From IMG/VR virus record IMGVR_UViG_3300010210_000006, positions 1 through 39,765 of that record: a stretch of 39,765 bases of DNA. One strand, 5' to 3'. The notes below the pieces were generated by a model. That model saw nothing but the letters and a program-made list of their open reading frames with translations, was not told where the DNA came from and ran no database searches. Of this stretch, positions 1-39,765 are shown one piece after another. A program made the position numbers and the translations under genes. The stretch is from a virus. Each line of letters starts with the position of its first letter. Positions within the stretch are counted from its first letter, which is position 1.

Positions 1-20
1 GAATCCCCCTCTCTCCGCAA
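1..20. repeat. attL: attL core, 3' end of a tRNA gene (probably tRNA-Ser)
   Basis: These 20 bases recur without a mismatch at 39746-39765, the two ends of the window. Read on the + strand they fit a tRNA 3' end: GAATC (end of T-loop and first stem base), a run of C for the T-stem, the acceptor strand TCTCTCC, then G as discriminator (position 17) and CAA, without an encoded CCA. A G discriminator with a GGAGAGA-type acceptor fits tRNA-Ser. The rest of the tRNA would lie left of the window, so the tRNA identity is inferred. Integration regenerates the tRNA end, as tyrosine recombinases usually do. Confidence 0.85.
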
Positions 21-73
21 CCCCTGTCTATGTGACAGGGGTTCAACAACTTAAAGTTTTAAAGTTGTTGAAC
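21..73. repeat. Two adjacent inverted repeats beside attL
   Basis: CCCCTGTC (21-28) pairs with GACAGGGG (34-41) across a 5-base loop, and GTTCAACAACTT (41-52) pairs perfectly with AAGTTGTTGAAC (62-73). They lie between the attachment core and the integrase gene. They could be recombinase or excisionase binding sites, or a transcription end for the upstream tRNA; neither hairpin has a convincing T-tract. Function is inferred from position only. Confidence 0.6.
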
Positions 74-83
74 AGGACAAGAA

Positions 84-96
84 AAGACAAAAAAGA
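84..96. promoter_or_regulatory. Putative integrase arm-type site, left arm
   Basis: The 13 bases AAGACAAAAAAGA are found here and again at 39688-39700 near attR. Short repeats shared by both arms, outside the core, are what arm-type binding sites of tyrosine integrases look like. The A-richness means chance similarity is possible. Confidence 0.45.
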
Positions 97-138
97 GGCG
101 ATTTTTTATTACCGTGGGCGGGATAAAAATGAGCCAAA

Positions 139-1338
139 ATGAGAAGAAAAGAGATTTATTTACCCAGAACCTACCAACCAAAGGATAGCAATCCCCGTAA
201 ATGGCATGTTGAATATTCATTCTTTGACGAAGTCGAAGGAAAAATGCGACGCTTCAAAATCACAAAAGGCTTTGCAGCCTGCACTACCGTTGAAGAGTGT
301 AAAAAAAATGCTAATAAAATCAAGGCTGAATATACTCGTAAACTTCTAAATGGATGGAGTCCTTTTGAGGATTCAAAAAGAGTAGTTTGGTCAGATAGCC
401 TTGCTTATCATAAAATAAGCAAAGGGAAGAAGCCTGTTTATAGGTCCAAAAAAACTGTAGCATACTATACAACAACCTTTTTGAAAAAGTTTGAGCACAA
501 TGCTCCTAAAACTTATAATTCCTACGAAAGCAAATTAAGAACTTTCAGAAATTGGCTGAAAGAAAACAAATTAGGCAATAAAGATGTTTCATTATTAGAA
601 AAAAATATTGCTCTGAAATTTGTAAACTATCTACACAAAGAGGAAAAAAGAGCAGCCAAAACAAAAAATGAATACACTCGACTGTTAAGTGCTTTTTGGA
701 ATCACATAAAGGAAGAGCGTCCCAGGCTCGAAAATATATGGAGTGACATACCAAAATATAAAAGTGATACAGTACCTCAAAGGCCTTTGAAAAAAGGAGT
801 AATGAAAATCCTTAAAACAGAACTTGAAAAACGCAATCATCAATTATTATTGGCTGGACAGTTTATGTATTACTGTTTCATCCGTCCAGGAGAATTACGT
901 CAAATGCAAATTAAGCATCTTGATCTTTACGGTGGAACTATCACCCTTTACTCCAATATGACTAAAAACAGGAAAACCAGAACCGTTGATGTAAGCGAAA
1001 CTTTTCTTGATGTTTTAATTAATAAATATGAATTGCATAAGTTTCCGGAAGAATATTATGTTTTCAGTTCTGATGGAGAACCTGGTTTACAACCAGTTTC
1101 GGCTAATTATTTCAACAAACAGTTTAAAAAGATTAGACGTGATTTAAAACTGCCGGAGTTTTATAAATTTTACGGATTCAAACATACGGGAGCAGTAGTT
1201 GCAACTCGTGCCGGTGCCGACATTAAGGCTATCCAAAACCAAATGGGCCATCATTCAATTTCTCAAACTGATGAATATTTAAAGTCAATGATTGGATATG
1301 ATTCAGAATTCTTTAGGAAACAGATGCCGGACTTTTAA
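139..1338 (+). CDS. int: Tyrosine recombinase, phage integrase
   Basis: A 399-residue site-specific recombinase that would integrate and excise this element at the tRNA end just to its left. An N-terminal arm-binding/SAM-like region (about 1-215) precedes a catalytic domain (about 220-399). Visible catalytic elements are R249 in FIRPGELR, the K348-H349 pair in the box-II position (KHT instead of the commoner RHT, frequent in Bacteroidetes integrases), H371 in MGHHS and the nucleophile Y380 in TDEYLK. Length is normal for the family. An earlier ATG at 129 is in another frame and is not used. It is one of only two clear rightward genes and ends tail-to-tail, overlapping by four bases, with the leftward gene at 1335-1628. 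Confidence 0.95.
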   Translation: MRRKEIYLPRTYQPKDSNPRKWHVEYSFFDEVEGKMRRFKITKGFAACTTVEECKKNANKIKAEYTRKLLNGWSPFEDSKRVVWSDSLAYHKISKGKKPVYRSKKTVAYYTTTFLKKFEHNAPKTYNSYESKLRTFRNWLKENKLGNKDVSLLEKNIALKFVNYLHKEEKRAAKTKNEYTRLLSAFWNHIKEERPRLENIWSDIPKYKSDTVPQRPLKKGVMKILKTELEKRNHQLLLAGQFMYYCFIRPGELRQMQIKHLDLYGGTITLYSNMTKNRKTRTVDVSETFLDVLINKYELHKFPEEYYVFSSDGEPGLQPVSANYFNKQFKKIRRDLKLPEFYKFYGFKHTGAVVATRAGADIKAIQNQMGHHSISQTDEYLKSMIGYDSEFFRKQMPDF

Positions 1339-1628
1339 CCCTCCCCAAACATCCACCTAAACTCAATTTCTTCATCTTCTTCCACAGCCTCAAATTTATA
1401 ACCGGCTTCTTTGAGTTGTTTAATTAGTTCATCAAAATCAAGTTCAAAGGTCGGATTATGGCCATAAATTAAATCACATACTTTTTCTGTAGTTAGCAAA
1501 TGCGTTGCTTCCTCTTCGGTTTCTGCAGGTGGAAATTTGCTCTTGAGTTTTTTAATAAGTTCAATAAGGTTGTTAGTAAATAATTCCTTACGTTTTTGGT
1601 CTCTTTCACGTTTGACTGGTATTTCCAT
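1335..1628 (-). CDS. Hypothetical charged protein (97 aa), accessory gene
   Basis: Unrecognised. The product is rich in Lys and Glu, with an N-terminal basic helix (residues 1-30), an acidic EEEA stretch and a Glu-rich C-terminus ending FRWMFGEG; no membrane segment or cysteine motif is seen. I start it at the ATG at 1628 because the longer in-frame reading would begin inside the terminator-like RNA hairpin. It is the last leftward gene, just downstream of a structured RNA with a U-tract (1640-1743), so its expression probably depends on read-through of that element. Together with 1767-2460 it forms a small cassette between baseplate genes and integrase, where lysogenic-conversion genes are often found; that role is not shown. 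Confidence 0.6.
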   Translation of the reverse strand: MEIPVKRERDQKRKELFTNNLIELIKKLKSKFPPAETEEEATHLLTTEKVCDLIYGHNPTFELDFDELIKQLKEAGYKFEAVEEDEEIEFRWMFGEG

Positions 1629-1639
1629 TTCGATAGAAT

Positions 1640-1743
1640 AAAAAAAAGCCAGCCTCCTACTGTCGTACACCTCTCAGGATGTGCTACGCCCACACGTAAC
1701 TTAGGAAACTGGCTAATCCATTTTCCTGAGAGTTTGTACGACA
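1640..1743 (-). ncRNA. Structured RNA with two interleaved stems and a U-tract (attenuator or pseudoknot)
   Basis: Reading leftward, stem A pairs 1735-1743 with 1661-1669 (9 bp, TGTCGTACA/TGTACGACA) and 1724-1732 with 1671-1679 (9 bp), with a small bulge. Stem B pairs 1709-1714 with 1647-1652 (AGCCAG/CTGGCT) and 1702-1706 with 1655-1659. B is followed at once by eight U (A-tract 1640-1647 on +). The stems interleave, so they either form a pseudoknot or exclude one another: B would be the terminator, A the antiterminator. A small TACG/CGTA hairpin sits at 1685-1698 inside loop A. It lies between 1767-2174 and 1335-1628. No known RNA family is recognised. Confidence 0.7.
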
Positions 1744-1766
1744 ATGCAAATATATGAAGTTTTGCG

Positions 1767-2174
1767 TCAGAATTTAACTGCTATTCCAATACCATCACTA
1801 CAAGTATTAAAAGTTAATTTTGGCGGTTGTGTTTCATCATATATTTTACTGGCATTTCTTAGTTTATCACCTGCTTTACCAATGTGAACAGAATGTGCTA
1901 TAAAAAATATTACTCCTGCTGCAGCGAAACCATAACCTAAACTACGTTCAAGTATAGGAGTTTGTGTTGGATCCTTTTTCATTGAGTCGGTAGCCCAGGC
2001 AAAGCAAGCAACACTCAAAACTCCACATCCCATACTAAGATATGTATCAACATTTGCTCTTTGCAAATAGTCTCCTGCATCATCCATTTGTTTAGAAAAA
2101 TCGCTTTTAAGGTTTTGTGAGAAAGTTAAACTGGTTATTAATACCAAACACATAAGGGTAAATAAACGTTTCAT
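1767..2174 (-). CDS. Hypothetical exported or membrane protein (135 aa)
   Basis: Residues 1-20 form a clear Sec-type signal peptide (MKR, hydrophobic LFTLMCLVLITSLTF, then SQN, the Bacteroidetes-like cleavage context). Two further hydrophobic stretches follow, about residues 45-62 and 80-96, so the mature protein is either inserted in the membrane or compact with buried helices. Cysteines lie in the first of these and near the C-terminus (TCSDG). No family is recognised. It lies in the three-gene accessory cassette left of the baseplate genes and may be an envelope-directed lysogenic or superinfection function, but this is inferred from signal peptide and location only. Confidence 0.65.
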   Translation of the reverse strand: MKRLFTLMCLVLITSLTFSQNLKSDFSKQMDDAGDYLQRANVDTYLSMGCGVLSVACFAWATDSMKKDPTQTPILERSLGYGFAAAGVIFFIAHSVHIGKAGDKLRNASKIYDETQPPKLTFNTCSDGIGIAVKF

Positions 2175-2196
2175 AAACTAAAATTTAAGGTGAAAA

Positions 2197-2460
2197 TTAA
2201 TGTATGTTTTTCCTGCAGTTGATACATTTGTCATACAATTGCCACTGCGCTGGTGTACATTCATATTTATATTGACATTCCGGACATTTAAAAGTTTGAG
2301 TTTGTCCAGTTTCACTTGCATTAACACGGAAATATCCAATAATTTTTGATATTGACTTATAAATTAACCCTAATCGTTTAAGAATCAGGAATAAAATAAC
2401 TAATAAAACTATAGCAAATAACAGGCTAATTATTGACTGGATGTCAAAGGTAAAATTCAT
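2197..2460 (-). CDS. Small membrane protein with C-terminal zinc ribbon (87 aa)
   Basis: An N-terminal transmembrane helix (about residues 9-29, LLFAIVLLVILFLILK) is followed by a linker and four cysteines arranged CPEC (about 59-62) and CINC (about 79-82), typical of a zinc ribbon. This topology would place the metal site in the cytoplasm. No function can be assigned. It lies between the baseplate gene at 2497 and the exported protein at 1767 in the same orientation, with 36-base and 22-base gaps, so all three are probably co-transcribed at the end of the late operon. Confidence 0.65.
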   Translation of the reverse strand: MNFTFDIQSIISLLFAIVLLVILFLILKRLGLIYKSISKIIGYFRVNASETGQTQTFKCPECQYKYECTPAQWQLYDKCINCRKNIH

Positions 2461-2496
2461 AATTCTGCATTTTAAGTTAAAAATCCAAAATTAAAA

Positions 2497-4284
2497 TTAA
2501 ATCCTAACTAATTCAACAATGGCGGGTTTTTTTATAGGAAAGTCGACGCTAATTTTTTTAATTAGATATTTATTATTAGCAATTCGTACTTTCTTTTTCA
2601 TTTTTAAGCTTAAAATGTCAACCATATCCAGTTGTATTTCAAATGGATATGGTTTTGCTTTATTAATAAACTCTATCCAATCTTTCCAAAAGTTTTCATA
2701 TAAACCATCGGAACCTTCCCAGGTTAAACTTAATGAGCCTATTGAAGTTCCTTTACAATCATAATGACTATTTGTTCCTAATGGATATTTATAATTTGAA
2801 TGATCATCTCGTAATCCTCTAAAAAACAAAAGCCTGGCTTTAATATCAATGTAATCAGGACCGGAAACGTTTCCATTTAGATCATCGGGTTTCAATCTCG
2901 CCAATGCCCCAGAAGTACTTTTTTGAAAAAGTTTTTGATTCCAAAAAGGTGTAAGCCAGTAAGTGTTGTAATATGCCTGCGATGTGCTAGTGCCTGAGGT
3001 TGAACCTCTTTCTACACCTAAATCGTGTCTTAATAAATGATCGAGCATACCAACAGGCGATAAAGTTGAGTTGTGCTCCTTTTCATTTTCTTCATTAAGT
3101 AGTTTTTTGAAGAATTTCCATGTTAAAGGTTCCCATCCATAAACTCCGGTACCATCATCAACAATGATATAGTAACATTGATCTGATACTACAAATGTTG
3201 TTTCGCCGGCATGTGACGACCAACCACCTGAACTGTAATCGGGTAGTTGCACTGTACTGTTTACCGGTGCTGTTAATGTAAGTTCGTCAAATATTTCTTT
3301 TATTATTTGGATTGCTGAAATAGTCTCATCACCTGAATCAAAATCAAATTCAAAACTTTTAAAACTTAAGTCTTCTGATATATTTTTCTTTGGTTGATTT
3401 ACTACCTTATCTGTCCAGTCTACATAATCACCTGAAGATAGTAGATCCTTTAGGTATATCATCTCAACCTGATTAACTCTATGATCGAAAAATAGTTTTA
3501 TGCCAAGTGTGTCATTAATTCCTTTCAACAATTCCTCTATTGAAACTTCTACAATATTATCAACAAGCCTATAGGTTTCAGGATACTTTCTTTTTCTGTA
3601 TAAATTTAGCAGAACTAATTTTTTTAACTCTGTGTGTTCAGCAATTAGATTATTTTCTGCTCTTATATCGAATGTTGAAAAAATACTATCAACGACGTGT
3701 GCCAAATATGGGAACAAAACATGGATAAAGAATACAGGATCATTATTTATATCATAGGTGTAAAAGTTCAAATACGGAAGAGTCTTCCAGTTTATATCTT
3801 CATATTCAATATCGTCGTATAATATTTCATTTAAGATTGGAAAATGTGCAAAATGATAAGTCGGATAGCCTGATGCGTGAGATGCTTCTATTATTTCCTG
3901 AATATCACCGGTATGCCTGGTAATGTCACTCATTTGCAAATCTCTTGTGGTTTTATTCTTAATTGTGTTTATAAAACCATAACCTGAGTTTAGGAGGTTT
4001 CCGCTTATTTTACCCTCGATATCAGTTACTTTAAAATTGCCACCAACTATAAACTGATCTTTTAAATATAATTCAAATGGATAATTTATAACATCTTCAT
4101 AAGTGTCAACCAAATCAATGTAATTAAATATTTCCTTGTTTAAATCAGTCAATGGAAAAGACATAGGATAGGAAAAGTCACCTACTACTGCAGCATCTGA
4201 AAAAGCCGGTGAATTAAAAACATACTTCAAACTGGCATCTTCAAACAGATCTACAAACTGATTATTTATTTTAACTGATATCAT
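2497..4284 (-). CDS. Putative phage tail/baseplate protein (595 aa)
   Basis: A large acidic protein starting MISVKINNQFVDL, followed by aromatic-rich beta-strand-like sequence and ending with a short strand pattern (FPIKKPAIVELVRI). The N-terminal organisation (ligand-like small domain, then DFSYPMSFPLT) is typical of conserved structural proteins that Bacteroidetes siphophages carry after the tape measure and lysis genes. Its start overlaps the end of 4271-5416 by 14 bases, indicating coupled translation. A hub, tip or tail-spike role is likely from position; I cannot identify a catalytic domain. The middle (about 300-420) is Ser/Thr/Gly rich and may be a host-contact segment. Confidence 0.6.
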   Translation of the reverse strand: MISVKINNQFVDLFEDASLKYVFNSPAFSDAAVVGDFSYPMSFPLTDLNKEIFNYIDLVDTYEDVINYPFELYLKDQFIVGGNFKVTDIEGKISGNLLNSGYGFINTIKNKTTRDLQMSDITRHTGDIQEIIEASHASGYPTYHFAHFPILNEILYDDIEYEDINWKTLPYLNFYTYDINNDPVFFIHVLFPYLAHVVDSIFSTFDIRAENNLIAEHTELKKLVLLNLYRKRKYPETYRLVDNIVEVSIEELLKGINDTLGIKLFFDHRVNQVEMIYLKDLLSSGDYVDWTDKVVNQPKKNISEDLSFKSFEFDFDSGDETISAIQIIKEIFDELTLTAPVNSTVQLPDYSSGGWSSHAGETTFVVSDQCYYIIVDDGTGVYGWEPLTWKFFKKLLNEENEKEHNSTLSPVGMLDHLLRHDLGVERGSTSGTSTSQAYYNTYWLTPFWNQKLFQKSTSGALARLKPDDLNGNVSGPDYIDIKARLLFFRGLRDDHSNYKYPLGTNSHYDCKGTSIGSLSLTWEGSDGLYENFWKDWIEFINKAKPYPFEIQLDMVDILSLKMKKKVRIANNKYLIKKISVDFPIKKPAIVELVRI

Positions 4285-5416
4285 CAGGCGTGTAGTTTTT
4301 GTTCATGGTTATGCGGTTGTAATCGAGTACAAATGCAAACAGGTTGTCATCTTCGTTATAATCGAGTTTGGTGCCATTGTTTAGTTTAAGTTGGATTAAG
4401 TTGTCACCTTCCACTTCGTATATGTGCTTTGAATTATATATGTCGGCTAGCCTGTCTAATTCTGCTTTGCTTTTGTGTCCGGAAGCGATTTTTCCGTTCC
4501 TGGAGGAAAGATGATTAAACGAATGCGATTGTATTTGTCCGGATGAATTTTTTTGAATGGCTGAATCAGAGGATCCTGTAATTATTTTGTTTTTCTTTCC
4601 ACTGGAGAATAATCCCTCAAAACCTCCTAAACTGTTTGCATAAAAGAAGTTTTTTTGTGTGGCGACGTATTTGTCGCTTAACCAAAAAGTAACTGCAGCG
4701 GCTCTTATTACAGCCGTTGAGTTTTCTATCCAAACTTCATATTTATAAGGAATTTTACCAGGGATTAAAACATCGAGGCCGTTGGCATGAAATCCTGCAG
4801 ATACGTAAACTACACCATATTTATTTACATTTAAAATCTCAACAATATCCTCAGTAGCGTTTGTGCCATCGGTATAATACACTTTGGCCACCGCTGTAAG
4901 TGTTTCGGTAGCAGACTGGTTATGTAAATAATACAAAAAATAAGGCTGGTAAGAGTTTATATCAACTTCATTGGCATAGGTTAGAAACATTTTGTCGGTT
5001 CCTAATTTTTCAAAAATATTAAAATTAATTTTTTCCTGGCTTAAACCTCCTTTTAAAACGTACAGATCTATTTGTGTTGTTTTTCCAATATCTAAAGTAT
5101 CAACAAGCGTAGCACCGTTGTATTCTTTGGCTTTGCACCAATATTGATTAATTGGATTATAAATTCTTAATCCTGAAGAAACTAAATTTGGTGGTTCAAA
5201 ATCCACAATAGTATCGAGCACTGCAGAAATATCAAATTTTACTCGCTTATTTTCATTAGGTCGGCCATATAAAGTTGTTACCAGATCGGTGGTTGATTTA
5301 TACACTTCAAGTAAAACAACATTATCAGCACTGGTTAACTGCACCTCCAATTCAATGGGATTTTTGCTGTACGAAATCTCATTTGGTGATGATATAAGTG
5401 TTATAACTTCTCCCAT
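4271..5416 (-). CDS. Putative tail/baseplate protein (381 aa)
   Basis: Beta-rich protein with repeated short strand patterns, no signal peptide and no membrane segment. A flexible Ser/Gly/Asn segment occurs near residues 270-320, followed by a conserved-looking C-terminal part (HIYEVEGDNLIQLKLNNGTK). It sits between two other structural genes; its ATG overlaps the TAA of 5416-5895 reading frame neighbours as TAATG, and its stop overlaps the next start by 14 bases. Proteins of this size and place in Bacteroidetes phages form the distal tail or baseplate. The precise role is inferred from neighbourhood. Confidence 0.55.
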   Translation of the reverse strand: MGEVITLISSPNEISYSKNPIELEVQLTSADNVVLLEVYKSTTDLVTTLYGRPNENKRVKFDISAVLDTIVDFEPPNLVSSGLRIYNPINQYWCKAKEYNGATLVDTLDIGKTTQIDLYVLKGGLSQEKINFNIFEKLGTDKMFLTYANEVDINSYQPYFLYYLHNQSATETLTAVAKVYYTDGTNATEDIVEILNVNKYGVVYVSAGFHANGLDVLIPGKIPYKYEVWIENSTAVIRAAAVTFWLSDKYVATQKNFFYANSLGGFEGLFSSGKKNKIITGSSDSAIQKNSSGQIQSHSFNHLSSRNGKIASGHKSKAELDRLADIYNSKHIYEVEGDNLIQLKLNNGTKLDYNEDDNLFAFVLDYNRITMNKNYTPDDIS

Positions 5417-5895
5417 TATTCATTCCATTTTTCGGGCACGAATGCCAGGTTAATTGGTGTTTGTATCTGCAGGCCAAATTCCCAGCCTATATATCCATCA
5501 TCCTGCAGTATTATTGCTTCGCCATCATCAACGCTATCAGGCTGAAAGCCGTTTAAGCGGTTTTGTAATTTTTCTCTGCGTAGCCAGGTAATTACATCAA
5601 TGGCCAAAAGGCGGCAGGTATCAATAATTTCATGTTTTGTTTGAACGTTTTTCGATTTTGTTACCCGGCGCAAAACAACAGCAAAGTGTATAAGTTTGTT
5701 GCTCTGGTTGTTCGATGATTTATAACCCGAAAAGCCTTCTTTAAATCCGGTGTAAAGTAATGCGGCTTCATTGCTTTTTACGATATCGCTAATTTCCTCC
5801 AGATCTGTTTCAACAAAATACTTAAGTGTTTTGTGTTTTGAAACAATGTTCCTGAACAAATCGGCTGTGGCTGTATAATCGAGTTTGGTATGCAT
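5416..5895 (-). CDS. Hypothetical structural or tail-completion-like protein (159 aa)
   Basis: No firm family. The N-terminal half is helical (residues 1-60) and is followed by strands with a conserved-looking IHFAVVLRRV segment and a C-terminal GYIGWEFGLQIQTPI. Size, alpha/beta make-up and place among tail genes resemble tail-terminator/tail-completion proteins, which cap the tail tube. Start and stop are tightly packed: the stop overlaps the next ATG by one base (TAATG), and only two bases separate it from 5898-6650. Treat the tail-completion idea as a suggestion. Confidence 0.5.
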   Translation of the reverse strand: MHTKLDYTATADLFRNIVSKHKTLKYFVETDLEEISDIVKSNEAALLYTGFKEGFSGYKSSNNQSNKLIHFAVVLRRVTKSKNVQTKHEIIDTCRLLAIDVITWLRREKLQNRLNGFQPDSVDDGEAIILQDDGYIGWEFGLQIQTPINLAFVPEKWNE

Positions 5896-5897
5896 AA

Positions 5898-6650
5898 TTA
5901 TCTTCTCTTATTGCGTTTTTCTGCTTCGTAAGCATCATCATTAATTTTGCGCATAATGCCTAGCATTTCAAAAAAATTCATGTCGGCAACTTGTTTATAT
6001 GTTCCTGTTTTTGGGCCCGCCAATTCGTAGAAAAAGCCTAGCCATCCGGAGCGGTTTCTTTTAATTTTGTTTTGTTTTTTGAAGATATCGGGATTATCCC
6101 TGGCAATTTTATTGCGGCTGCCAATGTAAAATGCAAGTATGGCCAGGCGTTCATCCAAAGGTAATTTATGAATAATTTCAGCATTGGATTCAATATATTC
6201 TTTAAAAAATTTTTTACCGTTGTGGTATAGAGTTCCTATGAGCAGATCAAGGTATTCTTCCTCTTTCTTCTTCATGAACATGCTCATAAACTTATCGGCA
6301 AAAGCAAACTGGCTTACGGTTATATCCTTTAGTTCGTCCTCCGGACCAAAAAACTCAACATTATCAATTTTAAATTTTGGCAATAGGTTTTTTGTTAGCT
6401 CAGGCGATTTCCATAACCAATCAACTGCAGGAAATAAACCTGTAAGTTGACTTAAATTCATTTCTGAAAGATTTGGAATTTTAAAACCAATAAAATGAAA
6501 CAGAATTTCGCTGCGAAGCCTGCGGCTTTTGTTTGCAAGCATTACTCTGGGAGCCACAAATATTAATTGTGTCCTGGTAAGTTCATTCCATTCTGATGGA
6601 GTATGAATAATAACATCTTTCTTGTCGGTTTCAAATTTTATTTCGTTCAT
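5898..6650 (-). CDS. Conserved phage protein of the tail module (250 aa)
   Basis: Mostly helical, soluble protein. The sequence pattern near the C-terminus (GWLGFFYELAGPKTGTY, then VADMNFFEMLGIMRKI) is one I associate with a conserved family in Bacteroidetes siphophages, encoded next to baseplate genes; its function is not established. A Lys-rich tail (EKRNKRR) ends it. Its ATG overlaps the TAA of the spanin-like gene at 6650 by one base. It could be an assembly chaperone, given its helical nature, but it is not directly before the tape measure where such chaperones usually lie. Confidence 0.5.
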   Translation of the reverse strand: MNEIKFETDKKDVIIHTPSEWNELTRTQLIFVAPRVMLANKSRRLRSEILFHFIGFKIPNLSEMNLSQLTGLFPAVDWLWKSPELTKNLLPKFKIDNVEFFGPEDELKDITVSQFAFADKFMSMFMKKKEEEYLDLLIGTLYHNGKKFFKEYIESNAEIIHKLPLDERLAILAFYIGSRNKIARDNPDIFKKQNKIKRNRSGWLGFFYELAGPKTGTYKQVADMNFFEMLGIMRKINDDAYEAEKRNKRR

Positions 6651-7189
6651 TAATATCCTCTTATAAGTTTAAGCCATAGGTTTTTTGTCCAGCCGATAAT
6701 CAGCCCAATAATGAATGCAATGAAGATCCATTTTATGGTTGAAAAGAAATTACCTTTTTTTACTTCAATATTTTCTTTTTGTGAAACATTGGTAGTGTCG
6801 GCACGGATTTGATTTTGTTTTACGTACTCATAATAATAATAGTCTTTCCAGTACAGTTGTATACTGTCTTCGTTAACCTTATTATTAACATTAAGTTTGC
6901 CGTCTTCAAAACTGTAATTTTGATGAATGCGGTTGCCTGCTTCCATTTCTTTGACCTGACGCATCAAAACATTATTGTTGCTATCGCATTCAAAAAGCAT
7001 TTCAAGTGAAGTGCTGTCGGCCAGATACTTGATAGTAGTATCATGAAGGACCATAACTTCTTTTATTGAAGCAGAATCTTGTTTTACTTCGGTAGAAGAA
7101 GTTTCTTGAGTAGTTTCTGTTGTGGTTGTTCTTTTAACCGATCCACAGGAAACTAAAAAAACGAGTGATATTAATAGTAGTTTTTTCAT
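6650..7189 (-). CDS. Lipoprotein with C-terminal membrane helix, candidate unimolecular spanin (179 aa)
   Basis: Residues 1-15 form a lipoprotein signal (MKKLLLISLVFLVSC) with a lipobox LVSC and Cys15 as lipidation site. A Thr/Ser/Glu-rich periplasmic linker and helical region follow, and residues about 152-170 form a transmembrane helix with a short basic tail (LKLIRGY). Outer-membrane lipid anchor plus inner-membrane helix in one chain is the layout of u-spanins, which fuse the two membranes in the last step of lysis. It directly follows holin and endolysin genes. No sequence homology to known spanins was tested, so the role rests on topology and position. Confidence 0.65.
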   Translation of the reverse strand: MKKLLLISLVFLVSCGSVKRTTTTETTQETSSTEVKQDSASIKEVMVLHDTTIKYLADSTSLEMLFECDSNNNVLMRQVKEMEAGNRIHQNYSFEDGKLNVNNKVNEDSIQLYWKDYYYYEYVKQNQIRADTTNVSQKENIEVKKGNFFSTIKWIFIAFIIGLIIGWTKNLWLKLIRGY

Positions 7190-7198
7190 GTAAATATT

Positions 7199-7639
7199 TT
7201 AAGGATTTACTAATTCAAAGTGTGGGCGGTCATCGAACGACTGATCAATTAATATTTCACCGTCCATATCCCAATTACCACCCCAACGGATTTTATGAGA
7301 TACTTTACCTTGAGAGAAAAGCATTTCTGCAACAGCGTGAATTAAGCCCGCCAAATAGTTCAAGTCTTCATTACTCCAGGATGCTTTGCCATTTACATAG
7401 GCATAAATATCAGCGGCCAACGATGGAGAATAATTATGCTTTCCTTTTTTATTGATTCCATCAATTTTACTTTTTCCTTCACGGAAATATTTTTGTTGGT
7501 CCTCAATAGAACGGTGACCTTCAGCAATTCCAAAATCTATATCTGAAATACCTATGGCAGTATTCATTATCAGTTGTAAGTCAGTATGACAAGTTGATAA
7601 TCTTTGTTTACTTGAGTTTCCAAATTTGTGTTTATTCAT
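7199..7639 (-). CDS. Endolysin, M15-type peptidoglycan peptidase (146 aa)
   Basis: A small zinc peptidase expected to cut peptide cross-links of the cell wall at lysis. Visible family signatures are GIAEGHRS (about 38-44), KHNYSPSLAADIY with H68 and D77 as metal ligands, RWGGNW (about 118-123), and the last ligand H140 in DRPHFEL. There is no signal peptide, so export depends on the holin. Length is typical for the compact phage M15 type. It overlaps the holin gene by 8 bases and precedes the spanin-like gene by nine bases, making a holin-endolysin-spanin lysis cassette. Confidence 0.85.
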   Translation of the reverse strand: MNKHKFGNSSKQRLSTCHTDLQLIMNTAIGISDIDFGIAEGHRSIEDQQKYFREGKSKIDGINKKGKHNYSPSLAADIYAYVNGKASWSNEDLNYLAGLIHAVAEMLFSQGKVSHKIRWGGNWDMDGEILIDQSFDDRPHFELVNP

Positions 7640-8084
7640 TGCTATCGATATTAAATTTATTGTTAAACTGATTTTTAATTATTCCCCATATTTCATTAAA
7701 TATTTTCACTCCCATAATGCGGCTAATGTTTTCGAATATGCTTTTAAGTTCGGTTATGGCAATATATCCGGCTACTATTTTAGCCAGGTAAATGCCTTCA
7801 ATAAACTCTTTTCTAAAAACGTAAGCCATGGCTATGGCAAGCATATAGAAAACAAATTTTTCGATGGAATACCTCATTTTGCTTGCTACAAACCAAGGGC
7901 GTTTAGTGGGTTTATCATTTATGTAATCTATTTCCCTGGAGCGATATTTAAAACTGGCATAAACACCGGTTACCCAATCGATGGCCATAAATACTAAAAC
8001 TGCATGAAAGAGGTTTTGTATTTCAGCAAAATAGGCTAGTCCGGCCAAAACAAGTTTTATAATTATTTGATAATAGTCTTTCAT
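7632..8084 (-). CDS. Phage holin (150 aa)
   Basis: Membrane protein with three to four hydrophobic segments (about residues 5-20, 25-42, 82-98 and 105-120), including the family-like pattern FHAVLVFMAIDWVTGVYASFKYR. This matches the holin/toxin-secretion family often found beside M15 endolysins in Bacteroidetes phages. The start at 8084 avoids overlap with the upstream gene; a longer form from 8108 would overlap it by 14 bases and cannot be excluded. Its role is to open the inner membrane for the endolysin. Confidence 0.8.
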   Translation of the reverse strand: MKDYYQIIIKLVLAGLAYFAEIQNLFHAVLVFMAIDWVTGVYASFKYRSREIDYINDKPTKRPWFVASKMRYSIEKFVFYMLAIAMAYVFRKEFIEGIYLAKIVAGYIAITELKSIFENISRIMGVKIFNEIWGIIKNQFNNKFNIDSNE

Positions 8085-8094
8085 AAAGTGATTT

Positions 8095-9081
8095 TTAAAA
8101 GGCTCCATAAACTCCTGTGAATTCTGAATTATCTATTCCGCCTCCGGAAGTAAAACTTGTTGATTCTTCAGGAGCGGTGTATTTACTGCTTTCAAAGTAT
8201 TTTGTAAATAAGGTTGCACTGGCATTATTGTTAAGGAACTCAACCAAACGCTGGGTAAAATGTGAGGCTTTTTGCTCGCATTTTTCGCTGTTAAAGTTGT
8301 ATTCCTCCATTTCTGAGGCTTCAACGCCTACGTAGTTCACTACTACTCCTTTACATAAGTAGAATAGTTTGTCGTAGTTAGAGGCCATTATTGAAAGTGA
8401 TGTGGATCCGCTCATGCTTCCATCAACATCCTCACCATCTTTAATTCGTTCCTGCAGTTCTTCAAAAAATTCATCACCAAGTATCGAGCGCAAATAAAAA
8501 TCGCCCACATAACTTATTAATGGTATAAGATCGAGGAATGAAGTATGATTAAGTTTTGTAACCGAAAAATCGTTGAACTCAGTGGCTGAATTAATAAAAT
8601 ACTTTTTGTTGGCCACATAAGCAGGCGAACTAGTCCAGTCGGAAAAAACATCAATGTTTTCGTTCAGATATTCAAGAAGCGACTCAAGATTTCTAACTGC
8701 AGTTGAATGATATTTTTCTCCTAGTTGCCTAATCTGCCAGTCGAAGGCTTGTTTTAGGTTTTCGGTTGAGCCTATGCGAATACCATTTTCACTAATATGT
8801 AATTGACCTTCCGGGATGTAATCCAGGAATGAATAATTACAAATTATACGCTGGCAATACCATAATACTTTTTCGTAATGGGCTGTGGCCGATGATGAAG
8901 AATTGGAGTAAGTACCGGCATAAACTTTTACCAGGTTCGCCCATAATTCAGCACCAATGTATTTGGTTTTGAGTTCTGCCTCACGGTCTTCAACGGCAAA
9001 TTCAATAACACCGAAATCGCTTACAAAATCAATTGCAATATGGCTTTTTAAATCGTCTATGGTTTTTACAAGTTCTGTCAT
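8095..9081 (-). CDS. DUF6712-like structural protein, probable head-tail adaptor (328 aa)
   Basis: The protein has two similar halves: each has a pattern of 'G.E(L/F)...L' followed by a helix with a Tyr-Asp/Glu-Lys-(V/L)-(L/F) core and 'C(.)NY' (YEKVLWYCQRIICNYS at about 68-83 and YDKLFYLCKGVVVNYV at about 237-252). That duplicated helical plan and its place right after the portal fit the DUF6712-type proteins of Bacteroides phages, thought to be connector or adaptor proteins. The C-terminal 30 residues are Ser/Gly rich. Its start overlaps the portal stop by four bases (ATGA). Confidence 0.6.
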   Translation of the reverse strand: MTELVKTIDDLKSHIAIDFVSDFGVIEFAVEDREAELKTKYIGAELWANLVKVYAGTYSNSSSSATAHYEKVLWYCQRIICNYSFLDYIPEGQLHISENGIRIGSTENLKQAFDWQIRQLGEKYHSTAVRNLESLLEYLNENIDVFSDWTSSPAYVANKKYFINSATEFNDFSVTKLNHTSFLDLIPLISYVGDFYLRSILGDEFFEELQERIKDGEDVDGSMSGSTSLSIMASNYDKLFYLCKGVVVNYVGVEASEMEEYNFNSEKCEQKASHFTQRLVEFLNNNASATLFTKYFESSKYTAPEESTSFTSGGGIDNSEFTGVYGAF

Positions 9082-10382
9082 TCTGTAAGTGTTTTTTGTG
9101 TACCGGTAGGATTACTATCGAGAGTTGTAAGTACGGTGTCCTTAAAACCAAACTCCATTTCACGAGGCCACTCGTTAAATTTTCTTAGGAAATAAAGCCA
9201 ATCAAGGAATTTCCTGCGCTGTAAACCAAGGTTGCTGATAAATATTTCTTTGGCTTCGCGCTTGTCAGATCCTGAACCTGCACTTTGTTTATTGTTTGGA
9301 AGTCCGGCACCTTTTAAGGTAGGATCCAGGTTAAGTGCAAAAAGTATCATGGCGTTTGCTTCTGCCTGATCTATGGTTAGCGTTCCATCAGGAATTGAAT
9401 TATCAATTTTTATAATATCCCATCCCGGAACTTCTTTTCCTGCACGGTCAACAGCATAATGCGAAAAAAATGTTTTCATAACATTATCTTTCCCGGTAAG
9501 GAAATCGTTCATTTTGTGCATTTCTTCCTGGCGTAATTCCTTCTGATCATCTGCAGTAAGTTTATCCCAGTTTTTATATTTATCCTTCCAGAAACTCTTT
9601 GGAATACGGATATGATATTTAATGCTCATGGCATTTTTAAGAAGGCTTTGTTTTACTCCCGGAATATTATTTGATATCTCTATCCATCCGCTATCGATAA
9701 TCGAATGCCAGGCACGTTTTGGATAATACAATCTACCCTGACCAACATATCCTGCACGGTGAACAAACTTTCTGTTTTTATATGGATTTGTATAATCAAA
9801 TACCGGCGACCAGTCAATTTCATGAGGCTTTGCATCAGGAAACTGAGCCGAGTAAAATAGTTTATCAATTTTACGCCTGCCTGGTTGCATTTTTCCCCAT
9901 CTGCTGAAACTTGCATCGAGGGCATTTACCTTGAGTATTTTTTTAGCGTATTTTCCTTTTCCCAAATAAAACTCCGGAACTTTAAAACCGAAAAACATTG
10001 CATCGGTAATAAGTTGCTCCAGTACTTCATCAAAGAAGTTTTCCTCACGAAAGTCTTCGAACTCTTGGAAGTTTTCACGGTATAGAGTTTCTTTGCCGTC
10101 AACAATTTCTTTTTTGTAGGTGACCAGTCCGCCGCCATAAAAAGCGTTTATCAGCCACTCAAGGCCACTTGAGGCCACTACATTTTTATCGACAGCCTCA
10201 ATTATATCCTGAGGACGTGAATCGTTTGGTCCCCAAAATGCCCAGTCTTTCTGTGTATTTTCAGGTTCCCAATAAAACTGACTTTCCTTTGCACCAATTT
10301 CGGGCAAAGTAATTATTGCCTGCGCACCGCCTAAATAAGCAGTTGAGCCATCATCTGATATGTGAACTTTTGGGCTAATCAT
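9078..10382 (-). CDS. Portal protein (434 aa)
   Basis: Recognised by its overall pattern: N-terminal FWGPNDSRPQDI and an acidic EDFREENFFDEVLEQLITDAMFFGF helix-rich region, then a wing/stem region with DPTLKGAGLP, and a C-terminal helix run (ISNLGLQRRKFLDWLYFLRKF) characteristic of phage portals; length is normal. It forms the dodecameric DNA channel at the head vertex. Unusually it lies about 10 kb downstream of terminase and capsid genes, after the tape measure and tail fibre. It overlaps the preceding gene by eight bases and is expressed from the late promoter at 10694-10728. Confidence 0.75.
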   Translation of the reverse strand: MISPKVHISDDGSTAYLGGAQAIITLPEIGAKESQFYWEPENTQKDWAFWGPNDSRPQDIIEAVDKNVVASSGLEWLINAFYGGGLVTYKKEIVDGKETLYRENFQEFEDFREENFFDEVLEQLITDAMFFGFKVPEFYLGKGKYAKKILKVNALDASFSRWGKMQPGRRKIDKLFYSAQFPDAKPHEIDWSPVFDYTNPYKNRKFVHRAGYVGQGRLYYPKRAWHSIIDSGWIEISNNIPGVKQSLLKNAMSIKYHIRIPKSFWKDKYKNWDKLTADDQKELRQEEMHKMNDFLTGKDNVMKTFFSHYAVDRAGKEVPGWDIIKIDNSIPDGTLTIDQAEANAMILFALNLDPTLKGAGLPNNKQSAGSGSDKREAKEIFISNLGLQRRKFLDWLYFLRKFNEWPREMEFGFKDTVLTTLDSNPTGTQKTLTE

Positions 10383-10689
10383 AAACTGTCATTCCGTTAA
10401 ATTTTTCAATTAGTCGCACATGGATAGTGCGAATTTCTTTAGATGGTAACAGCAACAAATTAATAGTGCCATTTTCCTCGTGATTGGGCATTTTTGTTTT
10501 ATCGCTTAGCCTGGGTTTGGCCACATGCTTTTGTTTGTAGATGATAGCCTTTTTTACATGCAAGCGGCCACCACCTTCGTTAGTGAAAAAATTAAGTTTA
10601 CAAACATCAACACTAAAAGGAATAAATTTCCCCCTGGTGTCACGCTTACGCATTTGCTGAAGTGCCTTTTTACGAGAGATTAATTTCAT
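10375..10689 (-). CDS. Hypothetical basic protein upstream of portal (104 aa)
   Basis: Unrecognised. Highly basic N-terminus (MKLISRKKALQQMRKRD), then beta-strand-like segments; no membrane segment. The start at 10689 is chosen because a late promoter -7 box (10694-10701) ends exactly four bases before this ATG, as in three other late genes; the longer frame from 10710 would begin inside the promoter spacer. It is the first gene of the unit that continues into portal, adaptor, lysis and baseplate genes, so a role in head or connector assembly is plausible but unproven. Confidence 0.55.
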   Translation of the reverse strand: MKLISRKKALQQMRKRDTRGKFIPFSVDVCKLNFFTNEGGGRLHVKKAIIYKQKHVAKPRLSDKTKMPNHEENGTINLLLLPSKEIRTIHVRLIEKFNGMTVYD

Positions 10690-10693
10690 GATG

Positions 10694-10728
10694 CTAACAT
10701 AATGTTGCATCAGTTTTTTTTAAAGGAC
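10694..10728 (-). promoter_or_regulatory. Late promoter Pa (portal-lysis-baseplate unit)
   Basis: GTCCTTT (10722-10728), exactly 20 bases, then TATGTTAG (10694-10701, one mismatch to TAnnTTTG), then four bases and the ATG at 10689. CTCCCTGTCCTTT, 13 bases, is shared with the site at 29324-29358. Transcription would start at or beside the start codon. Confidence 0.7.
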
Positions 10729-10734
10729 AGGGAG

Positions 10735-11181
10735 TTAATCTATATTTTTCAAAAACTTCTCCTTAATAAGTTGCATAAGCGACTTACCCAAAAACCAAGC
10801 CCCCACAGCAGGCCACCAGGTAATTGAAATTGCTGCTTCAATACAACGGTTTTTTAGAAATTGGAAATAGTGTTCGCCATCAGTAAATGGAACTAATATG
10901 GTTGAAGAAAATGGGAATGCTTCTTCATATTTTGGTGCAATTCCAAAATGATACCATTTCTTTTTATAGGGTAATAGGTTGCCATTTTTGTCTTGTTTCC
11001 ACTTATTTCGTGATGCCAGGTTATTATTGAGGAATTTAAGATCTAGTTTTTTGAAAACCCAGATAGGCTTTTTCCAATGGCTACGTACACTTTCATCTTC
11101 AAACTCGACAAACATTAAATATAGCAATCCAAGAACAAAGTTTGCTGCTAAAATGTAGTATATGGAGATTAGGCCTATCAT
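10735..11181 (-). CDS. Hypothetical membrane protein (148 aa)
   Basis: An N-terminal transmembrane helix (about residues 3-24, IYYILAANFVLGLLYLMF) and a second hydrophobic segment near the C-terminus (about 115-133, AAISITWWPAVGAWFLG) enclose an aromatic, basic middle part. No family recognised. It is the last gene before the late promoter at 10694 and follows two tail-fibre-related genes; its ATG overlaps the previous stop by one base. It might be an envelope-acting accessory protein such as a superinfection-exclusion factor, but nothing in the sequence proves this. Confidence 0.55.
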   Translation of the reverse strand: MIGLISIYYILAANFVLGLLYLMFVEFEDESVRSHWKKPIWVFKKLDLKFLNNNLASRNKWKQDKNGNLLPYKKKWYHFGIAPKYEEAFPFSSTILVPFTDGEHYFQFLKNRCIEAAISITWWPAVGAWFLGKSLMQLIKEKFLKNID

Positions 11182-11519
11182 TACTCCGGAATTAAATCAA
11201 TTAACTCCTGTTCGGTCATTGAGGTAGTAAACTCGATGCCTTGTTCGGTTAACCATTGTTGTGTAAGTGGCTTTAACCATTCGATACGTGGCGGCAAACC
11301 TTGCAGGTATTCTTTTTCACCTACATTGAGGTTTATATCGGTATCATCCAAAGGAAACCAATTATGTGGCTCCTGGTGATCGATAATTTCGTTTCCTTCA
11401 TTATCAATGCCGGAAACAACTTTTAAACCTCCGTATGAGTTGTTATTGTCGGCATGGGAAAGTTCAACTACAATGTAGTTGAAACCTCCCATTTGCTTAT
11501 TTATGTCTTTACGTAGCAT
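11181..11519 (-). CDS. Small tail-fibre-associated protein with HeH/LEM-like C-terminus (112 aa)
   Basis: The first 75 residues are beta-rich and acidic. The last 30 (WLTEQGIEF, then TSMTEQELIDLIPE) resemble the short helix-extended-helix (HeH/LEM-like) motif that ends many small phage head or tail proteins. The gene sits directly after the tail-fibre gene, sharing one base between stop and start, and may encode a fibre partner or chaperone. Function is inferred from position. Confidence 0.5.
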   Translation of the reverse strand: MLRKDINKQMGGFNYIVVELSHADNNNSYGGLKVVSGIDNEGNEIIDHQEPHNWFPLDDTDINLNVGEKEYLQGLPPRIEWLKPLTQQWLTEQGIEFTTSMTEQELIDLIPE

Positions 11520-13270
11520 TACTCTTCTCTTTTATAGTTTGCAATTATTTTTGTTCCGTTTGCACCGTTTCCGGTAAGCGTGAAATTGATAGTTTTTGTA
11601 CCATCAAATATTTCATGATCGCCAATTTGTTTATAAGTTTTTGAAGCCTGGCTAACTGAACCATCAAGCGTTTTGCCTGTAATAAGATTATCCAGGCTGC
11701 CCGATTGTTGCGCTGCAATGGCTGTAAGGTTTTCATCGGTTATGATTGATATTGATTCAACCGAATAGCCTTCAGGTGGTGTAATTGAAGGGCTTGTACT
11801 CGTGGTTTCTATTATTTCACTCTCGATGTGATGAGCAGGCAAGTTAAATGGCTTTGCTCCGTTTACTGTGGCTGCAAGGCCGTATTTCTCTTTCCAGGTG
11901 TTGTGGCCTATGCCGGAGGCTGAAAAGGCTGCTACTTCGCCGATTAAATTCGCTGTAACATCATCCCAATAAGTTATACCTCCTCCTGCACTTGCTCCTG
12001 TACTGAACATTCTAACATCTAAAATTCCACTTTTATTAGCAATAAATTCTCCCGAAAGTTTTTCCCACTGCCCTGTTTTTGTAGCATAAATGGCATTCAT
12101 TTGTACCACATTATCAATGTAAGGTGCAACATTAGCATCTGTTTCGTCAACGTTATAAACCCATAATTCAAACTTGACCTTTTTTCCAGCAGTTATACTG
12201 TAATTTCCATACTTACGAATAAAAGTGGTCGTTTCTACATTATCATGTACAACTTGAACCGCATAAGTTCCAGAGTGAACAATTGTAGGTTCTGTTGTCA
12301 TTGTTCCCCTGCCGGATGACCAGCCTGTTAATGCGCCATCTTCATTTCCACCGTTTGAAATCAATGCTGTATTACTCGCCCCATCAAGTTCATAAGGAAT
12401 GTTTTCGGGGTTTAGTGAGAATTGAGCGACTTGTGAGGCGGTTAGGGCGGTGTTATAAACTACGATACTACCAATTGAACCATTTAGTGGAAAAGTAAAA
12501 CCTGATGATGAACCAACTATAAAATTTTGCACATTTAAATCACTTGTAGTGACCGTAAAAACATCAGAATTATATCGCTCAACATTATCTATAAATAATT
12601 GATATTTTCCGCCTGTCCTGTTAAATACACAAACTAAATTGTGTGCTTTTCCATCCTGAATATATTCTGATAAGTCTGATGTAAACTTGGTATCCTCATT
12701 AGTTCCGTCATATATCTGTAATCTAAATTTTCCTTGAGAGTTATCATTATATGCTAAAACTATCCTATTACCATAATCAAATATTATTTCTTTTGAAGTA
12801 ATGCCAGGATTTATAACAAGTCCATTTATAACTACAGTCGCATCTTGACTGTTGAAAATGTTTATACTAGTACTCCTTATATAATCATCCACCCCATCAA
12901 ACCAATAAGCCGGGCTTTGTGCTATTGCCTGGCGTAGTTGGGTTAAAGTAGCATACCATGAAACAACACCATTTTCATCCTTTGTCCAAAGGCTTTCGTT
13001 AAAATTACCTAACCAAGTTTTTCCTGCTGGAGGATTTCCAAGAGTGGAAGGATCAGTATTATCAAAAGTAAGGGAATCACCCACAAGTGAGGCATATGAA
13101 ATACCGGTATCGGTCCAGGCGGCACCGTTCCAGTAATACATATTTCCATCGGAATGTAATCCGGCATAATCTCCCGGTCTTCCGGAAGGATATTTTGCTT
13201 GCAATGCTGCCAGGTCGGCAAACATGCCTAAGTTGTGCTGTATAATTATTGTGCTACTGTTTTCTAACAT
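11519..13270 (-). CDS. Tail fibre / receptor-binding protein with LamG and CBM-like domains (583 aa)
   Basis: The N-terminus carries a phage-fibre motif (LAALQAKYPSGRPGDYA, about 19-35, followed by YYWNGAAWTDTG). Residues about 115-285 look like a LamG/concanavalin-A-type sandwich (YWFDGVDDYI, then a VVINGL...DYGNRIVLAY pattern, GSIGSIVVYNTALTASQVAQ at its end). Residues about 300-440 look like a CBM4/9-type carbohydrate module (NGGNEDGALTGWSS...SGTYAVQV...YWDDV). The last ~130 residues are a separate beta-rich tip. Two sugar-binding-type folds suggest it recognises surface polysaccharide or glycan of the host. Domain borders are estimated by eye. Confidence 0.75.
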   Translation of the reverse strand: MLENSSTIIIQHNLGMFADLAALQAKYPSGRPGDYAGLHSDGNMYYWNGAAWTDTGISYASLVGDSLTFDNTDPSTLGNPPAGKTWLGNFNESLWTKDENGVVSWYATLTQLRQAIAQSPAYWFDGVDDYIRSTSINIFNSQDATVVINGLVINPGITSKEIIFDYGNRIVLAYNDNSQGKFRLQIYDGTNEDTKFTSDLSEYIQDGKAHNLVCVFNRTGGKYQLFIDNVERYNSDVFTVTTSDLNVQNFIVGSSSGFTFPLNGSIGSIVVYNTALTASQVAQFSLNPENIPYELDGASNTALISNGGNEDGALTGWSSGRGTMTTEPTIVHSGTYAVQVVHDNVETTTFIRKYGNYSITAGKKVKFELWVYNVDETDANVAPYIDNVVQMNAIYATKTGQWEKLSGEFIANKSGILDVRMFSTGASAGGGITYWDDVTANLIGEVAAFSASGIGHNTWKEKYGLAATVNGAKPFNLPAHHIESEIIETTSTSPSITPPEGYSVESISIITDENLTAIAAQQSGSLDNLITGKTLDGSVSQASKTYKQIGDHEIFDGTKTINFTLTGNGANGTKIIANYKREE

Positions 13271-13280
13271 GGCTTAGTTT

Positions 13281-13469
13281 TTAGTCGATTACTACTTGAT
13301 TACGTGTAAGAACACCGAAATCATTATACTCACGGTTGTGGTGAAACACCAATACTCCATCAAAATAAAAATTAACCGTTTGGGGTTGCCCGTTAGCGTT
13401 AAAGTTGGTTCCTACTTCATCATCCCAGCGTTTAGGATATTCGCTTATGGTTTTGTTACTTTCTGCCAT
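13281..13469 (-). CDS. Small hypothetical protein before tail fibre (62 aa)
   Basis: Short, soluble, mostly polar; contains a strand-like centre (QTVNFYFDGVLVFHH). No family is recognised. It is the first gene after the tape measure and is led by the late promoter at 13504-13538, with a leader of about 31 bases. Ten bases separate it from the tail fibre gene, so it is probably a small tail component or assembly factor. Confidence 0.55.
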   Translation of the reverse strand: MAESNKTISEYPKRWDDEVGTNFNANGQPQTVNFYFDGVLVFHHNREYNDFGVLTRNQVVID

Positions 13470-13503
13470 TTGTTTAATATTTATTGTTTAAAACATCAGA
13501 TTA

Positions 13504-13538
13504 CAATTATACTTTAGCACAGCATTTAATTAAAGGAC
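13504..13538 (-). promoter_or_regulatory. Late promoter Pb (tail fibre unit)
   Basis: GTCCTTT (13532-13538), 20 bases, then TATAATTG (13504-13511, one mismatch to TAnnTTTG). It begins four bases beyond the tape-measure stop codon. The first ATG downstream that opens a gene is at 13469. Confidence 0.65.
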
Positions 13539-13541
13539 AGG

Positions 13542-16500
13542 CTATATACCTGCGTTTGTTTCAAGGGAATCCAACTCACTTAGTGTTTCCTTTAAATCCA
13601 AGGTGCCATCCAAATCCAGGATTGCTTTCACGTATTTAAAGGCGTTAACGCCGTCACGTATTTCTGTCAACAGGCTAACCATTTCGGCATTACTTACCGG
13701 AGGAGATCCAGGCTGCTGTTGCTGGTAAACATTGTTTACATTGGTAATAGCACCTGCAGCGTATTTTTGAGTAAGCAAATTTGTAAGCGCACTACTTACA
13801 TCAGGATGGGAATAGTAACCCGGTGCCATCCACTCCACACGTTCACCGCCTTTGTTCATACTTGTATCGAGCAATGCGTTAACCAGTTCAGTATTGTTTT
13901 TATAAGTTTCCTTACTCAGTATCATATATGGCTCATCGCCTTCCATTTCACCTACTTTTTTTCCTGTTTTACTGTCTATCATGTGGATTCCGCCTTCGGC
14001 GTGTGAGGCGCCTTGGGCTATTCCGCCTTTGGCGTAAGCTGGAGTTTCAGTACTGGCAATTTTGGCTATCTGAACCGCTCCTAATGCGCCTACAATAGCG
14101 GCTAATGCTATACCCACCGGTGGTGGCATTATTGTTAATGCTTTTGCAATACCAAGCGCTGTATTTACAATTGCACCAACTAAGGCTACCTCTTTTTCTC
14201 GTTTAGCCTGTTTTTGGGCAAGATCAGCCCTTTTCAGGTCAACTTCATCCTCAAGTGTTTTAACAGCATCATTATATTGCGACTGGGAAATTAACTGCTG
14301 TTTTAGCCTGTTTTCAAGTTTTGATTTTTCAAGATTATTATTTTTCTCAAATTCAGCGAGTTGTTTATTCTCATTATTGGTCCTTATTTGATTTACATCG
14401 TTCCAAACACCTATTAATGAAGAAATAGCAAACCTCATATCCTCAATACTAAGTTTCCCTTTATTAAGGTTATCAAGTAATGTAATCCAGTTGTCTGAAG
14501 ACATTCCAAAAATGTCAAACGAAGTATCGCCCTCAGTTTTATTTAATGGCATTATTTCTTTTAATTCAGAAAGTTTGAGACCAATTTCGAGTAACTTTTG
14601 GGTTAACTTTTCTTTTTCTGCATCCGATAATATTAAATCCTGAACACTTAATCCATCCCATTCACCTGAATCAATTGATGTTTTAATTTTGTTGGCCAAT
14701 GTCGACATAAATTCTTCAGTGGCTCTGTATTCTTCCTCTTCGTATTTTTTAGTTAACTCACGCTGTGCTTGTTTGTTTCCTTTTAGTGCCTTTAGTTGGT
14801 TGTTATATTCAGTTTCCCTTAATGTTGCAGTCCTTTTAAAGTTCTCCTCCATTATTTCAACATCACGAGTAACCTGCTTATCTATTTCAATCTGGTTTTC
14901 TTTGGCATGTTTAACACTTAGCCTCTTCAATTCAGCATTACGCAATTCATTGAGCCTCTTTAACTCGCTATCGTAACCTTTGGCAGAAATCACCAGTTTA
15001 TCATATTTATCATTTACAAGAGCGATTTCTCTCTCTTGACTTGACATATCCTTAAGTTCAGCATCTCTTTTAAGTTGTTCAATGGTTTCGTTTAGTTCCT
15101 TTTGTTTTTTAATTTGTTCCTTAGTTTTTGTGTCTTTTCCACCACCACCAATACCTGTTCCCCCTGTAGGATCCGGTACAACTTCACCACCTAGTTGTTT
15201 TATCAATTCATTGTAAAACAAGGTAAGCTTATTCAATTCCTTTTGCTCAGAAGATTGAAGTTTCATTATGGCGATAAACTGTTTTAGGTTTTCAGCATAA
15301 GTGCCAACATTTTGATTTGCATCTCTGTAACGCCTGGCAAAACTTCCTACAACATCCTTTACATCATCCATCGAGTCCATGGTTTTAATTTTCTCCAGGA
15401 TATCGTAAATTTCAGTAAGTGCTACTGCTGCAACATTATCACCCTTCTTTTCTGAAATATCTGTAATAATATTATCAACTATTTCTTTTTGTTGAACAAG
15501 GGATTCATTAACAATTGTCTGTAAATCATTTTCTCTGGCTTTAAGAGTCAGGTTTCGTATTAACCCCTTATTTGCCTTGTCATAGGCAAGTGCTATATCA
15601 TCTGTAGTAGATTTTTCGGTAAGTAAATTAGGTAAATAATCACCATACAATTCATTAATTTTATCTATGGTTTTTTTCCTGAGTTCAGTTCCTTCATTAG
15701 CATTGCTTAGCGTGGTAAAAAGAATTTCCATTTGGCTTCTTTCCTGAGCAATATTGCTGTTGTATTCCTTCATTAATGATGATGCCGTACTTATCTCTCT
15801 ACCTAAATTAACTATCCACCTAACTGAATCTTCCAACCAACCAACTAAACGACTATTTATGAACCACGATCTTATTTTCCTGCCTAGTTTTTCAGTATTG
15901 GCAGCAAGGTTTTCATTTTTAATGTTGTATTCATTAGTTAGCGAAGTACCTTCCTTAAGTGCTTTGTTTGCTAAATCCTGATTCTTTTTCAAGTTTTCAG
16001 TATCAGCGGCCAATGATGAAATAGCCTGAACGGCACGAGCGCCATCAATACCCAACTCATCAAGACGGTTAGCCATAACCTGGAAACCATCATTGTTTTT
16101 ATTAAGGCTTTCGAGTAGTTTTATAAATGCTTCATTAGCATCAGTTTTTAATAACTCACTTAAATCACTAACGCTCATGCCTGTAATTTCAGCATATTTT
16201 GAAGTGTTGGTGAACATATCAACCAATACTTTATTTACTGCGGTTGCTGACATTTCTAATGTTTGCCCACTTTCATCAAATGTGGCAGCCATTCCAAATA
16301 TGTCTTGAGCAGAAATATTTGCATTTTTAGCAACTCCGGAAAGTCGTTTACTCCAATCAATAATATATGGTGCCTTAGCCTTAGTGTTTTGTGCTAGTTC
16401 ATTAACTGAAGAACCTGCCATATCCATTGCACGCGAAAATGATACTCCATATTTCTCTGCAACTTTAAGGTTAGTAGTAATTTTACCAACTTCTAATATT

Positions 16501-17078
16501 GCTTTACCGGCACTGTCGCCAAGATCATCACCAAGGGCAACATTTATCTTATTAGCAGAACCAACAAAGTCTAAAATATTTTTCCTGCCTCTAATACCAA
16601 GCCTTCCGGCCTCTTCAGCAAGCATCAATAATTCTTTACGTGGAGTTCTTGTATTAAATTTACTAAATTCAGAATATAGTTTACGGACTTCTGACCTGGT
16701 TAAATCTGTGGTTTTTCTAACATTTGCGAATGAATCCGATAATTTAATGTTGTATGATATAACATTTTTAATGGCATAAACTAAACCTGAAATTGATGCT
16801 ATTCCTGCAGTAACTACACCAAAATATTTATTAAAACTACTTGCAAGCCTGCTAAATAGTGAGTTTGTACCTCTTATTTCAGATCTAACTCTCTGTAAGT
16901 CCTTTTCTACTTTCTGAACCTCTTTGAGTTTTTTTACCCAGGCAGCCGATCCTATTTCAAGTTTTTTTAACTCTGATTTAAGCATTCTGGATTGCTTGTA
17001 GAGCGATCCCATTGTTTGTCCGGCTTGCTTATCATTTAAATAAACATTAAACCTAATATTTTCTGATCTGCCACTCAT
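13542..17078 (-). CDS. Tail tape measure protein, TP901-type (1178 aa)
   Basis: Sets tail length and passes DNA and proteins into the cell. Starts with a helical segment; residues about 95-430 have the TP901 core pattern (KLSDSFANVRKTTDLTRSEV, then EEAGRLGIRG and VNELAQNTKAKAP). A long Lys/Glu-rich coiled-coil region spans about 440-970, a Pro/Gly-rich linker with TGGTGIGGGGK is near 640, and a hydrophobic stretch at about 985-1030 (GIALAAIVGALGAVQIA) is the usual membrane-active segment. A siphovirus-like long tail is implied. Its start overlaps the previous stop by four bases (ATGA). No frameshifted chaperone gene is visible just before it. Confidence 0.9.
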   Translation of the reverse strand: MSGRSENIRFNVYLNDKQAGQTMGSLYKQSRMLKSELKKLEIGSAAWVKKLKEVQKVEKDLQRVRSEIRGTNSLFSRLASSFNKYFGVVTAGIASISGLVYAIKNVISYNIKLSDSFANVRKTTDLTRSEVRKLYSEFSKFNTRTPRKELLMLAEEAGRLGIRGRKNILDFVGSANKINVALGDDLGDSAGKAILEVGKITTNLKVAEKYGVSFSRAMDMAGSSVNELAQNTKAKAPYIIDWSKRLSGVAKNANISAQDIFGMAATFDESGQTLEMSATAVNKVLVDMFTNTSKYAEITGMSVSDLSELLKTDANEAFIKLLESLNKNNDGFQVMANRLDELGIDGARAVQAISSLAADTENLKKNQDLANKALKEGTSLTNEYNIKNENLAANTEKLGRKIRSWFINSRLVGWLEDSVRWIVNLGREISTASSLMKEYNSNIAQERSQMEILFTTLSNANEGTELRKKTIDKINELYGDYLPNLLTEKSTTDDIALAYDKANKGLIRNLTLKARENDLQTIVNESLVQQKEIVDNIITDISEKKGDNVAAVALTEIYDILEKIKTMDSMDDVKDVVGSFARRYRDANQNVGTYAENLKQFIAIMKLQSSEQKELNKLTLFYNELIKQLGGEVVPDPTGGTGIGGGGKDTKTKEQIKKQKELNETIEQLKRDAELKDMSSQEREIALVNDKYDKLVISAKGYDSELKRLNELRNAELKRLSVKHAKENQIEIDKQVTRDVEIMEENFKRTATLRETEYNNQLKALKGNKQAQRELTKKYEEEEYRATEEFMSTLANKIKTSIDSGEWDGLSVQDLILSDAEKEKLTQKLLEIGLKLSELKEIMPLNKTEGDTSFDIFGMSSDNWITLLDNLNKGKLSIEDMRFAISSLIGVWNDVNQIRTNNENKQLAEFEKNNNLEKSKLENRLKQQLISQSQYNDAVKTLEDEVDLKRADLAQKQAKREKEVALVGAIVNTALGIAKALTIMPPPVGIALAAIVGALGAVQIAKIASTETPAYAKGGIAQGASHAEGGIHMIDSKTGKKVGEMEGDEPYMILSKETYKNNTELVNALLDTSMNKGGERVEWMAPGYYSHPDVSSALTNLLTQKYAAGAITNVNNVYQQQQPGSPPVSNAEMVSLLTEIRDGVNAFKYVKAILDLDGTLDLKETLSELDSLETNAGI

Positions 17079-17653
17079 TGTATGAACATTTGTTTAGTGT
17101 TGAGCACAATAGAATCACCTGCATGTTTTACAATAGTATCGCTAAGTGATTTTATATTTCTGTCAAGAGTATTGTTAAACCAGTTCTGGCGAACACGGTA
17201 TTTTACAACTTCCGATTTGGCAATACGTGCAACACCACCACCGTTGGCAACATATCCACTACCCACACCTTTTTGAAGAAAAACACCATGGCGTTCAAGT
17301 CCGAAAGCAATAGTATCTATCTGTTCACCACCTATTTCTTTCCTGAATTTCGCCCTTATTGATGATTTGAGTTTATTTTCCTTTTTGCCTTTATGAATGC
17401 CTGATTTATATACTCTAATACCAGTTTTACCGTTTGTAAAACGGCTACCGGCTTCTTGCCGGAGTTGTTTTGCAACCTTACGTCCCCAAATTCTAACATC
17501 CTTATTAAAAGCATCTATAACCATTGGGGAAGAAATAACACTTCTCTTTTTTGAATTTGAATCGAGTTTGATTACTGGATTTTCATTAACGAACTGCAAG
17601 CCACGTCTGCGGCCATCCATTTGTTGTTCTAATATTCGCTTCATAATTCCCAT
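17075..17653 (-). CDS. HK97 gp10-like head-tail/tail-completion protein (192 aa)
   Basis: Basic protein with N-terminal helices and a central pattern (RKVAKQLRQEAGSRF ... SSIRAKF-like strands, FGLERHGVFLQKGVGSGY) resembling gp10-type minor tail or head-tail proteins; it directly precedes the tape measure. The ATG at 17653 is chosen because the late promoter -7 box at 17658-17665 ends four bases before it, as for three other late genes; an internal ATG at 17644 is the alternative. Assignment is by pattern and position, not by a database search. Confidence 0.6.
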   Translation of the reverse strand: MGIMKRILEQQMDGRRRGLQFVNENPVIKLDSNSKKRSVISSPMVIDAFNKDVRIWGRKVAKQLRQEAGSRFTNGKTGIRVYKSGIHKGKKENKLKSSIRAKFRKEIGGEQIDTIAFGLERHGVFLQKGVGSGYVANGGGVARIAKSEVVKYRVRQNWFNNTLDRNIKSLSDTIVKHAGDSIVLNTKQMFIQ

Positions 17654-17657
17654 GAAA

Positions 17658-17692
17658 CAAAAGTGCATATTGGGCCATGTCAATAAAAGGAC
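17658..17692 (-). promoter_or_regulatory. Late promoter Pc (tape measure unit, proximal)
   Basis: GTCCTTT (17686-17692), 20 bases, then CACTTTTG (17658-17665, TA changed to CA), four bases, then the ATG at 17653. It begins right after a hairpin (17693-17722), so the hairpin may end transcription that starts at the second site, 17750-17784. Confidence 0.6.
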
Positions 17693-17722
17693 AAAGCCCG
17701 AAAGAATTAACTTTCAGGCTTT
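17693..17722 (-). terminator. Hairpin between two late promoters
   Basis: Leftward: AAAGCC(T)GAAAG, loop of six, CTTTC(G)GGCTTT, then GUCCUUUUAUU. It is a 12-bp stem with one mismatch and a broken U-tract that also forms the GTCCTTT box of promoter Pc. It could terminate or attenuate RNA from the promoter at 17750-17784. Confidence 0.55.
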
Positions 17723-17749
17723 AAATCTAATTATGGGTACAATAAAATT

Positions 17750-17784
17750 CAAATGTATGTTTCATTGAATTATTTTAACAGGAC
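17750..17784 (-). promoter_or_regulatory. Late promoter Ph (tape measure unit, distal)
   Basis: GTCCTGT (17778-17784), exactly 20 bases, then a perfect TACATTTG (17750-17757). It has the best -7 box of the family and a variant upstream box. Between it and the gene lie a hairpin and promoter Pc. Confidence 0.65.
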
Positions 17785-17813
17785 ATATTTTTTATAGCTA
17801 TTATTTACCCGAA

Positions 17814-17837
17814 CAAAAAAAGGGGCGAAAGCCCCTT
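17814..17837 (-). terminator. Rho-independent terminator after 17842-18255
   Basis: Perfect stem AAGGGGC/GCCCCTT with a four-base loop at 17820-17837, followed leftward by a run of seven U. It closes the gene ending at 17842. Confidence 0.85.
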
Positions 17838-17841
17838 TATC

Positions 17842-18255
17842 TTAAGAAATTATTTCTTTCTCAAGTTCCTGAATCTTTTGGTTAATCGTTACAATAACCA
17901 CTTTCAGTACCTGGTTAATAACCAAATTATTCGAAATCTTAATCCCTTCGCTATAGCGGTTGTTATCTCTTAAGATCAGGGTTAAGTTTCTGCTGTCAAG
18001 ACTCTCTTCAAAATCAGCACCTTCTTCTTGCATATACTCAATTAAGGAATTGCGCTTTGTTTCAAACAACTCTCGGTTAGCAATTAATTTGGCTTTTGCC
18101 TGGAATTTTTCAATTTGCTCATCGAGAGTTTTGCGCATTTGCTCCAAAGTATCTTTTGAAGTTACTGTTTTTGCTTTGCCATTTTCACGTTCTTTAAGTG
18201 AAACAACTTTGTCAGTTTTTGTTGAAACTGTAACATTTGACTTTTTGTTAGTCAT
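17842..18255 (-). CDS. Hypothetical helical protein (137 aa)
   Basis: A Lys/Ser/Thr-rich N-terminus (about 1-35) is followed by a long amphipathic helix region (about 35-75, LEQMRKTLDEQIEKFQAKAK) and a second helical domain ending in QKIQELEKEIIS; coiled-coil assembly is likely. No family recognised. The start at 18255 is preferred, but the frame stays open to 18291, adding residues MPKKVCRAAANK; the same leader in front of 19460-19813 has a stop in that frame, which argues for the shorter start. It is a single-gene unit with its own terminator. Confidence 0.6.
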   Translation of the reverse strand: MTNKKSNVTVSTKTDKVVSLKERENGKAKTVTSKDTLEQMRKTLDEQIEKFQAKAKLIANRELFETKRNSLIEYMQEEGADFEESLDSRNLTLILRDNNRYSEGIKISNNLVINQVLKVVIVTINQKIQELEKEIIS

Positions 18256-18302
18256 TTTATTTGCTGCTGCCCTGCAGACTTTTTTCGGCATCTGGCTCGC
18301 CA
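18256..18302 (-). promoter_or_regulatory. Conserved mRNA leader, copy 1
   Basis: Eight bases before the ATG (18255) stands the hairpin CTGC-AGGGCA-GCAG (18264-18277). Upstream come GATGCC and the stem TGGC(GA)GCCA (18293-18302). The same order and spacing recur before 19813, where the hairpin is CCGC-AGGGCA-GCGG: one C-G pair has become U-A, a compensatory change with an identical loop. Confidence 0.55.
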
Positions 18303-18365
18303 ATTAAAATTATCGGCCAGAACACCAGGTTCGTTGAAAATTTTAGAACAAAAATGTATGTCACG

Positions 18366-18385
18366 TTTTTTCATCAATGAAAAAA
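18366..18385. promoter_or_regulatory. Inverted repeat, possible operator
   Basis: TTTTTTCAT and ATGAAAAAA face each other with a two-base centre. It lies upstream of 17842-18255, next to a weak TACATTTT -7-like box (around 18353). It may bind a regulator, for example the product of 18478-18783, which is encoded just upstream. Confidence 0.4.
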
Positions 18386-18404
18386 CTGAACACACCAGAA
18401 TGGC

Positions 18405-18438
18405 AAAAGCCTGATTACATTTCTATAATCAGGCTTTT
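18405..18438. terminator. Bidirectional terminator
   Basis: A perfect 13-bp stem AAAAGCCTGATTA/TAATCAGGCTTTT with an eight-base loop. U-runs follow on both strands. It closes the leftward gene 18478-18783. Confidence 0.85.
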
Positions 18439-18477
18439 GTTTTTAGTGAAAAATATTTTCTGAACCTATCTTTGTCG

Positions 18478-18783
18478 CTAATTTTGAGGGGGAGTAGTAT
18501 AAGGATCACTCTTTTTAATCTGCTCAACCATATGATCAGCATCCAGCGGAACATCCTTTTTTCCGTCTTTTTCACCAAAAAACAGGTATATTTTCAATGC
18601 CACCGTTATTTGTAATAGGCTGTCGATAGTATAATTTATACTTCCTTCAAAAATTGAAATTATCTGATTGTGTTGTAATCCTGTTTGCTGGCGAAGTTGG
18701 TAATAAGTTAAACCTAACTCTTTCCTTCTTTCTTCAAGAAACTGCCCAATTACCTCACGGGCAGTGTTTGTAATTTCAGACAT
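18478..18783 (-). CDS. XRE-type helix-turn-helix regulator (101 aa)
   Basis: Residues about 8-65 form a helix-turn-helix of the Cro/C1 type (FLEERRKELGLTYYQLRQQTGLQHNQIISIFEG, with the usual TYYQL...TGL...II pattern), then a helix with ALKIYLFFGEKDGKK; the C-terminus is polar and disordered. The ATG at 18783 gives a normal domain start; the frame extends to 18804. It lies in a block of small genes between terminase and tape-measure units and is bounded by terminators on both sides. Its target may be the inverted repeats within the same block. Confidence 0.7.
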   Translation of the reverse strand: MSEITNTAREVIGQFLEERRKELGLTYYQLRQQTGLQHNQIISIFEGSINYTIDSLLQITVALKIYLFFGEKDGKKDVPLDADHMVEQIKKSDPYTTPPQN

Positions 18784-18806
18784 AAATAATGATTTTATTT
18801 TCACCC

Positions 18807-18860
18807 AAAAACCCCGGCACTCGAAAGATACCGGGGCAAATACCCGCAGAACTTTGCGGG
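18807..18860 (-). terminator. Two stacked hairpins ending the 18872 gene
   Basis: Leftward, CCCGCA/TGCGGG (18843-18860) is followed by CCCCGG/CCGGGG (18812-18836) and a run of U. The second is a standard rho-independent terminator; the first may be an extra stabilising hairpin. They separate 18872-19156 from 18478-18783. Confidence 0.75.
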
Positions 18861-18871
18861 AAACTGCGGGA

Positions 18872-19156
18872 TTATGATACTTTATATTTTAAAACACCAT
18901 GATTATTAATAAGATTTAATAATGCATCTACATCTAAATCATTTAATTTAAATGAAGCCATGGTAACAAGTTTTGAAGGATGTAAATTTTCGTTTATTGA
19001 ATGTACATCATCAGGTAAATGCCTGGATGTTCTTGATTCTCTTCTCATTCTTCTGGCCTCTGTTCTTAAGAAATTTAAAACTTGTTTTTTTGAGCCTGTA
19101 AAAGTTGCGTCGCTTGATTTGTACTGTCCGCTGATTGATACTGTTAATGATTTCAT
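18872..19156 (-). CDS. Hypothetical small basic protein (94 aa)
   Basis: N-terminal strands (KSLTVSISGQYKSSDATFTG), an Arg-rich helix in the middle (RTEARRMRRESRTSRH, about 31-46) and a C-terminal helix (LNDLDVDALLNLINN). No family recognised; the Arg-rich helix suggests nucleic-acid contact. It has its own promoter of the host type with an overlapping palindrome (19203-19233), so unlike its late neighbours it is probably expressed early or in the lysogen and under repressor control. Confidence 0.6.
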   Translation of the reverse strand: MKSLTVSISGQYKSSDATFTGSKKQVLNFLRTEARRMRRESRTSRHLPDDVHSINENLHPSKLVTMASFKLNDLDVDALLNLINNHGVLKYKVS

Positions 19157-19202
19157 TTTGCAAAGTTTTTAATGTTTTGAGGAATATCCCTCATTTGTTC
19201 CA

Positions 19203-19233
19203 CAAAGATAGGATATTTATATATCCGTGTCAA
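19203..19233 (-). promoter_or_regulatory. Host-type promoter with operator palindrome
   Basis: TTG (19231-19233), 20 bases, TATCTTTG (19203-19210), a good Bacteroidetes promoter. The spacer holds the inverted repeat GGATAT-N4-ATATCC (19211-19226). Further ATATCC copies occur close by (near 19185 and 19245). A repressor bound in the spacer would block it. Confidence 0.7.
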
Positions 19234-19316
19234 GTGTTTTTAGGATATTTTTTTACCTTATTTGTTAAAAGGTGTTAATTTATATTCATTCCATATAATA
19301 CGAACAAAAAATAAAA

Positions 19317-19343
19317 GGTTCAGGACCTTTCAAGTCCTGAACC
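19317..19343 (-). terminator. Terminator overlapping the end of a gene
   Basis: A perfect 10-bp stem GGTTCAGGAC/GTCCTGAACC with a seven-base loop, followed leftward by UUUUAUUUUUU. It overlaps the last codons and the TGA of 19320-19463, so the hairpin itself is partly coding. Confidence 0.85.
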
Positions 19344-19463
19344 ATAATTATTTAAAAATTCATTCAATTCAAAATTAAATTTTTCCGGCTCTTCGTTGGC
19401 CATATGCTTTGCATACCCATCGAAATAAATGCCGTCAACAAATTCTACAAAGGCTTCAATCAT
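19320..19463 (-). CDS. Small acidic protein (47 aa), coupled to the ArdC-like gene
   Basis: Starts MIEAFVEFVDGIYFDGY and is acidic and aromatic, of unknown family. Its ATG overlaps the TGA of 19460-19813 (ATGA), which marks translational coupling and decides the start; the longer open frame to 19505 is not needed. Its last codons form the 5' arm of the operon terminator. A small partner of the neighbouring anti-restriction-like protein is possible. Confidence 0.55.
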   Translation of the reverse strand: MIEAFVEFVDGIYFDGYAKHMANEEPEKFNFELNEFLNNYGSGLERS

Positions 19464-19813
19464 TTTGCCCTCCTTTCTACTTGAGTGTTTGCAAACAAGT
19501 AACATAGAGGGAAGAATTCAAATTCATCTTCATTTTCGCCATTTTCGTTTTTTACAGGGTTCTCTATTTTACCTTTTCTTGGAGATCCCCAAACTACAAA
19601 TGCTTTACTGCCTTTAATAATATTAAATCCATCGGCTTTCCATTGGTGGAATGTCTTGAACTCCTTAATTTCAGGATTCTCTGATTTATAATGCTGAACA
19701 ACATATTCGTTTACTTTTTCAGCATCAGTATCGCCGTTTTTAATAGCAGTTTGTGCAACCTTAGAAATTGCTTTCAAATTTTCACGTTTTTCTTTAATAG
19801 TTAAATTTGACAT
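19460..19813 (-). CDS. ArdC-like single-strand DNA-binding domain protein (117 aa)
   Basis: Matches the N-terminal domain of ArdC-type anti-restriction proteins in its central pattern (FKTFHQWKADGFNIIKGSKAFVVWG, then a polar loop and a C-terminal FFPLCYLFANTQVE, the position of the usual 'v-F...-Q' ending). Full ArdC proteins are about 300 residues with a metalloprotease domain; here only the ssDNA-binding part is present. It may protect incoming phage DNA or act in replication. It is preceded by the second copy of the conserved leader and followed by a coupled small gene. Confidence 0.6.
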   Translation of the reverse strand: MSNLTIKEKRENLKAISKVAQTAIKNGDTDAEKVNEYVVQHYKSENPEIKEFKTFHQWKADGFNIIKGSKAFVVWGSPRKGKIENPVKNENGENEDEFEFFPLCYLFANTQVERRAK

Positions 19814-19880
19814 TGAATTTGCCGCTGCCCTGCGGTCTTATGTTGGCATCCGCCGATAGTCGGACGGGTCTGGCGCGCCA
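19814..19880 (-). promoter_or_regulatory. Conserved mRNA leader, copy 2
   Basis: Hairpin CCGC-AGGGCA-GCGG (19822-19835), eight bases before the ATG at 19813; then GATGCC (19845-19850), an extra CCGAC/TATCGG segment and the palindrome TGGCGCGCCA (19871-19880). Compared with the copy at 18256-18302 it holds a ~20-base insertion and one compensatory base-pair change. Confidence 0.55.
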
Positions 19881-20309
19881 GGTTAAAGAATGCCTGGCTT
19901 TACACAGATAAGAGGAAACTAGTGTCAAGTGCGGAATATCCTTAAGGAGTCCGCTTTGTATACACTTTACATTGTTGAGTCGTTCTGTAATTTTGCATTG
20001 CTTCTAAACTGTGAGTAACAGTTATGCGTTGGTTTTCTTTTTGCTACTTTTTCTTTTGTTCCTTCATGAAAAGAAAAAGTAGCGCCCAAGTCTCATAAAT
20101 AAATACTTAAAATTCAATCTATTAATGTTTTAGCATTGGGGAAATGCTAAAAATTAATAGTTGAATCAACACTACCCACGCCAACCCCTATTTGAAAAAC
20201 GCAATTGCTTTTTGCATTTGAAGGGTGGATATATGAAAATGGGGGTAGGGCTGCGCCCTTAGTGCACATTGCAATTGAATTTTTGCAATTGCATCATTGC
20301 ACTTAGTAA
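19881..20309. other. Non-coding stretch with inverted repeats after terL
   Basis: No credible gene. A 15-bp perfect inverted repeat GCTACTTTTTCTTTT/AAAAGAAAAAGTAGC (20043-20057 and 20069-20083) and a second one (20121-20137 with 20143-20158, core TTTTAGCATT/AATGCTAAAA) can act as terminators in both directions for terL on the right. GCAATTGC palindromes stand at 20201, 20271 (partial) and 20285. A TTGACA at 19923-19928 belongs to a possible but badly spaced promoter for 19813. Confidence 0.6.
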
Positions 20310-21938
20310 TTAGATCATCTCTGTATCATCGAAGGAGGCTGCGCTATCGTTCCATTGGTCAGCGTACTTGCCATAGAACCATGTAGACCATGCCTCCTGT
20401 GCATGGGTAGCATGCTCGGGTAGTATGTTGGCATCCTTCTCACTACGTTTGTCAATTTCAAATCCGGATGGACCTTGACGTGTCATAGTGTTCTCCATGG
20501 ATGTGAGCAGGGACTCACAGTTATGGTGATTGAACTTAGGCATAGGTAACTCAGGACACCCACGTAAGGCATTGTTAAACATCTCATATCGTGATTCATA
20601 AGAGGGTGCCTGGCCTATGTAGAACTCATTCACATCCCAGTCATTCTCCCGGAGGATATCTATTACCTGGTCAGCGAATGTATAATCACCTAGTATTGCA
20701 TTGCGGCCAATGGCTGTATGGTCGAAGTAGTAATTAACTTCTTTGGTTGAGTGGTCTTGATAGTATTTGCAAAACTTCTTGACTACATCTTTAAGCATTA
20801 GTGGGGACTTAACAAAGAGGAAGTTAATAGTCTTCGCTCCTTGTGATACCACCAGGCTATTGATAACAGCGTTATAGTCAAGTGAGATGTCGAGTGCATC
20901 TTCCGGATCCACATCCCCATCCTGATGGTAATCGTGCTTCTTGAGTTTGGTGAAGTCAAATCCAATTTTATCAATCTTTTGATAATTGAATTTTGTATAA
21001 TAATGCATGTCTTCATCCAGCATTGGATAAAACATTCCTTCTTCCTTTTTAACTCTTTCGTTAAGGATTGAAGCCCTGTATTTTAGTGACGGTAGATTCC
21101 TTTTTTGTTCACTAATAAATGACGGACCTAAAACACGTAGATTCTCCAAAGTTGAGAATTCTGAAAAGTAAACCAGGCTTTCTTCTTTATCACCACCTTT
21201 GCGGATATATTCCAAAAAATTCTCCAACTTAGATATTTTATTTTTAGTTGATTTACTTAAGTTATCTGAAGAATTTTGTAGTTTAATTATTTTCTTAATT
21301 AAGGCTTTCATTAGTAAAATGTCCTCTTCATCCATTTCATCTTCATACTTCATTATCCACTGCTGTTTTGGCGATGTGGGCATATCAGTACAAAATAATA
21401 ATGAATGATGACAAGATTCTTTTTGAAAATATTGGCGATTGCCTCTATTAGTCTGAAATGTCTCCTGAAGTTTGTCAAAATTTAAGTGTTTAGCTTCATC
21501 ACCTACAATATAATCAACAGATGGACCTGCAGAGTTACTTACTCGATCTTGACTTACCAACACCTGGCATGATCCATTAAACCAAAATATTGCATGTTTT
21601 GGGGATAAAGGAGAGTTATAAGGTTCTGGCCACAACCAAGATTTTGGAGGTTTCTTTCCTATAAAATAATCTACATCTCTATGATACCCCATTCTTTTCC
21701 ACATTTCAATAACAGGTGGTAAAGTATTTACTAGCAAGTGCTGAAATGTTGGACCTACAATAATACCTTTGGAACGAGGCATTCGAAAAAGTTTATCTAC
21801 TACTAGAACAGCAATTACACCCTCACTTTTTCCAGTTCCACGACCCCAAACACAAATTGTAACCGGAGCGTTTATTAGGTAAACTAATTGCTGTGGATCA
21901 TTCAGATAAAGTTCTTTTTCAATTGCTTCATTTGTCAT
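20310..21938 (-). CDS. terL: Terminase large subunit (542 aa)
   Basis: The packaging motor: ATPase plus nuclease. Walker A is GRGTGKS (about residues 32-38 from the ATG at 21938), Walker B is VDYIVGDEAKHL, and the nuclease aspartates sit in DISLDYNAVI (about 348) and YYFDHTAIG (about 405); the end is typical (HATHAQEAWSTWFYGKYADQW). An ATG three codons earlier (21947) is possible; the gene overlaps the small subunit gene either way. The right part (ATPase) is very AT-rich while the left part (nuclease, 20310 to about 20940) is near 50% GC, with a sharp border. The gene is intact, so this looks like domain exchange by recombination. Confidence 0.9.
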   Translation of the reverse strand: MTNEAIEKELYLNDPQQLVYLINAPVTICVWGRGTGKSEGVIAVLVVDKLFRMPRSKGIIVGPTFQHLLVNTLPPVIEMWKRMGYHRDVDYFIGKKPPKSWLWPEPYNSPLSPKHAIFWFNGSCQVLVSQDRVSNSAGPSVDYIVGDEAKHLNFDKLQETFQTNRGNRQYFQKESCHHSLLFCTDMPTSPKQQWIMKYEDEMDEEDILLMKALIKKIIKLQNSSDNLSKSTKNKISKLENFLEYIRKGGDKEESLVYFSEFSTLENLRVLGPSFISEQKRNLPSLKYRASILNERVKKEEGMFYPMLDEDMHYYTKFNYQKIDKIGFDFTKLKKHDYHQDGDVDPEDALDISLDYNAVINSLVVSQGAKTINFLFVKSPLMLKDVVKKFCKYYQDHSTKEVNYYFDHTAIGRNAILGDYTFADQVIDILRENDWDVNEFYIGQAPSYESRYEMFNNALRGCPELPMPKFNHHNCESLLTSMENTMTRQGPSGFEIDKRSEKDANILPEHATHAQEAWSTWFYGKYADQWNDSAASFDDTEMI

Positions 21939-22542
21939 CTTCACCAACTATTTCAGCATTTTCAAAATCAACCTTTTTTTTAGATTTCTTTTTAAATTTC
22001 TTAATTAAAGAATCTATTTCTTTATCTGAGTAATCAGGGATATCTCCTAGGGCTTTAGGATTAGAAGTAATAACCAAAATATTTTGCTGAAGCATATCCG
22101 GAGTAATTCGGTTATCATCCCCTCGAGGATGGCCCAGAACCATAGCAAGGTTTCTTTCAGCCGCTGCTTTGGCTCGCATATCACCTTTAGTTTTCGACAT
22201 ACGAATAGTTTCGATTATCGAATCTATGAGAAACTGATCATAGTAATTGTTATCGATGGAAACTGTAGAGCCAATTACATATTGCATGTGATGGATATCT
22301 CGATAAGCCTGTGCCCTGCTAATGCCATATTTTGTTTTGAGTTTTCTGGCCACTTCATGACGGCTACGTTTTTGAGACAGCAGATCATGACAAAAGAAAT
22401 ACCTGTCCATCCTGGCTTTTTCTGAAGTAGTAAGTTTTACAGAATCTTCACCATTATTAATATACTCGATAATCTTTTCGTTTTCATCGAGTTCCTTTGT
22501 CAGGTAGGTTGTTTTGATATTTTTTGTCAGTTGTTTTCTCAT
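21928..22542 (-). CDS. Probable terminase small subunit (204 aa)
   Basis: A helix-turn-helix is visible at about residues 58-90 (SRHEVARKLKTKYGISRAQAYRDIHHM), followed by a helical middle part and a Lys-rich C-terminus (KKFKKKSKKK). Small terminases recognise the packaging site with such an HTH. It overlaps terL by some 11-20 bases and is preceded by another HTH-like gene overlapping by four bases. With two candidate small-subunit genes in a row, which of them binds the pac/cos site is unclear; this one is nearest terL and is the better size. Confidence 0.65.
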   Translation of the reverse strand: MRKQLTKNIKTTYLTKELDENEKIIEYINNGEDSVKLTTSEKARMDRYFFCHDLLSQKRSRHEVARKLKTKYGISRAQAYRDIHHMQYVIGSTVSIDNNYYDQFLIDSIIETIRMSKTKGDMRAKAAAERNLAMVLGHPRGDDNRITPDMLQQNILVITSNPKALGDIPDYSDKEIDSLIKKFKKKSKKKVDFENAEIVGEDDK

Positions 22543-22823
22543 TCTGAATCCATTTCTATTTCTGAGTCTCGCAGCATGGAAAAGGCAAGGGTCTGAGCAG
22601 GCGAAGATCCTTGTAGTGCTATTGCTATCGTTGACTCTTTCAACTCGAGTTTTGTAGTTTCATATCCAGAAAAGAATGCAGCGTAAACCTCACTCTCAGG
22701 GTTCTCTAGTTCCTCTTTGAAAGTGTCAAAAGCAATACCGCTTAGTTTGGCCGCTTCACTTGGCTTACATAGTGCAGCACCGGCACGTTCTATGATTTCT
22801 AATTGTTGTTTAGTTAACTGCAT
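22539..22823 (-). CDS. Small helix-turn-helix protein, terminase-associated (94 aa)
   Basis: Residues about 5-45 read as a helix-turn-helix (QLEIIERAGAALCKPSEAAKLSGIAFDTFKEEL), followed by an Ala-rich helix (ALQGSSPAQTLAFSMLRDSE). The pattern 'yekpseiA.l.gi....F' is common in small DNA-binding proteins encoded just before terminase genes in Bacteroidetes phages. It may be a second component of the packaging complex. The ATG at 22823 is preferred over 22841 because it shortens the overlap with the upstream gene to 14 bases. Confidence 0.55.
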   Translation of the reverse strand: MQLTKQQLEIIERAGAALCKPSEAAKLSGIAFDTFKEELENPESEVYAAFFSGYETTKLELKESTIAIALQGSSPAQTLAFSMLRDSEIEMDSE

Positions 22824-23376
22824 TTTCAAATACTTTTTCAAAGAATTGTGAGTACTCTTTGTGTATCAAATCTGAAGTATATATTACTCCATTCTCATAC
22901 CTATTATTCCTGGTAAAATTTGCTGAGCTTATAAATGTAATCTTCCAGTTTTCATTTGATATCAAAACAATTTTGCTGTGTGTATCAGTAAACTTAACCC
23001 GGTTTGCAATATGCTCGGCAAACTGCTTTAATGCTGGCGTTCTGGAAACAGTAAAGTCTAATATCAAGTCAAGGTTTGTTATTATTTTCTTGGCCTTAAA
23101 CTGGCTTAAAATGCGTAATGGAAACTCCGTAATTGAATAGGTAATGATTTTAATATCGGAAGGGCCGGAAAGGGCAAGAAGGTCAGCAAACACATCGTGA
23201 GCATTATACATGCGAGCGAGGTAGTGCAGCTGCTGATTGCTCTTGAGCCCTGGTATCATTTCCCGTATCTCTTCGCGACCGAACTTTGATAGGAATTCTG
23301 CCTGTTCGGTCGTGAAGTGATTAAGGGAATTATTTATCCTTGGTTTCGGTTGATTCTTCCTTAGCAGGGGTTTCAT
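22810..23376 (-). CDS. Phospholipase-D-like nuclease domain protein (188 aa)
   Basis: The C-terminal half has the signature of a PLD-type half site: TDTHSKIVLI (H-S-K, about residues 131-140) followed by FISSANFTRNNRYENGVIYT (about 149-168), the place of the usual 'S.N.....N.E.'. Only one HxK motif is present, so activity would need a dimer. The N-terminus (FTTEQAEFLSKFGREEIREMI) is helical. Genes of this type occur in Bacteroidetes phages near terminase genes, but their function is not established; DNA processing during packaging or host DNA breakdown are options. It overlaps the previous gene by 47 bases. Confidence 0.6.
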   Translation of the reverse strand: MKPLLRKNQPKPRINNSLNHFTTEQAEFLSKFGREEIREMIPGLKSNQQLHYLARMYNAHDVFADLLALSGPSDIKIITYSITEFPLRILSQFKAKKIITNLDLILDFTVSRTPALKQFAEHIANRVKFTDTHSKIVLISNENWKITFISSANFTRNNRYENGVIYTSDLIHKEYSQFFEKVFENAVN

Positions 23377-24175
23377 ATTCTCGCATTTTATATTTCTCTT
23401 CTCCCGCCATTTTGTTCAGTTTGTCGGCAATAACATTACTTTCAGCGTATAATTCAGCGAGTTTCTCAGCGTTTTTTTCAGGCTTTTTCTTTGCTTTACT
23501 AATGTATGTACCTAATGTTCTCCAACGCTTATCAAGTGCGATAGGATCTTCATCATCGGCTTTTATCTCAGGCTTTTTCTTCAGATCTTCCACTTCCGGA
23601 AGTTTGCCATGCTTTGCAAAAAAATCTATCTGTTTCCAGCATTCATTTACCTGGTCATATTTTGATATGATTTGCTCTGCCATTTCTTTTCGTTCAGCAG
23701 CAATGGCCAGATAATCCTCACTTTCTTCATCAAACTTTTCCATTTCGTCACCTTTGGCAACTAACATGGAAAACAGATTTTTGGCTTCTACATACAAAGT
23801 ATTTTTCTTTGTGTAGATGTCAATTAGTTCTTTTGGACGTTTTTCTTCAGGGAAAGGATCCTCCAACTCTCTACCTGCAGTTTTGTCCAGGTTCTCAATC
23901 TGATTGATATCAAATTGTGGCAAATCTTTACCTGCAGTTTTTGTATCATCCTTTGGTTTTTCTTCTTTCGATTGAGGAAGAATAGGCAATCCTAACATTA
24001 GTTTGAATTGCACCAAAAGAGTATCGATTACTCTTTTATTATCAGTCTGTCTGCGCAGTCTGCGAAGCAAATTAGGCTTTCTGCCAAATTCAACATATAA
24101 GTTTAATCCTTGTTTAGCAGTACGCTTTGGATTATCAATCCACTTCTGGATTTTTTCTTTTTCTTTAGAGTTCAT
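23330..24175 (-). CDS. Hypothetical coiled-coil protein (281 aa)
   Basis: Highly charged, Lys/Glu-rich helical protein without cysteine motifs or membrane parts. N-terminal region (1-60) is basic with LLRRLRRQTDNKR; a proline-containing linker spans about 65-110; the rest is long helices (YVEAKNLFSMLVAKGDEMEKF; EKNAEKLAELYAESN). Scaffold-like or terminase-regulating roles are conceivable given its place at the head of the packaging genes; I do not recognise a family. It overlaps its neighbours by 11 and 47 bases, unusual even for this tightly packed operon. Confidence 0.55.
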   Translation of the reverse strand: MNSKEKEKIQKWIDNPKRTAKQGLNLYVEFGRKPNLLRRLRRQTDNKRVIDTLLVQFKLMLGLPILPQSKEEKPKDDTKTAGKDLPQFDINQIENLDKTAGRELEDPFPEEKRPKELIDIYTKKNTLYVEAKNLFSMLVAKGDEMEKFDEESEDYLAIAAERKEMAEQIISKYDQVNECWKQIDFFAKHGKLPEVEDLKKKPEIKADDEDPIALDKRWRTLGTYISKAKKKPEKNAEKLAELYAESNVIADKLNKMAGEEKYKMREYETPAKEESTETKDK

Positions 24176-24911
24176 ATTTCGATTTATTTGGAAATTTTTT
24201 TACAATGAATGTTTGAAGTTGCGATGTAAGTCCGGCATTATTATAACCCACGTATAACCTGTTGTAACAGGAAGTTTCAATCTCGCTCATATTGCTTACC
24301 GGCATTTCGAAAGTTGCCTTAAGAATACCAATATGATGATGCTTTTTGAGCCCTGCCTGGTTAAAGTAAAAGGTGTTAATTGTGAAGCGTTCATTTTCCT
24401 GATGGGCGAATCCTTCAAATATTGATCTGAATTTTTCAGCATTAACAGGCTGTGGAATATGAGTGTCGTAATGATAGGTTGTTTTATTTTGGCTCTCAAG
24501 AAATTCTTTAGTACGTTTCAATCCTTTTTTCCATACACCACTCCAGAACCAGGCTTGTTCATTTTTAAGATCTGAAAGGAAAAAGGGTTTGAGTTCATCA
24601 GCCTTTGGTTTTCTTAATACCAGGTGATCATCACACGACCAAAAGAAAGTTGGTGTGATATCTGGAAAACATGCTGCCTCTAACACTTTATTGATAATAT
24701 TTGCATCCTTATTATGACGAAAATAATCAGGCAAATCAATAACTTTTACTTTTTCTGTGTTTAACCATTTAGGCATTTTATGGCCTACAATTATCACATT
24801 TCTTACAGGAAAATTTTGCTCAACTGAGCGAAGCAAATATTTGAGTTCGTTATTGTCGGCCCAAATACTTTCATCTGCTTTTAGCGGAATTACAAAATCA
24901 TATTTTTTCAT
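24165..24911 (-). CDS. Stealth-like / glycosyltransferase-type protein (248 aa)
   Basis: The start MKKYDFVIPLKADESIWADN and NELKYLLRSVEQNFP are typical of nucleotide-sugar transferases of the GT-A plan and of Stealth-type sugar-phosphate transferases; further signatures are VIIVGHKMPKWL (about 36-47), a DD pair in FWSCDDHLVLRKP (about 90-102) and YHYDTHIPQPV (about 145-155). It opens the packaging-gene unit directly behind late promoter Pd, whose -7 box ends four bases before this ATG. A sugar-type transfer onto phage DNA, capsid or host surface is possible. Family assignment is by pattern and should be tested. Confidence 0.55.
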   Translation of the reverse strand: MKKYDFVIPLKADESIWADNNELKYLLRSVEQNFPVRNVIIVGHKMPKWLNTEKVKVIDLPDYFRHNKDANIINKVLEAACFPDITPTFFWSCDDHLVLRKPKADELKPFFLSDLKNEQAWFWSGVWKKGLKRTKEFLESQNKTTYHYDTHIPQPVNAEKFRSIFEGFAHQENERFTINTFYFNQAGLKKHHHIGILKATFEMPVSNMSEIETSCYNRLYVGYNNAGLTSQLQTFIVKKFPNKSKYEL

Positions 24912-24915
24912 AATC

Positions 24916-24950
24916 CAAAGTTGCAATTGCGCAATTGCAAATAAAAGGAC
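24916..24950 (-). promoter_or_regulatory. Late promoter Pd (packaging unit)
   Basis: GTCCTTT (24944-24950), 20 bases, CAACTTTG (24916-24923), four bases, then the ATG at 24911. The spacer and -7 region contain the perfect 20-bp palindrome TTGCAATTGCGCAATTGCAA (24921-24940), a likely regulator site. The terminator of the capsid unit ends immediately upstream. Confidence 0.7.
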
Positions 24951-24952
24951 GT

Positions 24953-24986
24953 AAAAAAACCCTGTCTGAACTCAGGCCAGACAGGG
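24953..24986 (-). terminator. Terminator after 25025-25681
   Basis: Perfect 9-bp stem CCCTGTCTG/CAGACAGGG (24960-24968 and 24978-24986), followed leftward by seven U. It separates the capsid unit from the packaging unit. Confidence 0.9.
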
Positions 24987-25024
24987 AATGAAAATTAAAT
25001 TACAAAGTTAAACTATGAAAAGTA

Positions 25025-25681
25025 TTATACTACAGGTTCAAGAGTGATCGCTCCTGTATAAATTGGTGCAGGTCCATTCTGCCAACTCTTAAATTGGAAG
25101 GTTGAGCCTTTTTCGCCTCCGGAATTATTTCCGGAAGAACCGGTAACATTTCCCAATACTGCAGGAACACCTGGTTTAATTCCTAAAATTCTTTTATTTC
25201 CATCGGCTTCCTGAACGATTACTAAAAATTTGGTTGTTCCTGCCAAACGTTGGAACCCAAGTGAGGCTGCATCATTTTTAGGGAAGAAAAATTCATAAAT
25301 CGATTCGTAAGAATTTGAGTCTTTTCCTTCGATTTTATTGTCATCTATTTTTCCACTATCGGGCGATGCATATAATTCAAGGAATTTTGAGCCTACTTTT
25401 GGTATAATATCGGTGTCAACGGTTGCGTAATCTCCCAATGCGGCAGGATTGGCAACATAACCTGGTAAGGTTTCAACTTCAGATATGGGAATATAATAAG
25501 CGAGTAACTGGGTACCTGCCATATTATCCTGGCCATCTTCAAAATTCAAATCAGCAAAACCTATTGGCGGTGCCATTGCAAGGGTTAGGCCTTCAGTAAG
25601 GCTTGCACCAAACAAAAATGCGGCGAGGGCCACTATGGCCATGCTTATTAAGATAAATGATATTTGTGCGTATTTTTTCAT
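25025..25681 (-). CDS. Structural-protein paralogue with N-terminal membrane segment (218 aa)
   Basis: From residue 36 on it is clearly related to 28109-28819: shared GKIDDNKIEG, YESIYEFFFPKNDA, LGF(Q/M)RL(A/S)G, QE(A/S)DGN and QNGPAPIY. Unlike the paralogue it begins with a hydrophobic segment (about residues 5-34, ISFILISMAIVALAAFLFG) that looks like a signal anchor. The ATG at 25681 is supported by the TAATCGCAAAA element 11 bases upstream, also found before the capsid gene; a start at residue 36 (25576) would remove the membrane part. Function unknown; see the finding. Confidence 0.65.
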   Translation of the reverse strand: MKKYAQISFILISMAIVALAAFLFGASLTEGLTLAMAPPIGFADLNFEDGQDNMAGTQLLAYYIPISEVETLPGYVANPAALGDYATVDTDIIPKVGSKFLELYASPDSGKIDDNKIEGKDSNSYESIYEFFFPKNDAASLGFQRLAGTTKFLVIVQEADGNKRILGIKPGVPAVLGNVTGSSGNNSGGEKGSTFQFKSWQNGPAPIYTGAITLEPVV

Positions 25682-25708
25682 TATAAATTATTTTTTGCGA
25701 TTAAAACT

Positions 25709-25726
25709 AGGGCACCGAAGTGCCCT
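25709..25726 (-). terminator. UUCG-capped hairpin after the capsid gene
   Basis: AGGGCAC-UUCG-GUGCCCU, a 7-bp perfect stem closed by C(UUCG)G, a very stable RNA tetraloop, followed leftward by AGUUUUAAU. It can stop part of the transcripts behind the capsid gene or protect its mRNA 3' end. Confidence 0.75.
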
Positions 25727-25748
25727 GTATTATTTATCCTGCAATTGA

Positions 25749-26720
25749 CTAGGCGTCTACTGCGGCTTCGTTAGTGAAGAAAACATCATTCAATGTAGCA
25801 AACTGCACACCATATGCAGCAGCAAGGTAGAATCCAACAACCTTAGGGTTGATGCCTGTGGTTACTTTTACATTTTCCTGATCAGACTCAAGGTCGGTAC
25901 CTACAAGCATGTTCCAGTCTGTAGTTAGGATAATACGCTTTGAAGTACCCATTCCGGTTAACGGCTCAAGAGTACATTTTCTACCAGATCCTTCAAGGAA
26001 AGTTTTTTCAAACTTGGTATTATAAGGTAATGATCCATTCATTTCCTGGTAATTGTCGTTATAAGCATCCATTACCTCATGAGAAATTCTCAACTTTATT
26101 TCTTTGCCACGCAAAGCAGGGTTTATTGCACATGCTGCACGATAAAATGCTTTGAGTTTTGCTACTGCATTTGTTGAATCAATTGCACCAGTTTCAATTA
26201 AGTTTTTCTTGGCCACTGAAATATTACCTGCAGTAACTTCGGCATCGATGATGGTGAAAAATCCATCGTTTACATCTTCCGGAGCATCACCTGCAGAATC
26301 ATGAACACCCCAAAAGGCAGTTACATCATTAAAATCAGATGCAGCCTGACGAGATATTCCCTCAAGGAAATCTTTTTCGAAAGGATGGTCCTTAGGATCA
26401 ACACCTTTTTTCATTATGTGGCCGAGATAAGTTTTCCTGTAAGCCATAGGCTCTTCTTCAAGCATAACTTCACCAACTTCAACCCTAAGAGTTCTTGGTT
26501 TTAAGTTAACTTTATCAACAGCAGGATCCCAATCACGCTTATAAGGTCTCAACAGGCGTTGAAATCTTAAGGTTGTCATGGTGTATTTATCCTTAATGCC
26601 GGCAACAACATCCAATTTCTGGAATACTTCATTGTCGGTAACAGCAATTTTTATGAGTCCTTTTTGGAACTTTTCCGCATATTGCTGAAGAGCGGTAATA
26701 TCAGTTGCATTTACTCCCAT
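25749..26720 (-). CDS. Major capsid protein (323 aa)
   Basis: Recognised from its position directly after the S49 protease and scaffold, its size and its composition: helical N-arm (1-60), a strand-rich middle with an E-loop-like LRVEVGEVMLEEEPMAYRKTY (about 80-100), a spine-helix-like LIETGAIDSTNAVAKLKAFY, and a C-terminal domain ending FATLNDVFFTNEAAVDA. HK97-fold capsids have this plan. No delta-domain scaffold is fused, so the separate nested scaffold would be needed. TAATCGCAAAA lies 10 bases before the ATG. Confidence 0.8.
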   Translation of the reverse strand: MGVNATDITALQQYAEKFQKGLIKIAVTDNEVFQKLDVVAGIKDKYTMTTLRFQRLLRPYKRDWDPAVDKVNLKPRTLRVEVGEVMLEEEPMAYRKTYLGHIMKKGVDPKDHPFEKDFLEGISRQAASDFNDVTAFWGVHDSAGDAPEDVNDGFFTIIDAEVTAGNISVAKKNLIETGAIDSTNAVAKLKAFYRAACAINPALRGKEIKLRISHEVMDAYNDNYQEMNGSLPYNTKFEKTFLEGSGRKCTLEPLTGMGTSKRIILTTDWNMLVGTDLESDQENVKVTTGINPKVVGFYLAAAYGVQFATLNDVFFTNEAAVDA

Positions 26721-26778
26721 TTGAAAAATATTTTGCGATTATTAATTTCTTTATTTTACAATCAATCAGGATGTTAAC

Positions 26779-27162
26779 CTATTTGATTTTGCTTAGTTCG
26801 TAATAGTGTTGTGCTTCAGCATCAACCACTTTGTTTTTATCAAGATCATTGTCGCCTTCGCCAACGGCTCCGGTTTCTTTAACAGTTTCTTTACTGAGTT
26901 TTTCATTCTCTGTGGTTAGAGTTTGATTTTTCTCAGTTAGATCTGAATTAGATTGTGTTAGTTCAGCAATTTTCGATTGCAAACCATCAACAGTTTCACC
27001 TTCTTTCAAACCTGAATACGCTTCAGCGTTCTGGTGTAAAGTTGTGAGTTCAGATTGTACTTTTTCAGCCTGATCGGTAGAAAGGAATATACCATTATCG
27101 GCTACCTCTAAAGTTTCAAGTCCGGCTGATTTGGCCAGTACTTTAAATTCTGGTTTATCCAT
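26779..27162 (-). CDS. Nested scaffold protein from an internal ATG (127 aa)
   Basis: Same frame as the protease gene; starts at MDKPEFKVLAKSAGLE. The region before the ATG is strongly A/T-rich (Asn/Lys linker), a good Bacteroidetes start context. The protein is helical with coiled-coil segments (IAELTQSNSDLTEKNQTLTTE), as expected of a scaffold. By analogy to lambda C/Nu3 it would be made in excess over the protease. The internal start is a prediction. Confidence 0.5.
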   Translation of the reverse strand: MDKPEFKVLAKSAGLETLEVADNGIFLSTDQAEKVQSELTTLHQNAEAYSGLKEGETVDGLQSKIAELTQSNSDLTEKNQTLTTENEKLSKETVKETGAVGEGDNDLDKNKVVDAEAQHYYELSKIK

Positions 27163-28056
27163 ATTATTTTTTGAATTTGAATTATTTGTTAAATTTTGAT
27201 TTTGCTTGTTTTTTTGAGCGAGCTCAGCCGCGCGAGAAATGGCAAATGATAAATCGCCAATTGAATCTACAAGAGTTCCAACAAGATTTTCTACCTGGAA
27301 GAAACCACCCTCGAGTTGTTCATCAGTAACATTTGGACGTTGCTCTCTAACTGCATCCATAAATTGTTTGTCGTGTGGATCCAGTAGGTTTTTTTGAATA
27401 GGTGCATCATTGCCTTTTAGTGCTTCTTCAAACTCAAGATTTTTCTTGCCTGAAGTGGTTGCATAAATTCTGCGATATACTTTGCCATCCTTATCAGTAT
27501 GGTTTTGAGGCATGCCCTCAATACCTATAAACGTACCTATGCTACCCATAAATGAACCAGGTAAGGCAACAATTTCTTTTGCATGAACACCGGCAAAAAC
27601 TCCTGCACTGTGCATGTTGCCATCAATAAATGCTACAATAGGTTTACTTGCTTTTGTGAATGCTTCTTTTAAAGGAGCAACTGAAGTTGATTGACCACCA
27701 CCGGTATCGAAAATAACTACATGGGCAATAACATCAGGAGTATTATCAGCGTTGGTGATTTCTCTTGCAATGGTTTTTGTTCCAACTGGCCCGCATGCTG
27801 TATCATATTTTAACATTGGACCATTAATAGAATGTACTGCTATAATTCCTTTTTGAGAATCTGACTTGCCATTTGGCTCAACATAAGATGCTGATTGTAA
27901 ATCCCAAAATCGCGAAACAGGCTCTAATGAATTTGAATCCATTTCAAATTCCATTCCCGTTAAAATTGCGTGGAGTATATGCTGATATTGAAGATATGAC
28001 TGGAGCGATATTGCCCAGGTATCTTCAAGTACTGCTCTTACAAGTGAATAATTCAT
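26779..28056 (-). CDS. Prohead protease (S49/SppA-like) fused to scaffold domain (425 aa)
   Basis: Residues about 65-275 form a ClpP/SppA-type serine protease: IAVHSINGPM, FDTGGGQS (oxyanion region), the nucleophile S150 in DGNMHSAGV, and LPGSFMGSIGTF (the SppA 'GSIG' box). From residue 299 (MDKPEFKVL) a second, helical, Gln/Glu/Lys-rich part follows after an Asn-rich linker. This matches phage lambda C, where a protease and the scaffold Nu3 share one frame. It is led by late promoter Pe and followed by the capsid gene. Confidence 0.85.
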   Translation of the reverse strand: MNYSLVRAVLEDTWAISLQSYLQYQHILHAILTGMEFEMDSNSLEPVSRFWDLQSASYVEPNGKSDSQKGIIAVHSINGPMLKYDTACGPVGTKTIAREITNADNTPDVIAHVVIFDTGGGQSTSVAPLKEAFTKASKPIVAFIDGNMHSAGVFAGVHAKEIVALPGSFMGSIGTFIGIEGMPQNHTDKDGKVYRRIYATTSGKKNLEFEEALKGNDAPIQKNLLDPHDKQFMDAVREQRPNVTDEQLEGGFFQVENLVGTLVDSIGDLSFAISRAAELAQKNKQNQNLTNNSNSKNNMDKPEFKVLAKSAGLETLEVADNGIFLSTDQAEKVQSELTTLHQNAEAYSGLKEGETVDGLQSKIAELTQSNSDLTEKNQTLTTENEKLSKETVKETGAVGEGDNDLDKNKVVDAEAQHYYELSKIK

Positions 28057-28073
28057 ACCTATTATTTATGCTA

Positions 28074-28108
28074 CAAGATTATAGCATCAGGTATTTTTGC
28101 AAAAGGAC
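28074..28108 (-). promoter_or_regulatory. Late promoter Pe (capsid unit)
   Basis: GTCCTTT (28102-28108), directly behind the stop codon of 28109-28819, 20 bases, then TAATCTTG (28074-28081, one mismatch). Leader to the ATG at 28056 is about 14 bases. A hairpin ATGCTA/TAGCAT overlaps the -7 box. Confidence 0.7.
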
Positions 28109-28819
28109 TTAATTTACGTGAATTTGGATATGACGTTCAGTTAATTGATTGTTGGAATTATATGAATAATACCAGGTGAATATTTTTTTATTGAGATGAT
28201 AATAATCTGTAACCAACGGAAGCCCTATACTATTGGCTTGAGAAATAATAAAGGAGGTGTAAATCATTGGGTATAATGAAAGGTCCTCACTATCCCGATC
28301 CAAATTAAAAAGCCCATTATATATAGGAGCCGGTCCGTTTTGAACTGAGCGCACCTGGAAGGTTGCACCCTTGTCGCCTGAACTTAATGTACCGGAAGAA
28401 CCGGCCACACTTTTTATTACTGCAGGTTTACCCGGACTAATTCCCATAATTCTCAAATTGCCATCCGATTCCTGGACAATAAAAACGAATTTAGAACCAC
28501 TCAATCTCATAAATCCTAAGGCGTTAGCATCATTCTTTGGGAAGAAAAATTCATAAATCGATTCGTAGGATCCTGTATTACCTTCTATTTTATTGTCATC
28601 AATTTTGCCGGTATTACTAGTGGCATAAATTTTATAGAAAGTTTTGTATGGCATTGGTACCACATCGCCATCAAGAATTGAATAATCAGCAAAAGTTAAA
28701 GGATTTGGTTTGTATGGAGGAATATAAAATACTTCATCAAACGATAATGCCCAGGCCACCACTGGAACGCCCGGCATATTATCTTCACCTTGTGTAATAT
28801 TTAAATCTGTAAAATCCAT
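28109..28819 (-). CDS. Structural protein, paralogue of 25025-25681 (236 aa)
   Basis: Starts MDFTDLNITQGEDNMPG and shares with the gene 2.4 kb downstream the blocks GKIDDNKIEG, YESIYEFFFPKNDA, SSG..SGDKGATFQ and QNGPAPIYNG. It has no membrane part but a C-terminal extension of ~35 residues (about 190-236) that the paralogue lacks. The shared block before a Pro-Ile-Tyr near the end also resembles the end of 28822-29319 (KRAPIYEL). A tail-tube or decoration role is likely from gene context; unproven. Only two bases separate it from 28822. Confidence 0.6.
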   Translation of the reverse strand: MDFTDLNITQGEDNMPGVPVVAWALSFDEVFYIPPYKPNPLTFADYSILDGDVVPMPYKTFYKIYATSNTGKIDDNKIEGNTGSYESIYEFFFPKNDANALGFMRLSGSKFVFIVQESDGNLRIMGISPGKPAVIKSVAGSSGTLSSGDKGATFQVRSVQNGPAPIYNGLFNLDRDSEDLSLYPMIYTSFIISQANSIGLPLVTDYYHLNKKIFTWYYSYNSNNQLTERHIQIHVN

Positions 28820-28821
28820 AA

Positions 28822-29319
28822 TTATGCTGTTGAACCTGATGATGATCCGGAAGTTAGTTCATAAATAGGAGCCCTTTTCTCAAGTATTCCTGTAAATTGA
28901 TAGTTGTAACCCTTTATGCCTGAAACTGTTTGAGTTTCAAAATCGCAATTAAAGGTTAGAGGTTGTTCTTTTGTTCCTGCAATTTTCTCTAGGTCATCGT
29001 TATCGGTTAAATGAACTATAAACCTGCGGCCATCCATTTGCACAAGCAGTTGGAGCATTTCAGGAGATTCAGGAACAAAGCCTTTTAATGATGATTGGAT
29101 GTAATGTCCATTATCATCCTGCTTACTTTCTTCAGAATATTTTAGCGAATCCACGCTTGCATAACCGGTATACCATAATTTACCTACTTTCAGTTGAACT
29201 GAAGAAGTAATTTTATGGTCGGTTGGCCGCGCGACGGAAATCACACTCTCAACTTGAGTAAATCGAAATGTGGCTAAACCGCCAATATTATCAATTTGTG
29301 GCTGTGGAAAATTATTCAT
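28822..29319 (-). CDS. Putative tail-tube/structural protein (165 aa)
   Basis: Beta-rich, starts MNNFPQPQIDNIGGLATFRF and has patterns found in tube-like phage proteins (GKLWYTGYASVDSLKYSEE; MDGRRFIVHLTDNDD; GIKGYNYQFTGILEKRAPIY). Ends in a Ser/Gly-rich tail. It is the first gene of the whole late block; the -7 box of promoter Pf ends four bases before its ATG at 29319. The name 'tail tube' is a suggestion from fold-like features; it could also be another virion protein. Confidence 0.55.
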   Translation of the reverse strand: MNNFPQPQIDNIGGLATFRFTQVESVISVARPTDHKITSSVQLKVGKLWYTGYASVDSLKYSEESKQDDNGHYIQSSLKGFVPESPEMLQLLVQMDGRRFIVHLTDNDDLEKIAGTKEQPLTFNCDFETQTVSGIKGYNYQFTGILEKRAPIYELTSGSSSGSTA

Positions 29320-29323
29320 GTTG

Positions 29324-29358
29324 CAAATATTGAATTATGAACTATTATATGAAAGGAC
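29324..29358 (-). promoter_or_regulatory. Late promoter Pf (first late unit)
   Basis: GTCCTTT (29352-29358), 20 bases, AATATTTG (29324-29331, one mismatch), four bases, ATG at 29319. A second GTCCTTT at 29398-29404 lies 46 bases upstream but has no matching -7 box (TTTAGCCT); GCAATTGC repeats fill the space between. Confidence 0.7.
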
Positions 29359-29489
29359 AGGGAGGCAATTAGGCTAAACAATTGCTTGCAATTGCAAAAA
29401 AGGACACATCTATCAATACTTAGGCTTAAATGGTTGTAACTCAATGTTGTAATGTTTAAACTTTTTCGGACAATAATATCAAACATTTA

Positions 29490-29957
29490 TTAGTACCTGA
29501 CAATCTTATAGTTACGTTCGTTTCTCCACCTCTGATATGCCTTTAGCATTGTTTCCATGCTCCGATCGACCTCCGTTATGCCATAATAAGCGAGTGCAAT
29601 CGTAATTTCACGCTCGATTGTTGTTTTATATTCTCGCTGGACATTAAGGGAAACCATATCATAAATATGATCATCAAATTCAGATTTGATTACCTGGTTA
29701 AAGAATATTATATTTTGTTTTGAAATATAAAATCCATCCCGGGTATAAAAAAACTCGGTAAGTTTAAAATCCAGATGATCGGTGAAATCTTTCAGGCTTT
29801 CTTTAGGTTCATACTGAGCCTTCTTTTGAAGGATTTTTAATAAATGAATTCCATAAGAGTTCAAAGTTGAAACAGTTAAAAAGCCATCCTGGCTATTAGC
29901 CCTATGGAGAAGGAACTTTTTTAAAAAAGTGTGTGTCGGTACTGAAATTGTAATCAT
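29490..29957 (-). CDS. Hypothetical protein, possible late regulator (155 aa)
   Basis: Soluble, helical, basic; C-terminal region IALAYYGITEVDRSMETMLKAYQRWRNE reads like a short DNA-binding or dimer helix pair. No family is recognised with confidence. It stands alone between the early operons and the first late promoter, the place where phages often encode a late activator. Its ATG is preceded directly by a hairpin (29958-29978), so translation may be controlled. A role as late activator is a guess from location. Confidence 0.5.
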   Translation of the reverse strand: MITISVPTHTFLKKFLLHRANSQDGFLTVSTLNSYGIHLLKILQKKAQYEPKESLKDFTDHLDFKLTEFFYTRDGFYISKQNIIFFNQVIKSEFDDHIYDMVSLNVQREYKTTIEREITIALAYYGITEVDRSMETMLKAYQRWRNERNYKIVRY

Positions 29958-30007
29958 GCTTTCGGTTTTGGCGAAAGCGTGGCTACCGTTTTGCGATTAC
30001 AAATGTA
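29958..30007 (-). promoter_or_regulatory. Promoter box and start-codon hairpin of 29490-29957
   Basis: TACATTTG (30000-30007) is a perfect -7 box but no TTG or GTCCTTT stands 20 bases upstream. The leader contains TAATCGCAAAA (29989-29999) and, touching the ATG, the hairpin GCTTTCG/CGAAAGC (29958-29964 and 29972-29978). The hairpin occupies the place of a ribosome-binding site. Confidence 0.5.
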
Positions 30008-30071
30008 AGAAATCGAAAATTGAATACTCTTAATAATACTATGGATTTTTTTGAAATAAAACTGTACTGCC

Positions 30072-30300
30072 GTGCTTTAGTGCTAAAAACACATATAATT
30101 ACTGATTATCAGCACATTAAAAAAGTACTAAAGTAAAATAGTGCTCAAAGTGCTAATTAGTGCTAAAATAGTGCTTTGTAATTTGTTGAATATCAACTAA
30201 AAAAAATAGTGCGTACTAAAGCACAGTTTTTTTACTAATTATTATACTAGTTATTTTAAAAAAAATATAAATATTTAAAAAAGAGATACTTATACGTCTC
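30072..30300. repeat. Iteron-like AGTGCT repeats and AT-rich stretch, candidate origin
   Basis: AGTGCT occurs at 30079, 30140, 30149, 30159 and 30170, the last four 9-11 bases apart, with inverted copies (AGCAC) near 30111 and 30219. TAGTGCTAAAA occurs twice. An AT-only-like stretch (about 30226-30290) follows. Iterons plus an AT-rich segment beside early genes fit a replication origin or a multi-site operator. No gene is present. Confidence 0.55.
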
Positions 30301-30378
30301 TCGCTATTTTTGCACCATAGTACTTTAATAAATTAAAGGGGGTGCGGGGAATTTTTGTGCGAAGTAATAAGAATAAGG

Positions 30379-30407
30379 TATTAGTACAGCCTTGTGCTGT
30401 ACTAATA
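30379..30407. repeat. Perfect 12-bp hairpin
   Basis: TATTAGTACAGC (30379-30390) and GCTGTACTAATA (30396-30407) are perfect inverted copies around a five-base loop. No T-tract follows, so it is more likely a protein-binding or replication structure than a terminator. Confidence 0.6.
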
Positions 30408-30448
30408 TATTTAATGATGCTTCGCCTGGTTCATGAATAGGATAGAAA

Positions 30449-30555
30449 TGCAATCAGAGTGTTTGGGGATCCTCCGGGATATCATGTTCCGGAAATGGTA
30501 AAATGATTGCAGAAAGTTTCCTGGGAAGATCTTGGCCAATTAAAAAGTGATTGCA
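30449..30555 (+). repeat. 107-bp element, copy 1 (E1)
   Basis: Boxes TGCAATCA (30449), TGATTGCA (30504) and TGATTGCA (30548), with GGATCC (30467) and TTCCGGAA (30487) between the first two and GGCC before the third. Copy 2 at 37415-37521 has the same boxes with identical 55- and 44-base spacing in the opposite orientation. Confidence 0.7.
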
Positions 30556-30639
30556 AAAAGAAACCCGCCAAGTGCGGGCGCAGTATGGTGGGTTTCCATG
30601 TGCTACTTGCGCCATAACCCTTAAAAACTCAAGTAGCAC
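30556..30639 (-). terminator. Two-hairpin structured terminator region
   Basis: Leftward: GTGCTACTTG/CAAGTAGCAC (30630-30639 with 30600-30609, perfect 10 bp), then GAAACCC/GGGTTTC (30590-30596 with 30560-30566) followed by UUUUU. An inner CCCGC/GCGGG can compete with the second stem. A short open frame across it (30454-30639) is not credible. Confidence 0.6.
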
Positions 30640-30726
30640 TCCAAAATTAATAATTTATGTTCATATACGCAAAGTATTCTTAGCAATAGGTTAATTAGGT
30701 TTTAAATACGCAATTCTCTGGAGGAT

Positions 30727-30751
30727 AAAACCGCCCATTTAAAAACGGCGG
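30727..30751 (-). terminator. Terminator after 30762-30986
   Basis: CCGCC/GGCGG (30731-30735 with 30747-30751) followed leftward by UUUUAUCC. It closes the early operon that begins far to the right. Confidence 0.7.
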
Positions 30752-30761
30752 ATAACTATTT

Positions 30762-30986
30762 TTAACGGCAAGCAATATGTGGGTTATACATATTTTGAAA
30801 ACTTTGCCATAACATTCTTTTATCTAATTCTTTAGCAACCTGTGGGCTTACGTTCTTATGTGTTTCTTCTTCTGTGGCTGCCAATGCAAGCACTTGTTCA
30901 TTTGTAATAATGCCAGCCGTTAACAATGCGTATAAATCATTGCTATTGGCTATTTCATTTACACTTTTTTCATAAATCTTTAACAT
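30762..30986 (-). CDS. Small hypothetical early protein (74 aa)
   Basis: Helical, acidic and Asn/Ala-rich (LLTAGIITNEQVLALAATEEE); two helices likely. No family recognised. Its start overlaps the end of 30970-31317 by 17 bases, so it belongs to the early operon as its last gene, before a terminator and the non-coding control region. Confidence 0.5.
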   Translation of the reverse strand: MLKIYEKSVNEIANSNDLYALLTAGIITNEQVLALAATEEETHKNVSPQVAKELDKRMLWQSFQNMYNPHIACR

Positions 30987-31317
30987 GATATTTCAATTTT
31001 AAGTTATTTGAAATTATTTTATTCCATTCTCTTTTCGTAAATATTATTTCAAAAAATACATCCTCCGCATCCCATTCACAACTACAATCAACCGACAAAA
31101 ATCCATTTTCGCAAATACATTTTGCTTCAGATAAAATAATATTTAGGATAAACCTATTAGGTCTATATGAATAAATACCTGAATAATTCTTAGTGTCAAA
31201 AGATCCTCCTGCATATAATTCGTATTTATCATTAGGAGGGTCATTTCTTTTGAAATAATCTATAATTTCATCAAGATCTATTAACTCTAAGTATGTTTCA
31301 TCAGGAAAATATTTCAT
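30970..31317 (-). CDS. Hypothetical early protein (115 aa)
   Basis: Acidic N-terminal helix (ELIDLDEIIDYFKRNDPPND), strands in the middle and a Cys-containing segment C-x(n)-CENGFLSVDCSCEWD near residues 75-90 that might hold a metal, though the spacing fits no finger I know. Unrecognised. Five bases separate it from the next gene upstream (31323). Confidence 0.5.
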   Translation of the reverse strand: MKYFPDETYLELIDLDEIIDYFKRNDPPNDKYELYAGGSFDTKNYSGIYSYRPNRFILNIILSEAKCICENGFLSVDCSCEWDAEDVFFEIIFTKREWNKIISNNLKLKYHVKDL

Positions 31318-31322
31318 GATTA

Positions 31323-31595
31323 TTAATCAATCAAATCCGTATCATTACTATAAACTAAACCAGGTTCATTATCAATAAGTTCTCTTATTGAAACTTTATA
31401 GGGTTTTCCTTCTGTACGATCGTTATCTTCCCACATTTGAATAAACCTTTCATCCCATTCACTTTCGGGGATTTCTTCAACTGAGTCGATTGAGATTTCT
31501 CCTACCTGTTCAATTAAAGTGGCTTTTGCTTCTTCTTCTGTGTTACCTGAAAATGCATATATGTATTGGCAGGATTTGAATTTGAATACTTTCAT
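31323..31595 (-). CDS. Hypothetical acidic early protein (90 aa)
   Basis: Begins MKVFKFKSCQYIYAFSGNTEEEA, a compact alpha/beta pattern common in small phage proteins, with strongly acidic remainder (IPESEWDERFIQMWEDND). Unrecognised; acidic small early phage proteins are often DNA mimics or inhibitors, but that is only an analogy. Two bases from the membrane-protein gene upstream. Confidence 0.5.
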   Translation of the reverse strand: MKVFKFKSCQYIYAFSGNTEEEAKATLIEQVGEISIDSVEEIPESEWDERFIQMWEDNDRTEGKPYKVSIRELIDNEPGLVYSNDTDLID

Positions 31596-31597
31596 AG

Positions 31598-31819
31598 TTA
31601 TAAGTTTTTTAATTTATTCTTTAATTTTTTAAGTTTTATTTTTTTATAGTCAATAAAAGCAGATAAAATGAAGATTACACCAGTAAGTCTTAATACAATT
31701 GTAGAAATTGTGTCTGGAACCAACAGTAGATTAAGCCCGATTATAAGATTTCCTATGACAACCATAATTTTAAATGATGTTCTAGTTAAAAGTGGTTTTT
31801 TCAATTCTTCTTTTGTCAT
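31598..31819 (-). CDS. Small membrane protein (73 aa)
   Basis: Two transmembrane helices (about residues 16-34, FKIMVVIGNLIIGLNLLLV, and 38-55, STIVLRLTGVIFILSAF) and a Lys-rich cytoplasmic tail (KKIKLKKLKNKLKNL). Unrecognised. Its ATG follows the zinc-ribbon gene's TAA by one base. A phage superinfection or cell-takeover role is possible. Confidence 0.55.
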   Translation of the reverse strand: MTKEELKKPLLTRTSFKIMVVIGNLIIGLNLLLVPDTISTIVLRLTGVIFILSAFIDYKKIKLKKLKNKLKNL

Positions 31820-31820
31820 A

Positions 31821-31976
31821 TTAAACTCCTTTCATTGTTTCTTCAAAAAACTTTTGTTCTTCTATACAATAAATGCAACGACCATCATCAATTAGAATGT
31901 CGTCTGATATTTCGCCACAACTTGAACATTCTCCATGTTCTAAATCAAATGGTGTATAAATTGTTTCAGTAAACAT
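31821..31976 (-). CDS. Small zinc-ribbon protein (51 aa)
   Basis: Found by translating the gap between 31598 and 32001: ATG at 31976, stop TAA at 31821-31823, one base before the next ATG. The sequence has four cysteines arranged CSSC (residues 17-20) and CIYC (34-37), a zinc ribbon, in an acidic context (DDILIDDGR). Such short zinc proteins are frequent in phage early regions and may contact nucleic acid or RNA polymerase. The cysteine pairs and tight packing make it a real gene. Confidence 0.65.
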   Translation of the reverse strand: MFTETIYTPFDLEHGECSSCGEISDDILIDDGRCIYCIEEQKFFEETMKGV

Positions 31977-32000
31977 AATTTTAAATTTATTTTGTTAATA

Positions 32001-32294
32001 CTAAATGTCTAATACATATATTCTTTCCCTCCTAAGGAATATCCAAAAATCATTTCTTTCAGTAAAACCCAGTCTGGTCCTAAGTGCATAATATCTGTTT
32101 GGATGTACTTCACTGTGGATCAGGTATGGTTTTTTATAAATGTACTCCTGTTCCTTATCTGACCAGAAATCTTGCAGAGTAGCAACTCTGAAAGAAGGAG
32201 GAATTTCTTCGTAATACGGAATTTGATATTTGTCGTATTTTAGTTCAGGTTGTGCTTTGGCCTTAGCAGGCTTTTTTAATTTAATAGTTCCCAT
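32001..32294 (-). CDS. Hypothetical early protein (97 aa)
   Basis: Lys/Ala-rich N-terminus (KLKKPAKAKAQ), then an aromatic-rich alpha/beta part (YQIPYYEEIPPSF; FWIFLRRERIYVLDI). No family recognised. It follows the primase-helicase gene by four bases, so it is likely co-regulated with replication. Confidence 0.5.
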   Translation of the reverse strand: MGTIKLKKPAKAKAQPELKYDKYQIPYYEEIPPSFRVATLQDFWSDKEQEYIYKKPYLIHSEVHPNRYYALRTRLGFTERNDFWIFLRRERIYVLDI

Positions 32295-32298
32295 AACA

Positions 32299-35200
32299 TT
32301 ATATTGTTAGTTCATCTGTTCCTATAGTAAAATACTCAACCGATGATGATTTATCTTCCATGCCAATGAAAGTTTTACCACCATTGTTAAGAAAATCGAT
32401 TATGTTTATTCCATCTTTATTAGGTTTGTGAGGATTGAAATGCAAGCCTTTATATTCGCAGTAATAACGAACACATTTACCAAAACGAGTGGCTGAATAG
32501 AAATCTGATTCGCGACGTTTTAAACTGCTGTCAAAATCGTTATACATATCTTTCCTGGGAATTTTTGTATCGAGGTTGGATTTTCCAAATTCACCGGCTT
32601 CTACACCTGTTTCGCGTTTAGGTGCAAAATATTCCTCTGCCCAGGTTAAGAATGATTCTCCCATCATTTGGCGGAGTTTACGCAAACGTACATCACGTTG
32701 TGGAGCGATTACCAAACCGTATTTAAAATACAACTGAAGCGATAAGGCTACCAGGTTGTAATAGTAATTATATTGCTCCTCTGGCCATTCTTTAAAAAAC
32801 AACATGCCAAAATCATCGAGGGGTTTATGGTATTCGTTGTAAAAATCGGAGAATACAATATTATGTTGCCTGTCTTCATAACTGGAGCCCTCACCGTTGA
32901 AAGAGTGGTTAGTAGCAAAATATATTTTTGGGGAAAATTCAGGATCCATAGTCCAACCCTGTTGACCTTTTACATTAATTTTCCAGGTACCGGTAATGTT
33001 TGGGAAAAAGAACTCAAAATCCATACCTACTCTAACATCGTCGAAAAATACGTTTTCAGTCTTTTCAGTTATTTCTCCAAACAAAAAATTATCATCGGTA
33101 AGTTTTTTGCTTTTACCAGGTATTTTAACCTGAGGGATAATTTCTCCTATGGCTTCGCCAAAAAGTGATTTTCCTGAGCGTCCGTTGCTGGCTCCAACTT
33201 CACTAAGTTTTCCATCCATGCCAATTATGGCTTTGGTAATTGCAGGATTATAATATCTGTGGCATAAGTAACCCATTGCGGTTAGTTTGCTTAGCAGATG
33301 CATTGACAAATCAATGTACTGATCAGGTTTTAATTCAGCTACATTCTTGCTTTCGCGCCAATGGAAATTACTTGTGTTTATAAGGAACTGAAGGAAGTGA
33401 GATTTTTGACCGGTATCAGTCAAAATCATTGCATAAGGTAATGCTGTTTGTTCGTTATAATATTTTTTTATGTCCGGATCTTCAATCGCATCAATAGTGT
33501 CCTGGTCAACCTGTTCAAACGATATCATCTTTTCCTTAAGAAATTTGATATCGAAATCAATTATTTTATCTTCCCAAATGGTTTGTGATTTTTCGTTTAA
33601 TTGATGCTCGCTAACTTTGTCTGAAGAAATTCTAAGAAACTTGTTTCTGAAGTGCATGTTTTGAGAATCTTTTTTTGATTTCTCAAAATTGATATCAAAA
33701 AATTTCATGTTCTCGAGGGAGTGATCTCCAAGGTAAAAATGTCCGCCTGAAAACAATAAATTCTGCACATCTTCACTTGCAATTTCTTCAGTAATTGTAG
33801 TAACAAAAAATTTAATTTCCTCGCGTTTAACTGTTTTTACAACATGGTTTTTAAAATGCACATATTTCCAGTCGCCAGCCATACGAACACGTCCATAGCC
33901 ACGATTACGAAGGAATGTATATGCACGTTTATAATTGAAGTTAGGCTTACCTTTACTGTCGATCATCCAGTATTTTTCTTCCGGAAGTACTGGCTCAGCA
34001 AGTTCAAAATCTTCATTTTCGTTAAACCTGTATTTATTACGATTTATAGTAAACTCAGGTACGTTAATTAGTATATCCTTATGATGCTCAGCAAACTCCT
34101 GTGCGCTATTGAGTTTCCAAAAATCTTTTATCTGATAATCAGTTAATGCTGTTATTTTATGCAATTCACAAAATGAACCCTGGCCACTTTTAAGGCTCAT
34201 CGTTTCTTTAAGGTCCTGCAAAAAATCAGATTCCTTATTTTTTAAAGATCCTGCAAGCAGATCGTCAATACCCTTTTCATCCTTTTCGTTTTTCTTAATT
34301 GCACCAAAATAAACCTCCAGGTTGATTCCCATATTTCTGAAGGAAAGCATATACTCCTTATAGTTTTTAATGGCATAGTAAAAATTAAGAGGTCTTTGCT
34401 GTGGATTTCCCCCGTTTTTTATGTCAGATGAAATATTTTGCCAATCGCTATCGAGCATAAAAACTACCTTCTTTACATTACATTTCTGTATTAGTAATTG
34501 AAGGTCCTTAGGCATTGTATTGTGGCTTCCGATATTTTGTATACCCATTACACCAACACTCAAAATATCGTGCTTACATGCCTTCTCAGCCTTTTTTTCA
34601 CCCTCTTGTATGTATAGGGTTTCAATTTGCCGGCCAATTTGATAAATACGCCTTATTTTTTGAGGGATATACAATTGAGTCCCGGAGCCGGCGGGTGAAT
34701 AATATTTTATTGGTTTGCCAAATCTGTCTTTATGCTCTTCAGGATTTTGGAAACGAACACGGAAAAATTCTTCGTAAGTTTTGCGCTTTTCACGCTTGAA
34801 CATTATAGCCTTTCCCTCGAGGTCGTAATACCAAATTACCATATCATTCCCATAACCTGGCATTAATTGATAATAATCATTTAATGAACCTACGGTGAAA
34901 GGAGTAATTTCATGAGTTTTATCAGTATCATTATCCTTAAAAACAGTGGCCATTACATCTTTAGCGGTAAGCCCTGAATCACTCAGTTGAATATCGGTAA
35001 ATGTCTTCTTTCCTTTGCCAATTTTGCGCTGTGCTTTCTGGCTTTCTTTCATTTTTTTATTGAAATCAGAATTAATTTCAATATGATATTTATCGGCCAG
35101 AAATTCTAAAGCATCTGTAAAGGTCATTTTTTGGATCTCCATCAAAAATTTAATGGAACCATGACCGCTTTTGTCGCATGAAAAGCACTTAAACACCTGT

Positions 35201-35364
35201 TTTTTTTCTGAGAAAGTCATCCCCTTGCCTTTACCTGACTTACCACAAACAGGGCATTTTGCATATAATGTAGATCCTGCTTTTTCAATCTTCATAAAAC
35301 CGGATGCAACTTCCTCCAGTTTTGCAATGCTTTTTATTTCTTCTATGGTTTGTTTTGGGATCAT
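32299..35364 (-). CDS. Primase-helicase (1021 aa)
   Basis: A single large replication protein. The DnaG-type zinc finger has C37, C40, C60 and C63 (CPVC...CFSC). A Toprim domain lies at about 250-310 with EGEKKAEKA and FMLDSDW. The C-terminal part holds a superfamily-3-like ATPase: Walker A GASNGRSGKS at about 726-735, a Walker-B-like NVFFDDV about 35 residues on, and the later IYFATNHSF sensor. Such multi-domain proteins prime and unwind phage DNA. It is the only replication enzyme seen, so the host must supply the polymerase. It overlaps 35361-35561 by four bases. Confidence 0.9.
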   Translation of the reverse strand: MIPKQTIEEIKSIAKLEEVASGFMKIEKAGSTLYAKCPVCGKSGKGKGMTFSEKKQVFKCFSCDKSGHGSIKFLMEIQKMTFTDALEFLADKYHIEINSDFNKKMKESQKAQRKIGKGKKTFTDIQLSDSGLTAKDVMATVFKDNDTDKTHEITPFTVGSLNDYYQLMPGYGNDMVIWYYDLEGKAIMFKREKRKTYEEFFRVRFQNPEEHKDRFGKPIKYYSPAGSGTQLYIPQKIRRIYQIGRQIETLYIQEGEKKAEKACKHDILSVGVMGIQNIGSHNTMPKDLQLLIQKCNVKKVVFMLDSDWQNISSDIKNGGNPQQRPLNFYYAIKNYKEYMLSFRNMGINLEVYFGAIKKNEKDEKGIDDLLAGSLKNKESDFLQDLKETMSLKSGQGSFCELHKITALTDYQIKDFWKLNSAQEFAEHHKDILINVPEFTINRNKYRFNENEDFELAEPVLPEEKYWMIDSKGKPNFNYKRAYTFLRNRGYGRVRMAGDWKYVHFKNHVVKTVKREEIKFFVTTITEEIASEDVQNLLFSGGHFYLGDHSLENMKFFDINFEKSKKDSQNMHFRNKFLRISSDKVSEHQLNEKSQTIWEDKIIDFDIKFLKEKMISFEQVDQDTIDAIEDPDIKKYYNEQTALPYAMILTDTGQKSHFLQFLINTSNFHWRESKNVAELKPDQYIDLSMHLLSKLTAMGYLCHRYYNPAITKAIIGMDGKLSEVGASNGRSGKSLFGEAIGEIIPQVKIPGKSKKLTDDNFLFGEITEKTENVFFDDVRVGMDFEFFFPNITGTWKINVKGQQGWTMDPEFSPKIYFATNHSFNGEGSSYEDRQHNIVFSDFYNEYHKPLDDFGMLFFKEWPEEQYNYYYNLVALSLQLYFKYGLVIAPQRDVRLRKLRQMMGESFLTWAEEYFAPKRETGVEAGEFGKSNLDTKIPRKDMYNDFDSSLKRRESDFYSATRFGKCVRYYCEYKGLHFNPHKPNKDGINIIDFLNNGGKTFIGMEDKSSSVEYFTIGTDELTI

Positions 35365-35561
35365 ATATCTAATTGTAATTGGCGGTTTTCTATTATTTCG
35401 TAATCATGCTCTCTTACAAGCACAATTATATTAGGGTTATCGATAAGTGATTTTACCTGTCTGAAGTACACAGAAATTTCACCTCGTTTTGTATCGATTA
35501 CAAAACCCTTTTTACGGAGTTTGTAGGTTGAATTGTATCGGCGTTTGGTTGCAGGATCCAT
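35361..35561 (-). CDS. Hypothetical small protein upstream of primase (66 aa)
   Basis: Basic N-terminus (MDPATKRRYNSTYKLRKKG) and a short beta-like remainder (FVIDTKRGEISVYF). The pattern resembles a small winged or DNA-contact module, but I do not recognise a family. Start overlaps 35561-35830 by one base and stop overlaps the primase start by four; translationally coupled. Confidence 0.55.
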   Translation of the reverse strand: MDPATKRRYNSTYKLRKKGFVIDTKRGEISVYFRQVKSLIDNPNIIVLVREHDYEIIENRQLQLDI

Positions 35562-35830
35562 TATTTTAATTGTTTATGGTTATTCACCTTAATATTTTCC
35601 GGGATTTCCGAAAGTTCCATTCTTCCTGAAGCAACCAGTTGTGCTGCTTGTAAATGTATTTTTGCATTATTAACTATTACCGCTCCAACCTTAGCCATTG
35701 CTGTTGCTCGTTTAATGGTTTTTTCCATGTCTTCAACCGGTTCACCTTTGTCGTTCGTCTCCGGGTTCGTGAGATCCTCAAGAGCATTAAATAAATGATC
35801 ATTAAGGTCTGATAGTTTATTCCTTGCCAT
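35561..35830 (-). CDS. Conserved phage protein, helical (89 aa)
   Basis: Pattern LSDLNDHLFNALEDL followed by IKRATAMAKVGAVIVNNAKIHLQAAQL is one I associate with a small family widespread in Bacteroidetes and Proteobacteria phages, encoded among early genes; function is not established. Two helices dominate. It overlaps the HNH gene by 14 bases. Confidence 0.6.
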   Translation of the reverse strand: MARNKLSDLNDHLFNALEDLTNPETNDKGEPVEDMEKTIKRATAMAKVGAVIVNNAKIHLQAAQLVASGRMELSEIPENIKVNNHKQLK

Positions 35831-36563
35831 CTTTACTAATTTTAGTTATTGTTCTTTTCAATTTTCCTAACAACCTCATTGCTTTGCGAGCATCAGGAGG
35901 GTAATTGTGAATAGTATTTAGGGCCATGTTTTTAGCCATGTCGATAGGTTCCCAATTGTCAGGATCACAATTCAATTGATTTCCATCTTTACACCTTAAA
36001 AAGGTAGTCGTAGGGATATCACCATATTTCTTTTTGTAATTTACACGGTGAAGTAAATCCCATTTGCCTTCAGCAATTCTTATATATTTATATACTATAC
36101 CGGTGCGTTTGTCTTTTCTGGTAGTTACTGCACCATCATAGAGAGTATTAACTGGTTTATGACCTTTTTGAAAAAATGTATGAGCAACTTTTTTCTTAAT
36201 TTCAGGATTCATTTTTTTACCTTTATTAGCAGGTGTATGACCTTTTTGAAAACATCCTGAATTAGTTTTTTTACCTAAACCAAGTTTACTGGCTCTGTTC
36301 TTTATGTTTGTATATGAAATATTAAGAATCGCTCCAATTTCTTTTGATGTGTGAGTTTCATAAAGTTCCTTTAGTTTTTCATCCATTTGAATTGTCCACT
36401 GATTGCCAGTATACAATGGCTCCTTTTTTATTTTAAGTTTTTTTGCTTTTGAGTGAATGGATGCTACAGGTCTTCCTATTAATTTAGATAATTGTTTTGT
36501 TGGGGTAACCGGGTACAGTTCCCTCAACCTTTCAATTTCGTTATTTGTCCAAATATTTCTCAT
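35817..36563 (-). CDS. HNH endonuclease with two Myb/SANT-like repeats (248 aa)
   Basis: The N-terminus has two similar helix-turn-helix units (residues 1-48, WTNNEIERLRELY, and about 53-98, WTIQMDEKLKELYETHTSKEIGAIL). The HNH part is visible at about 170-205: LLHRVNYKKKYGDIP (H), then CKDGNQLNCDPDNWE (N). Free-standing HNH genes of this type are mobile homing endonucleases common in Bacteroidetes phages. A strong terminator-like hairpin sits immediately before its ATG, which supports later insertion into the early operon. Confidence 0.75.
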   Translation of the reverse strand: MRNIWTNNEIERLRELYPVTPTKQLSKLIGRPVASIHSKAKKLKIKKEPLYTGNQWTIQMDEKLKELYETHTSKEIGAILNISYTNIKNRASKLGLGKKTNSGCFQKGHTPANKGKKMNPEIKKKVAHTFFQKGHKPVNTLYDGAVTTRKDKRTGIVYKYIRIAEGKWDLLHRVNYKKKYGDIPTTTFLRCKDGNQLNCDPDNWEPIDMAKNMALNTIHNYPPDARKAMRLLGKLKRTITKISKDGKE

Positions 36564-36566
36564 AGC

Positions 36567-36615
36567 TAAAAAAAGAAAGCCGACAAAGTCGGTGCAAAAC
36601 GGTAGCCGGCTTTCT
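36567..36615 (-). terminator. Terminator just before the HNH gene
   Basis: AGAAAGCCG/CGGCTTTCT (36607-36615 with 36574-36582), followed leftward by seven U; an inner CCGAC/GTCGG can compete. The loop holds GGCTACCGTTTTGC, also present at 29981-29994 on the other strand. The HNH start codon comes within ten bases. Confidence 0.75.
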
Positions 36616-36622
36616 GGTTGAT

Positions 36623-36769
36623 TTATTTTAATTTTTCTCTTAAATACTTACTTAAATAGGTTACAATAAGGAAGTAGGGAATATCAAGCGCTTCAGCAAT
36701 TTCCACATAAGTAAATTCGCCTAACTCAAAATACTCTCTCACTTCTAAATATTGTTCCTGGTTAAACAT
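36623..36769 (-). CDS. Small helix-turn-helix protein (48 aa)
   Basis: Found in the gap between 36563 and 36769. Starts at the ATG of 36767-36769, overlapping the TAA of the upstream gene (TAATG); stop TAA at 36623-36625. Sequence reads as one HTH (EFTYVEIAEALDIPYFLIV) plus a basic tail (KYLREKLK). It is a complete short DNA-binding unit, in operon with neighbours and followed by a terminator. A real gene from packing and HTH pattern; target unknown. Confidence 0.6.
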   Translation of the reverse strand: MFNQEQYLEVREYFELGEFTYVEIAEALDIPYFLIVTYLSKYLREKLK

Positions 36770-37080
36770 TAGCCTAGTGTATTGCAGTTATTCATTAGTT
36801 CAGAAATTTCTTCAGAAACAGTTTCAGTTATCCATGCCTCAAGGGGAATAAGCATTTGAGGTGAATTATATGTATCTCTTACACCGTTGTATAGGCTCTC
36901 ATCGCCTTCCTGAATATGTAGGAGTTTTATATCCGGATGTTGTTTTTTCATTTCAGGAATAATATTTCTGGCAAACTCCTGACTTATAACAGCATTGTAT
37001 AATTCCAACCTTTCAGCATCGTTTAGCGAATCGATGAAGGTTCTTATTTTATCGTTGGCCGAAATGAGAATATTATTCAT
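36769..37080 (-). CDS. Hypothetical early protein (103 aa)
   Basis: Helical, acidic and soluble (FIDSLNDAERLELYNAVISQE; SEEISELMNNC). No family recognised. The stop codon overlaps the ATG of the small HTH gene, and the start overlaps the stop of 37077-37412 by four bases (ATGA). Confidence 0.5.
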   Translation of the reverse strand: MNNILISANDKIRTFIDSLNDAERLELYNAVISQEFARNIIPEMKKQHPDIKLLHIQEGDESLYNGVRDTYNSPQMLIPLEAWITETVSEEISELMNNCNTLG

Positions 37081-37412
37081 GATACACGGTTTTTTAAATA
37101 GTTTTCTTTTGCTTTAATTGGGTCCTGGTTAGCATCGATGAATATTATTGTTTTCCTGTCGATAACAACCGCTTTTTTACGTTTTAGGTTGGGGCTGGCA
37201 GCAATAGCCTGTTTTCTGGTTTTAATTCTTTTTTCCTCTTTTCCATCGATAATAGCAGCCCTACTAATCGATTTACTTTTACCAAAGTTTCTATCCATTT
37301 TCTTGGGGGTTTTATTAATATTCTCACGTCTCTGGAGAAGTATCTCGAGTAATTTTTCAACTCGAGGACCATTCCTAAACATTGTTTTTTTAATTTTTAC
37401 TCTAGTTGTCAT
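37077..37412 (-). CDS. Hypothetical basic early protein (111 aa)
   Basis: Very basic protein, rich in Lys and Arg (IKKTMFRNGPRVEKLLEILLQ; KKRIKTRKQAIAASPNLKRKK-like stretches), probably nucleic-acid binding. No family recognised. Its ATG directly follows element E2 (37415-37521): the third TGATTGCA box ends three bases before it, so E2 may be its promoter or operator. Confidence 0.5.
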   Translation of the reverse strand: MTTRVKIKKTMFRNGPRVEKLLEILLQRRENINKTPKKMDRNFGKSKSISRAAIIDGKEEKRIKTRKQAIAASPNLKRKKAVVIDRKTIIFIDANQDPIKAKENYLKNRVS

Positions 37413-37414
37413 TT

Positions 37415-37521
37415 TGCAATCATTTTTAAATTTTTTACCTGGTGGCCGGCTTTATTTATGCAATCATTATTCTCTTCCGGAAGATCCTGCAGCGATGGAT
37501 CCGGGATGCTATGTGATTGCA
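37415..37521 (-). repeat. 107-bp element, copy 2 (E2)
   Basis: Inverted relative to copy 1: TGCAATCA, TGATTGCA and TGATTGCA boxes (as + strand 37514-37521, 37459-37466, 37415-37422), spaced 55 and 44 bases, with GGATCC at 37497 and TTCCGGAA at 37475. It fills the only gap between 37412 and 37509 and overlaps the last codons of 37509-37763. Confidence 0.7.
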
Positions 37522-37763
37522 GTTAATTCTTCAAAAGCATTTTTGAACACACTAATTTTTGACTTAAGTTTGAAATTATCAGCATGCAAACCCTCATTTT
37601 GATGATCGCATTCAATTAGTTGTTCTTTTAGAATTGGAACCTCTTTAACAACAATATCAGCGGCTTTTAAAAGTGCTTTCGATGCAGATGTTTCATTGAG
37701 TTGTTCTTTTAATTGCTCAACTAATTTTTCCTGATCAGGTGTAAGTCTTATAGTAAGTGCCAT
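37509..37763 (-). CDS. Ribbon-helix-helix-like protein with coiled coil (84 aa)
   Basis: N-terminal LTIRLTPDQEKLVEQLKEQLN and SASKALLKAADIVV form a pattern like a CopG/Arc ribbon-helix-helix domain; residues 45-84 form a coiled-coil-like helix. A small dimeric DNA-binding protein is likely, possibly a regulator that binds the E elements next to its own end. That link is only suggested by position. Confidence 0.55.
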   Translation of the reverse strand: MALTIRLTPDQEKLVEQLKEQLNETSASKALLKAADIVVKEVPILKEQLIECDHQNEGLHADNFKLKSKISVFKNAFEELTAIT

Positions 37764-37764
37764 A

Positions 37765-37962
37765 TCAATGTTTATTAATTAGTTCATTAGTAACTGCTTC
37801 GAGAACTTCTTTAGCATCATCAAGTGTTGAATCTATTATTGAAATAGTTGGTTCCGGATTTTCTTCATTTAACATATGCTCTCTTTCAGAATTTAATTGA
37901 CGAATTCCTAACTCAAAAAACATTTTAGTGACCTCTAGTAGTCTTTTGCTTTCAATTTTCAT
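37765..37962 (-). CDS. Small hypothetical acidic protein (65 aa)
   Basis: Helical, acidic (MFFELGIRQLNSEREHMLNEE; STLDDAKEVLEAVTNE). No family recognised. One base separates it from the next gene and it overlaps the preceding one by four bases, so it lies inside the early operon. Confidence 0.5.
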   Translation of the reverse strand: MKIESKRLLEVTKMFFELGIRQLNSEREHMLNEENPEPTISIIDSTLDDAKEVLEAVTNELINKH

Positions 37963-38249
37963 AAGGCTATTGTGTCTTTAATGTTCCTCTTTATAAATGT
38001 GTCATCCATACTGTCACGGATAAGGATTTGGTTACCCTGGCGTTTTACAATAATGCCTCTATATCTATTTTCGCCCAACCAGTATCGGCAAGAAGTGCCC
38101 TTGGTTGCTTTTTTGTAATAGTTATAATCTTTTTGTTTTCTATATACCATCCAAAAAATCAACACCAAGCCGCCAAAAGCGCATAAGTCAACAAAAACAG
38201 TTATAATGGCTTGAACAATTAGTACTAATAGATTTAATATTGCTTCCAT
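37959..38249 (-). CDS. Small membrane protein (96 aa)
   Basis: N-terminal hydrophobic region with one long or two short transmembrane helices (about residues 5-35, LLVLIVQAIITVFVDLCAFG), then a basic cytoplasmic part ending with beta-strand-like sequence (RYRGIIVKRQGNQILIRDSMDD). No family recognised. It is the first gene after a terminator-like hairpin (38268-38304), so it may need read-through or antitermination. Confidence 0.5.
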   Translation of the reverse strand: MEAILNLLVLIVQAIITVFVDLCAFGGLVLIFWMVYRKQKDYNYYKKATKGTSCRYWLGENRYRGIIVKRQGNQILIRDSMDDTFIKRNIKDTIAL

Positions 38250-38267
38250 TTTATTTTAAAGTTTGGT

Positions 38268-38304
38268 GAAAAAAAAAGAGGAAAAACACGGTAAAAAACC
38301 TCTT
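38268..38304 (-). terminator. Terminator or attenuator in the early operon
   Basis: AAGAGG/CCTCTT (38299-38304 with 38276-38281) followed leftward by a U-run (38268-38277). A larger pairing AACACGG/CCGTGTT (about 38349 with 38290) encloses the region. It separates the two regulator genes from the rest of the early operon. Confidence 0.6.
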
Positions 38305-38397
38305 AACAACATCATTTTTGATAATTTTTTTAATCCGTAAGAACTGCCGTGTTATTTTTTGTGTTATCATATAATTAATTTATCCCGTGGGCGGGTT

Positions 38398-38940
38398 TTA
38401 TACAATTCGTTTTTCTACAGCAAAGCGGCAAATTCCGACCTTGCTTGATGCTCCAATTTTCTTTTGAATATTAACACGATGCTGGTTAGCAGTGTTAACT
38501 GATATATTTAGTTTATCGGCTATTTGTTTGTCAGCCAGATCTGATGCAATGAGTTTAATAACATCAATTTCACGAGGCGTTAAATAACCATTTTCGGCTT
38601 CAACGTGACGACAGAGTTTTCCTTCAACAGGGCACTTGCCTCTTTGGCCGCAGTCATAATATTCGTGATTTTCAGAATCCTTAGTAACGTCTGCTTTATC
38701 ATCAAAACCACCAAACCTGCACAGCGTAAATTTCTTAAGGCGTTCCTTTTCCCCTACTATATTTAATTGATCAAGGCTTACCTGGGCAATTGTATCATCA
38801 TCTAATTGCGATTGAAGCGAGTATAATGTTTTGGCCTCGAATTCATTAAAATGGATTAATTCAACCTTTACTCGATATAATTCACCATCAATACCAATGA
38901 ATTCTCGATTTATATTATTTAAGTGCTCAGGAAGTTTCAT
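38398..38940 (-). CDS. LuxR-type regulator with cysteine cluster (180 aa)
   Basis: Residues 119-180 are a LuxR-type helix-turn-helix (LTPREIDVIKLIASDLADKQIADKLNISVNTANQHRVNIQKKIGA), a known transcription-activator domain. Upstream lie four cysteines, C74, C97, C103 and C110 (CGQRGKCPVEGKLC), probably a zinc or Fe-S site; the N-terminus (1-60) resembles a ligand or dimer domain. It overlaps the Cro-like gene by four bases and is the second gene of the leftward early operon. It is a candidate activator of the GTCCTTT late promoters, but another factor could do this. Confidence 0.75.
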   Translation of the reverse strand: MKLPEHLNNINREFIGIDGELYRVKVELIHFNEFEAKTLYSLQSQLDDDTIAQVSLDQLNIVGEKERLKKFTLCRFGGFDDKADVTKDSENHEYYDCGQRGKCPVEGKLCRHVEAENGYLTPREIDVIKLIASDLADKQIADKLNISVNTANQHRVNIQKKIGASSKVGICRFAVEKRIV

Positions 38941-39149
38941 AGAGATTTAATTTTTTCAGATTTCTCAACAAGTTCATGCTGGTAGTTTTCGGCCACCTCA
39001 ATTGCACAATCAATAATTTCAAGATTATGTTTTACTCCGGCAAGAACCATATTTACATAGGCACGAGTAAAACCTGTTTTAAGAGCAATCTTCAAACTAC
39101 CATCTTTAGGTAGTTTATTACGTAATTTTCTAAGGTCTGAATTCGTCAT
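38937..39149 (-). CDS. Small Cro-like DNA-binding protein (70 aa)
   Basis: Short helix-turn-helix protein: KLRNKLPKDGSLKIALKTGFTRAYVNMVLAG reads as an HTH, followed by a helix (LEIIDCAIEVAENYQHELVEK). First gene of the leftward operon, transcribed from the promoter at 39209-39240, across from the repressor gene. By position it is the Cro-type antagonist of the repressor. Confidence 0.65.
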   Translation of the reverse strand: MTNSDLRKLRNKLPKDGSLKIALKTGFTRAYVNMVLAGVKHNLEIIDCAIEVAENYQHELVEKSEKIKSL

Positions 39150-39160
39150 TGTTTTATACT

Positions 39161-39192
39161 ATTGATTTCGTTTCCGTTTAGTTGTATATTTG
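39161..39192 (+). promoter_or_regulatory. Rightward promoter of the repressor gene
   Basis: TTG (39162-39164), 20 bases, then a perfect TATATTTG (39185-39192). Transcription would start near 39196-39200 and run through the leftward promoter into the repressor gene at 39276. Confidence 0.65.
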
Positions 39193-39208
39193 TTTCTGAA
39201 CGATTGCA

Positions 39209-39240
39209 CAAATATAACGTAATTAATTGTTACAAAGCAA
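39209..39240 (-). promoter_or_regulatory. Leftward early promoter
   Basis: A perfect TATATTTG (39209-39216), 20 bases, TTGC upstream in the AT-rich region (39237-39240). Leftward transcription would start near 39201-39205 into the Cro-like gene. The spacer carries the inverted repeat GTAA-N7-TTAC (39219-39233), a likely operator. Confidence 0.65.
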
Positions 39241-39275
39241 GCAATTGATTGTTTATTTTTTAAAATAATTTGGTA

Positions 39276-39671
39276 ATGTCTATAAATCAACGAGTTGCAG
39301 AATGGATTAAAACCAAAAAATCTAAAGGGGTAACTCAACTTAAAATTGCTGAAGAATGGGGTGTAAAGCCACAGCACGTAAGCGCACTAGCAAAGCAAAA
39401 GGGATCAGTGGGCATATCAGTAATCAATCAAATACTTGATTACGACAAGCAATTAAATGCACGTTGGCTAGTGTTAAATGAGGGTAAAATGTATGAAGTA
39501 CCTGATAATAATGTGTCAAATTACTTATATGAAGGCAATAATAATTATCAAAATGTTCCAGATATTTCTGTAAAGGCATTAATAAGTCAAATTGTAATAA
39601 AAGATGAGCAGATTAAAGAGAAAGATGATCAGATAAAATTTCTACAACATATAATAGAAGAGAAGTTATAA
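39276..39671 (+). CDS. Phage repressor-like protein, helix-turn-helix (131 aa)
   Basis: Residues about 1-55 form an XRE-type helix-turn-helix (VAEWIKTKKSKGVTQLKIAEEWGVKPQHVSALAKQKGSVG), a linker (residues 65-95) and a C-terminal coiled-coil helix (ISQIVIKDEQIKEKDDQIKF). No peptidase domain is present, so no LexA-like self-cleavage is expected. The ATG at 39276 is used; the frame's TTG at 39270 is not needed. Located against attR and transcribed opposite to the early operon, it fits the lysogeny repressor of Bacteroidetes phages. Confidence 0.8.
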   Translation: MSINQRVAEWIKTKKSKGVTQLKIAEEWGVKPQHVSALAKQKGSVGISVINQILDYDKQLNARWLVLNEGKMYEVPDNNVSNYLYEGNNNYQNVPDISVKALISQIVIKDEQIKEKDDQIKFLQHIIEEKL

Positions 39672-39687
39672 AACCAAAATAATTCAC

Positions 39688-39731
39688 AAGACAAAAAAGA
39701 CAAAATATAAATAACAGAATCCCAAGACATT
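39688..39731. promoter_or_regulatory. Putative integrase arm-type sites, right arm
   Basis: AAGACAAAAAAGA (39688-39700) is the copy of the left-arm sequence at 84-96. Further AAGACA copies stand at 39697 and 39724. They lie between the repressor gene and the attR core. Confidence 0.45.
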
Positions 39732-39745
39732 AGAAGGTGATGGAA

Positions 39746-39765
39746 GAATCCCCCTCTCTCCGCAA
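39746..39765. repeat. attR: attR core
   Basis: Exact copy of bases 1-20. It marks the right end of the prophage; the bases before it (GGAAGAATCC) do not continue the tRNA T-arm, showing that the tRNA itself lies at the attL side. Confidence 0.85.

Follow-up and report, generated by a model that had tools for sequence, protein, structure and literature searches.

The leftward RNA at positions 1743-1640 of the IMG/VR virus record IMGVR_UViG_3300010210_000006 (39,765 nucleotides, analysed over its full length and called the window below) is built like C4 and probably works like it; it has an intrinsic-terminator-like end and probably either attenuates the 97-aa gene behind it or acts in trans. 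C4 is an antisense RNA of phages P1 and P7 which blocks antirepressor synthesis, as described in PMC12197685 and PMC5320573, and both C4 and c4-a1b1 are among the RNAs listed by Weinberg et al. 2010 (PMC2864571). Here a Bacteroidota phage seems to have a variant of a lysogeny-control RNA already familiar from other phages, resembling the C4 of E. coli phage P1 but ending in its own terminator. The reading favoured in this work, with moderate confidence, is that of a C4-like phage antisense RNA, where a C4-like RNA acting in trans drives attenuation of the 97-aa gene as part of lysogeny or superinfection control.

The 104-nt RNA contains two interleaved stems, A and B, with eight U residues closing stem B (Table 1). 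Stem A has a total of 18 pairs, arranged as two segments of 9 bp (1743-1735 with 1669-1661 and 1732-1724 with 1679-1671) on either side of a 2x1 bulge, and stem B has 13 continuous pairs (1714-1702 with 1659-1647), including two G-U pairs and the first U of the tract. A sequence-only reading of this DNA had described both stems. Its 18-bp, once-bulged stem A is borne out by the sequence and by folding, with the whole RNA reaching -39 kcal/mol at a z score of -4.05 and none of 200 shuffles being equally stable, and the interleaving that it gave agrees with that found here; for stem B, the eight U were correct, while the 6+5 bp have to be replaced by the continuous helix. The end of the RNA has the parts of an attenuator with an intrinsic terminator, namely a predicted stable stem, a U run directly behind it and a competing stem, with a 42-nt stem interior that is unlike simple terminators. 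A simple terminator scan, restricted to loops of 3-8 nt, listed nothing at 1640-1647. The terminator/antiterminator-like relation of stems A and B that had been suggested is likely.

Between 1600 and 1900 on the minus strand the motif TAnnTTTG is found once, in a presumed promoter box of the Bacteroidota -7 type, which the sequence-only reading had not mentioned. Since this box lies 3 nt ahead of the stem A 5' arm, the RNA probably begins at stem A. No obvious -33 element accompanies the box, and the motif is not enriched in the window (44 occurrences on both strands versus 52-82 in ten shuffles). Also on this strand, an 83-aa open frame starting from TTG (1493-1744) spans the whole RNA and is probably a chance occurrence, and by eye a GGA (1719-1717) is located 2 nt ahead of P1, which fits the GGW motif given in PMC5320573 for RNase P cutting of C4 on the 5' side of P1.

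Table 1. Features of the C4-like RNA and the gene behind it (window coordinates).
Feature	Position	Strand	Basis or remark
Bacteroidota-type -7 promoter box (presumed), TATATTTG	1754..1747	-	sequence; start expected at ~1744-1739
Stem A 5' arm: b1 UGUCGUACA (1743-1735) and a1 CUCUCAGGA (1732-1724)	1724..1743	-	complementary, in order, to b' strand and a' loop
P1 5' arm (stem B 5' arm)	1702..1714	-	13 bp with 1659-1647
P2 hairpin, 7 bp, tetraloop GUGG	1683..1700	-	fold and sequence
P3 hairpin, 5 bp, 6-nt loop CUGAGA (a' loop)	1667..1682	-	fold and sequence
Stem A 3' arm: a'/b' region, alternative pairing with 1743-1724	1661..1679	-	fold, interleaved-pair scan
b' single strand ACGACAG, 7 nt	1660..1666	-	fold
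P1 3' arm (stem B 3' arm)	1647..1659	-	fold
U8 tract; with P1, an intrinsic-terminator-like end	1640..1647	-	sequence
97-aa gene, weak match to phrog_36314	1335..1628	-	ATG 11 nt past the U tract

The earlier claim that stem A is too long for chance proved overstated: judged by Watson-Crick length only, bulged repeats of at least 18 bp arise in 8 of 200 dinucleotide shuffles of this AT-rich, 40-kb window, and stem A is not the longest bulged repeat of the window, which has 24 pairs at ~20119-20160. The interleaved pair taken together with the T-run has a joint score of 72.5 against a maximum of 49.5 in dinucleotide shuffles of the window, none of 300 reaching it. A cruder first pseudoknot scan, which split stem A where it is bulged, did not set the window apart from shuffles, one of 30 exceeding its score.

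Folding of the 77-nt core without the 5' arm yields P1 (13 bp), P2 (7 bp with a tetraloop), P3 (5 bp with a 6-nt loop) and a 7-nt strand at -31.0 kcal/mol, which for this single sequence is the P1-P2-P3 fold of C4 with its tetraloop, a' loop and b' strand. When P1 was kept fixed and the 42-nt interior shuffled, this layout, a pattern defined post hoc, was given by 5 of 5000 sequences, three of which were about as stable. Upstream a1 and b1 segments complementary to a' and b' are also present, and their pairing is stem A. By eye, the upstream arm is complemented by the a' loop and the b' strand, with b preceding a just as in phage P1, and all 13 unpaired a'/b' bases complement the arm together with U1744 (12 Watson-Crick pairs and one G-U).

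The C4 of phage P1 (RF01695), whose shape was taken from the Rfam consensus structure as matched there and from its MFE fold, has a P1 of 17 bp, a P2 of 5 bp with a tetraloop, 0 nt, a P3 of 5 bp with a 12-nt loop, and 7 nt. The window RNA shares with it the closing stem, a P2 with a tetraloop, an adjacent 5-bp P3 carrying the a' loop and a 7-nt b' strand; it also shares with phage P1 C4 and the c4-a1b1 leader (RF03163) an upstream b1-a1 in the same order and a gene behind. Unlike phage P1 C4, it has a U8 tract, shows no sequence similarity that could be seen and no model match, and is missing a2/b2 at the next gene. Its b1-a1 is contiguous and beside the core, whereas the copy of phage P1 C4 is ~70 nt upstream. 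The window RNA resembles phage P1 C4 in core geometry and the leader of phage laban6-1 in layout.

A pseudoknot scan of related phages picked out this leader in Flavobacterium phage vB_FspS_laban6-1 (13107-13230, minus strand). As in the window, it comprises a box, the 5' arm of stem A at the start, a hairpin, P1, a U tract, 11 nt and an ATG, with values of its own (a 19-bp stem A, P1 with a 1-nt link, and U6). Unlike in the window, the target is kept, the antisense arm complementing the next start over 19 nt (18 Watson-Crick pairs and one G-U by eye, in agreement with folding). The Rfam C4 clan gave no match to the laban6-1 leader at E 10, the miRNA names returned for it are eukaryotic families and were taken as chance, and R2, a covariance model introduced below, matches it weakly (17.4 bits, E 0.11), with an unrelated place in the same genome ranking higher (E 0.027). 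At the equivalent position, 1H, 2A and FPSV-D35 carry leaders with other stem sequences and the same pairings. Over six such leaders, 16 of the 33 pairs of the whole structure are changed on both sides, which none of 500 shuffles reaches, and this covariation, where stems A and B keep their pairing, is destroyed by sliding the partners. With regard to annotation, gp10 of laban6-1 (YP_009854808.1, L021:13003-13236) is a CDS placed over the C4-like leader and is probably no gene. Behind the leader (L022:8970-9675, L021:12665-13100) are two overlapping genes, phrog_33690 and phrog_38077, which look translationally coupled and for which icd-ant of phage P1 serves as a comparison; in laban6-1 itself, the first of the two appears by eye to have shrunk to 15 codons and is leader-peptide-like.

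Two covariance models, R1 and R2, were built from the six-leader family. R1 matched in 4 of 397 genomes of a family draw, and R2 in 9 of 395 genomes of a phylum draw and 52 of 299 of a genus draw, three of the latter only at E 0.004-0.015. Rfam c4-2 (RF02944, C4 clan) matches 6 of the 14 loci tested above its gathering score. In an alignment of 50 matches (49 distinct), stems A and P1 covary, with 19 of 30 pairs doubly changed and none of 500 shuffles reaching any of five measures, the alignment having been fitted to a model that contains stem A, which favours A, and from which stem B is absent. The covariation that the sequence-only reading had looked to is therefore found for both stems in this related Flavobacterium family, while covariance searches brought up no relatives of the window RNA itself.

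At all 50 loci read (L022-L024, L030-L032, L034-L037 and L041-L080, after leaving out L020, L021, L025-L029 and L033 as duplicates or near-duplicates, and with genus-draw match places represented by those made into loci), the 3' arm of stem A complements the 5' arm and also the start of the next gene, from the UG of its AUG to at least the end of codon 2. Six second codons are matched in this way, CAA, ACA, UCA, ACU, CUA and CGA. Distinct antisense/start pairs match in 18 of 18 cases; when the gene starts were permuted 2000 times, the number averaged 4.1 and never exceeded 10. This control addresses a bias of the script towards matches, since it required the antisense complement to recur upstream and kept the best ATG. 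Because the 3' arm complements both the leader copy and the gene start, stem A is b1-a1 paired with the antisense strand, and stem B is the C4 closing stem P1. The c4-2 RNA reportedly originates from a 2017 paper, where the link to codon 2 may already be in print.

Like the c4-2 RNAs of Flavobacterium, the window RNA has a promoter box (seen at many c4-2 loci), b1-a1 at the RNA start, the core, a small gene and the interleaving of A and P1. The inner stem P1b, the conserved sequence and the a2 match at AUG and codon 2, present at each c4-2 locus read, have no counterpart in the window RNA, whereas its U8 contrasts with those loci, where no U tract directly follows P1. The interleaving in phage P1 and in Flavobacterium c4-2 occurs because the upstream target copy b1-a1 complements a' and b' inside the closed C4 core, and the same origin makes the window RNA better read as a C4-type antisense RNA than as a ligand riboswitch; of the earlier riboswitch or attenuator reading, the attenuator-like relation is the likely part. 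Some c4-2-like RNAs occur as same-strand neighbours ~350-650 nt apart (L049:1149-1321 and 1501-1664, and also G866, G1041 and G952). The settings of L038, L039 and L040 differ by eye, being beside a 754-aa ATPase-like gene on a chromosome, in a tailed prophage and in a possible tailless virus carrying a lytic-transglycosylase-like gene along with many small ones. In the literature searched nothing was found on C4 in Bacteroidetes, and RF02944 was found mentioned only in the Rfam 15 paper.

For the window RNA itself, no match was obtained with the Rfam C4-clan models, RF01695 included, at E values up to 10, with R1 and R2, or with the Rfam riboswitch and leader families, and a match to snoJ33, a eukaryotic family, was taken as chance. 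Both the c4-2 model match and the inner stem P1b are lacking, and the window start AUGGAAAUA has no a2 match at AUG and codon 2. Pairing of a'/b' with the start of the 97-aa gene reaches -9.2 kcal/mol and does not amount to an a2/b2 target as in C4; among the 131 ATG starts of the phage, the type of start covered by the search, the best value is -21.0, inside the range of shuffled antisense sequences (median -19.7, 5% point -23.7). The model R3 found a single copy of the element in the window and, over 395 Bacteroidota genomes, four weak and chance-like hits (E 0.007-0.9; L081-L084), which were rejected as relatives for want of the U tract or the hairpins or because several mispairs would be required. 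Viral contigs contained no exact copy of the P2 hairpin, and searches by tblastn, DNA or pattern that started from the window RNA, its 97-aa gene or neighbouring proteins were unproductive. From one search for relatives of the RNA, 16 stretches were discarded, none resembling it when read by eye. Given the Rfam, R1 and R2 misses and the lack of a target and of a relative, the window RNA is assigned to neither RF01695 nor RF02944.

The window encodes a tape-measure protein with relatives in Flavobacterium phages such as 6H, 1H, 2A and laban6-1 (family Duneviridae), where the integrase gene adjoins the genes beside the tape-measure gene. In the window, integrase and tape-measure neighbours are separated by the RNA, the 97-aa gene and two small genes. 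As this neighbourhood is interrupted by them, they look like an accessory insertion, and the location of the RNA between accessory genes, as originally described, is confirmed. The gene upstream of the RNA is located at 1767-2174, and the integrase gene ends at 1338. Control of the 97-aa gene, which had also been supposed, may occur. No relatives of the 97-aa protein were found by tblastn or in 296 genomes; the search with phrog_36314, in which the controls too went unmatched, carries no information on this. Its structure model, of low confidence (pLDDT 63), shows three helices and two strands and is too weak for a fold search. A kinship with the second gene of L036, suspected by eye, was not borne out (BLASTP E 0.35; 7 genomes gave only the protein itself). 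Elsewhere in the window, a regulator-like protein (38398-38940, minus strand; phrog_10300) matches a CARF-protein model of a defence library (E 2.4e-7), and a 101-nt direct repeat, 72% identical, is found at 25131-25231 and 28392-28492.

From this architecture we infer transcription, termination, action in trans and a role in immunity. The promoter at 1754-1747 would give rise to the leftward RNA, whose core (P1, P2, P3 and the 7-nt strand) would expose a' and b' and whose P1 and U8 would end the transcript. The 5' arm b1-a1 would be a copy of the target and, while attached, would pair with a'/b' as stem A. In stepwise folding stem A has already closed at 84 nt, when the 3' arm of P1 is still to be made, and its form has a lower predicted energy than the core (-38 versus -31 kcal/mol); being the more stable and the first formed, it would delay or strain P1 and permit read-through into the 97-aa gene. 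As stem A beats the core in cis by energy, a free core would need cleavage or an RNA in trans. A free C4-like RNA, supplied by the same phage or a resident prophage, would cover b1-a1 in trans and release a'/b', upon which P1 and the terminator would form and the 97-aa gene would be turned off, making the element an antisense-driven attenuator. Alternatively, A and P1 would coexist as a pseudoknot, with termination taking place regardless and action in trans only. Such a pseudoknot may be sterically possible, having links of 9 nt before P1, ~22 nt holding hairpin P2 and 1 nt from A to P1, and the stems would then not need to exclude each other. The version with exclusive stems is preferred because it explains why b1-a1 is kept though a2/b2 is absent.

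In the attenuators of plasmids pT181 and pIP501, a trans-acting antisense RNA from the opposite strand decides between terminator and antiterminator in the nascent leader. The window RNA would be similar in that an RNA in trans is proposed to choose between the two, and different in that its antisense RNA would be the terminated leader itself rather than an opposite-strand product. A further proposal, tentative and rather doubtful, is that a C4-type RNA has been turned from a blocker of translation starts, acting through a2/b2, into a self-copied attenuator, where the terminated leader would itself cover b1-a1 on the next nascent transcript and lead to termination; laban6-1, having both U6 and a2/b2, would be an intermediate.

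The lack of a target found within the phage, along with the promoter-like box and U8 of the RNA, would also suit an orphan C4-like RNA which has gained a terminator and acts in trans only, its target being a host mRNA or an early mRNA made by a competing or superinfecting phage. This would be in line with the altered a' loops and proposed new targets of C4 RNAs from Acinetobacter baumannii (PMC5320573). A perfect cis copy of b1-a1 would be unneeded in such an RNA, and the 10 stretches that turned up when viral contigs were scanned for the b-a target are chance-like by eye; the trans-only orphan is considered unlikely. A plain cis attenuator or ligand riboswitch with no tie to C4, the view of the sequence-only reading, would accommodate the interleaved stems, the terminator-like end and the gene 11 nt downstream, but would turn the three-stem C4-like core and the matching b1-a1 order into a coincidence, and no Rfam riboswitch or leader family matches; it is considered improbable.

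Two other explanations carry still less weight. The arms of stem A could be a DNA feature, an 18-bp inverted repeat near the integrase gene serving as a recombinase or regulator site, with stem B being the terminator of gene 1767-2174. The end of the integrase gene at 1338 and a repeat length that is not rare in shuffles speak for this, but the interleaving, the tetraloop hairpin and the spacing of the promoter box would be left unexplained, and it is deemed very improbable. Type III antitoxin RNAs consist of tandem pseudoknot repeats ahead of a ToxN-like toxin. A possibly pseudoknotted RNA with a terminator-like end and a gene behind it recalls them, as would another RNA-protein module involving the 97-aa protein; yet no tandem repeats before a ToxN-like toxin are seen in the window, where R3 finds the element in one copy, and the 97-aa protein matches no toxin or defence model, so that this explanation hardly deserves credence. 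The type III toxin-antitoxin and riboswitch readings were dropped, as was an HDV-like ribozyme reading that had been considered.

C4 is a classic immunity RNA of phages P1 and P7, and the matches in 52 of 299 genomes of the genus draw suggest frequent use of C4-like control among Flavobacterium phages and prophages. The c4-2-like loci further suggest that part of the specificity resides in the second codon of the controlled gene; as changes in codon 2 go along with changes in the antisense strand and in the leader copy, this specificity is directly testable. With the C4-like antisense attenuator favoured for the window RNA, some Bacteroidota phages may have switched the output of C4-like control from translation to transcription.

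Follow-up and report, generated by a model that had tools for sequence, protein, structure and literature searches.

The window, i.e. the whole 39,765-nucleotide stretch of viral DNA that was analysed, carries on its minus strand seven sites in which GTCCTTT, or in one case GTCCTGT, is found 20 bases from a box resembling TAnnTTTG. With the products of the downstream genes assigned by homology, the sites were found to head late units, among them those of the protease and capsid, the packaging genes, a gene preceding the tape measure (two sites, at 17658 and 17750), fibre-like tail genes, and the genes from the portal onward. Between the early genes and the first of these sites lies the gene of a small basic protein, hereafter called the junction protein. 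The features are, in the direction of transcription:

30000..30007, minus strand: TACATTTG box, candidate early host-type promoter of the junction gene, 50 bases before its ATG, with no GTC[C/T]TTT upstream
29490..29957, minus strand: candidate late activator (the junction protein), 155 aa, pI 9.0, flanked by the early genes and late promoter 1
29399..29405, minus strand: additional GTCCTTT, 47 bp upstream of the GTCCTTT of promoter 1, without a -7 box at spacing 20
29324..29358, minus strand: predicted late promoter 1, GTCCTTT-N20-AATATTTG
28074..28108, minus strand: predicted late promoter 2, GTCCTTT-N20-TAATCTTG, ahead of the protease (26779-28056) and capsid (25749-26720) genes
24916..24950, minus strand: predicted late promoter 3, GTCCTTT-N20-CAACTTTG, ahead of the packaging genes, including the terminase (20310-21947)
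17750..17784, minus strand: predicted late promoter 4, GTCCTGT-N20-TACATTTG, with a perfect -7 box, 92 bp upstream of promoter 5
17658..17692, minus strand: predicted late promoter 5, GTCCTTT-N20-CACTTTTG, ahead of gene 17075-17683 and the tape measure gene (13542-17078)
13504..13538, minus strand: predicted late promoter 6, GTCCTTT-N20-TATAATTG, with a leader of ~30 nt, ahead of gene 13281-13469 and the fibre-like gene (11519-13270)
10694..10728, minus strand: predicted late promoter 7, GTCCTTT-N20-TATGTTAG, ahead of the portal gene (9078-10382) and the genes following it

The first-pass annotation had listed these seven leftward sites, with a spacer of exactly 20 bases in each and boxes at most one mismatch away from TAnnTTTG, and direct reading of the minus strand confirmed all three points. 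At spacing 20 the boxes match 5, 5, 5, 6, 5, 5 and 5 of the six specified bases, the only perfect TAnnTTTG being that of the 17750 site. When spacings from 8 to 35 were tried, a single peak appeared at 20, with a score sum of 40 over nine words, and no other spacing came near (next best 22). The plus strand of the window has no GTCCTTT-N20-TAnnTTTG-like site. Far from being equally frequent in shuffled sequence, the motif occurred on average 0.09 times per window, and at most twice, in 400 dinucleotide-preserving shuffles with both strands counted, against the seven sites seen. One count had to be corrected, as TTG-N20-TAnnTTTG, of which three host-type examples had been reported, occurs four times in the window. 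The window scan revealed no tRNA and no Rfam element. A terminator-like hairpin is situated immediately upstream of promoter 3, the spacer of which contains a 7-bp inverted repeat.

The search of related Bacteroidetes phages proposed at the outset showed that the motif recurs, at spacing 20, in diverged phages. By employing an exact scan of viral contigs for GTCCTTT-N20-box followed by N4-ATG, we found at least 120 stretches; repeating it at spacing 21 yielded 10, and with GTCATTT, a control word that is AT-richer than GTCCTTT and hence has a higher background, 30. Copies other than the seed, sought in 80 loci among the matches listed, numbered 44 at spacing 20 and 0-1 at each other spacing; on the opposite strand, spacing 20 gave none. 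Each of 41 whole records has its exact copies on a single strand, and the reversed pattern had no match. Loci found through their capsid or terminase also bear the motif ahead of structural genes.

A set of 26 related virus genomes, with GC contents of 34-56%, has the loose motif 2-7 times each on the late strand. For GTCCTTT-N20-TAnnTTTG this amounts to 118 late-strand sites against 4 on the other strand and a mean of 0.44 at other spacings, while every tested single-base variant of GTCCTTT gave 0-4 sites. A clade without GTCCTTT (phages L005, L007 and L021) has GTCTTTT-N20-TAnnTTTG, at the same spacing, together with members of the junction protein family, and G007 has both words. A logo built from 292 non-redundant sites reads T (71%), then G-T-C-(C 0.90/T 0.10)-T-T-T, an uninformative spacer, TAnnTTTG and a preference for C, with an enriched A five bases past the box. 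As the word was fixed by the search, the logo measures only the flanks, the spacer, parts of the box and the C/T ratio; it is the single-base variant tests that show the word to be near-invariant. Inverted repeats with arms of at least 6 were found in 20 of the 292 spacers, compared to 1.1% in shuffles.

A sample of 396 cellular genomes, from the phylum to which a Bacteroidales genome belongs, contained the exact motif 66 times, no more frequently than its reversed control and, by our estimate, about as often as 13 fixed bases predict for that amount of DNA. Because of this absence of enrichment, a host regulon is rejected on this sample and the motif is taken as a phage signal, not a host signal.

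The sites can be compared with the sigma-A (sigma-ABfr type) promoters of the hosts, TTTG/TAnnTTTG. In Flavobacterium johnsoniae, the -7 box consists of T-12, A-11, T-8, T-7, T-6 and G-5 relative to the start, and the -33 element (TTTG) is weak (PMC6847099). The phage sites have the same TAnnTTTG box and the same predicted start geometry (PMC6847099), and the enriched A five bases past the box is the expected start. Since the box spans -12 to -5 (PMC6847099), GTC[C/T]TTT occupies -39 to -33 and thereby overlaps the host -33 element. They differ from host promoters in that TTTG is replaced by GTC[C/T]TTT (a G follows it in only 14% of sites), in the spacing fixed at 20, and in the position of the start codon. 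In sets that were not selected for an ATG, the first ATG lies at exactly offset 4 in 12 of 37 and in 14 of 38 sites, with 0-2 at neighboring offsets, whereas control TAnnTTTG boxes without GTC[C/T]TTT have it there in 19 of 812 cases. The seed scan required an ATG, and the claim of leaderless transcripts is therefore based on the unselected sets. By the F. johnsoniae distance from box to start, offset 4 equals +1; about a third of the sites would consequently place the ATG at the predicted start, which implies leaderless late mRNAs.

Four of the seven window sites (29324, 24916, 17658 and 10694) are predicted to be leaderless in this manner. The predicted start of promoter 1, 29319, coincides with the A of the ATG of gene 28822-29319 by the same geometry (PMC6847099), as do 24911 for promoter 3 (MKKYDFV...), 17653 for promoter 5 (MGIMKRI...) and 10689 for promoter 7 (MKLISRKK...) with theirs. 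Three of these four imply starts downstream of those chosen by the ORF finder. Leaderless mRNAs are rare in Bacteroidota: 87% of the predicted F. johnsoniae transcripts have leaders of more than 10 nt (PMC6847099), and leaderless genes turned up in only one of 37 Bacteroidetes/Chlorobi genomes in an older survey (PMC3160421).

A direct search with the 155-aa junction protein alone gave no relatives. Only a profile of four positional counterparts, picked for the same early/late junction in the window and in L018, L008 and L010, revealed the family; the three proteins from the latter loci are 155-175 aa long and just 9-20% identical to that of the window. With this profile, one protein per genome, of 155-236 aa, was identified in 22 of the 26 genomes, at E-values from 1e-26 to 2e-4 for proteins outside the profile build. 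Two further genomes, G020 (2.5e-18) and G014 (8e-18), have a member that had initially been dropped by the ORF filter, which brings the count to 24 of 26. The remaining two also harbor the motif: G025, an incomplete record in which no terminase or protease was detected, has no confident member, and G042 has a sub-threshold candidate of 181 aa that ends 3 bases before a site. In most genomes all the late sites, or the majority of them, follow the junction gene, in many cases at a distance of 400-600 bases. For 14 of 22 members, the 250 bases ahead of the gene contain a TAnnTTTG box, and none of these boxes is preceded by GTC[C/T]TTT, in keeping with an early promoter of the host type for the putative activator gene.

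Scans of family members against Pfam, PHROGs and NCBIfam yielded no significant match, the Mor/C, Ogr/Delta, ArpU/RinA, MotA and sigma-70 profiles among them. The AlphaFold2 model of the window protein (pLDDT 92.4, pTM 0.84) and that of a second member, made from a separate alignment (pLDDT 89.6, pTM 0.81), agree in a strand-helix-strand-helix-strand arrangement followed by helices, the last of which is long and basic. This helix contains Arg143, the sole invariant residue of diverse alignments, and the five members for which it was computed have a pI of 9-10. No recognised DNA-binding fold was seen in the model, and no relative was found in the PDB by sequence or fold; Foldseek searches of the PDB with the two confident models gave best E-values of 1.3 and 3.7, and no Mor/C, MotA or sigma-70 fold. 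Judging from these comparisons, the junction protein appears to belong to a previously unrecognised and very divergent family.

In the viral structure library, the only hit of the window protein model below an E-value of 0.001 was an unnamed protein of the Polaribacter phage Leef_1 (E 1.3e-9, TM 0.8), which the family profile confirmed (E 6e-20). Some 650 bases downstream of its gene comes GTCCTTT-N20-TATACTTG, which precedes the protease/capsid gene, and a second site is found elsewhere in that genome. A reciprocal test was made with 79 loci fetched by the protein alone, in which sites were sought on the same strand within about 6 kb. Downstream of the protein there were 62 sites at spacing 20 (45 with GTCCTTT and 17 with GTCTTTT) and 3 at 20 other spacings together; the 6 kb upstream held 3 at spacing 20. 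At least one downstream site was present in 56 of the 79 loci and none within 6 kb in 23, counts that are not all independent, given that some loci come from the same phages as the motif set and several barely differ from one another. The protein also led to Bacteroides phage BT-TP2 and two Porphyromonas gingivalis prophages, all of which have the motif ahead of structural genes. About five non-carrier Bacteroidota phages were compared, i.e. B40-8, Flavobacterium 11b, the first half of crAss001, hankyphage p00 and Freya_8, and these had neither the protein nor a GTCCTTT site with a box of at least 5/6. A backbone of head, packaging and tail genes is common to most of the 26 phages, so the co-occurrence partly reflects common descent and cannot alone prove a role. 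The stronger argument for function is that word and spacing are invariant around spacers that have diverged completely.

Taken together, the sites share a motif that keeps a constant distance to a core promoter element and lies on one strand, ahead of late genes, and they are accompanied by a phage protein that is present in 24 of the 26 genomes and absent from the five non-carriers (for crAss001, from its first half). That they are phage late promoters of one family, with GTCC in the place of the -33 element, as had been suggested from the window alone, is now supported by spacing, strand, recurrence, lack of cellular enrichment and gene co-occurrence. We consider the seven sites to be activator-dependent late promoters, with the junction protein (29490-29957) as the activator acting with the host sigma-A polymerase, at a probability of roughly 0.77. 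From the motif, its spacing, strand and recurrence, and the co-occurrence and position of the junction gene, all obtained by computation, we infer DNA binding, polymerase contact, timing and leaderless transcripts as follows. The junction protein would be made early, from a promoter without GTCC, and would bind the asymmetric GTC[C/T]TTT at -39 to -33. Its contacts would hold the host sigma-A polymerase, replacing those of sigma region 4 with the -33 element, while sigma region 2 would still open the TAnnTTTG box. Two proteins locked together along the DNA would fit a 20-base spacer that is fixed yet without conserved sequence. One small protein could thereby switch on several dispersed late units, and four of the seven window promoters would yield mRNAs starting at AUG. 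The first-pass annotation had left the choice between a phage-specific activator and a modified polymerase reading GTCC; the former is favoured and the latter less so, since these promoters retain the host-type -7 box and a small basic protein is found in nearly all of the genomes.

The same control logic is known from phage Mu C and P2 Ogr/Delta, in which a small phage protein made before the late phase activates several dispersed late promoters via the host polymerase. The junction protein differs in matching no Pfam model, including those of the Mor/C and Ogr/Delta families, and its proposed target is one asymmetric 7-base word overlapping -33, rather than a dyad or a site farther upstream. 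The closest mechanistic analogue is T4 MotA, which acts at middle promoters by sigma appropriation, with an asymmetric box replacing -35 and the host -10 region kept. In contrast to MotA, the junction protein matches no solved structure in sequence or fold, and the sites here precede late structural genes at a spacing fixed at 20 from a Bacteroidota-type -7 box. The RinA/ArpU-type late regulators of Gram-positive phages are likewise small basic proteins encoded at the early/late junction, but the junction protein lacks a match to them in Pfam, PHROGs and NCBIfam and would have several target promoters rather than one.

It is unlikely that the junction protein is instead a sigma-like or sigma-replacing specificity subunit, directing the polymerase to the whole promoter rather than acting beside sigma-A. 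Word, spacer and box do act like a single rigid block, much as the two elements of a sigma promoter would, but the -7 box is that of the host sigma-A, including its spacing to the start, and neither Pfam, PHROGs and NCBIfam nor the fold searches revealed a sigma domain. Equally doubtful is a different reader of GTCC, with the junction protein otherwise employed. Shared descent could then account for its co-occurrence with the motif, and the window does encode a LuxR-type regulator (38398-38940) with a real GerE domain (PF00196, E 1.4e-14), a type that occurs in Leef_1 too. This candidate was rejected as its profile was found in only 9 of the 26 motif genomes; the junction family, in 24, is their most widespread non-structural protein, ahead of primase (20) and integrase (19). 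A host factor as reader is at odds with the lack of enrichment in cellular genomes.

That the sites act after initiation, whether by loading a lambda Q- or N-like antiterminator or as terminator or processing signals, is very improbable: some overlap terminator-like hairpins, but most of the 292 spacers have no hairpin, and the sites recur several times within a genome, each of them 20 bases from a -7 box and with the preferred A at the expected start. Chance is rejected by the shuffles and the spacing scan, and inheritance without function, which the common gene backbone might suggest, is hard to reconcile with an invariant word and fixed spacing around uninformative spacers that retain no similarity, leaving this explanation a negligible probability.

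What is added to the earlier annotation is the phylum-wide recurrence of the motif, a named candidate activator and many predicted leaderless mRNAs. Many distantly related Bacteroidota phages appear to start their virion-assembly genes from GTCCTTT-N20-TAnnTTTG, a signal that is probably read by a small phage protein encoded just ahead of these genes. In the open-access literature searched, preprints aside, we found no description of late-gene activation in Bacteroidota phages. We lean, with less assurance than for the window itself, towards a general scheme in which an activator family with a new fold would run the late genes in a large share of the temperate phages of Bacteroidota, replacing the sigma-A/-33 contact at a near-invariant GTC[C/T]TTT and driving leaderless late mRNAs in a phylum in which most mRNAs have no Shine-Dalgarno sequence. 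If this is true, one short motif would flag the late operons of many uncultured gut, oral, rumen and marine phages, correct start codons, aid prophage detection and point to the activator gene of each phage. It would also equip Bacteroides genetics with a phage-specific promoter and its activator, and the predicted leaderless mRNAs would form a natural set on which to study how these ribosomes start translation.

An inverted repeat with arms of at least 6 bases was found within the spacer of 20 out of the 292 non-redundant late-promoter sites (about 7%), as against 1.1% of shuffled spacers. At such sites, e.g. loci L089, L082 and L101, the 20-base spacer is itself a hairpin resembling an intrinsic terminator, whose T-run doubles as the -7 box (GTCCTTTATAGCCCCTAACTCAGGGGCTATTTTTG); the overlap of terminator-like element and promoter is complete.

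In the window, the spacer of the promoter at 24916-24950 contains TTGCAATTGCGCAATTGCAA, resembling the TTGCAATTGCAAGCAATTG that follows an additional GTCCTTT, lacking a -7 box, at 29399-29405. These two elements possibly represent an operator. Several GTCCTTT promoters of the related genome G042 (oriented positions 30486-38193 and 8755) share a near-identical spacer end, ACTGAGGGGG, in contrast to the free spacers of other genomes; no clear family member of the junction protein, the candidate late activator, was found in this genome.

The longest-ORF starts of three window genes are probably wrong, because the promoters place the true ATG elsewhere:

ORF 10375-10710: ATG indicated at 10689
ORF 17075-17683: ATG indicated at 17653
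ORF 24165-24926: ATG indicated at 24911

The early region holds a regulator gene:

38398-38940: LuxR-type regulator (GerE, PF00196)

Counterparts occur in 9 of the 26 related genomes, and Polaribacter phage Leef_1 also has one, labelled 'LuxR family'. Identical 20-base sequences (GAATCCCCCTCTCTCCGCAA) at 1-20 and 39746-39765 are either a circular assembly overlap or an attachment-site core. Lastly, the products of 25025-25681, 28109-28819 and 28822-29319 form a single homology cluster; these are duplicated virion-type genes flanking the protease (26779-28056) and capsid (25749-26720) genes.

Follow-up and report, generated by a model that had tools for sequence, protein, structure and literature searches.

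The window analysed here, that is, the whole stretch of 39,765 nucleotides of the IMG/VR virus record IMGVR_UViG_3300010210_000006, contains two 107-bp elements, E1 and E2 (Table 1), facing each other in inverted orientation across an early/replication block, and the question they raise is which protein might read them and what they might control. We suggest, with a probability of roughly 0.8, that they are operator arrays of an autoregulator encoded by the phage itself, the 84-aa ribbon-helix-helix (RHH)-like protein. E1 lies past the final gene of the block, while E2 sits between the gene of the 84-aa protein, whose final bases it overlaps, and the next gene downstream, which is presumably under its control and whose start codon is two bases away from E2, and not three as reported in a preliminary description of this sequence.

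Table 1. Coordinates of the elements, boxes, palindromes and genes discussed in the text.
Feature	Position	Strand	Remarks
E1	30449-30555	+	three TGATTGCA boxes, steps 55 and 44 bp
E1 boxes	30449-30456; 30504-30511; 30548-30555	-; +; +	TGATTGCA
GGATCC of E1	30467-30472		centre 17 bp from centre of box 30449-30456
TTCCGGAA of E1	30487-30494		centre 17 bp from centre of box 30504-30511
Final gene of early/replication block	30762-30986
Primase-type replication protein	32299-35364	-	CHC2 zinc finger; lies between E1 and E2
48-aa HTH protein	36623-36769
First gene downstream of E2	37077-37412	-	ATG 2 bases beyond E2; homologues in G002 and G003
E2	37415-37521	-	three boxes, steps 44 and 55 bp
E2 boxes	37415-37422; 37459-37466; 37514-37521	-; -; +	TGATTGCA
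TTCCGGAA of E2	37475-37482		centre 16 bp from centre of box 37459-37466
GGATCC of E2	37497-37502		centre 18 bp from centre of box 37514-37521
84-aa RHH-like protein	37509-37763	-	MALTIR N-terminus; proposed binder of the boxes
LuxR/GerE-type regulator	38398-38940

The three 8-base boxes previously noticed in both copies were found again at the same positions and with the same steps. Their number by itself is unremarkable, since the window holds six copies of TGCAATCA/TGATTGCA against a shuffled expectation of 2.71 and at least six also occurred in 7 of 100 shuffles; the striking feature is their location, all six falling within E1 or E2, with steps of 55 and 44 bp in both. Indeed, when the window was searched for any 8-mer arranged as w...rc(w)...rc(w) at these two distances, E1 and E2 were the sole matches. 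The ungapped comparison of the two elements revealed 55 identical positions out of 107, 24 of which belong to the boxes and 31 to the 83 positions of the filler, in agreement with the strong divergence of the latter noted before. GGATCC and TTCCGGAA follow each other in the same order, 20 bp apart in both copies, even though their register against the boxes differs by one base.

We examined 27 regions in which relatives of the 84-aa protein are encoded, including the window and the related phage IMGVR_UViG_3300005145_000094 (hereafter G001). The boxes follow each other at multiples of 11 bp (33, 44, 55): the pair distances comprise 36 at 44 bp, 20 at 88, 4 at 55 and 3 at 33, and 45 TGATNGCA pairs at 33, 43, 44 or 55 bp were counted against a shuffled mean of 0.02. 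Defining an array as at least three boxes at such steps, both E1 and E2 are arrays. GC palindromes numbered 156, compared with 24 in shuffled fillers, and the GGATCC and TTCCGGAA palindromes of the window are part of this lattice. The idea that conserved boxes embedded in diverged filler point to protein binding is in agreement with these data, which place the boxes on one helical lattice; the filler itself, on the other hand, turned out to be constrained, as it carries phased GC palindromes.

The absence of the boxes from homologous phages had been indicated as an observation that would refute the earlier interpretation. The outcome was divided: they are present, at matching places, in G001, and arrays are absent from MT835542.1 and from G002 and G003, two nearer kin of G001. 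G001 harbors four elements with the same 107-bp geometry, in the order +, -, -, +, and all of its 12 TGATTGCA copies lie inside them; the element 8482-8588 corresponds in place to E1, with the same orientation relative to transcription, and the element 3716-3822 corresponds to E2. The primase (44% identity between the window and G001) is likewise bracketed by elements in G001. The bracketing of the replication block is confined to these two phages; G001 has two further elements located elsewhere, and the arrays of inoviruses and plasmids mostly lie ahead of the gene for the protein itself. Among these phages the presence or absence of arrays goes in step with that of the 84-aa gene, a homologue of which exists in G001 and was not found in G002, G003 or MT835542.1. 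Searches of viral contigs with the primase or the prohead-protease-like protein gave no relatives.

The same association was observed starting from the DNA. When IMG/VR viral contigs were scanned, without reference to any protein, for three TGATWGCA boxes in the same orientation at 43/44-bp steps, 17 contigs belonging to seven sequence groups were matched, and all of the contigs (17/17) encode a relative of the 84-aa protein; its gene falls within the stretch around the array in 14 contigs and elsewhere on the contig in the other three, and in 12 of the 14 the array ends 12-254 bp ahead of its start codon. Arrays of mixed orientation were matched in one contig, already among the 17. A relaxed triple scan returned seven contigs, among them the inovirus-like G007, G008 and G011, whose arrays adjoin an MA[LF]TIR gene, and L031, which was set aside for its different, GC-rich palindrome; in two more, G006 (21,966 bp) and G010 (12,022 bp), the array is identical and no relative of the protein was found. 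These two contigs, to which IMG/VR gives no completeness value, may be fragments. A protein of about 80 aa starting like MA[LFI]T[IVL]R shares its replicon with an array in the window and in all 17 contigs, but not in G006 and G010.

Arrays were also retrieved when replicons were chosen by protein similarity, in eight of ten plasmid/phage records (weakly in L052 and L042), with a total of 12 arrays in the ten records against 0.05 per shuffle. The analysis of 394 order-level genomes gave 24 matches, from which seven partial coiled-coil ones (L069-L075) were removed together with four tandem copies (L076, L078, L079, L080), leaving 13 full-length loci in 12 genomes; arrays occur at ten of them. 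Of the 13 loci, L057 is nearly identical to a row of the alignment. No array was visible for the relatives L055, L056, L061, L066 and L077, and the profile used for detecting relatives found none in 10 array-less records or stretches. The carriers of both protein and array also include Vibrio inoviruses and enterobacterial plasmids, where arrays of three to five boxes, uniform or mixed in orientation, mostly lie a short distance ahead of the gene encoding the protein; in G007, G011, MT188662.1 and L060 the array closes with a box, TGATGGCA, that shares bases with the start codon ATGGCA. Unlike most carriers, the window and G001 have their nearest array at the 3' end of the 84-aa-type gene. In further searches, 12 of 369 class-level genomes matched at E ≤ 0.01, all weakly besides G012; one of 399 matched, partially, in the order of G772; and none of 395 matched the window/G001 two-row profile in the phylum of G771, a search run without a positive control. 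With tblastn in a phage collection, the window protein had one weak match and the G001 and G011 proteins had none, and, of six matches in genome contigs, five were set aside as chance, lying within coding sequence.

Concerning the protein, the AlphaFold monomer model (mean pLDDT 89.4) shows coil at residues 1-8 and helices at 9-21 and 27-83; in RHH proteins the beta strand forms only in the dimer. The Foldseek matches of this model, all weak (E 0.14 or worse), included MazE, plant TCP domains, ParD, NikR, CopG and CdbA, which we take to be RHH or RHH-like proteins. No curated RHH family was matched in Pfam at E ≤ 0.1, where TSC22 alone appeared, below its own cut-off, or in NCBIfam at E ≤ 1, and the sequence matches among solved structures included no recognised RHH protein, the best (E 0.016) being a designed coiled coil. 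Since none of these searches gave a firm RHH match, the predicted fold rests on the monomer model and on the appearance of the N-terminus, whose residues T4 and R6 are invariant across the 11-row alignment. The protein matches phrog_15613, whose function is listed as unknown in PHROGs, over nearly its full length (residues 1-82 on profile positions 1-78 of 81, E 3.1e-9); the MT188662.1 protein matches it at E 1.3e-46. Among the three DNA-binding proteins proposed previously, it is the best candidate binder, in that the presence of its gene tracks the boxes.

The other two candidates do not behave in this way. The 48-aa HTH protein was set aside because it is present in the box-less G002 and G003. 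The LuxR/GerE-type regulator, encoded near E2 and carrying a GerE domain (E 1.4e-14), was our initial candidate on conservation: no other protein is as well conserved between the window and G001 (74% identity, compared with 44% for the primase). However, it also occurs in G002 (83%) and G003 (77%), and its helix stretch NTANQHRVNIQKK does not differ between the window and the box-less G002 but is changed in the box-bearing G001; the boxes do not follow the recognition helix across kin, and, since relatives with the same helix lack them, we rejected this protein and regard the boxes as very improbable operators of it.

A different possibility is that the arrays are chiefly architectural or segregational, the RHH protein wrapping or bridging DNA in a centromere- or nucleoid-like manner and gene control being secondary. 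The multiple dispersed arrays in G001 and in some plasmids, the phasing of boxes and GC palindromes, and the precedent of type Ib centromere proteins, which have the RHH fold and act on arrays of boxes, fit this idea, which we nonetheless consider unlikely: the array is just ahead of the gene for the protein itself in 12 of 14 contigs, partition would not obviously be needed by inovirus prophages or by an integrase-bearing phage, and no ParA/ParM partner was found among the scanned subset of window proteins. Some plasmids carry ParA-type genes, which do not adjoin the RHH gene. Nothing specific was found in support of the origin or partition role put forward in the preliminary description. Two further explanations deserve hardly any credit. 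The stretch 30449-37521 starts with TGCAATCA and ends with TGATTGCA, with three boxes per end, as if a mobile or invertible segment with inverted 5'-TG...CA-3' ends carried the replication block; yet no target-site duplication was seen by eye at the outer flanks, no transposase was found among the scanned proteins inside, which comprise all but a few small ones, G001 has four copies in its +, -, -, + order, and the three to five boxes of plasmid and inovirus arrays do not form paired ends. Similarly, boxes 2 and 3 are both reverse-complementary to box 1 and both elements lie between codirectional genes, so that the transcripts might form alternative hairpins acting as a terminator or switch, but E1 and E2 are opposite in orientation relative to transcription, the steps are exact in spite of filler divergence, and single-orientation arrays cannot pair in this way.

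Returning to the autoregulator, we infer that one RHH dimer would bind each TGATTGCA box and that, the boxes being spaced by whole multiples of 11 bp (44 and 55 here), the dimers would hold a fixed relation to one helix face, with the GC-rich palindromes, placed some one and a half helical turns away from the box centres, possibly aiding the bending or wrapping of the DNA between them. As the 84-aa gene directly precedes E2 within the early operon, the accumulating protein would fill E2, stopping or slowing transcription into the replication genes; it would also occupy E1, at the far end of the block, and the two complexes might pair, looping the 7-kb block. It is conceivable, though we would sooner bet against it, that the RHH protein, the TGATWGCA boxes on the 11-bp grid and the phased GC palindromes constitute a single control system common to filamentous and tailed phages and to conjugative plasmids, which may wrap array DNA at about 11 bp per turn, instead of 10.5, into a compact transcription-blocking particle exchanged as a cassette.

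Partial parallels exist. The Omega repressor and the ParR/ParG-type centromere-binding proteins are RHH dimers acting on arrays of short boxes; these boxes are contiguous or nearly so, without a 44/55-bp lattice, and the partner ATPases belong to partition systems. Lambda OL/OR and the L5 stoperators offer more than one repressor site in an operator, or copies at scattered places, with a possible long-range loop, but differ in repressor fold, spacing and sequence. Reg(p576) of the pLS20-family clade II conjugative plasmids is similarly a small, predicted RHH repressor of its own and several other promoters that reads repeated short motifs, its operators being heptamers, TTATCCCnnTTATCCC, that occur in pairs next to the -35 box with two bp between them (PMC8708921); in the arrays described here, instead, 8-bp boxes lie 25-47 bp apart, with steps in multiples of 11 and with in-phase GC palindromes, and the carriers include phages. 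The ArdK/KorA family (R388, pKM101) also comprises plasmid-encoded regulators reading direct and inverted repeats, but with a helix-turn-helix fold, only a few bp between the repeat arms, and another sequence (PMC9723621). These boxes were not found described together with an RHH protein in a search of mainly open-access literature, which may have missed a mention among the papers holding TGATAGCA; the protein and its sites suggest a widespread control switch that is apparently undescribed.

In the RHH operators known to us otherwise the boxes are contiguous or nearly contiguous; a grid of exactly 11 bp into which GC palindromes are built is unusual for an operator. For the unannotated family of phrog_15613 and its relatives, carried here by filamentous and tailed phages as well as by enterobacterial plasmids including pKPC_UVA01, the data suggest a probable function and provide a binding site that can be put to the test. 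Repression of early or leading-region genes by the protein, if it occurs, would mean that a single small family connects the control of phage replication with the establishment of plasmids.

The analysis of the window confirmed the three boxes spaced 55 and 44 bases that the preliminary description had assigned to two inverted elements, E1 and E2. Each contains three TGATTGCA, with the order of the steps mirrored, and together they account for all six copies of this 8-mer; a search of the window for any 8-mer arranged in this way revealed these two elements only. Compared without gaps, E1 and E2 share 55 of their 107 positions. The gene coding for an 84-aa protein ends inside E2, and the ATG of the following gene lies two bases beyond this element, not three as previously stated. 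The 84-aa reading frame runs past its TAG into E2 and there resembles the C-terminal tail of the homologue in the related phage contig G001 (IMGVR_UViG_3300005145_000094), so that part of that tail is encoded by the element itself. The record (a virus of 39,765 bases) has a 20-base direct repeat at its ends, and encodes a prohead-protease-like protein and a tape-measure protein, both on the minus strand. In the window, G001, L025 and L001 alike, intergenic GTAC-containing sequences stand ahead of the following block of genes, and possibly represent a packaging-start site or another operator.

Coordinates of the features discussed, in the window and in other records
Record	Positions	Strand	Feature
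Window	139-1338		integrase gene
Window	20201-20292, 24923-24938, 29379-29395		clusters of GCAATTGC-like palindromes (letters related to the boxes, spacing different)
Window	20310-21947	minus	terminase match
Window	30381-30405		GTAC-containing inverted and repeated sequences
Window	30449-30555	plus	E1
Window	32299-35364	minus	primase
Window	36623-36769		48-aa HTH protein
Window	37077-37412		gene with its ATG beyond E2
Window	37415-37521	minus	E2
Window	37473-37511		84-aa frame past TAG
Window	37509-37763	minus	84-aa protein
Window	38398-38940		LuxR/GerE-type protein
G001	~9956-10500		GTAC-containing inverted and repeated sequences
L025	17500-17750		GTAC-containing inverted and repeated sequences
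L001	29080-29200		GTAC-containing inverted and repeated sequences
L031	4768-4905 and elsewhere		repeated palindromes TTTGATTGCACGGTGCAATCAAA
G141 C1	~2217311-2232996		three RHH genes
G359 C1	~2141184-2154774		three RHH genes
L094 (G245)	6000-11000		relative with five boxes

The check for boxes in related phages, proposed in the same description, gave a divided answer. The scan of viral contigs with exact spacing retrieved one contig, G001, with four elements embedding all 12 of its TGATTGCA; the same pattern had no match in genome contigs. Two of the four correspond in place to E2 and E1, the former overlapping the gene of the 84-aa homologue at its 3' end and the latter coming after replication genes; the remaining two are located further down the contig, adjoining other genes. 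No box element was found in G002, G003 or MT835542.1, even though G002 and G003 are nearer to G001 (primase 66-67%) than the window is (primase 44%, LuxR-type protein 74%, 84-aa protein 52% over 52 residues). With 74-83% identity, the LuxR/GerE-type protein is much better conserved in G001, G002 (83%) and G003 (77%) than the primase (43-44%).

This distribution bears on which protein might read the boxes. The LuxR-type protein was rejected because its recognition-helix stretch is identical in the window and in G002, which lacks boxes, and different in G001, which has them, that is, the opposite of the box distribution; the 48-aa HTH protein is also encoded by the box-less G002 and G003. The 84-aa protein is present in the window and G001, and neither tblastn nor a profile found it in G002, G003 or MT835542.1. 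Its first six residues, MALTIR, are the same in both phages, the whole-protein identity being 39%. The structural model (mean pLDDT 89.4) comprises a short N-terminal segment, a helix at 9-21 and a long helix at 27-83, as expected for a ribbon-helix-helix (RHH) monomer that ends in a coiled coil. The Foldseek matches, weak throughout (best E 0.14), have MazE and plant TCP domains at the top and ParD, NikR, CopG and CdbA further down; these are RHH or RHH-like proteins. No RHH model was matched in Pfam and NCBIfam scans, and no RHH protein was recognised among the sequences of solved structures; judging from the monomer model and the N-terminus, an RHH fold is likely.

Allowing the steps to vary, the scan of viral contigs added six candidates. 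The arrays of G006 and G010 are identical (steps 44, 55), and no relative of the 84-aa protein was found in these two contigs; the inovirus-like G007, G008 and G011 (steps 44, 43) encode beside the array a protein starting MA[LF]TIR. The sixth, the GC-rich viral contig L031, was discarded as a carrier, since its palindrome is a different one, with the same 8-mer in different use; a relative was sought there and not found. Among genome contigs, five of six matches fell inside coding sequence and were rejected; the other is an array (44, 44) on a Huaxiibacter chinensis contig, in a region also occurring on plasmids. This contig encodes MALTIRT..., with five boxes upstream at exact 44-bp steps, one of them mismatched. 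Similarly, pKPC2_CF65, pKPC_UVA01, one Pantoea and one Proteus plasmid carry five such boxes, which precede the homologue or extend across its start. Both pKPC2_CF65 and the Pantoea plasmid have a second array beside a tyrosine recombinase gene and ahead of the next gene (annotated as antirestriction in pKPC2_CF65), unlike pKPC_UVA01, whose second array is located elsewhere. From these records the box was generalised to TGATNGCA, mostly TGATWGCA. Those inovirus and plasmid carriers that are named belong to the Gammaproteobacteria; the distant matches of the window proteins include Polaribacter and Bacteroides phages (primase) and Microcystis, Flavobacterium, Bacteroides and Vibrio phages (LuxR-type protein). 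In G141 and G359 the RHH gene occurs three times, at steps of 7,726 and 6,710 bases, and these copies look like tandem filamentous prophages. The relative in L094, whose boxes stand at 44-bp steps, lies near endolysin-like and virion-structural-like proteins and may belong to a non-filamentous prophage.

The association between protein and array was examined in both directions. Among ten records chosen by protein similarity (L041, L042, L049-L056), eight contain at least one array of at least three boxes with at most one mismatch per box, for a total of 12 arrays versus 0.05 per shuffle; the L052 arrays carry two mismatches each, the L042 array is downstream of the gene, and none was found by this rule in L055 and L056. 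An 11-row alignment matched 19 of 394 order-level genomes (E <= 0.01), from which 13 full-length loci were retained, leaving out partial coiled-coil matches (L069-L075) and tandem copies (L076, L078, L079, L080). Arrays occur at ten of them (L057, L058, L059, L060, L062, L063, L064, L065, L067 and L068, the last with 33-bp steps) and were looked for without result at L061, L066 and L077. Conversely, scanning DNA alone for TGATWGCA boxes, three in the same orientation with steps of 43/44 bp, yielded 18 stretches on 17 contigs, all encoding a relative (14 within the fetched stretch, three elsewhere on the contig); at 50% ungapped identity over 60 residues these relatives fall into seven groups, one of which comprises seven contigs. 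Applied to ten array-less records or stretches, several of them partial (MT835542.1, G002, G003, L019, L021, L031, L035, L036, L037, L040), the same profile gave no relative. In 12 of the 14 contigs, 12-254 bp separate the end of the array from the start codon of the relative downstream, the exceptions being L103 (array 1.4 kb upstream) and L101 (array downstream, about 3.8 kb from the start).

The 27 regions around relatives, among which the window, G001, G007, G011 and pKPC2_CF65 entered on account of their boxes, contain 97 TGATNGCA boxes versus 14 in shuffles. Of the box pairs within 140 bp, 88 of 91 deviate from a multiple of 11 by no more than one base (36 at 44, 20 at 88, six at 132, four at 55, three at 33), pairs inside one array and related loci being non-independent. 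The 70 intervals hold 156 GC palindromes versus 24 in shuffled fillers, clustering about 15-18 bp from box centres, with 65 versus 3.2 in windows near 16.5 and 27.5 bp; the list (CCGG, CCWGG, GGCC, CTGCAG and others) was picked after viewing the fillers, and these figures overstate significance because the shuffle loses their GC-rich middle and some arrays are near copies. By eye, 33-bp intervals have one such palindrome, 44-bp intervals typically two and 55-bp intervals up to three, and the filler adjoining boxes is AT-rich; GGATCC and TTCCGGAA of E1 and E2 belong to this class.

The simplest reading, we infer, is that each box takes a single RHH dimer and that the boxes follow a grid of about 11 bp per turn; together with GC bend points in the intervals, this would give a wrapped or compact complex. 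An array just ahead of the protein's own gene likely serves negative feedback; in G007, G011, MT188662.1 and L060 the start codon is overlapped by a last box, which has G as its variable base. In the window the 84-aa gene comes before E2 and the replication genes after it, so that the accumulating protein would close E2; E1 is at the opposite end of the replication block, which E1-E2 pairing could draw into a loop. Binding, repression, wrapping and looping are all putative activities of the RHH protein.

Of the described systems found, the nearest is that of Reg(p576), predicted to be an RHH repressor, which likewise has multiple operators, at several plasmid promoters; these differ from phased arrays, being heptamer pairs two bases apart (PMC8708921). 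ArdK/KorA differ in being HTH regulators (PMC9723621). Among the matches listed from the open-access literature, these boxes were not described with an RHH protein. On this reading the system is probably RHH autoregulation with an unusual phased operator, common to very different mobile elements.
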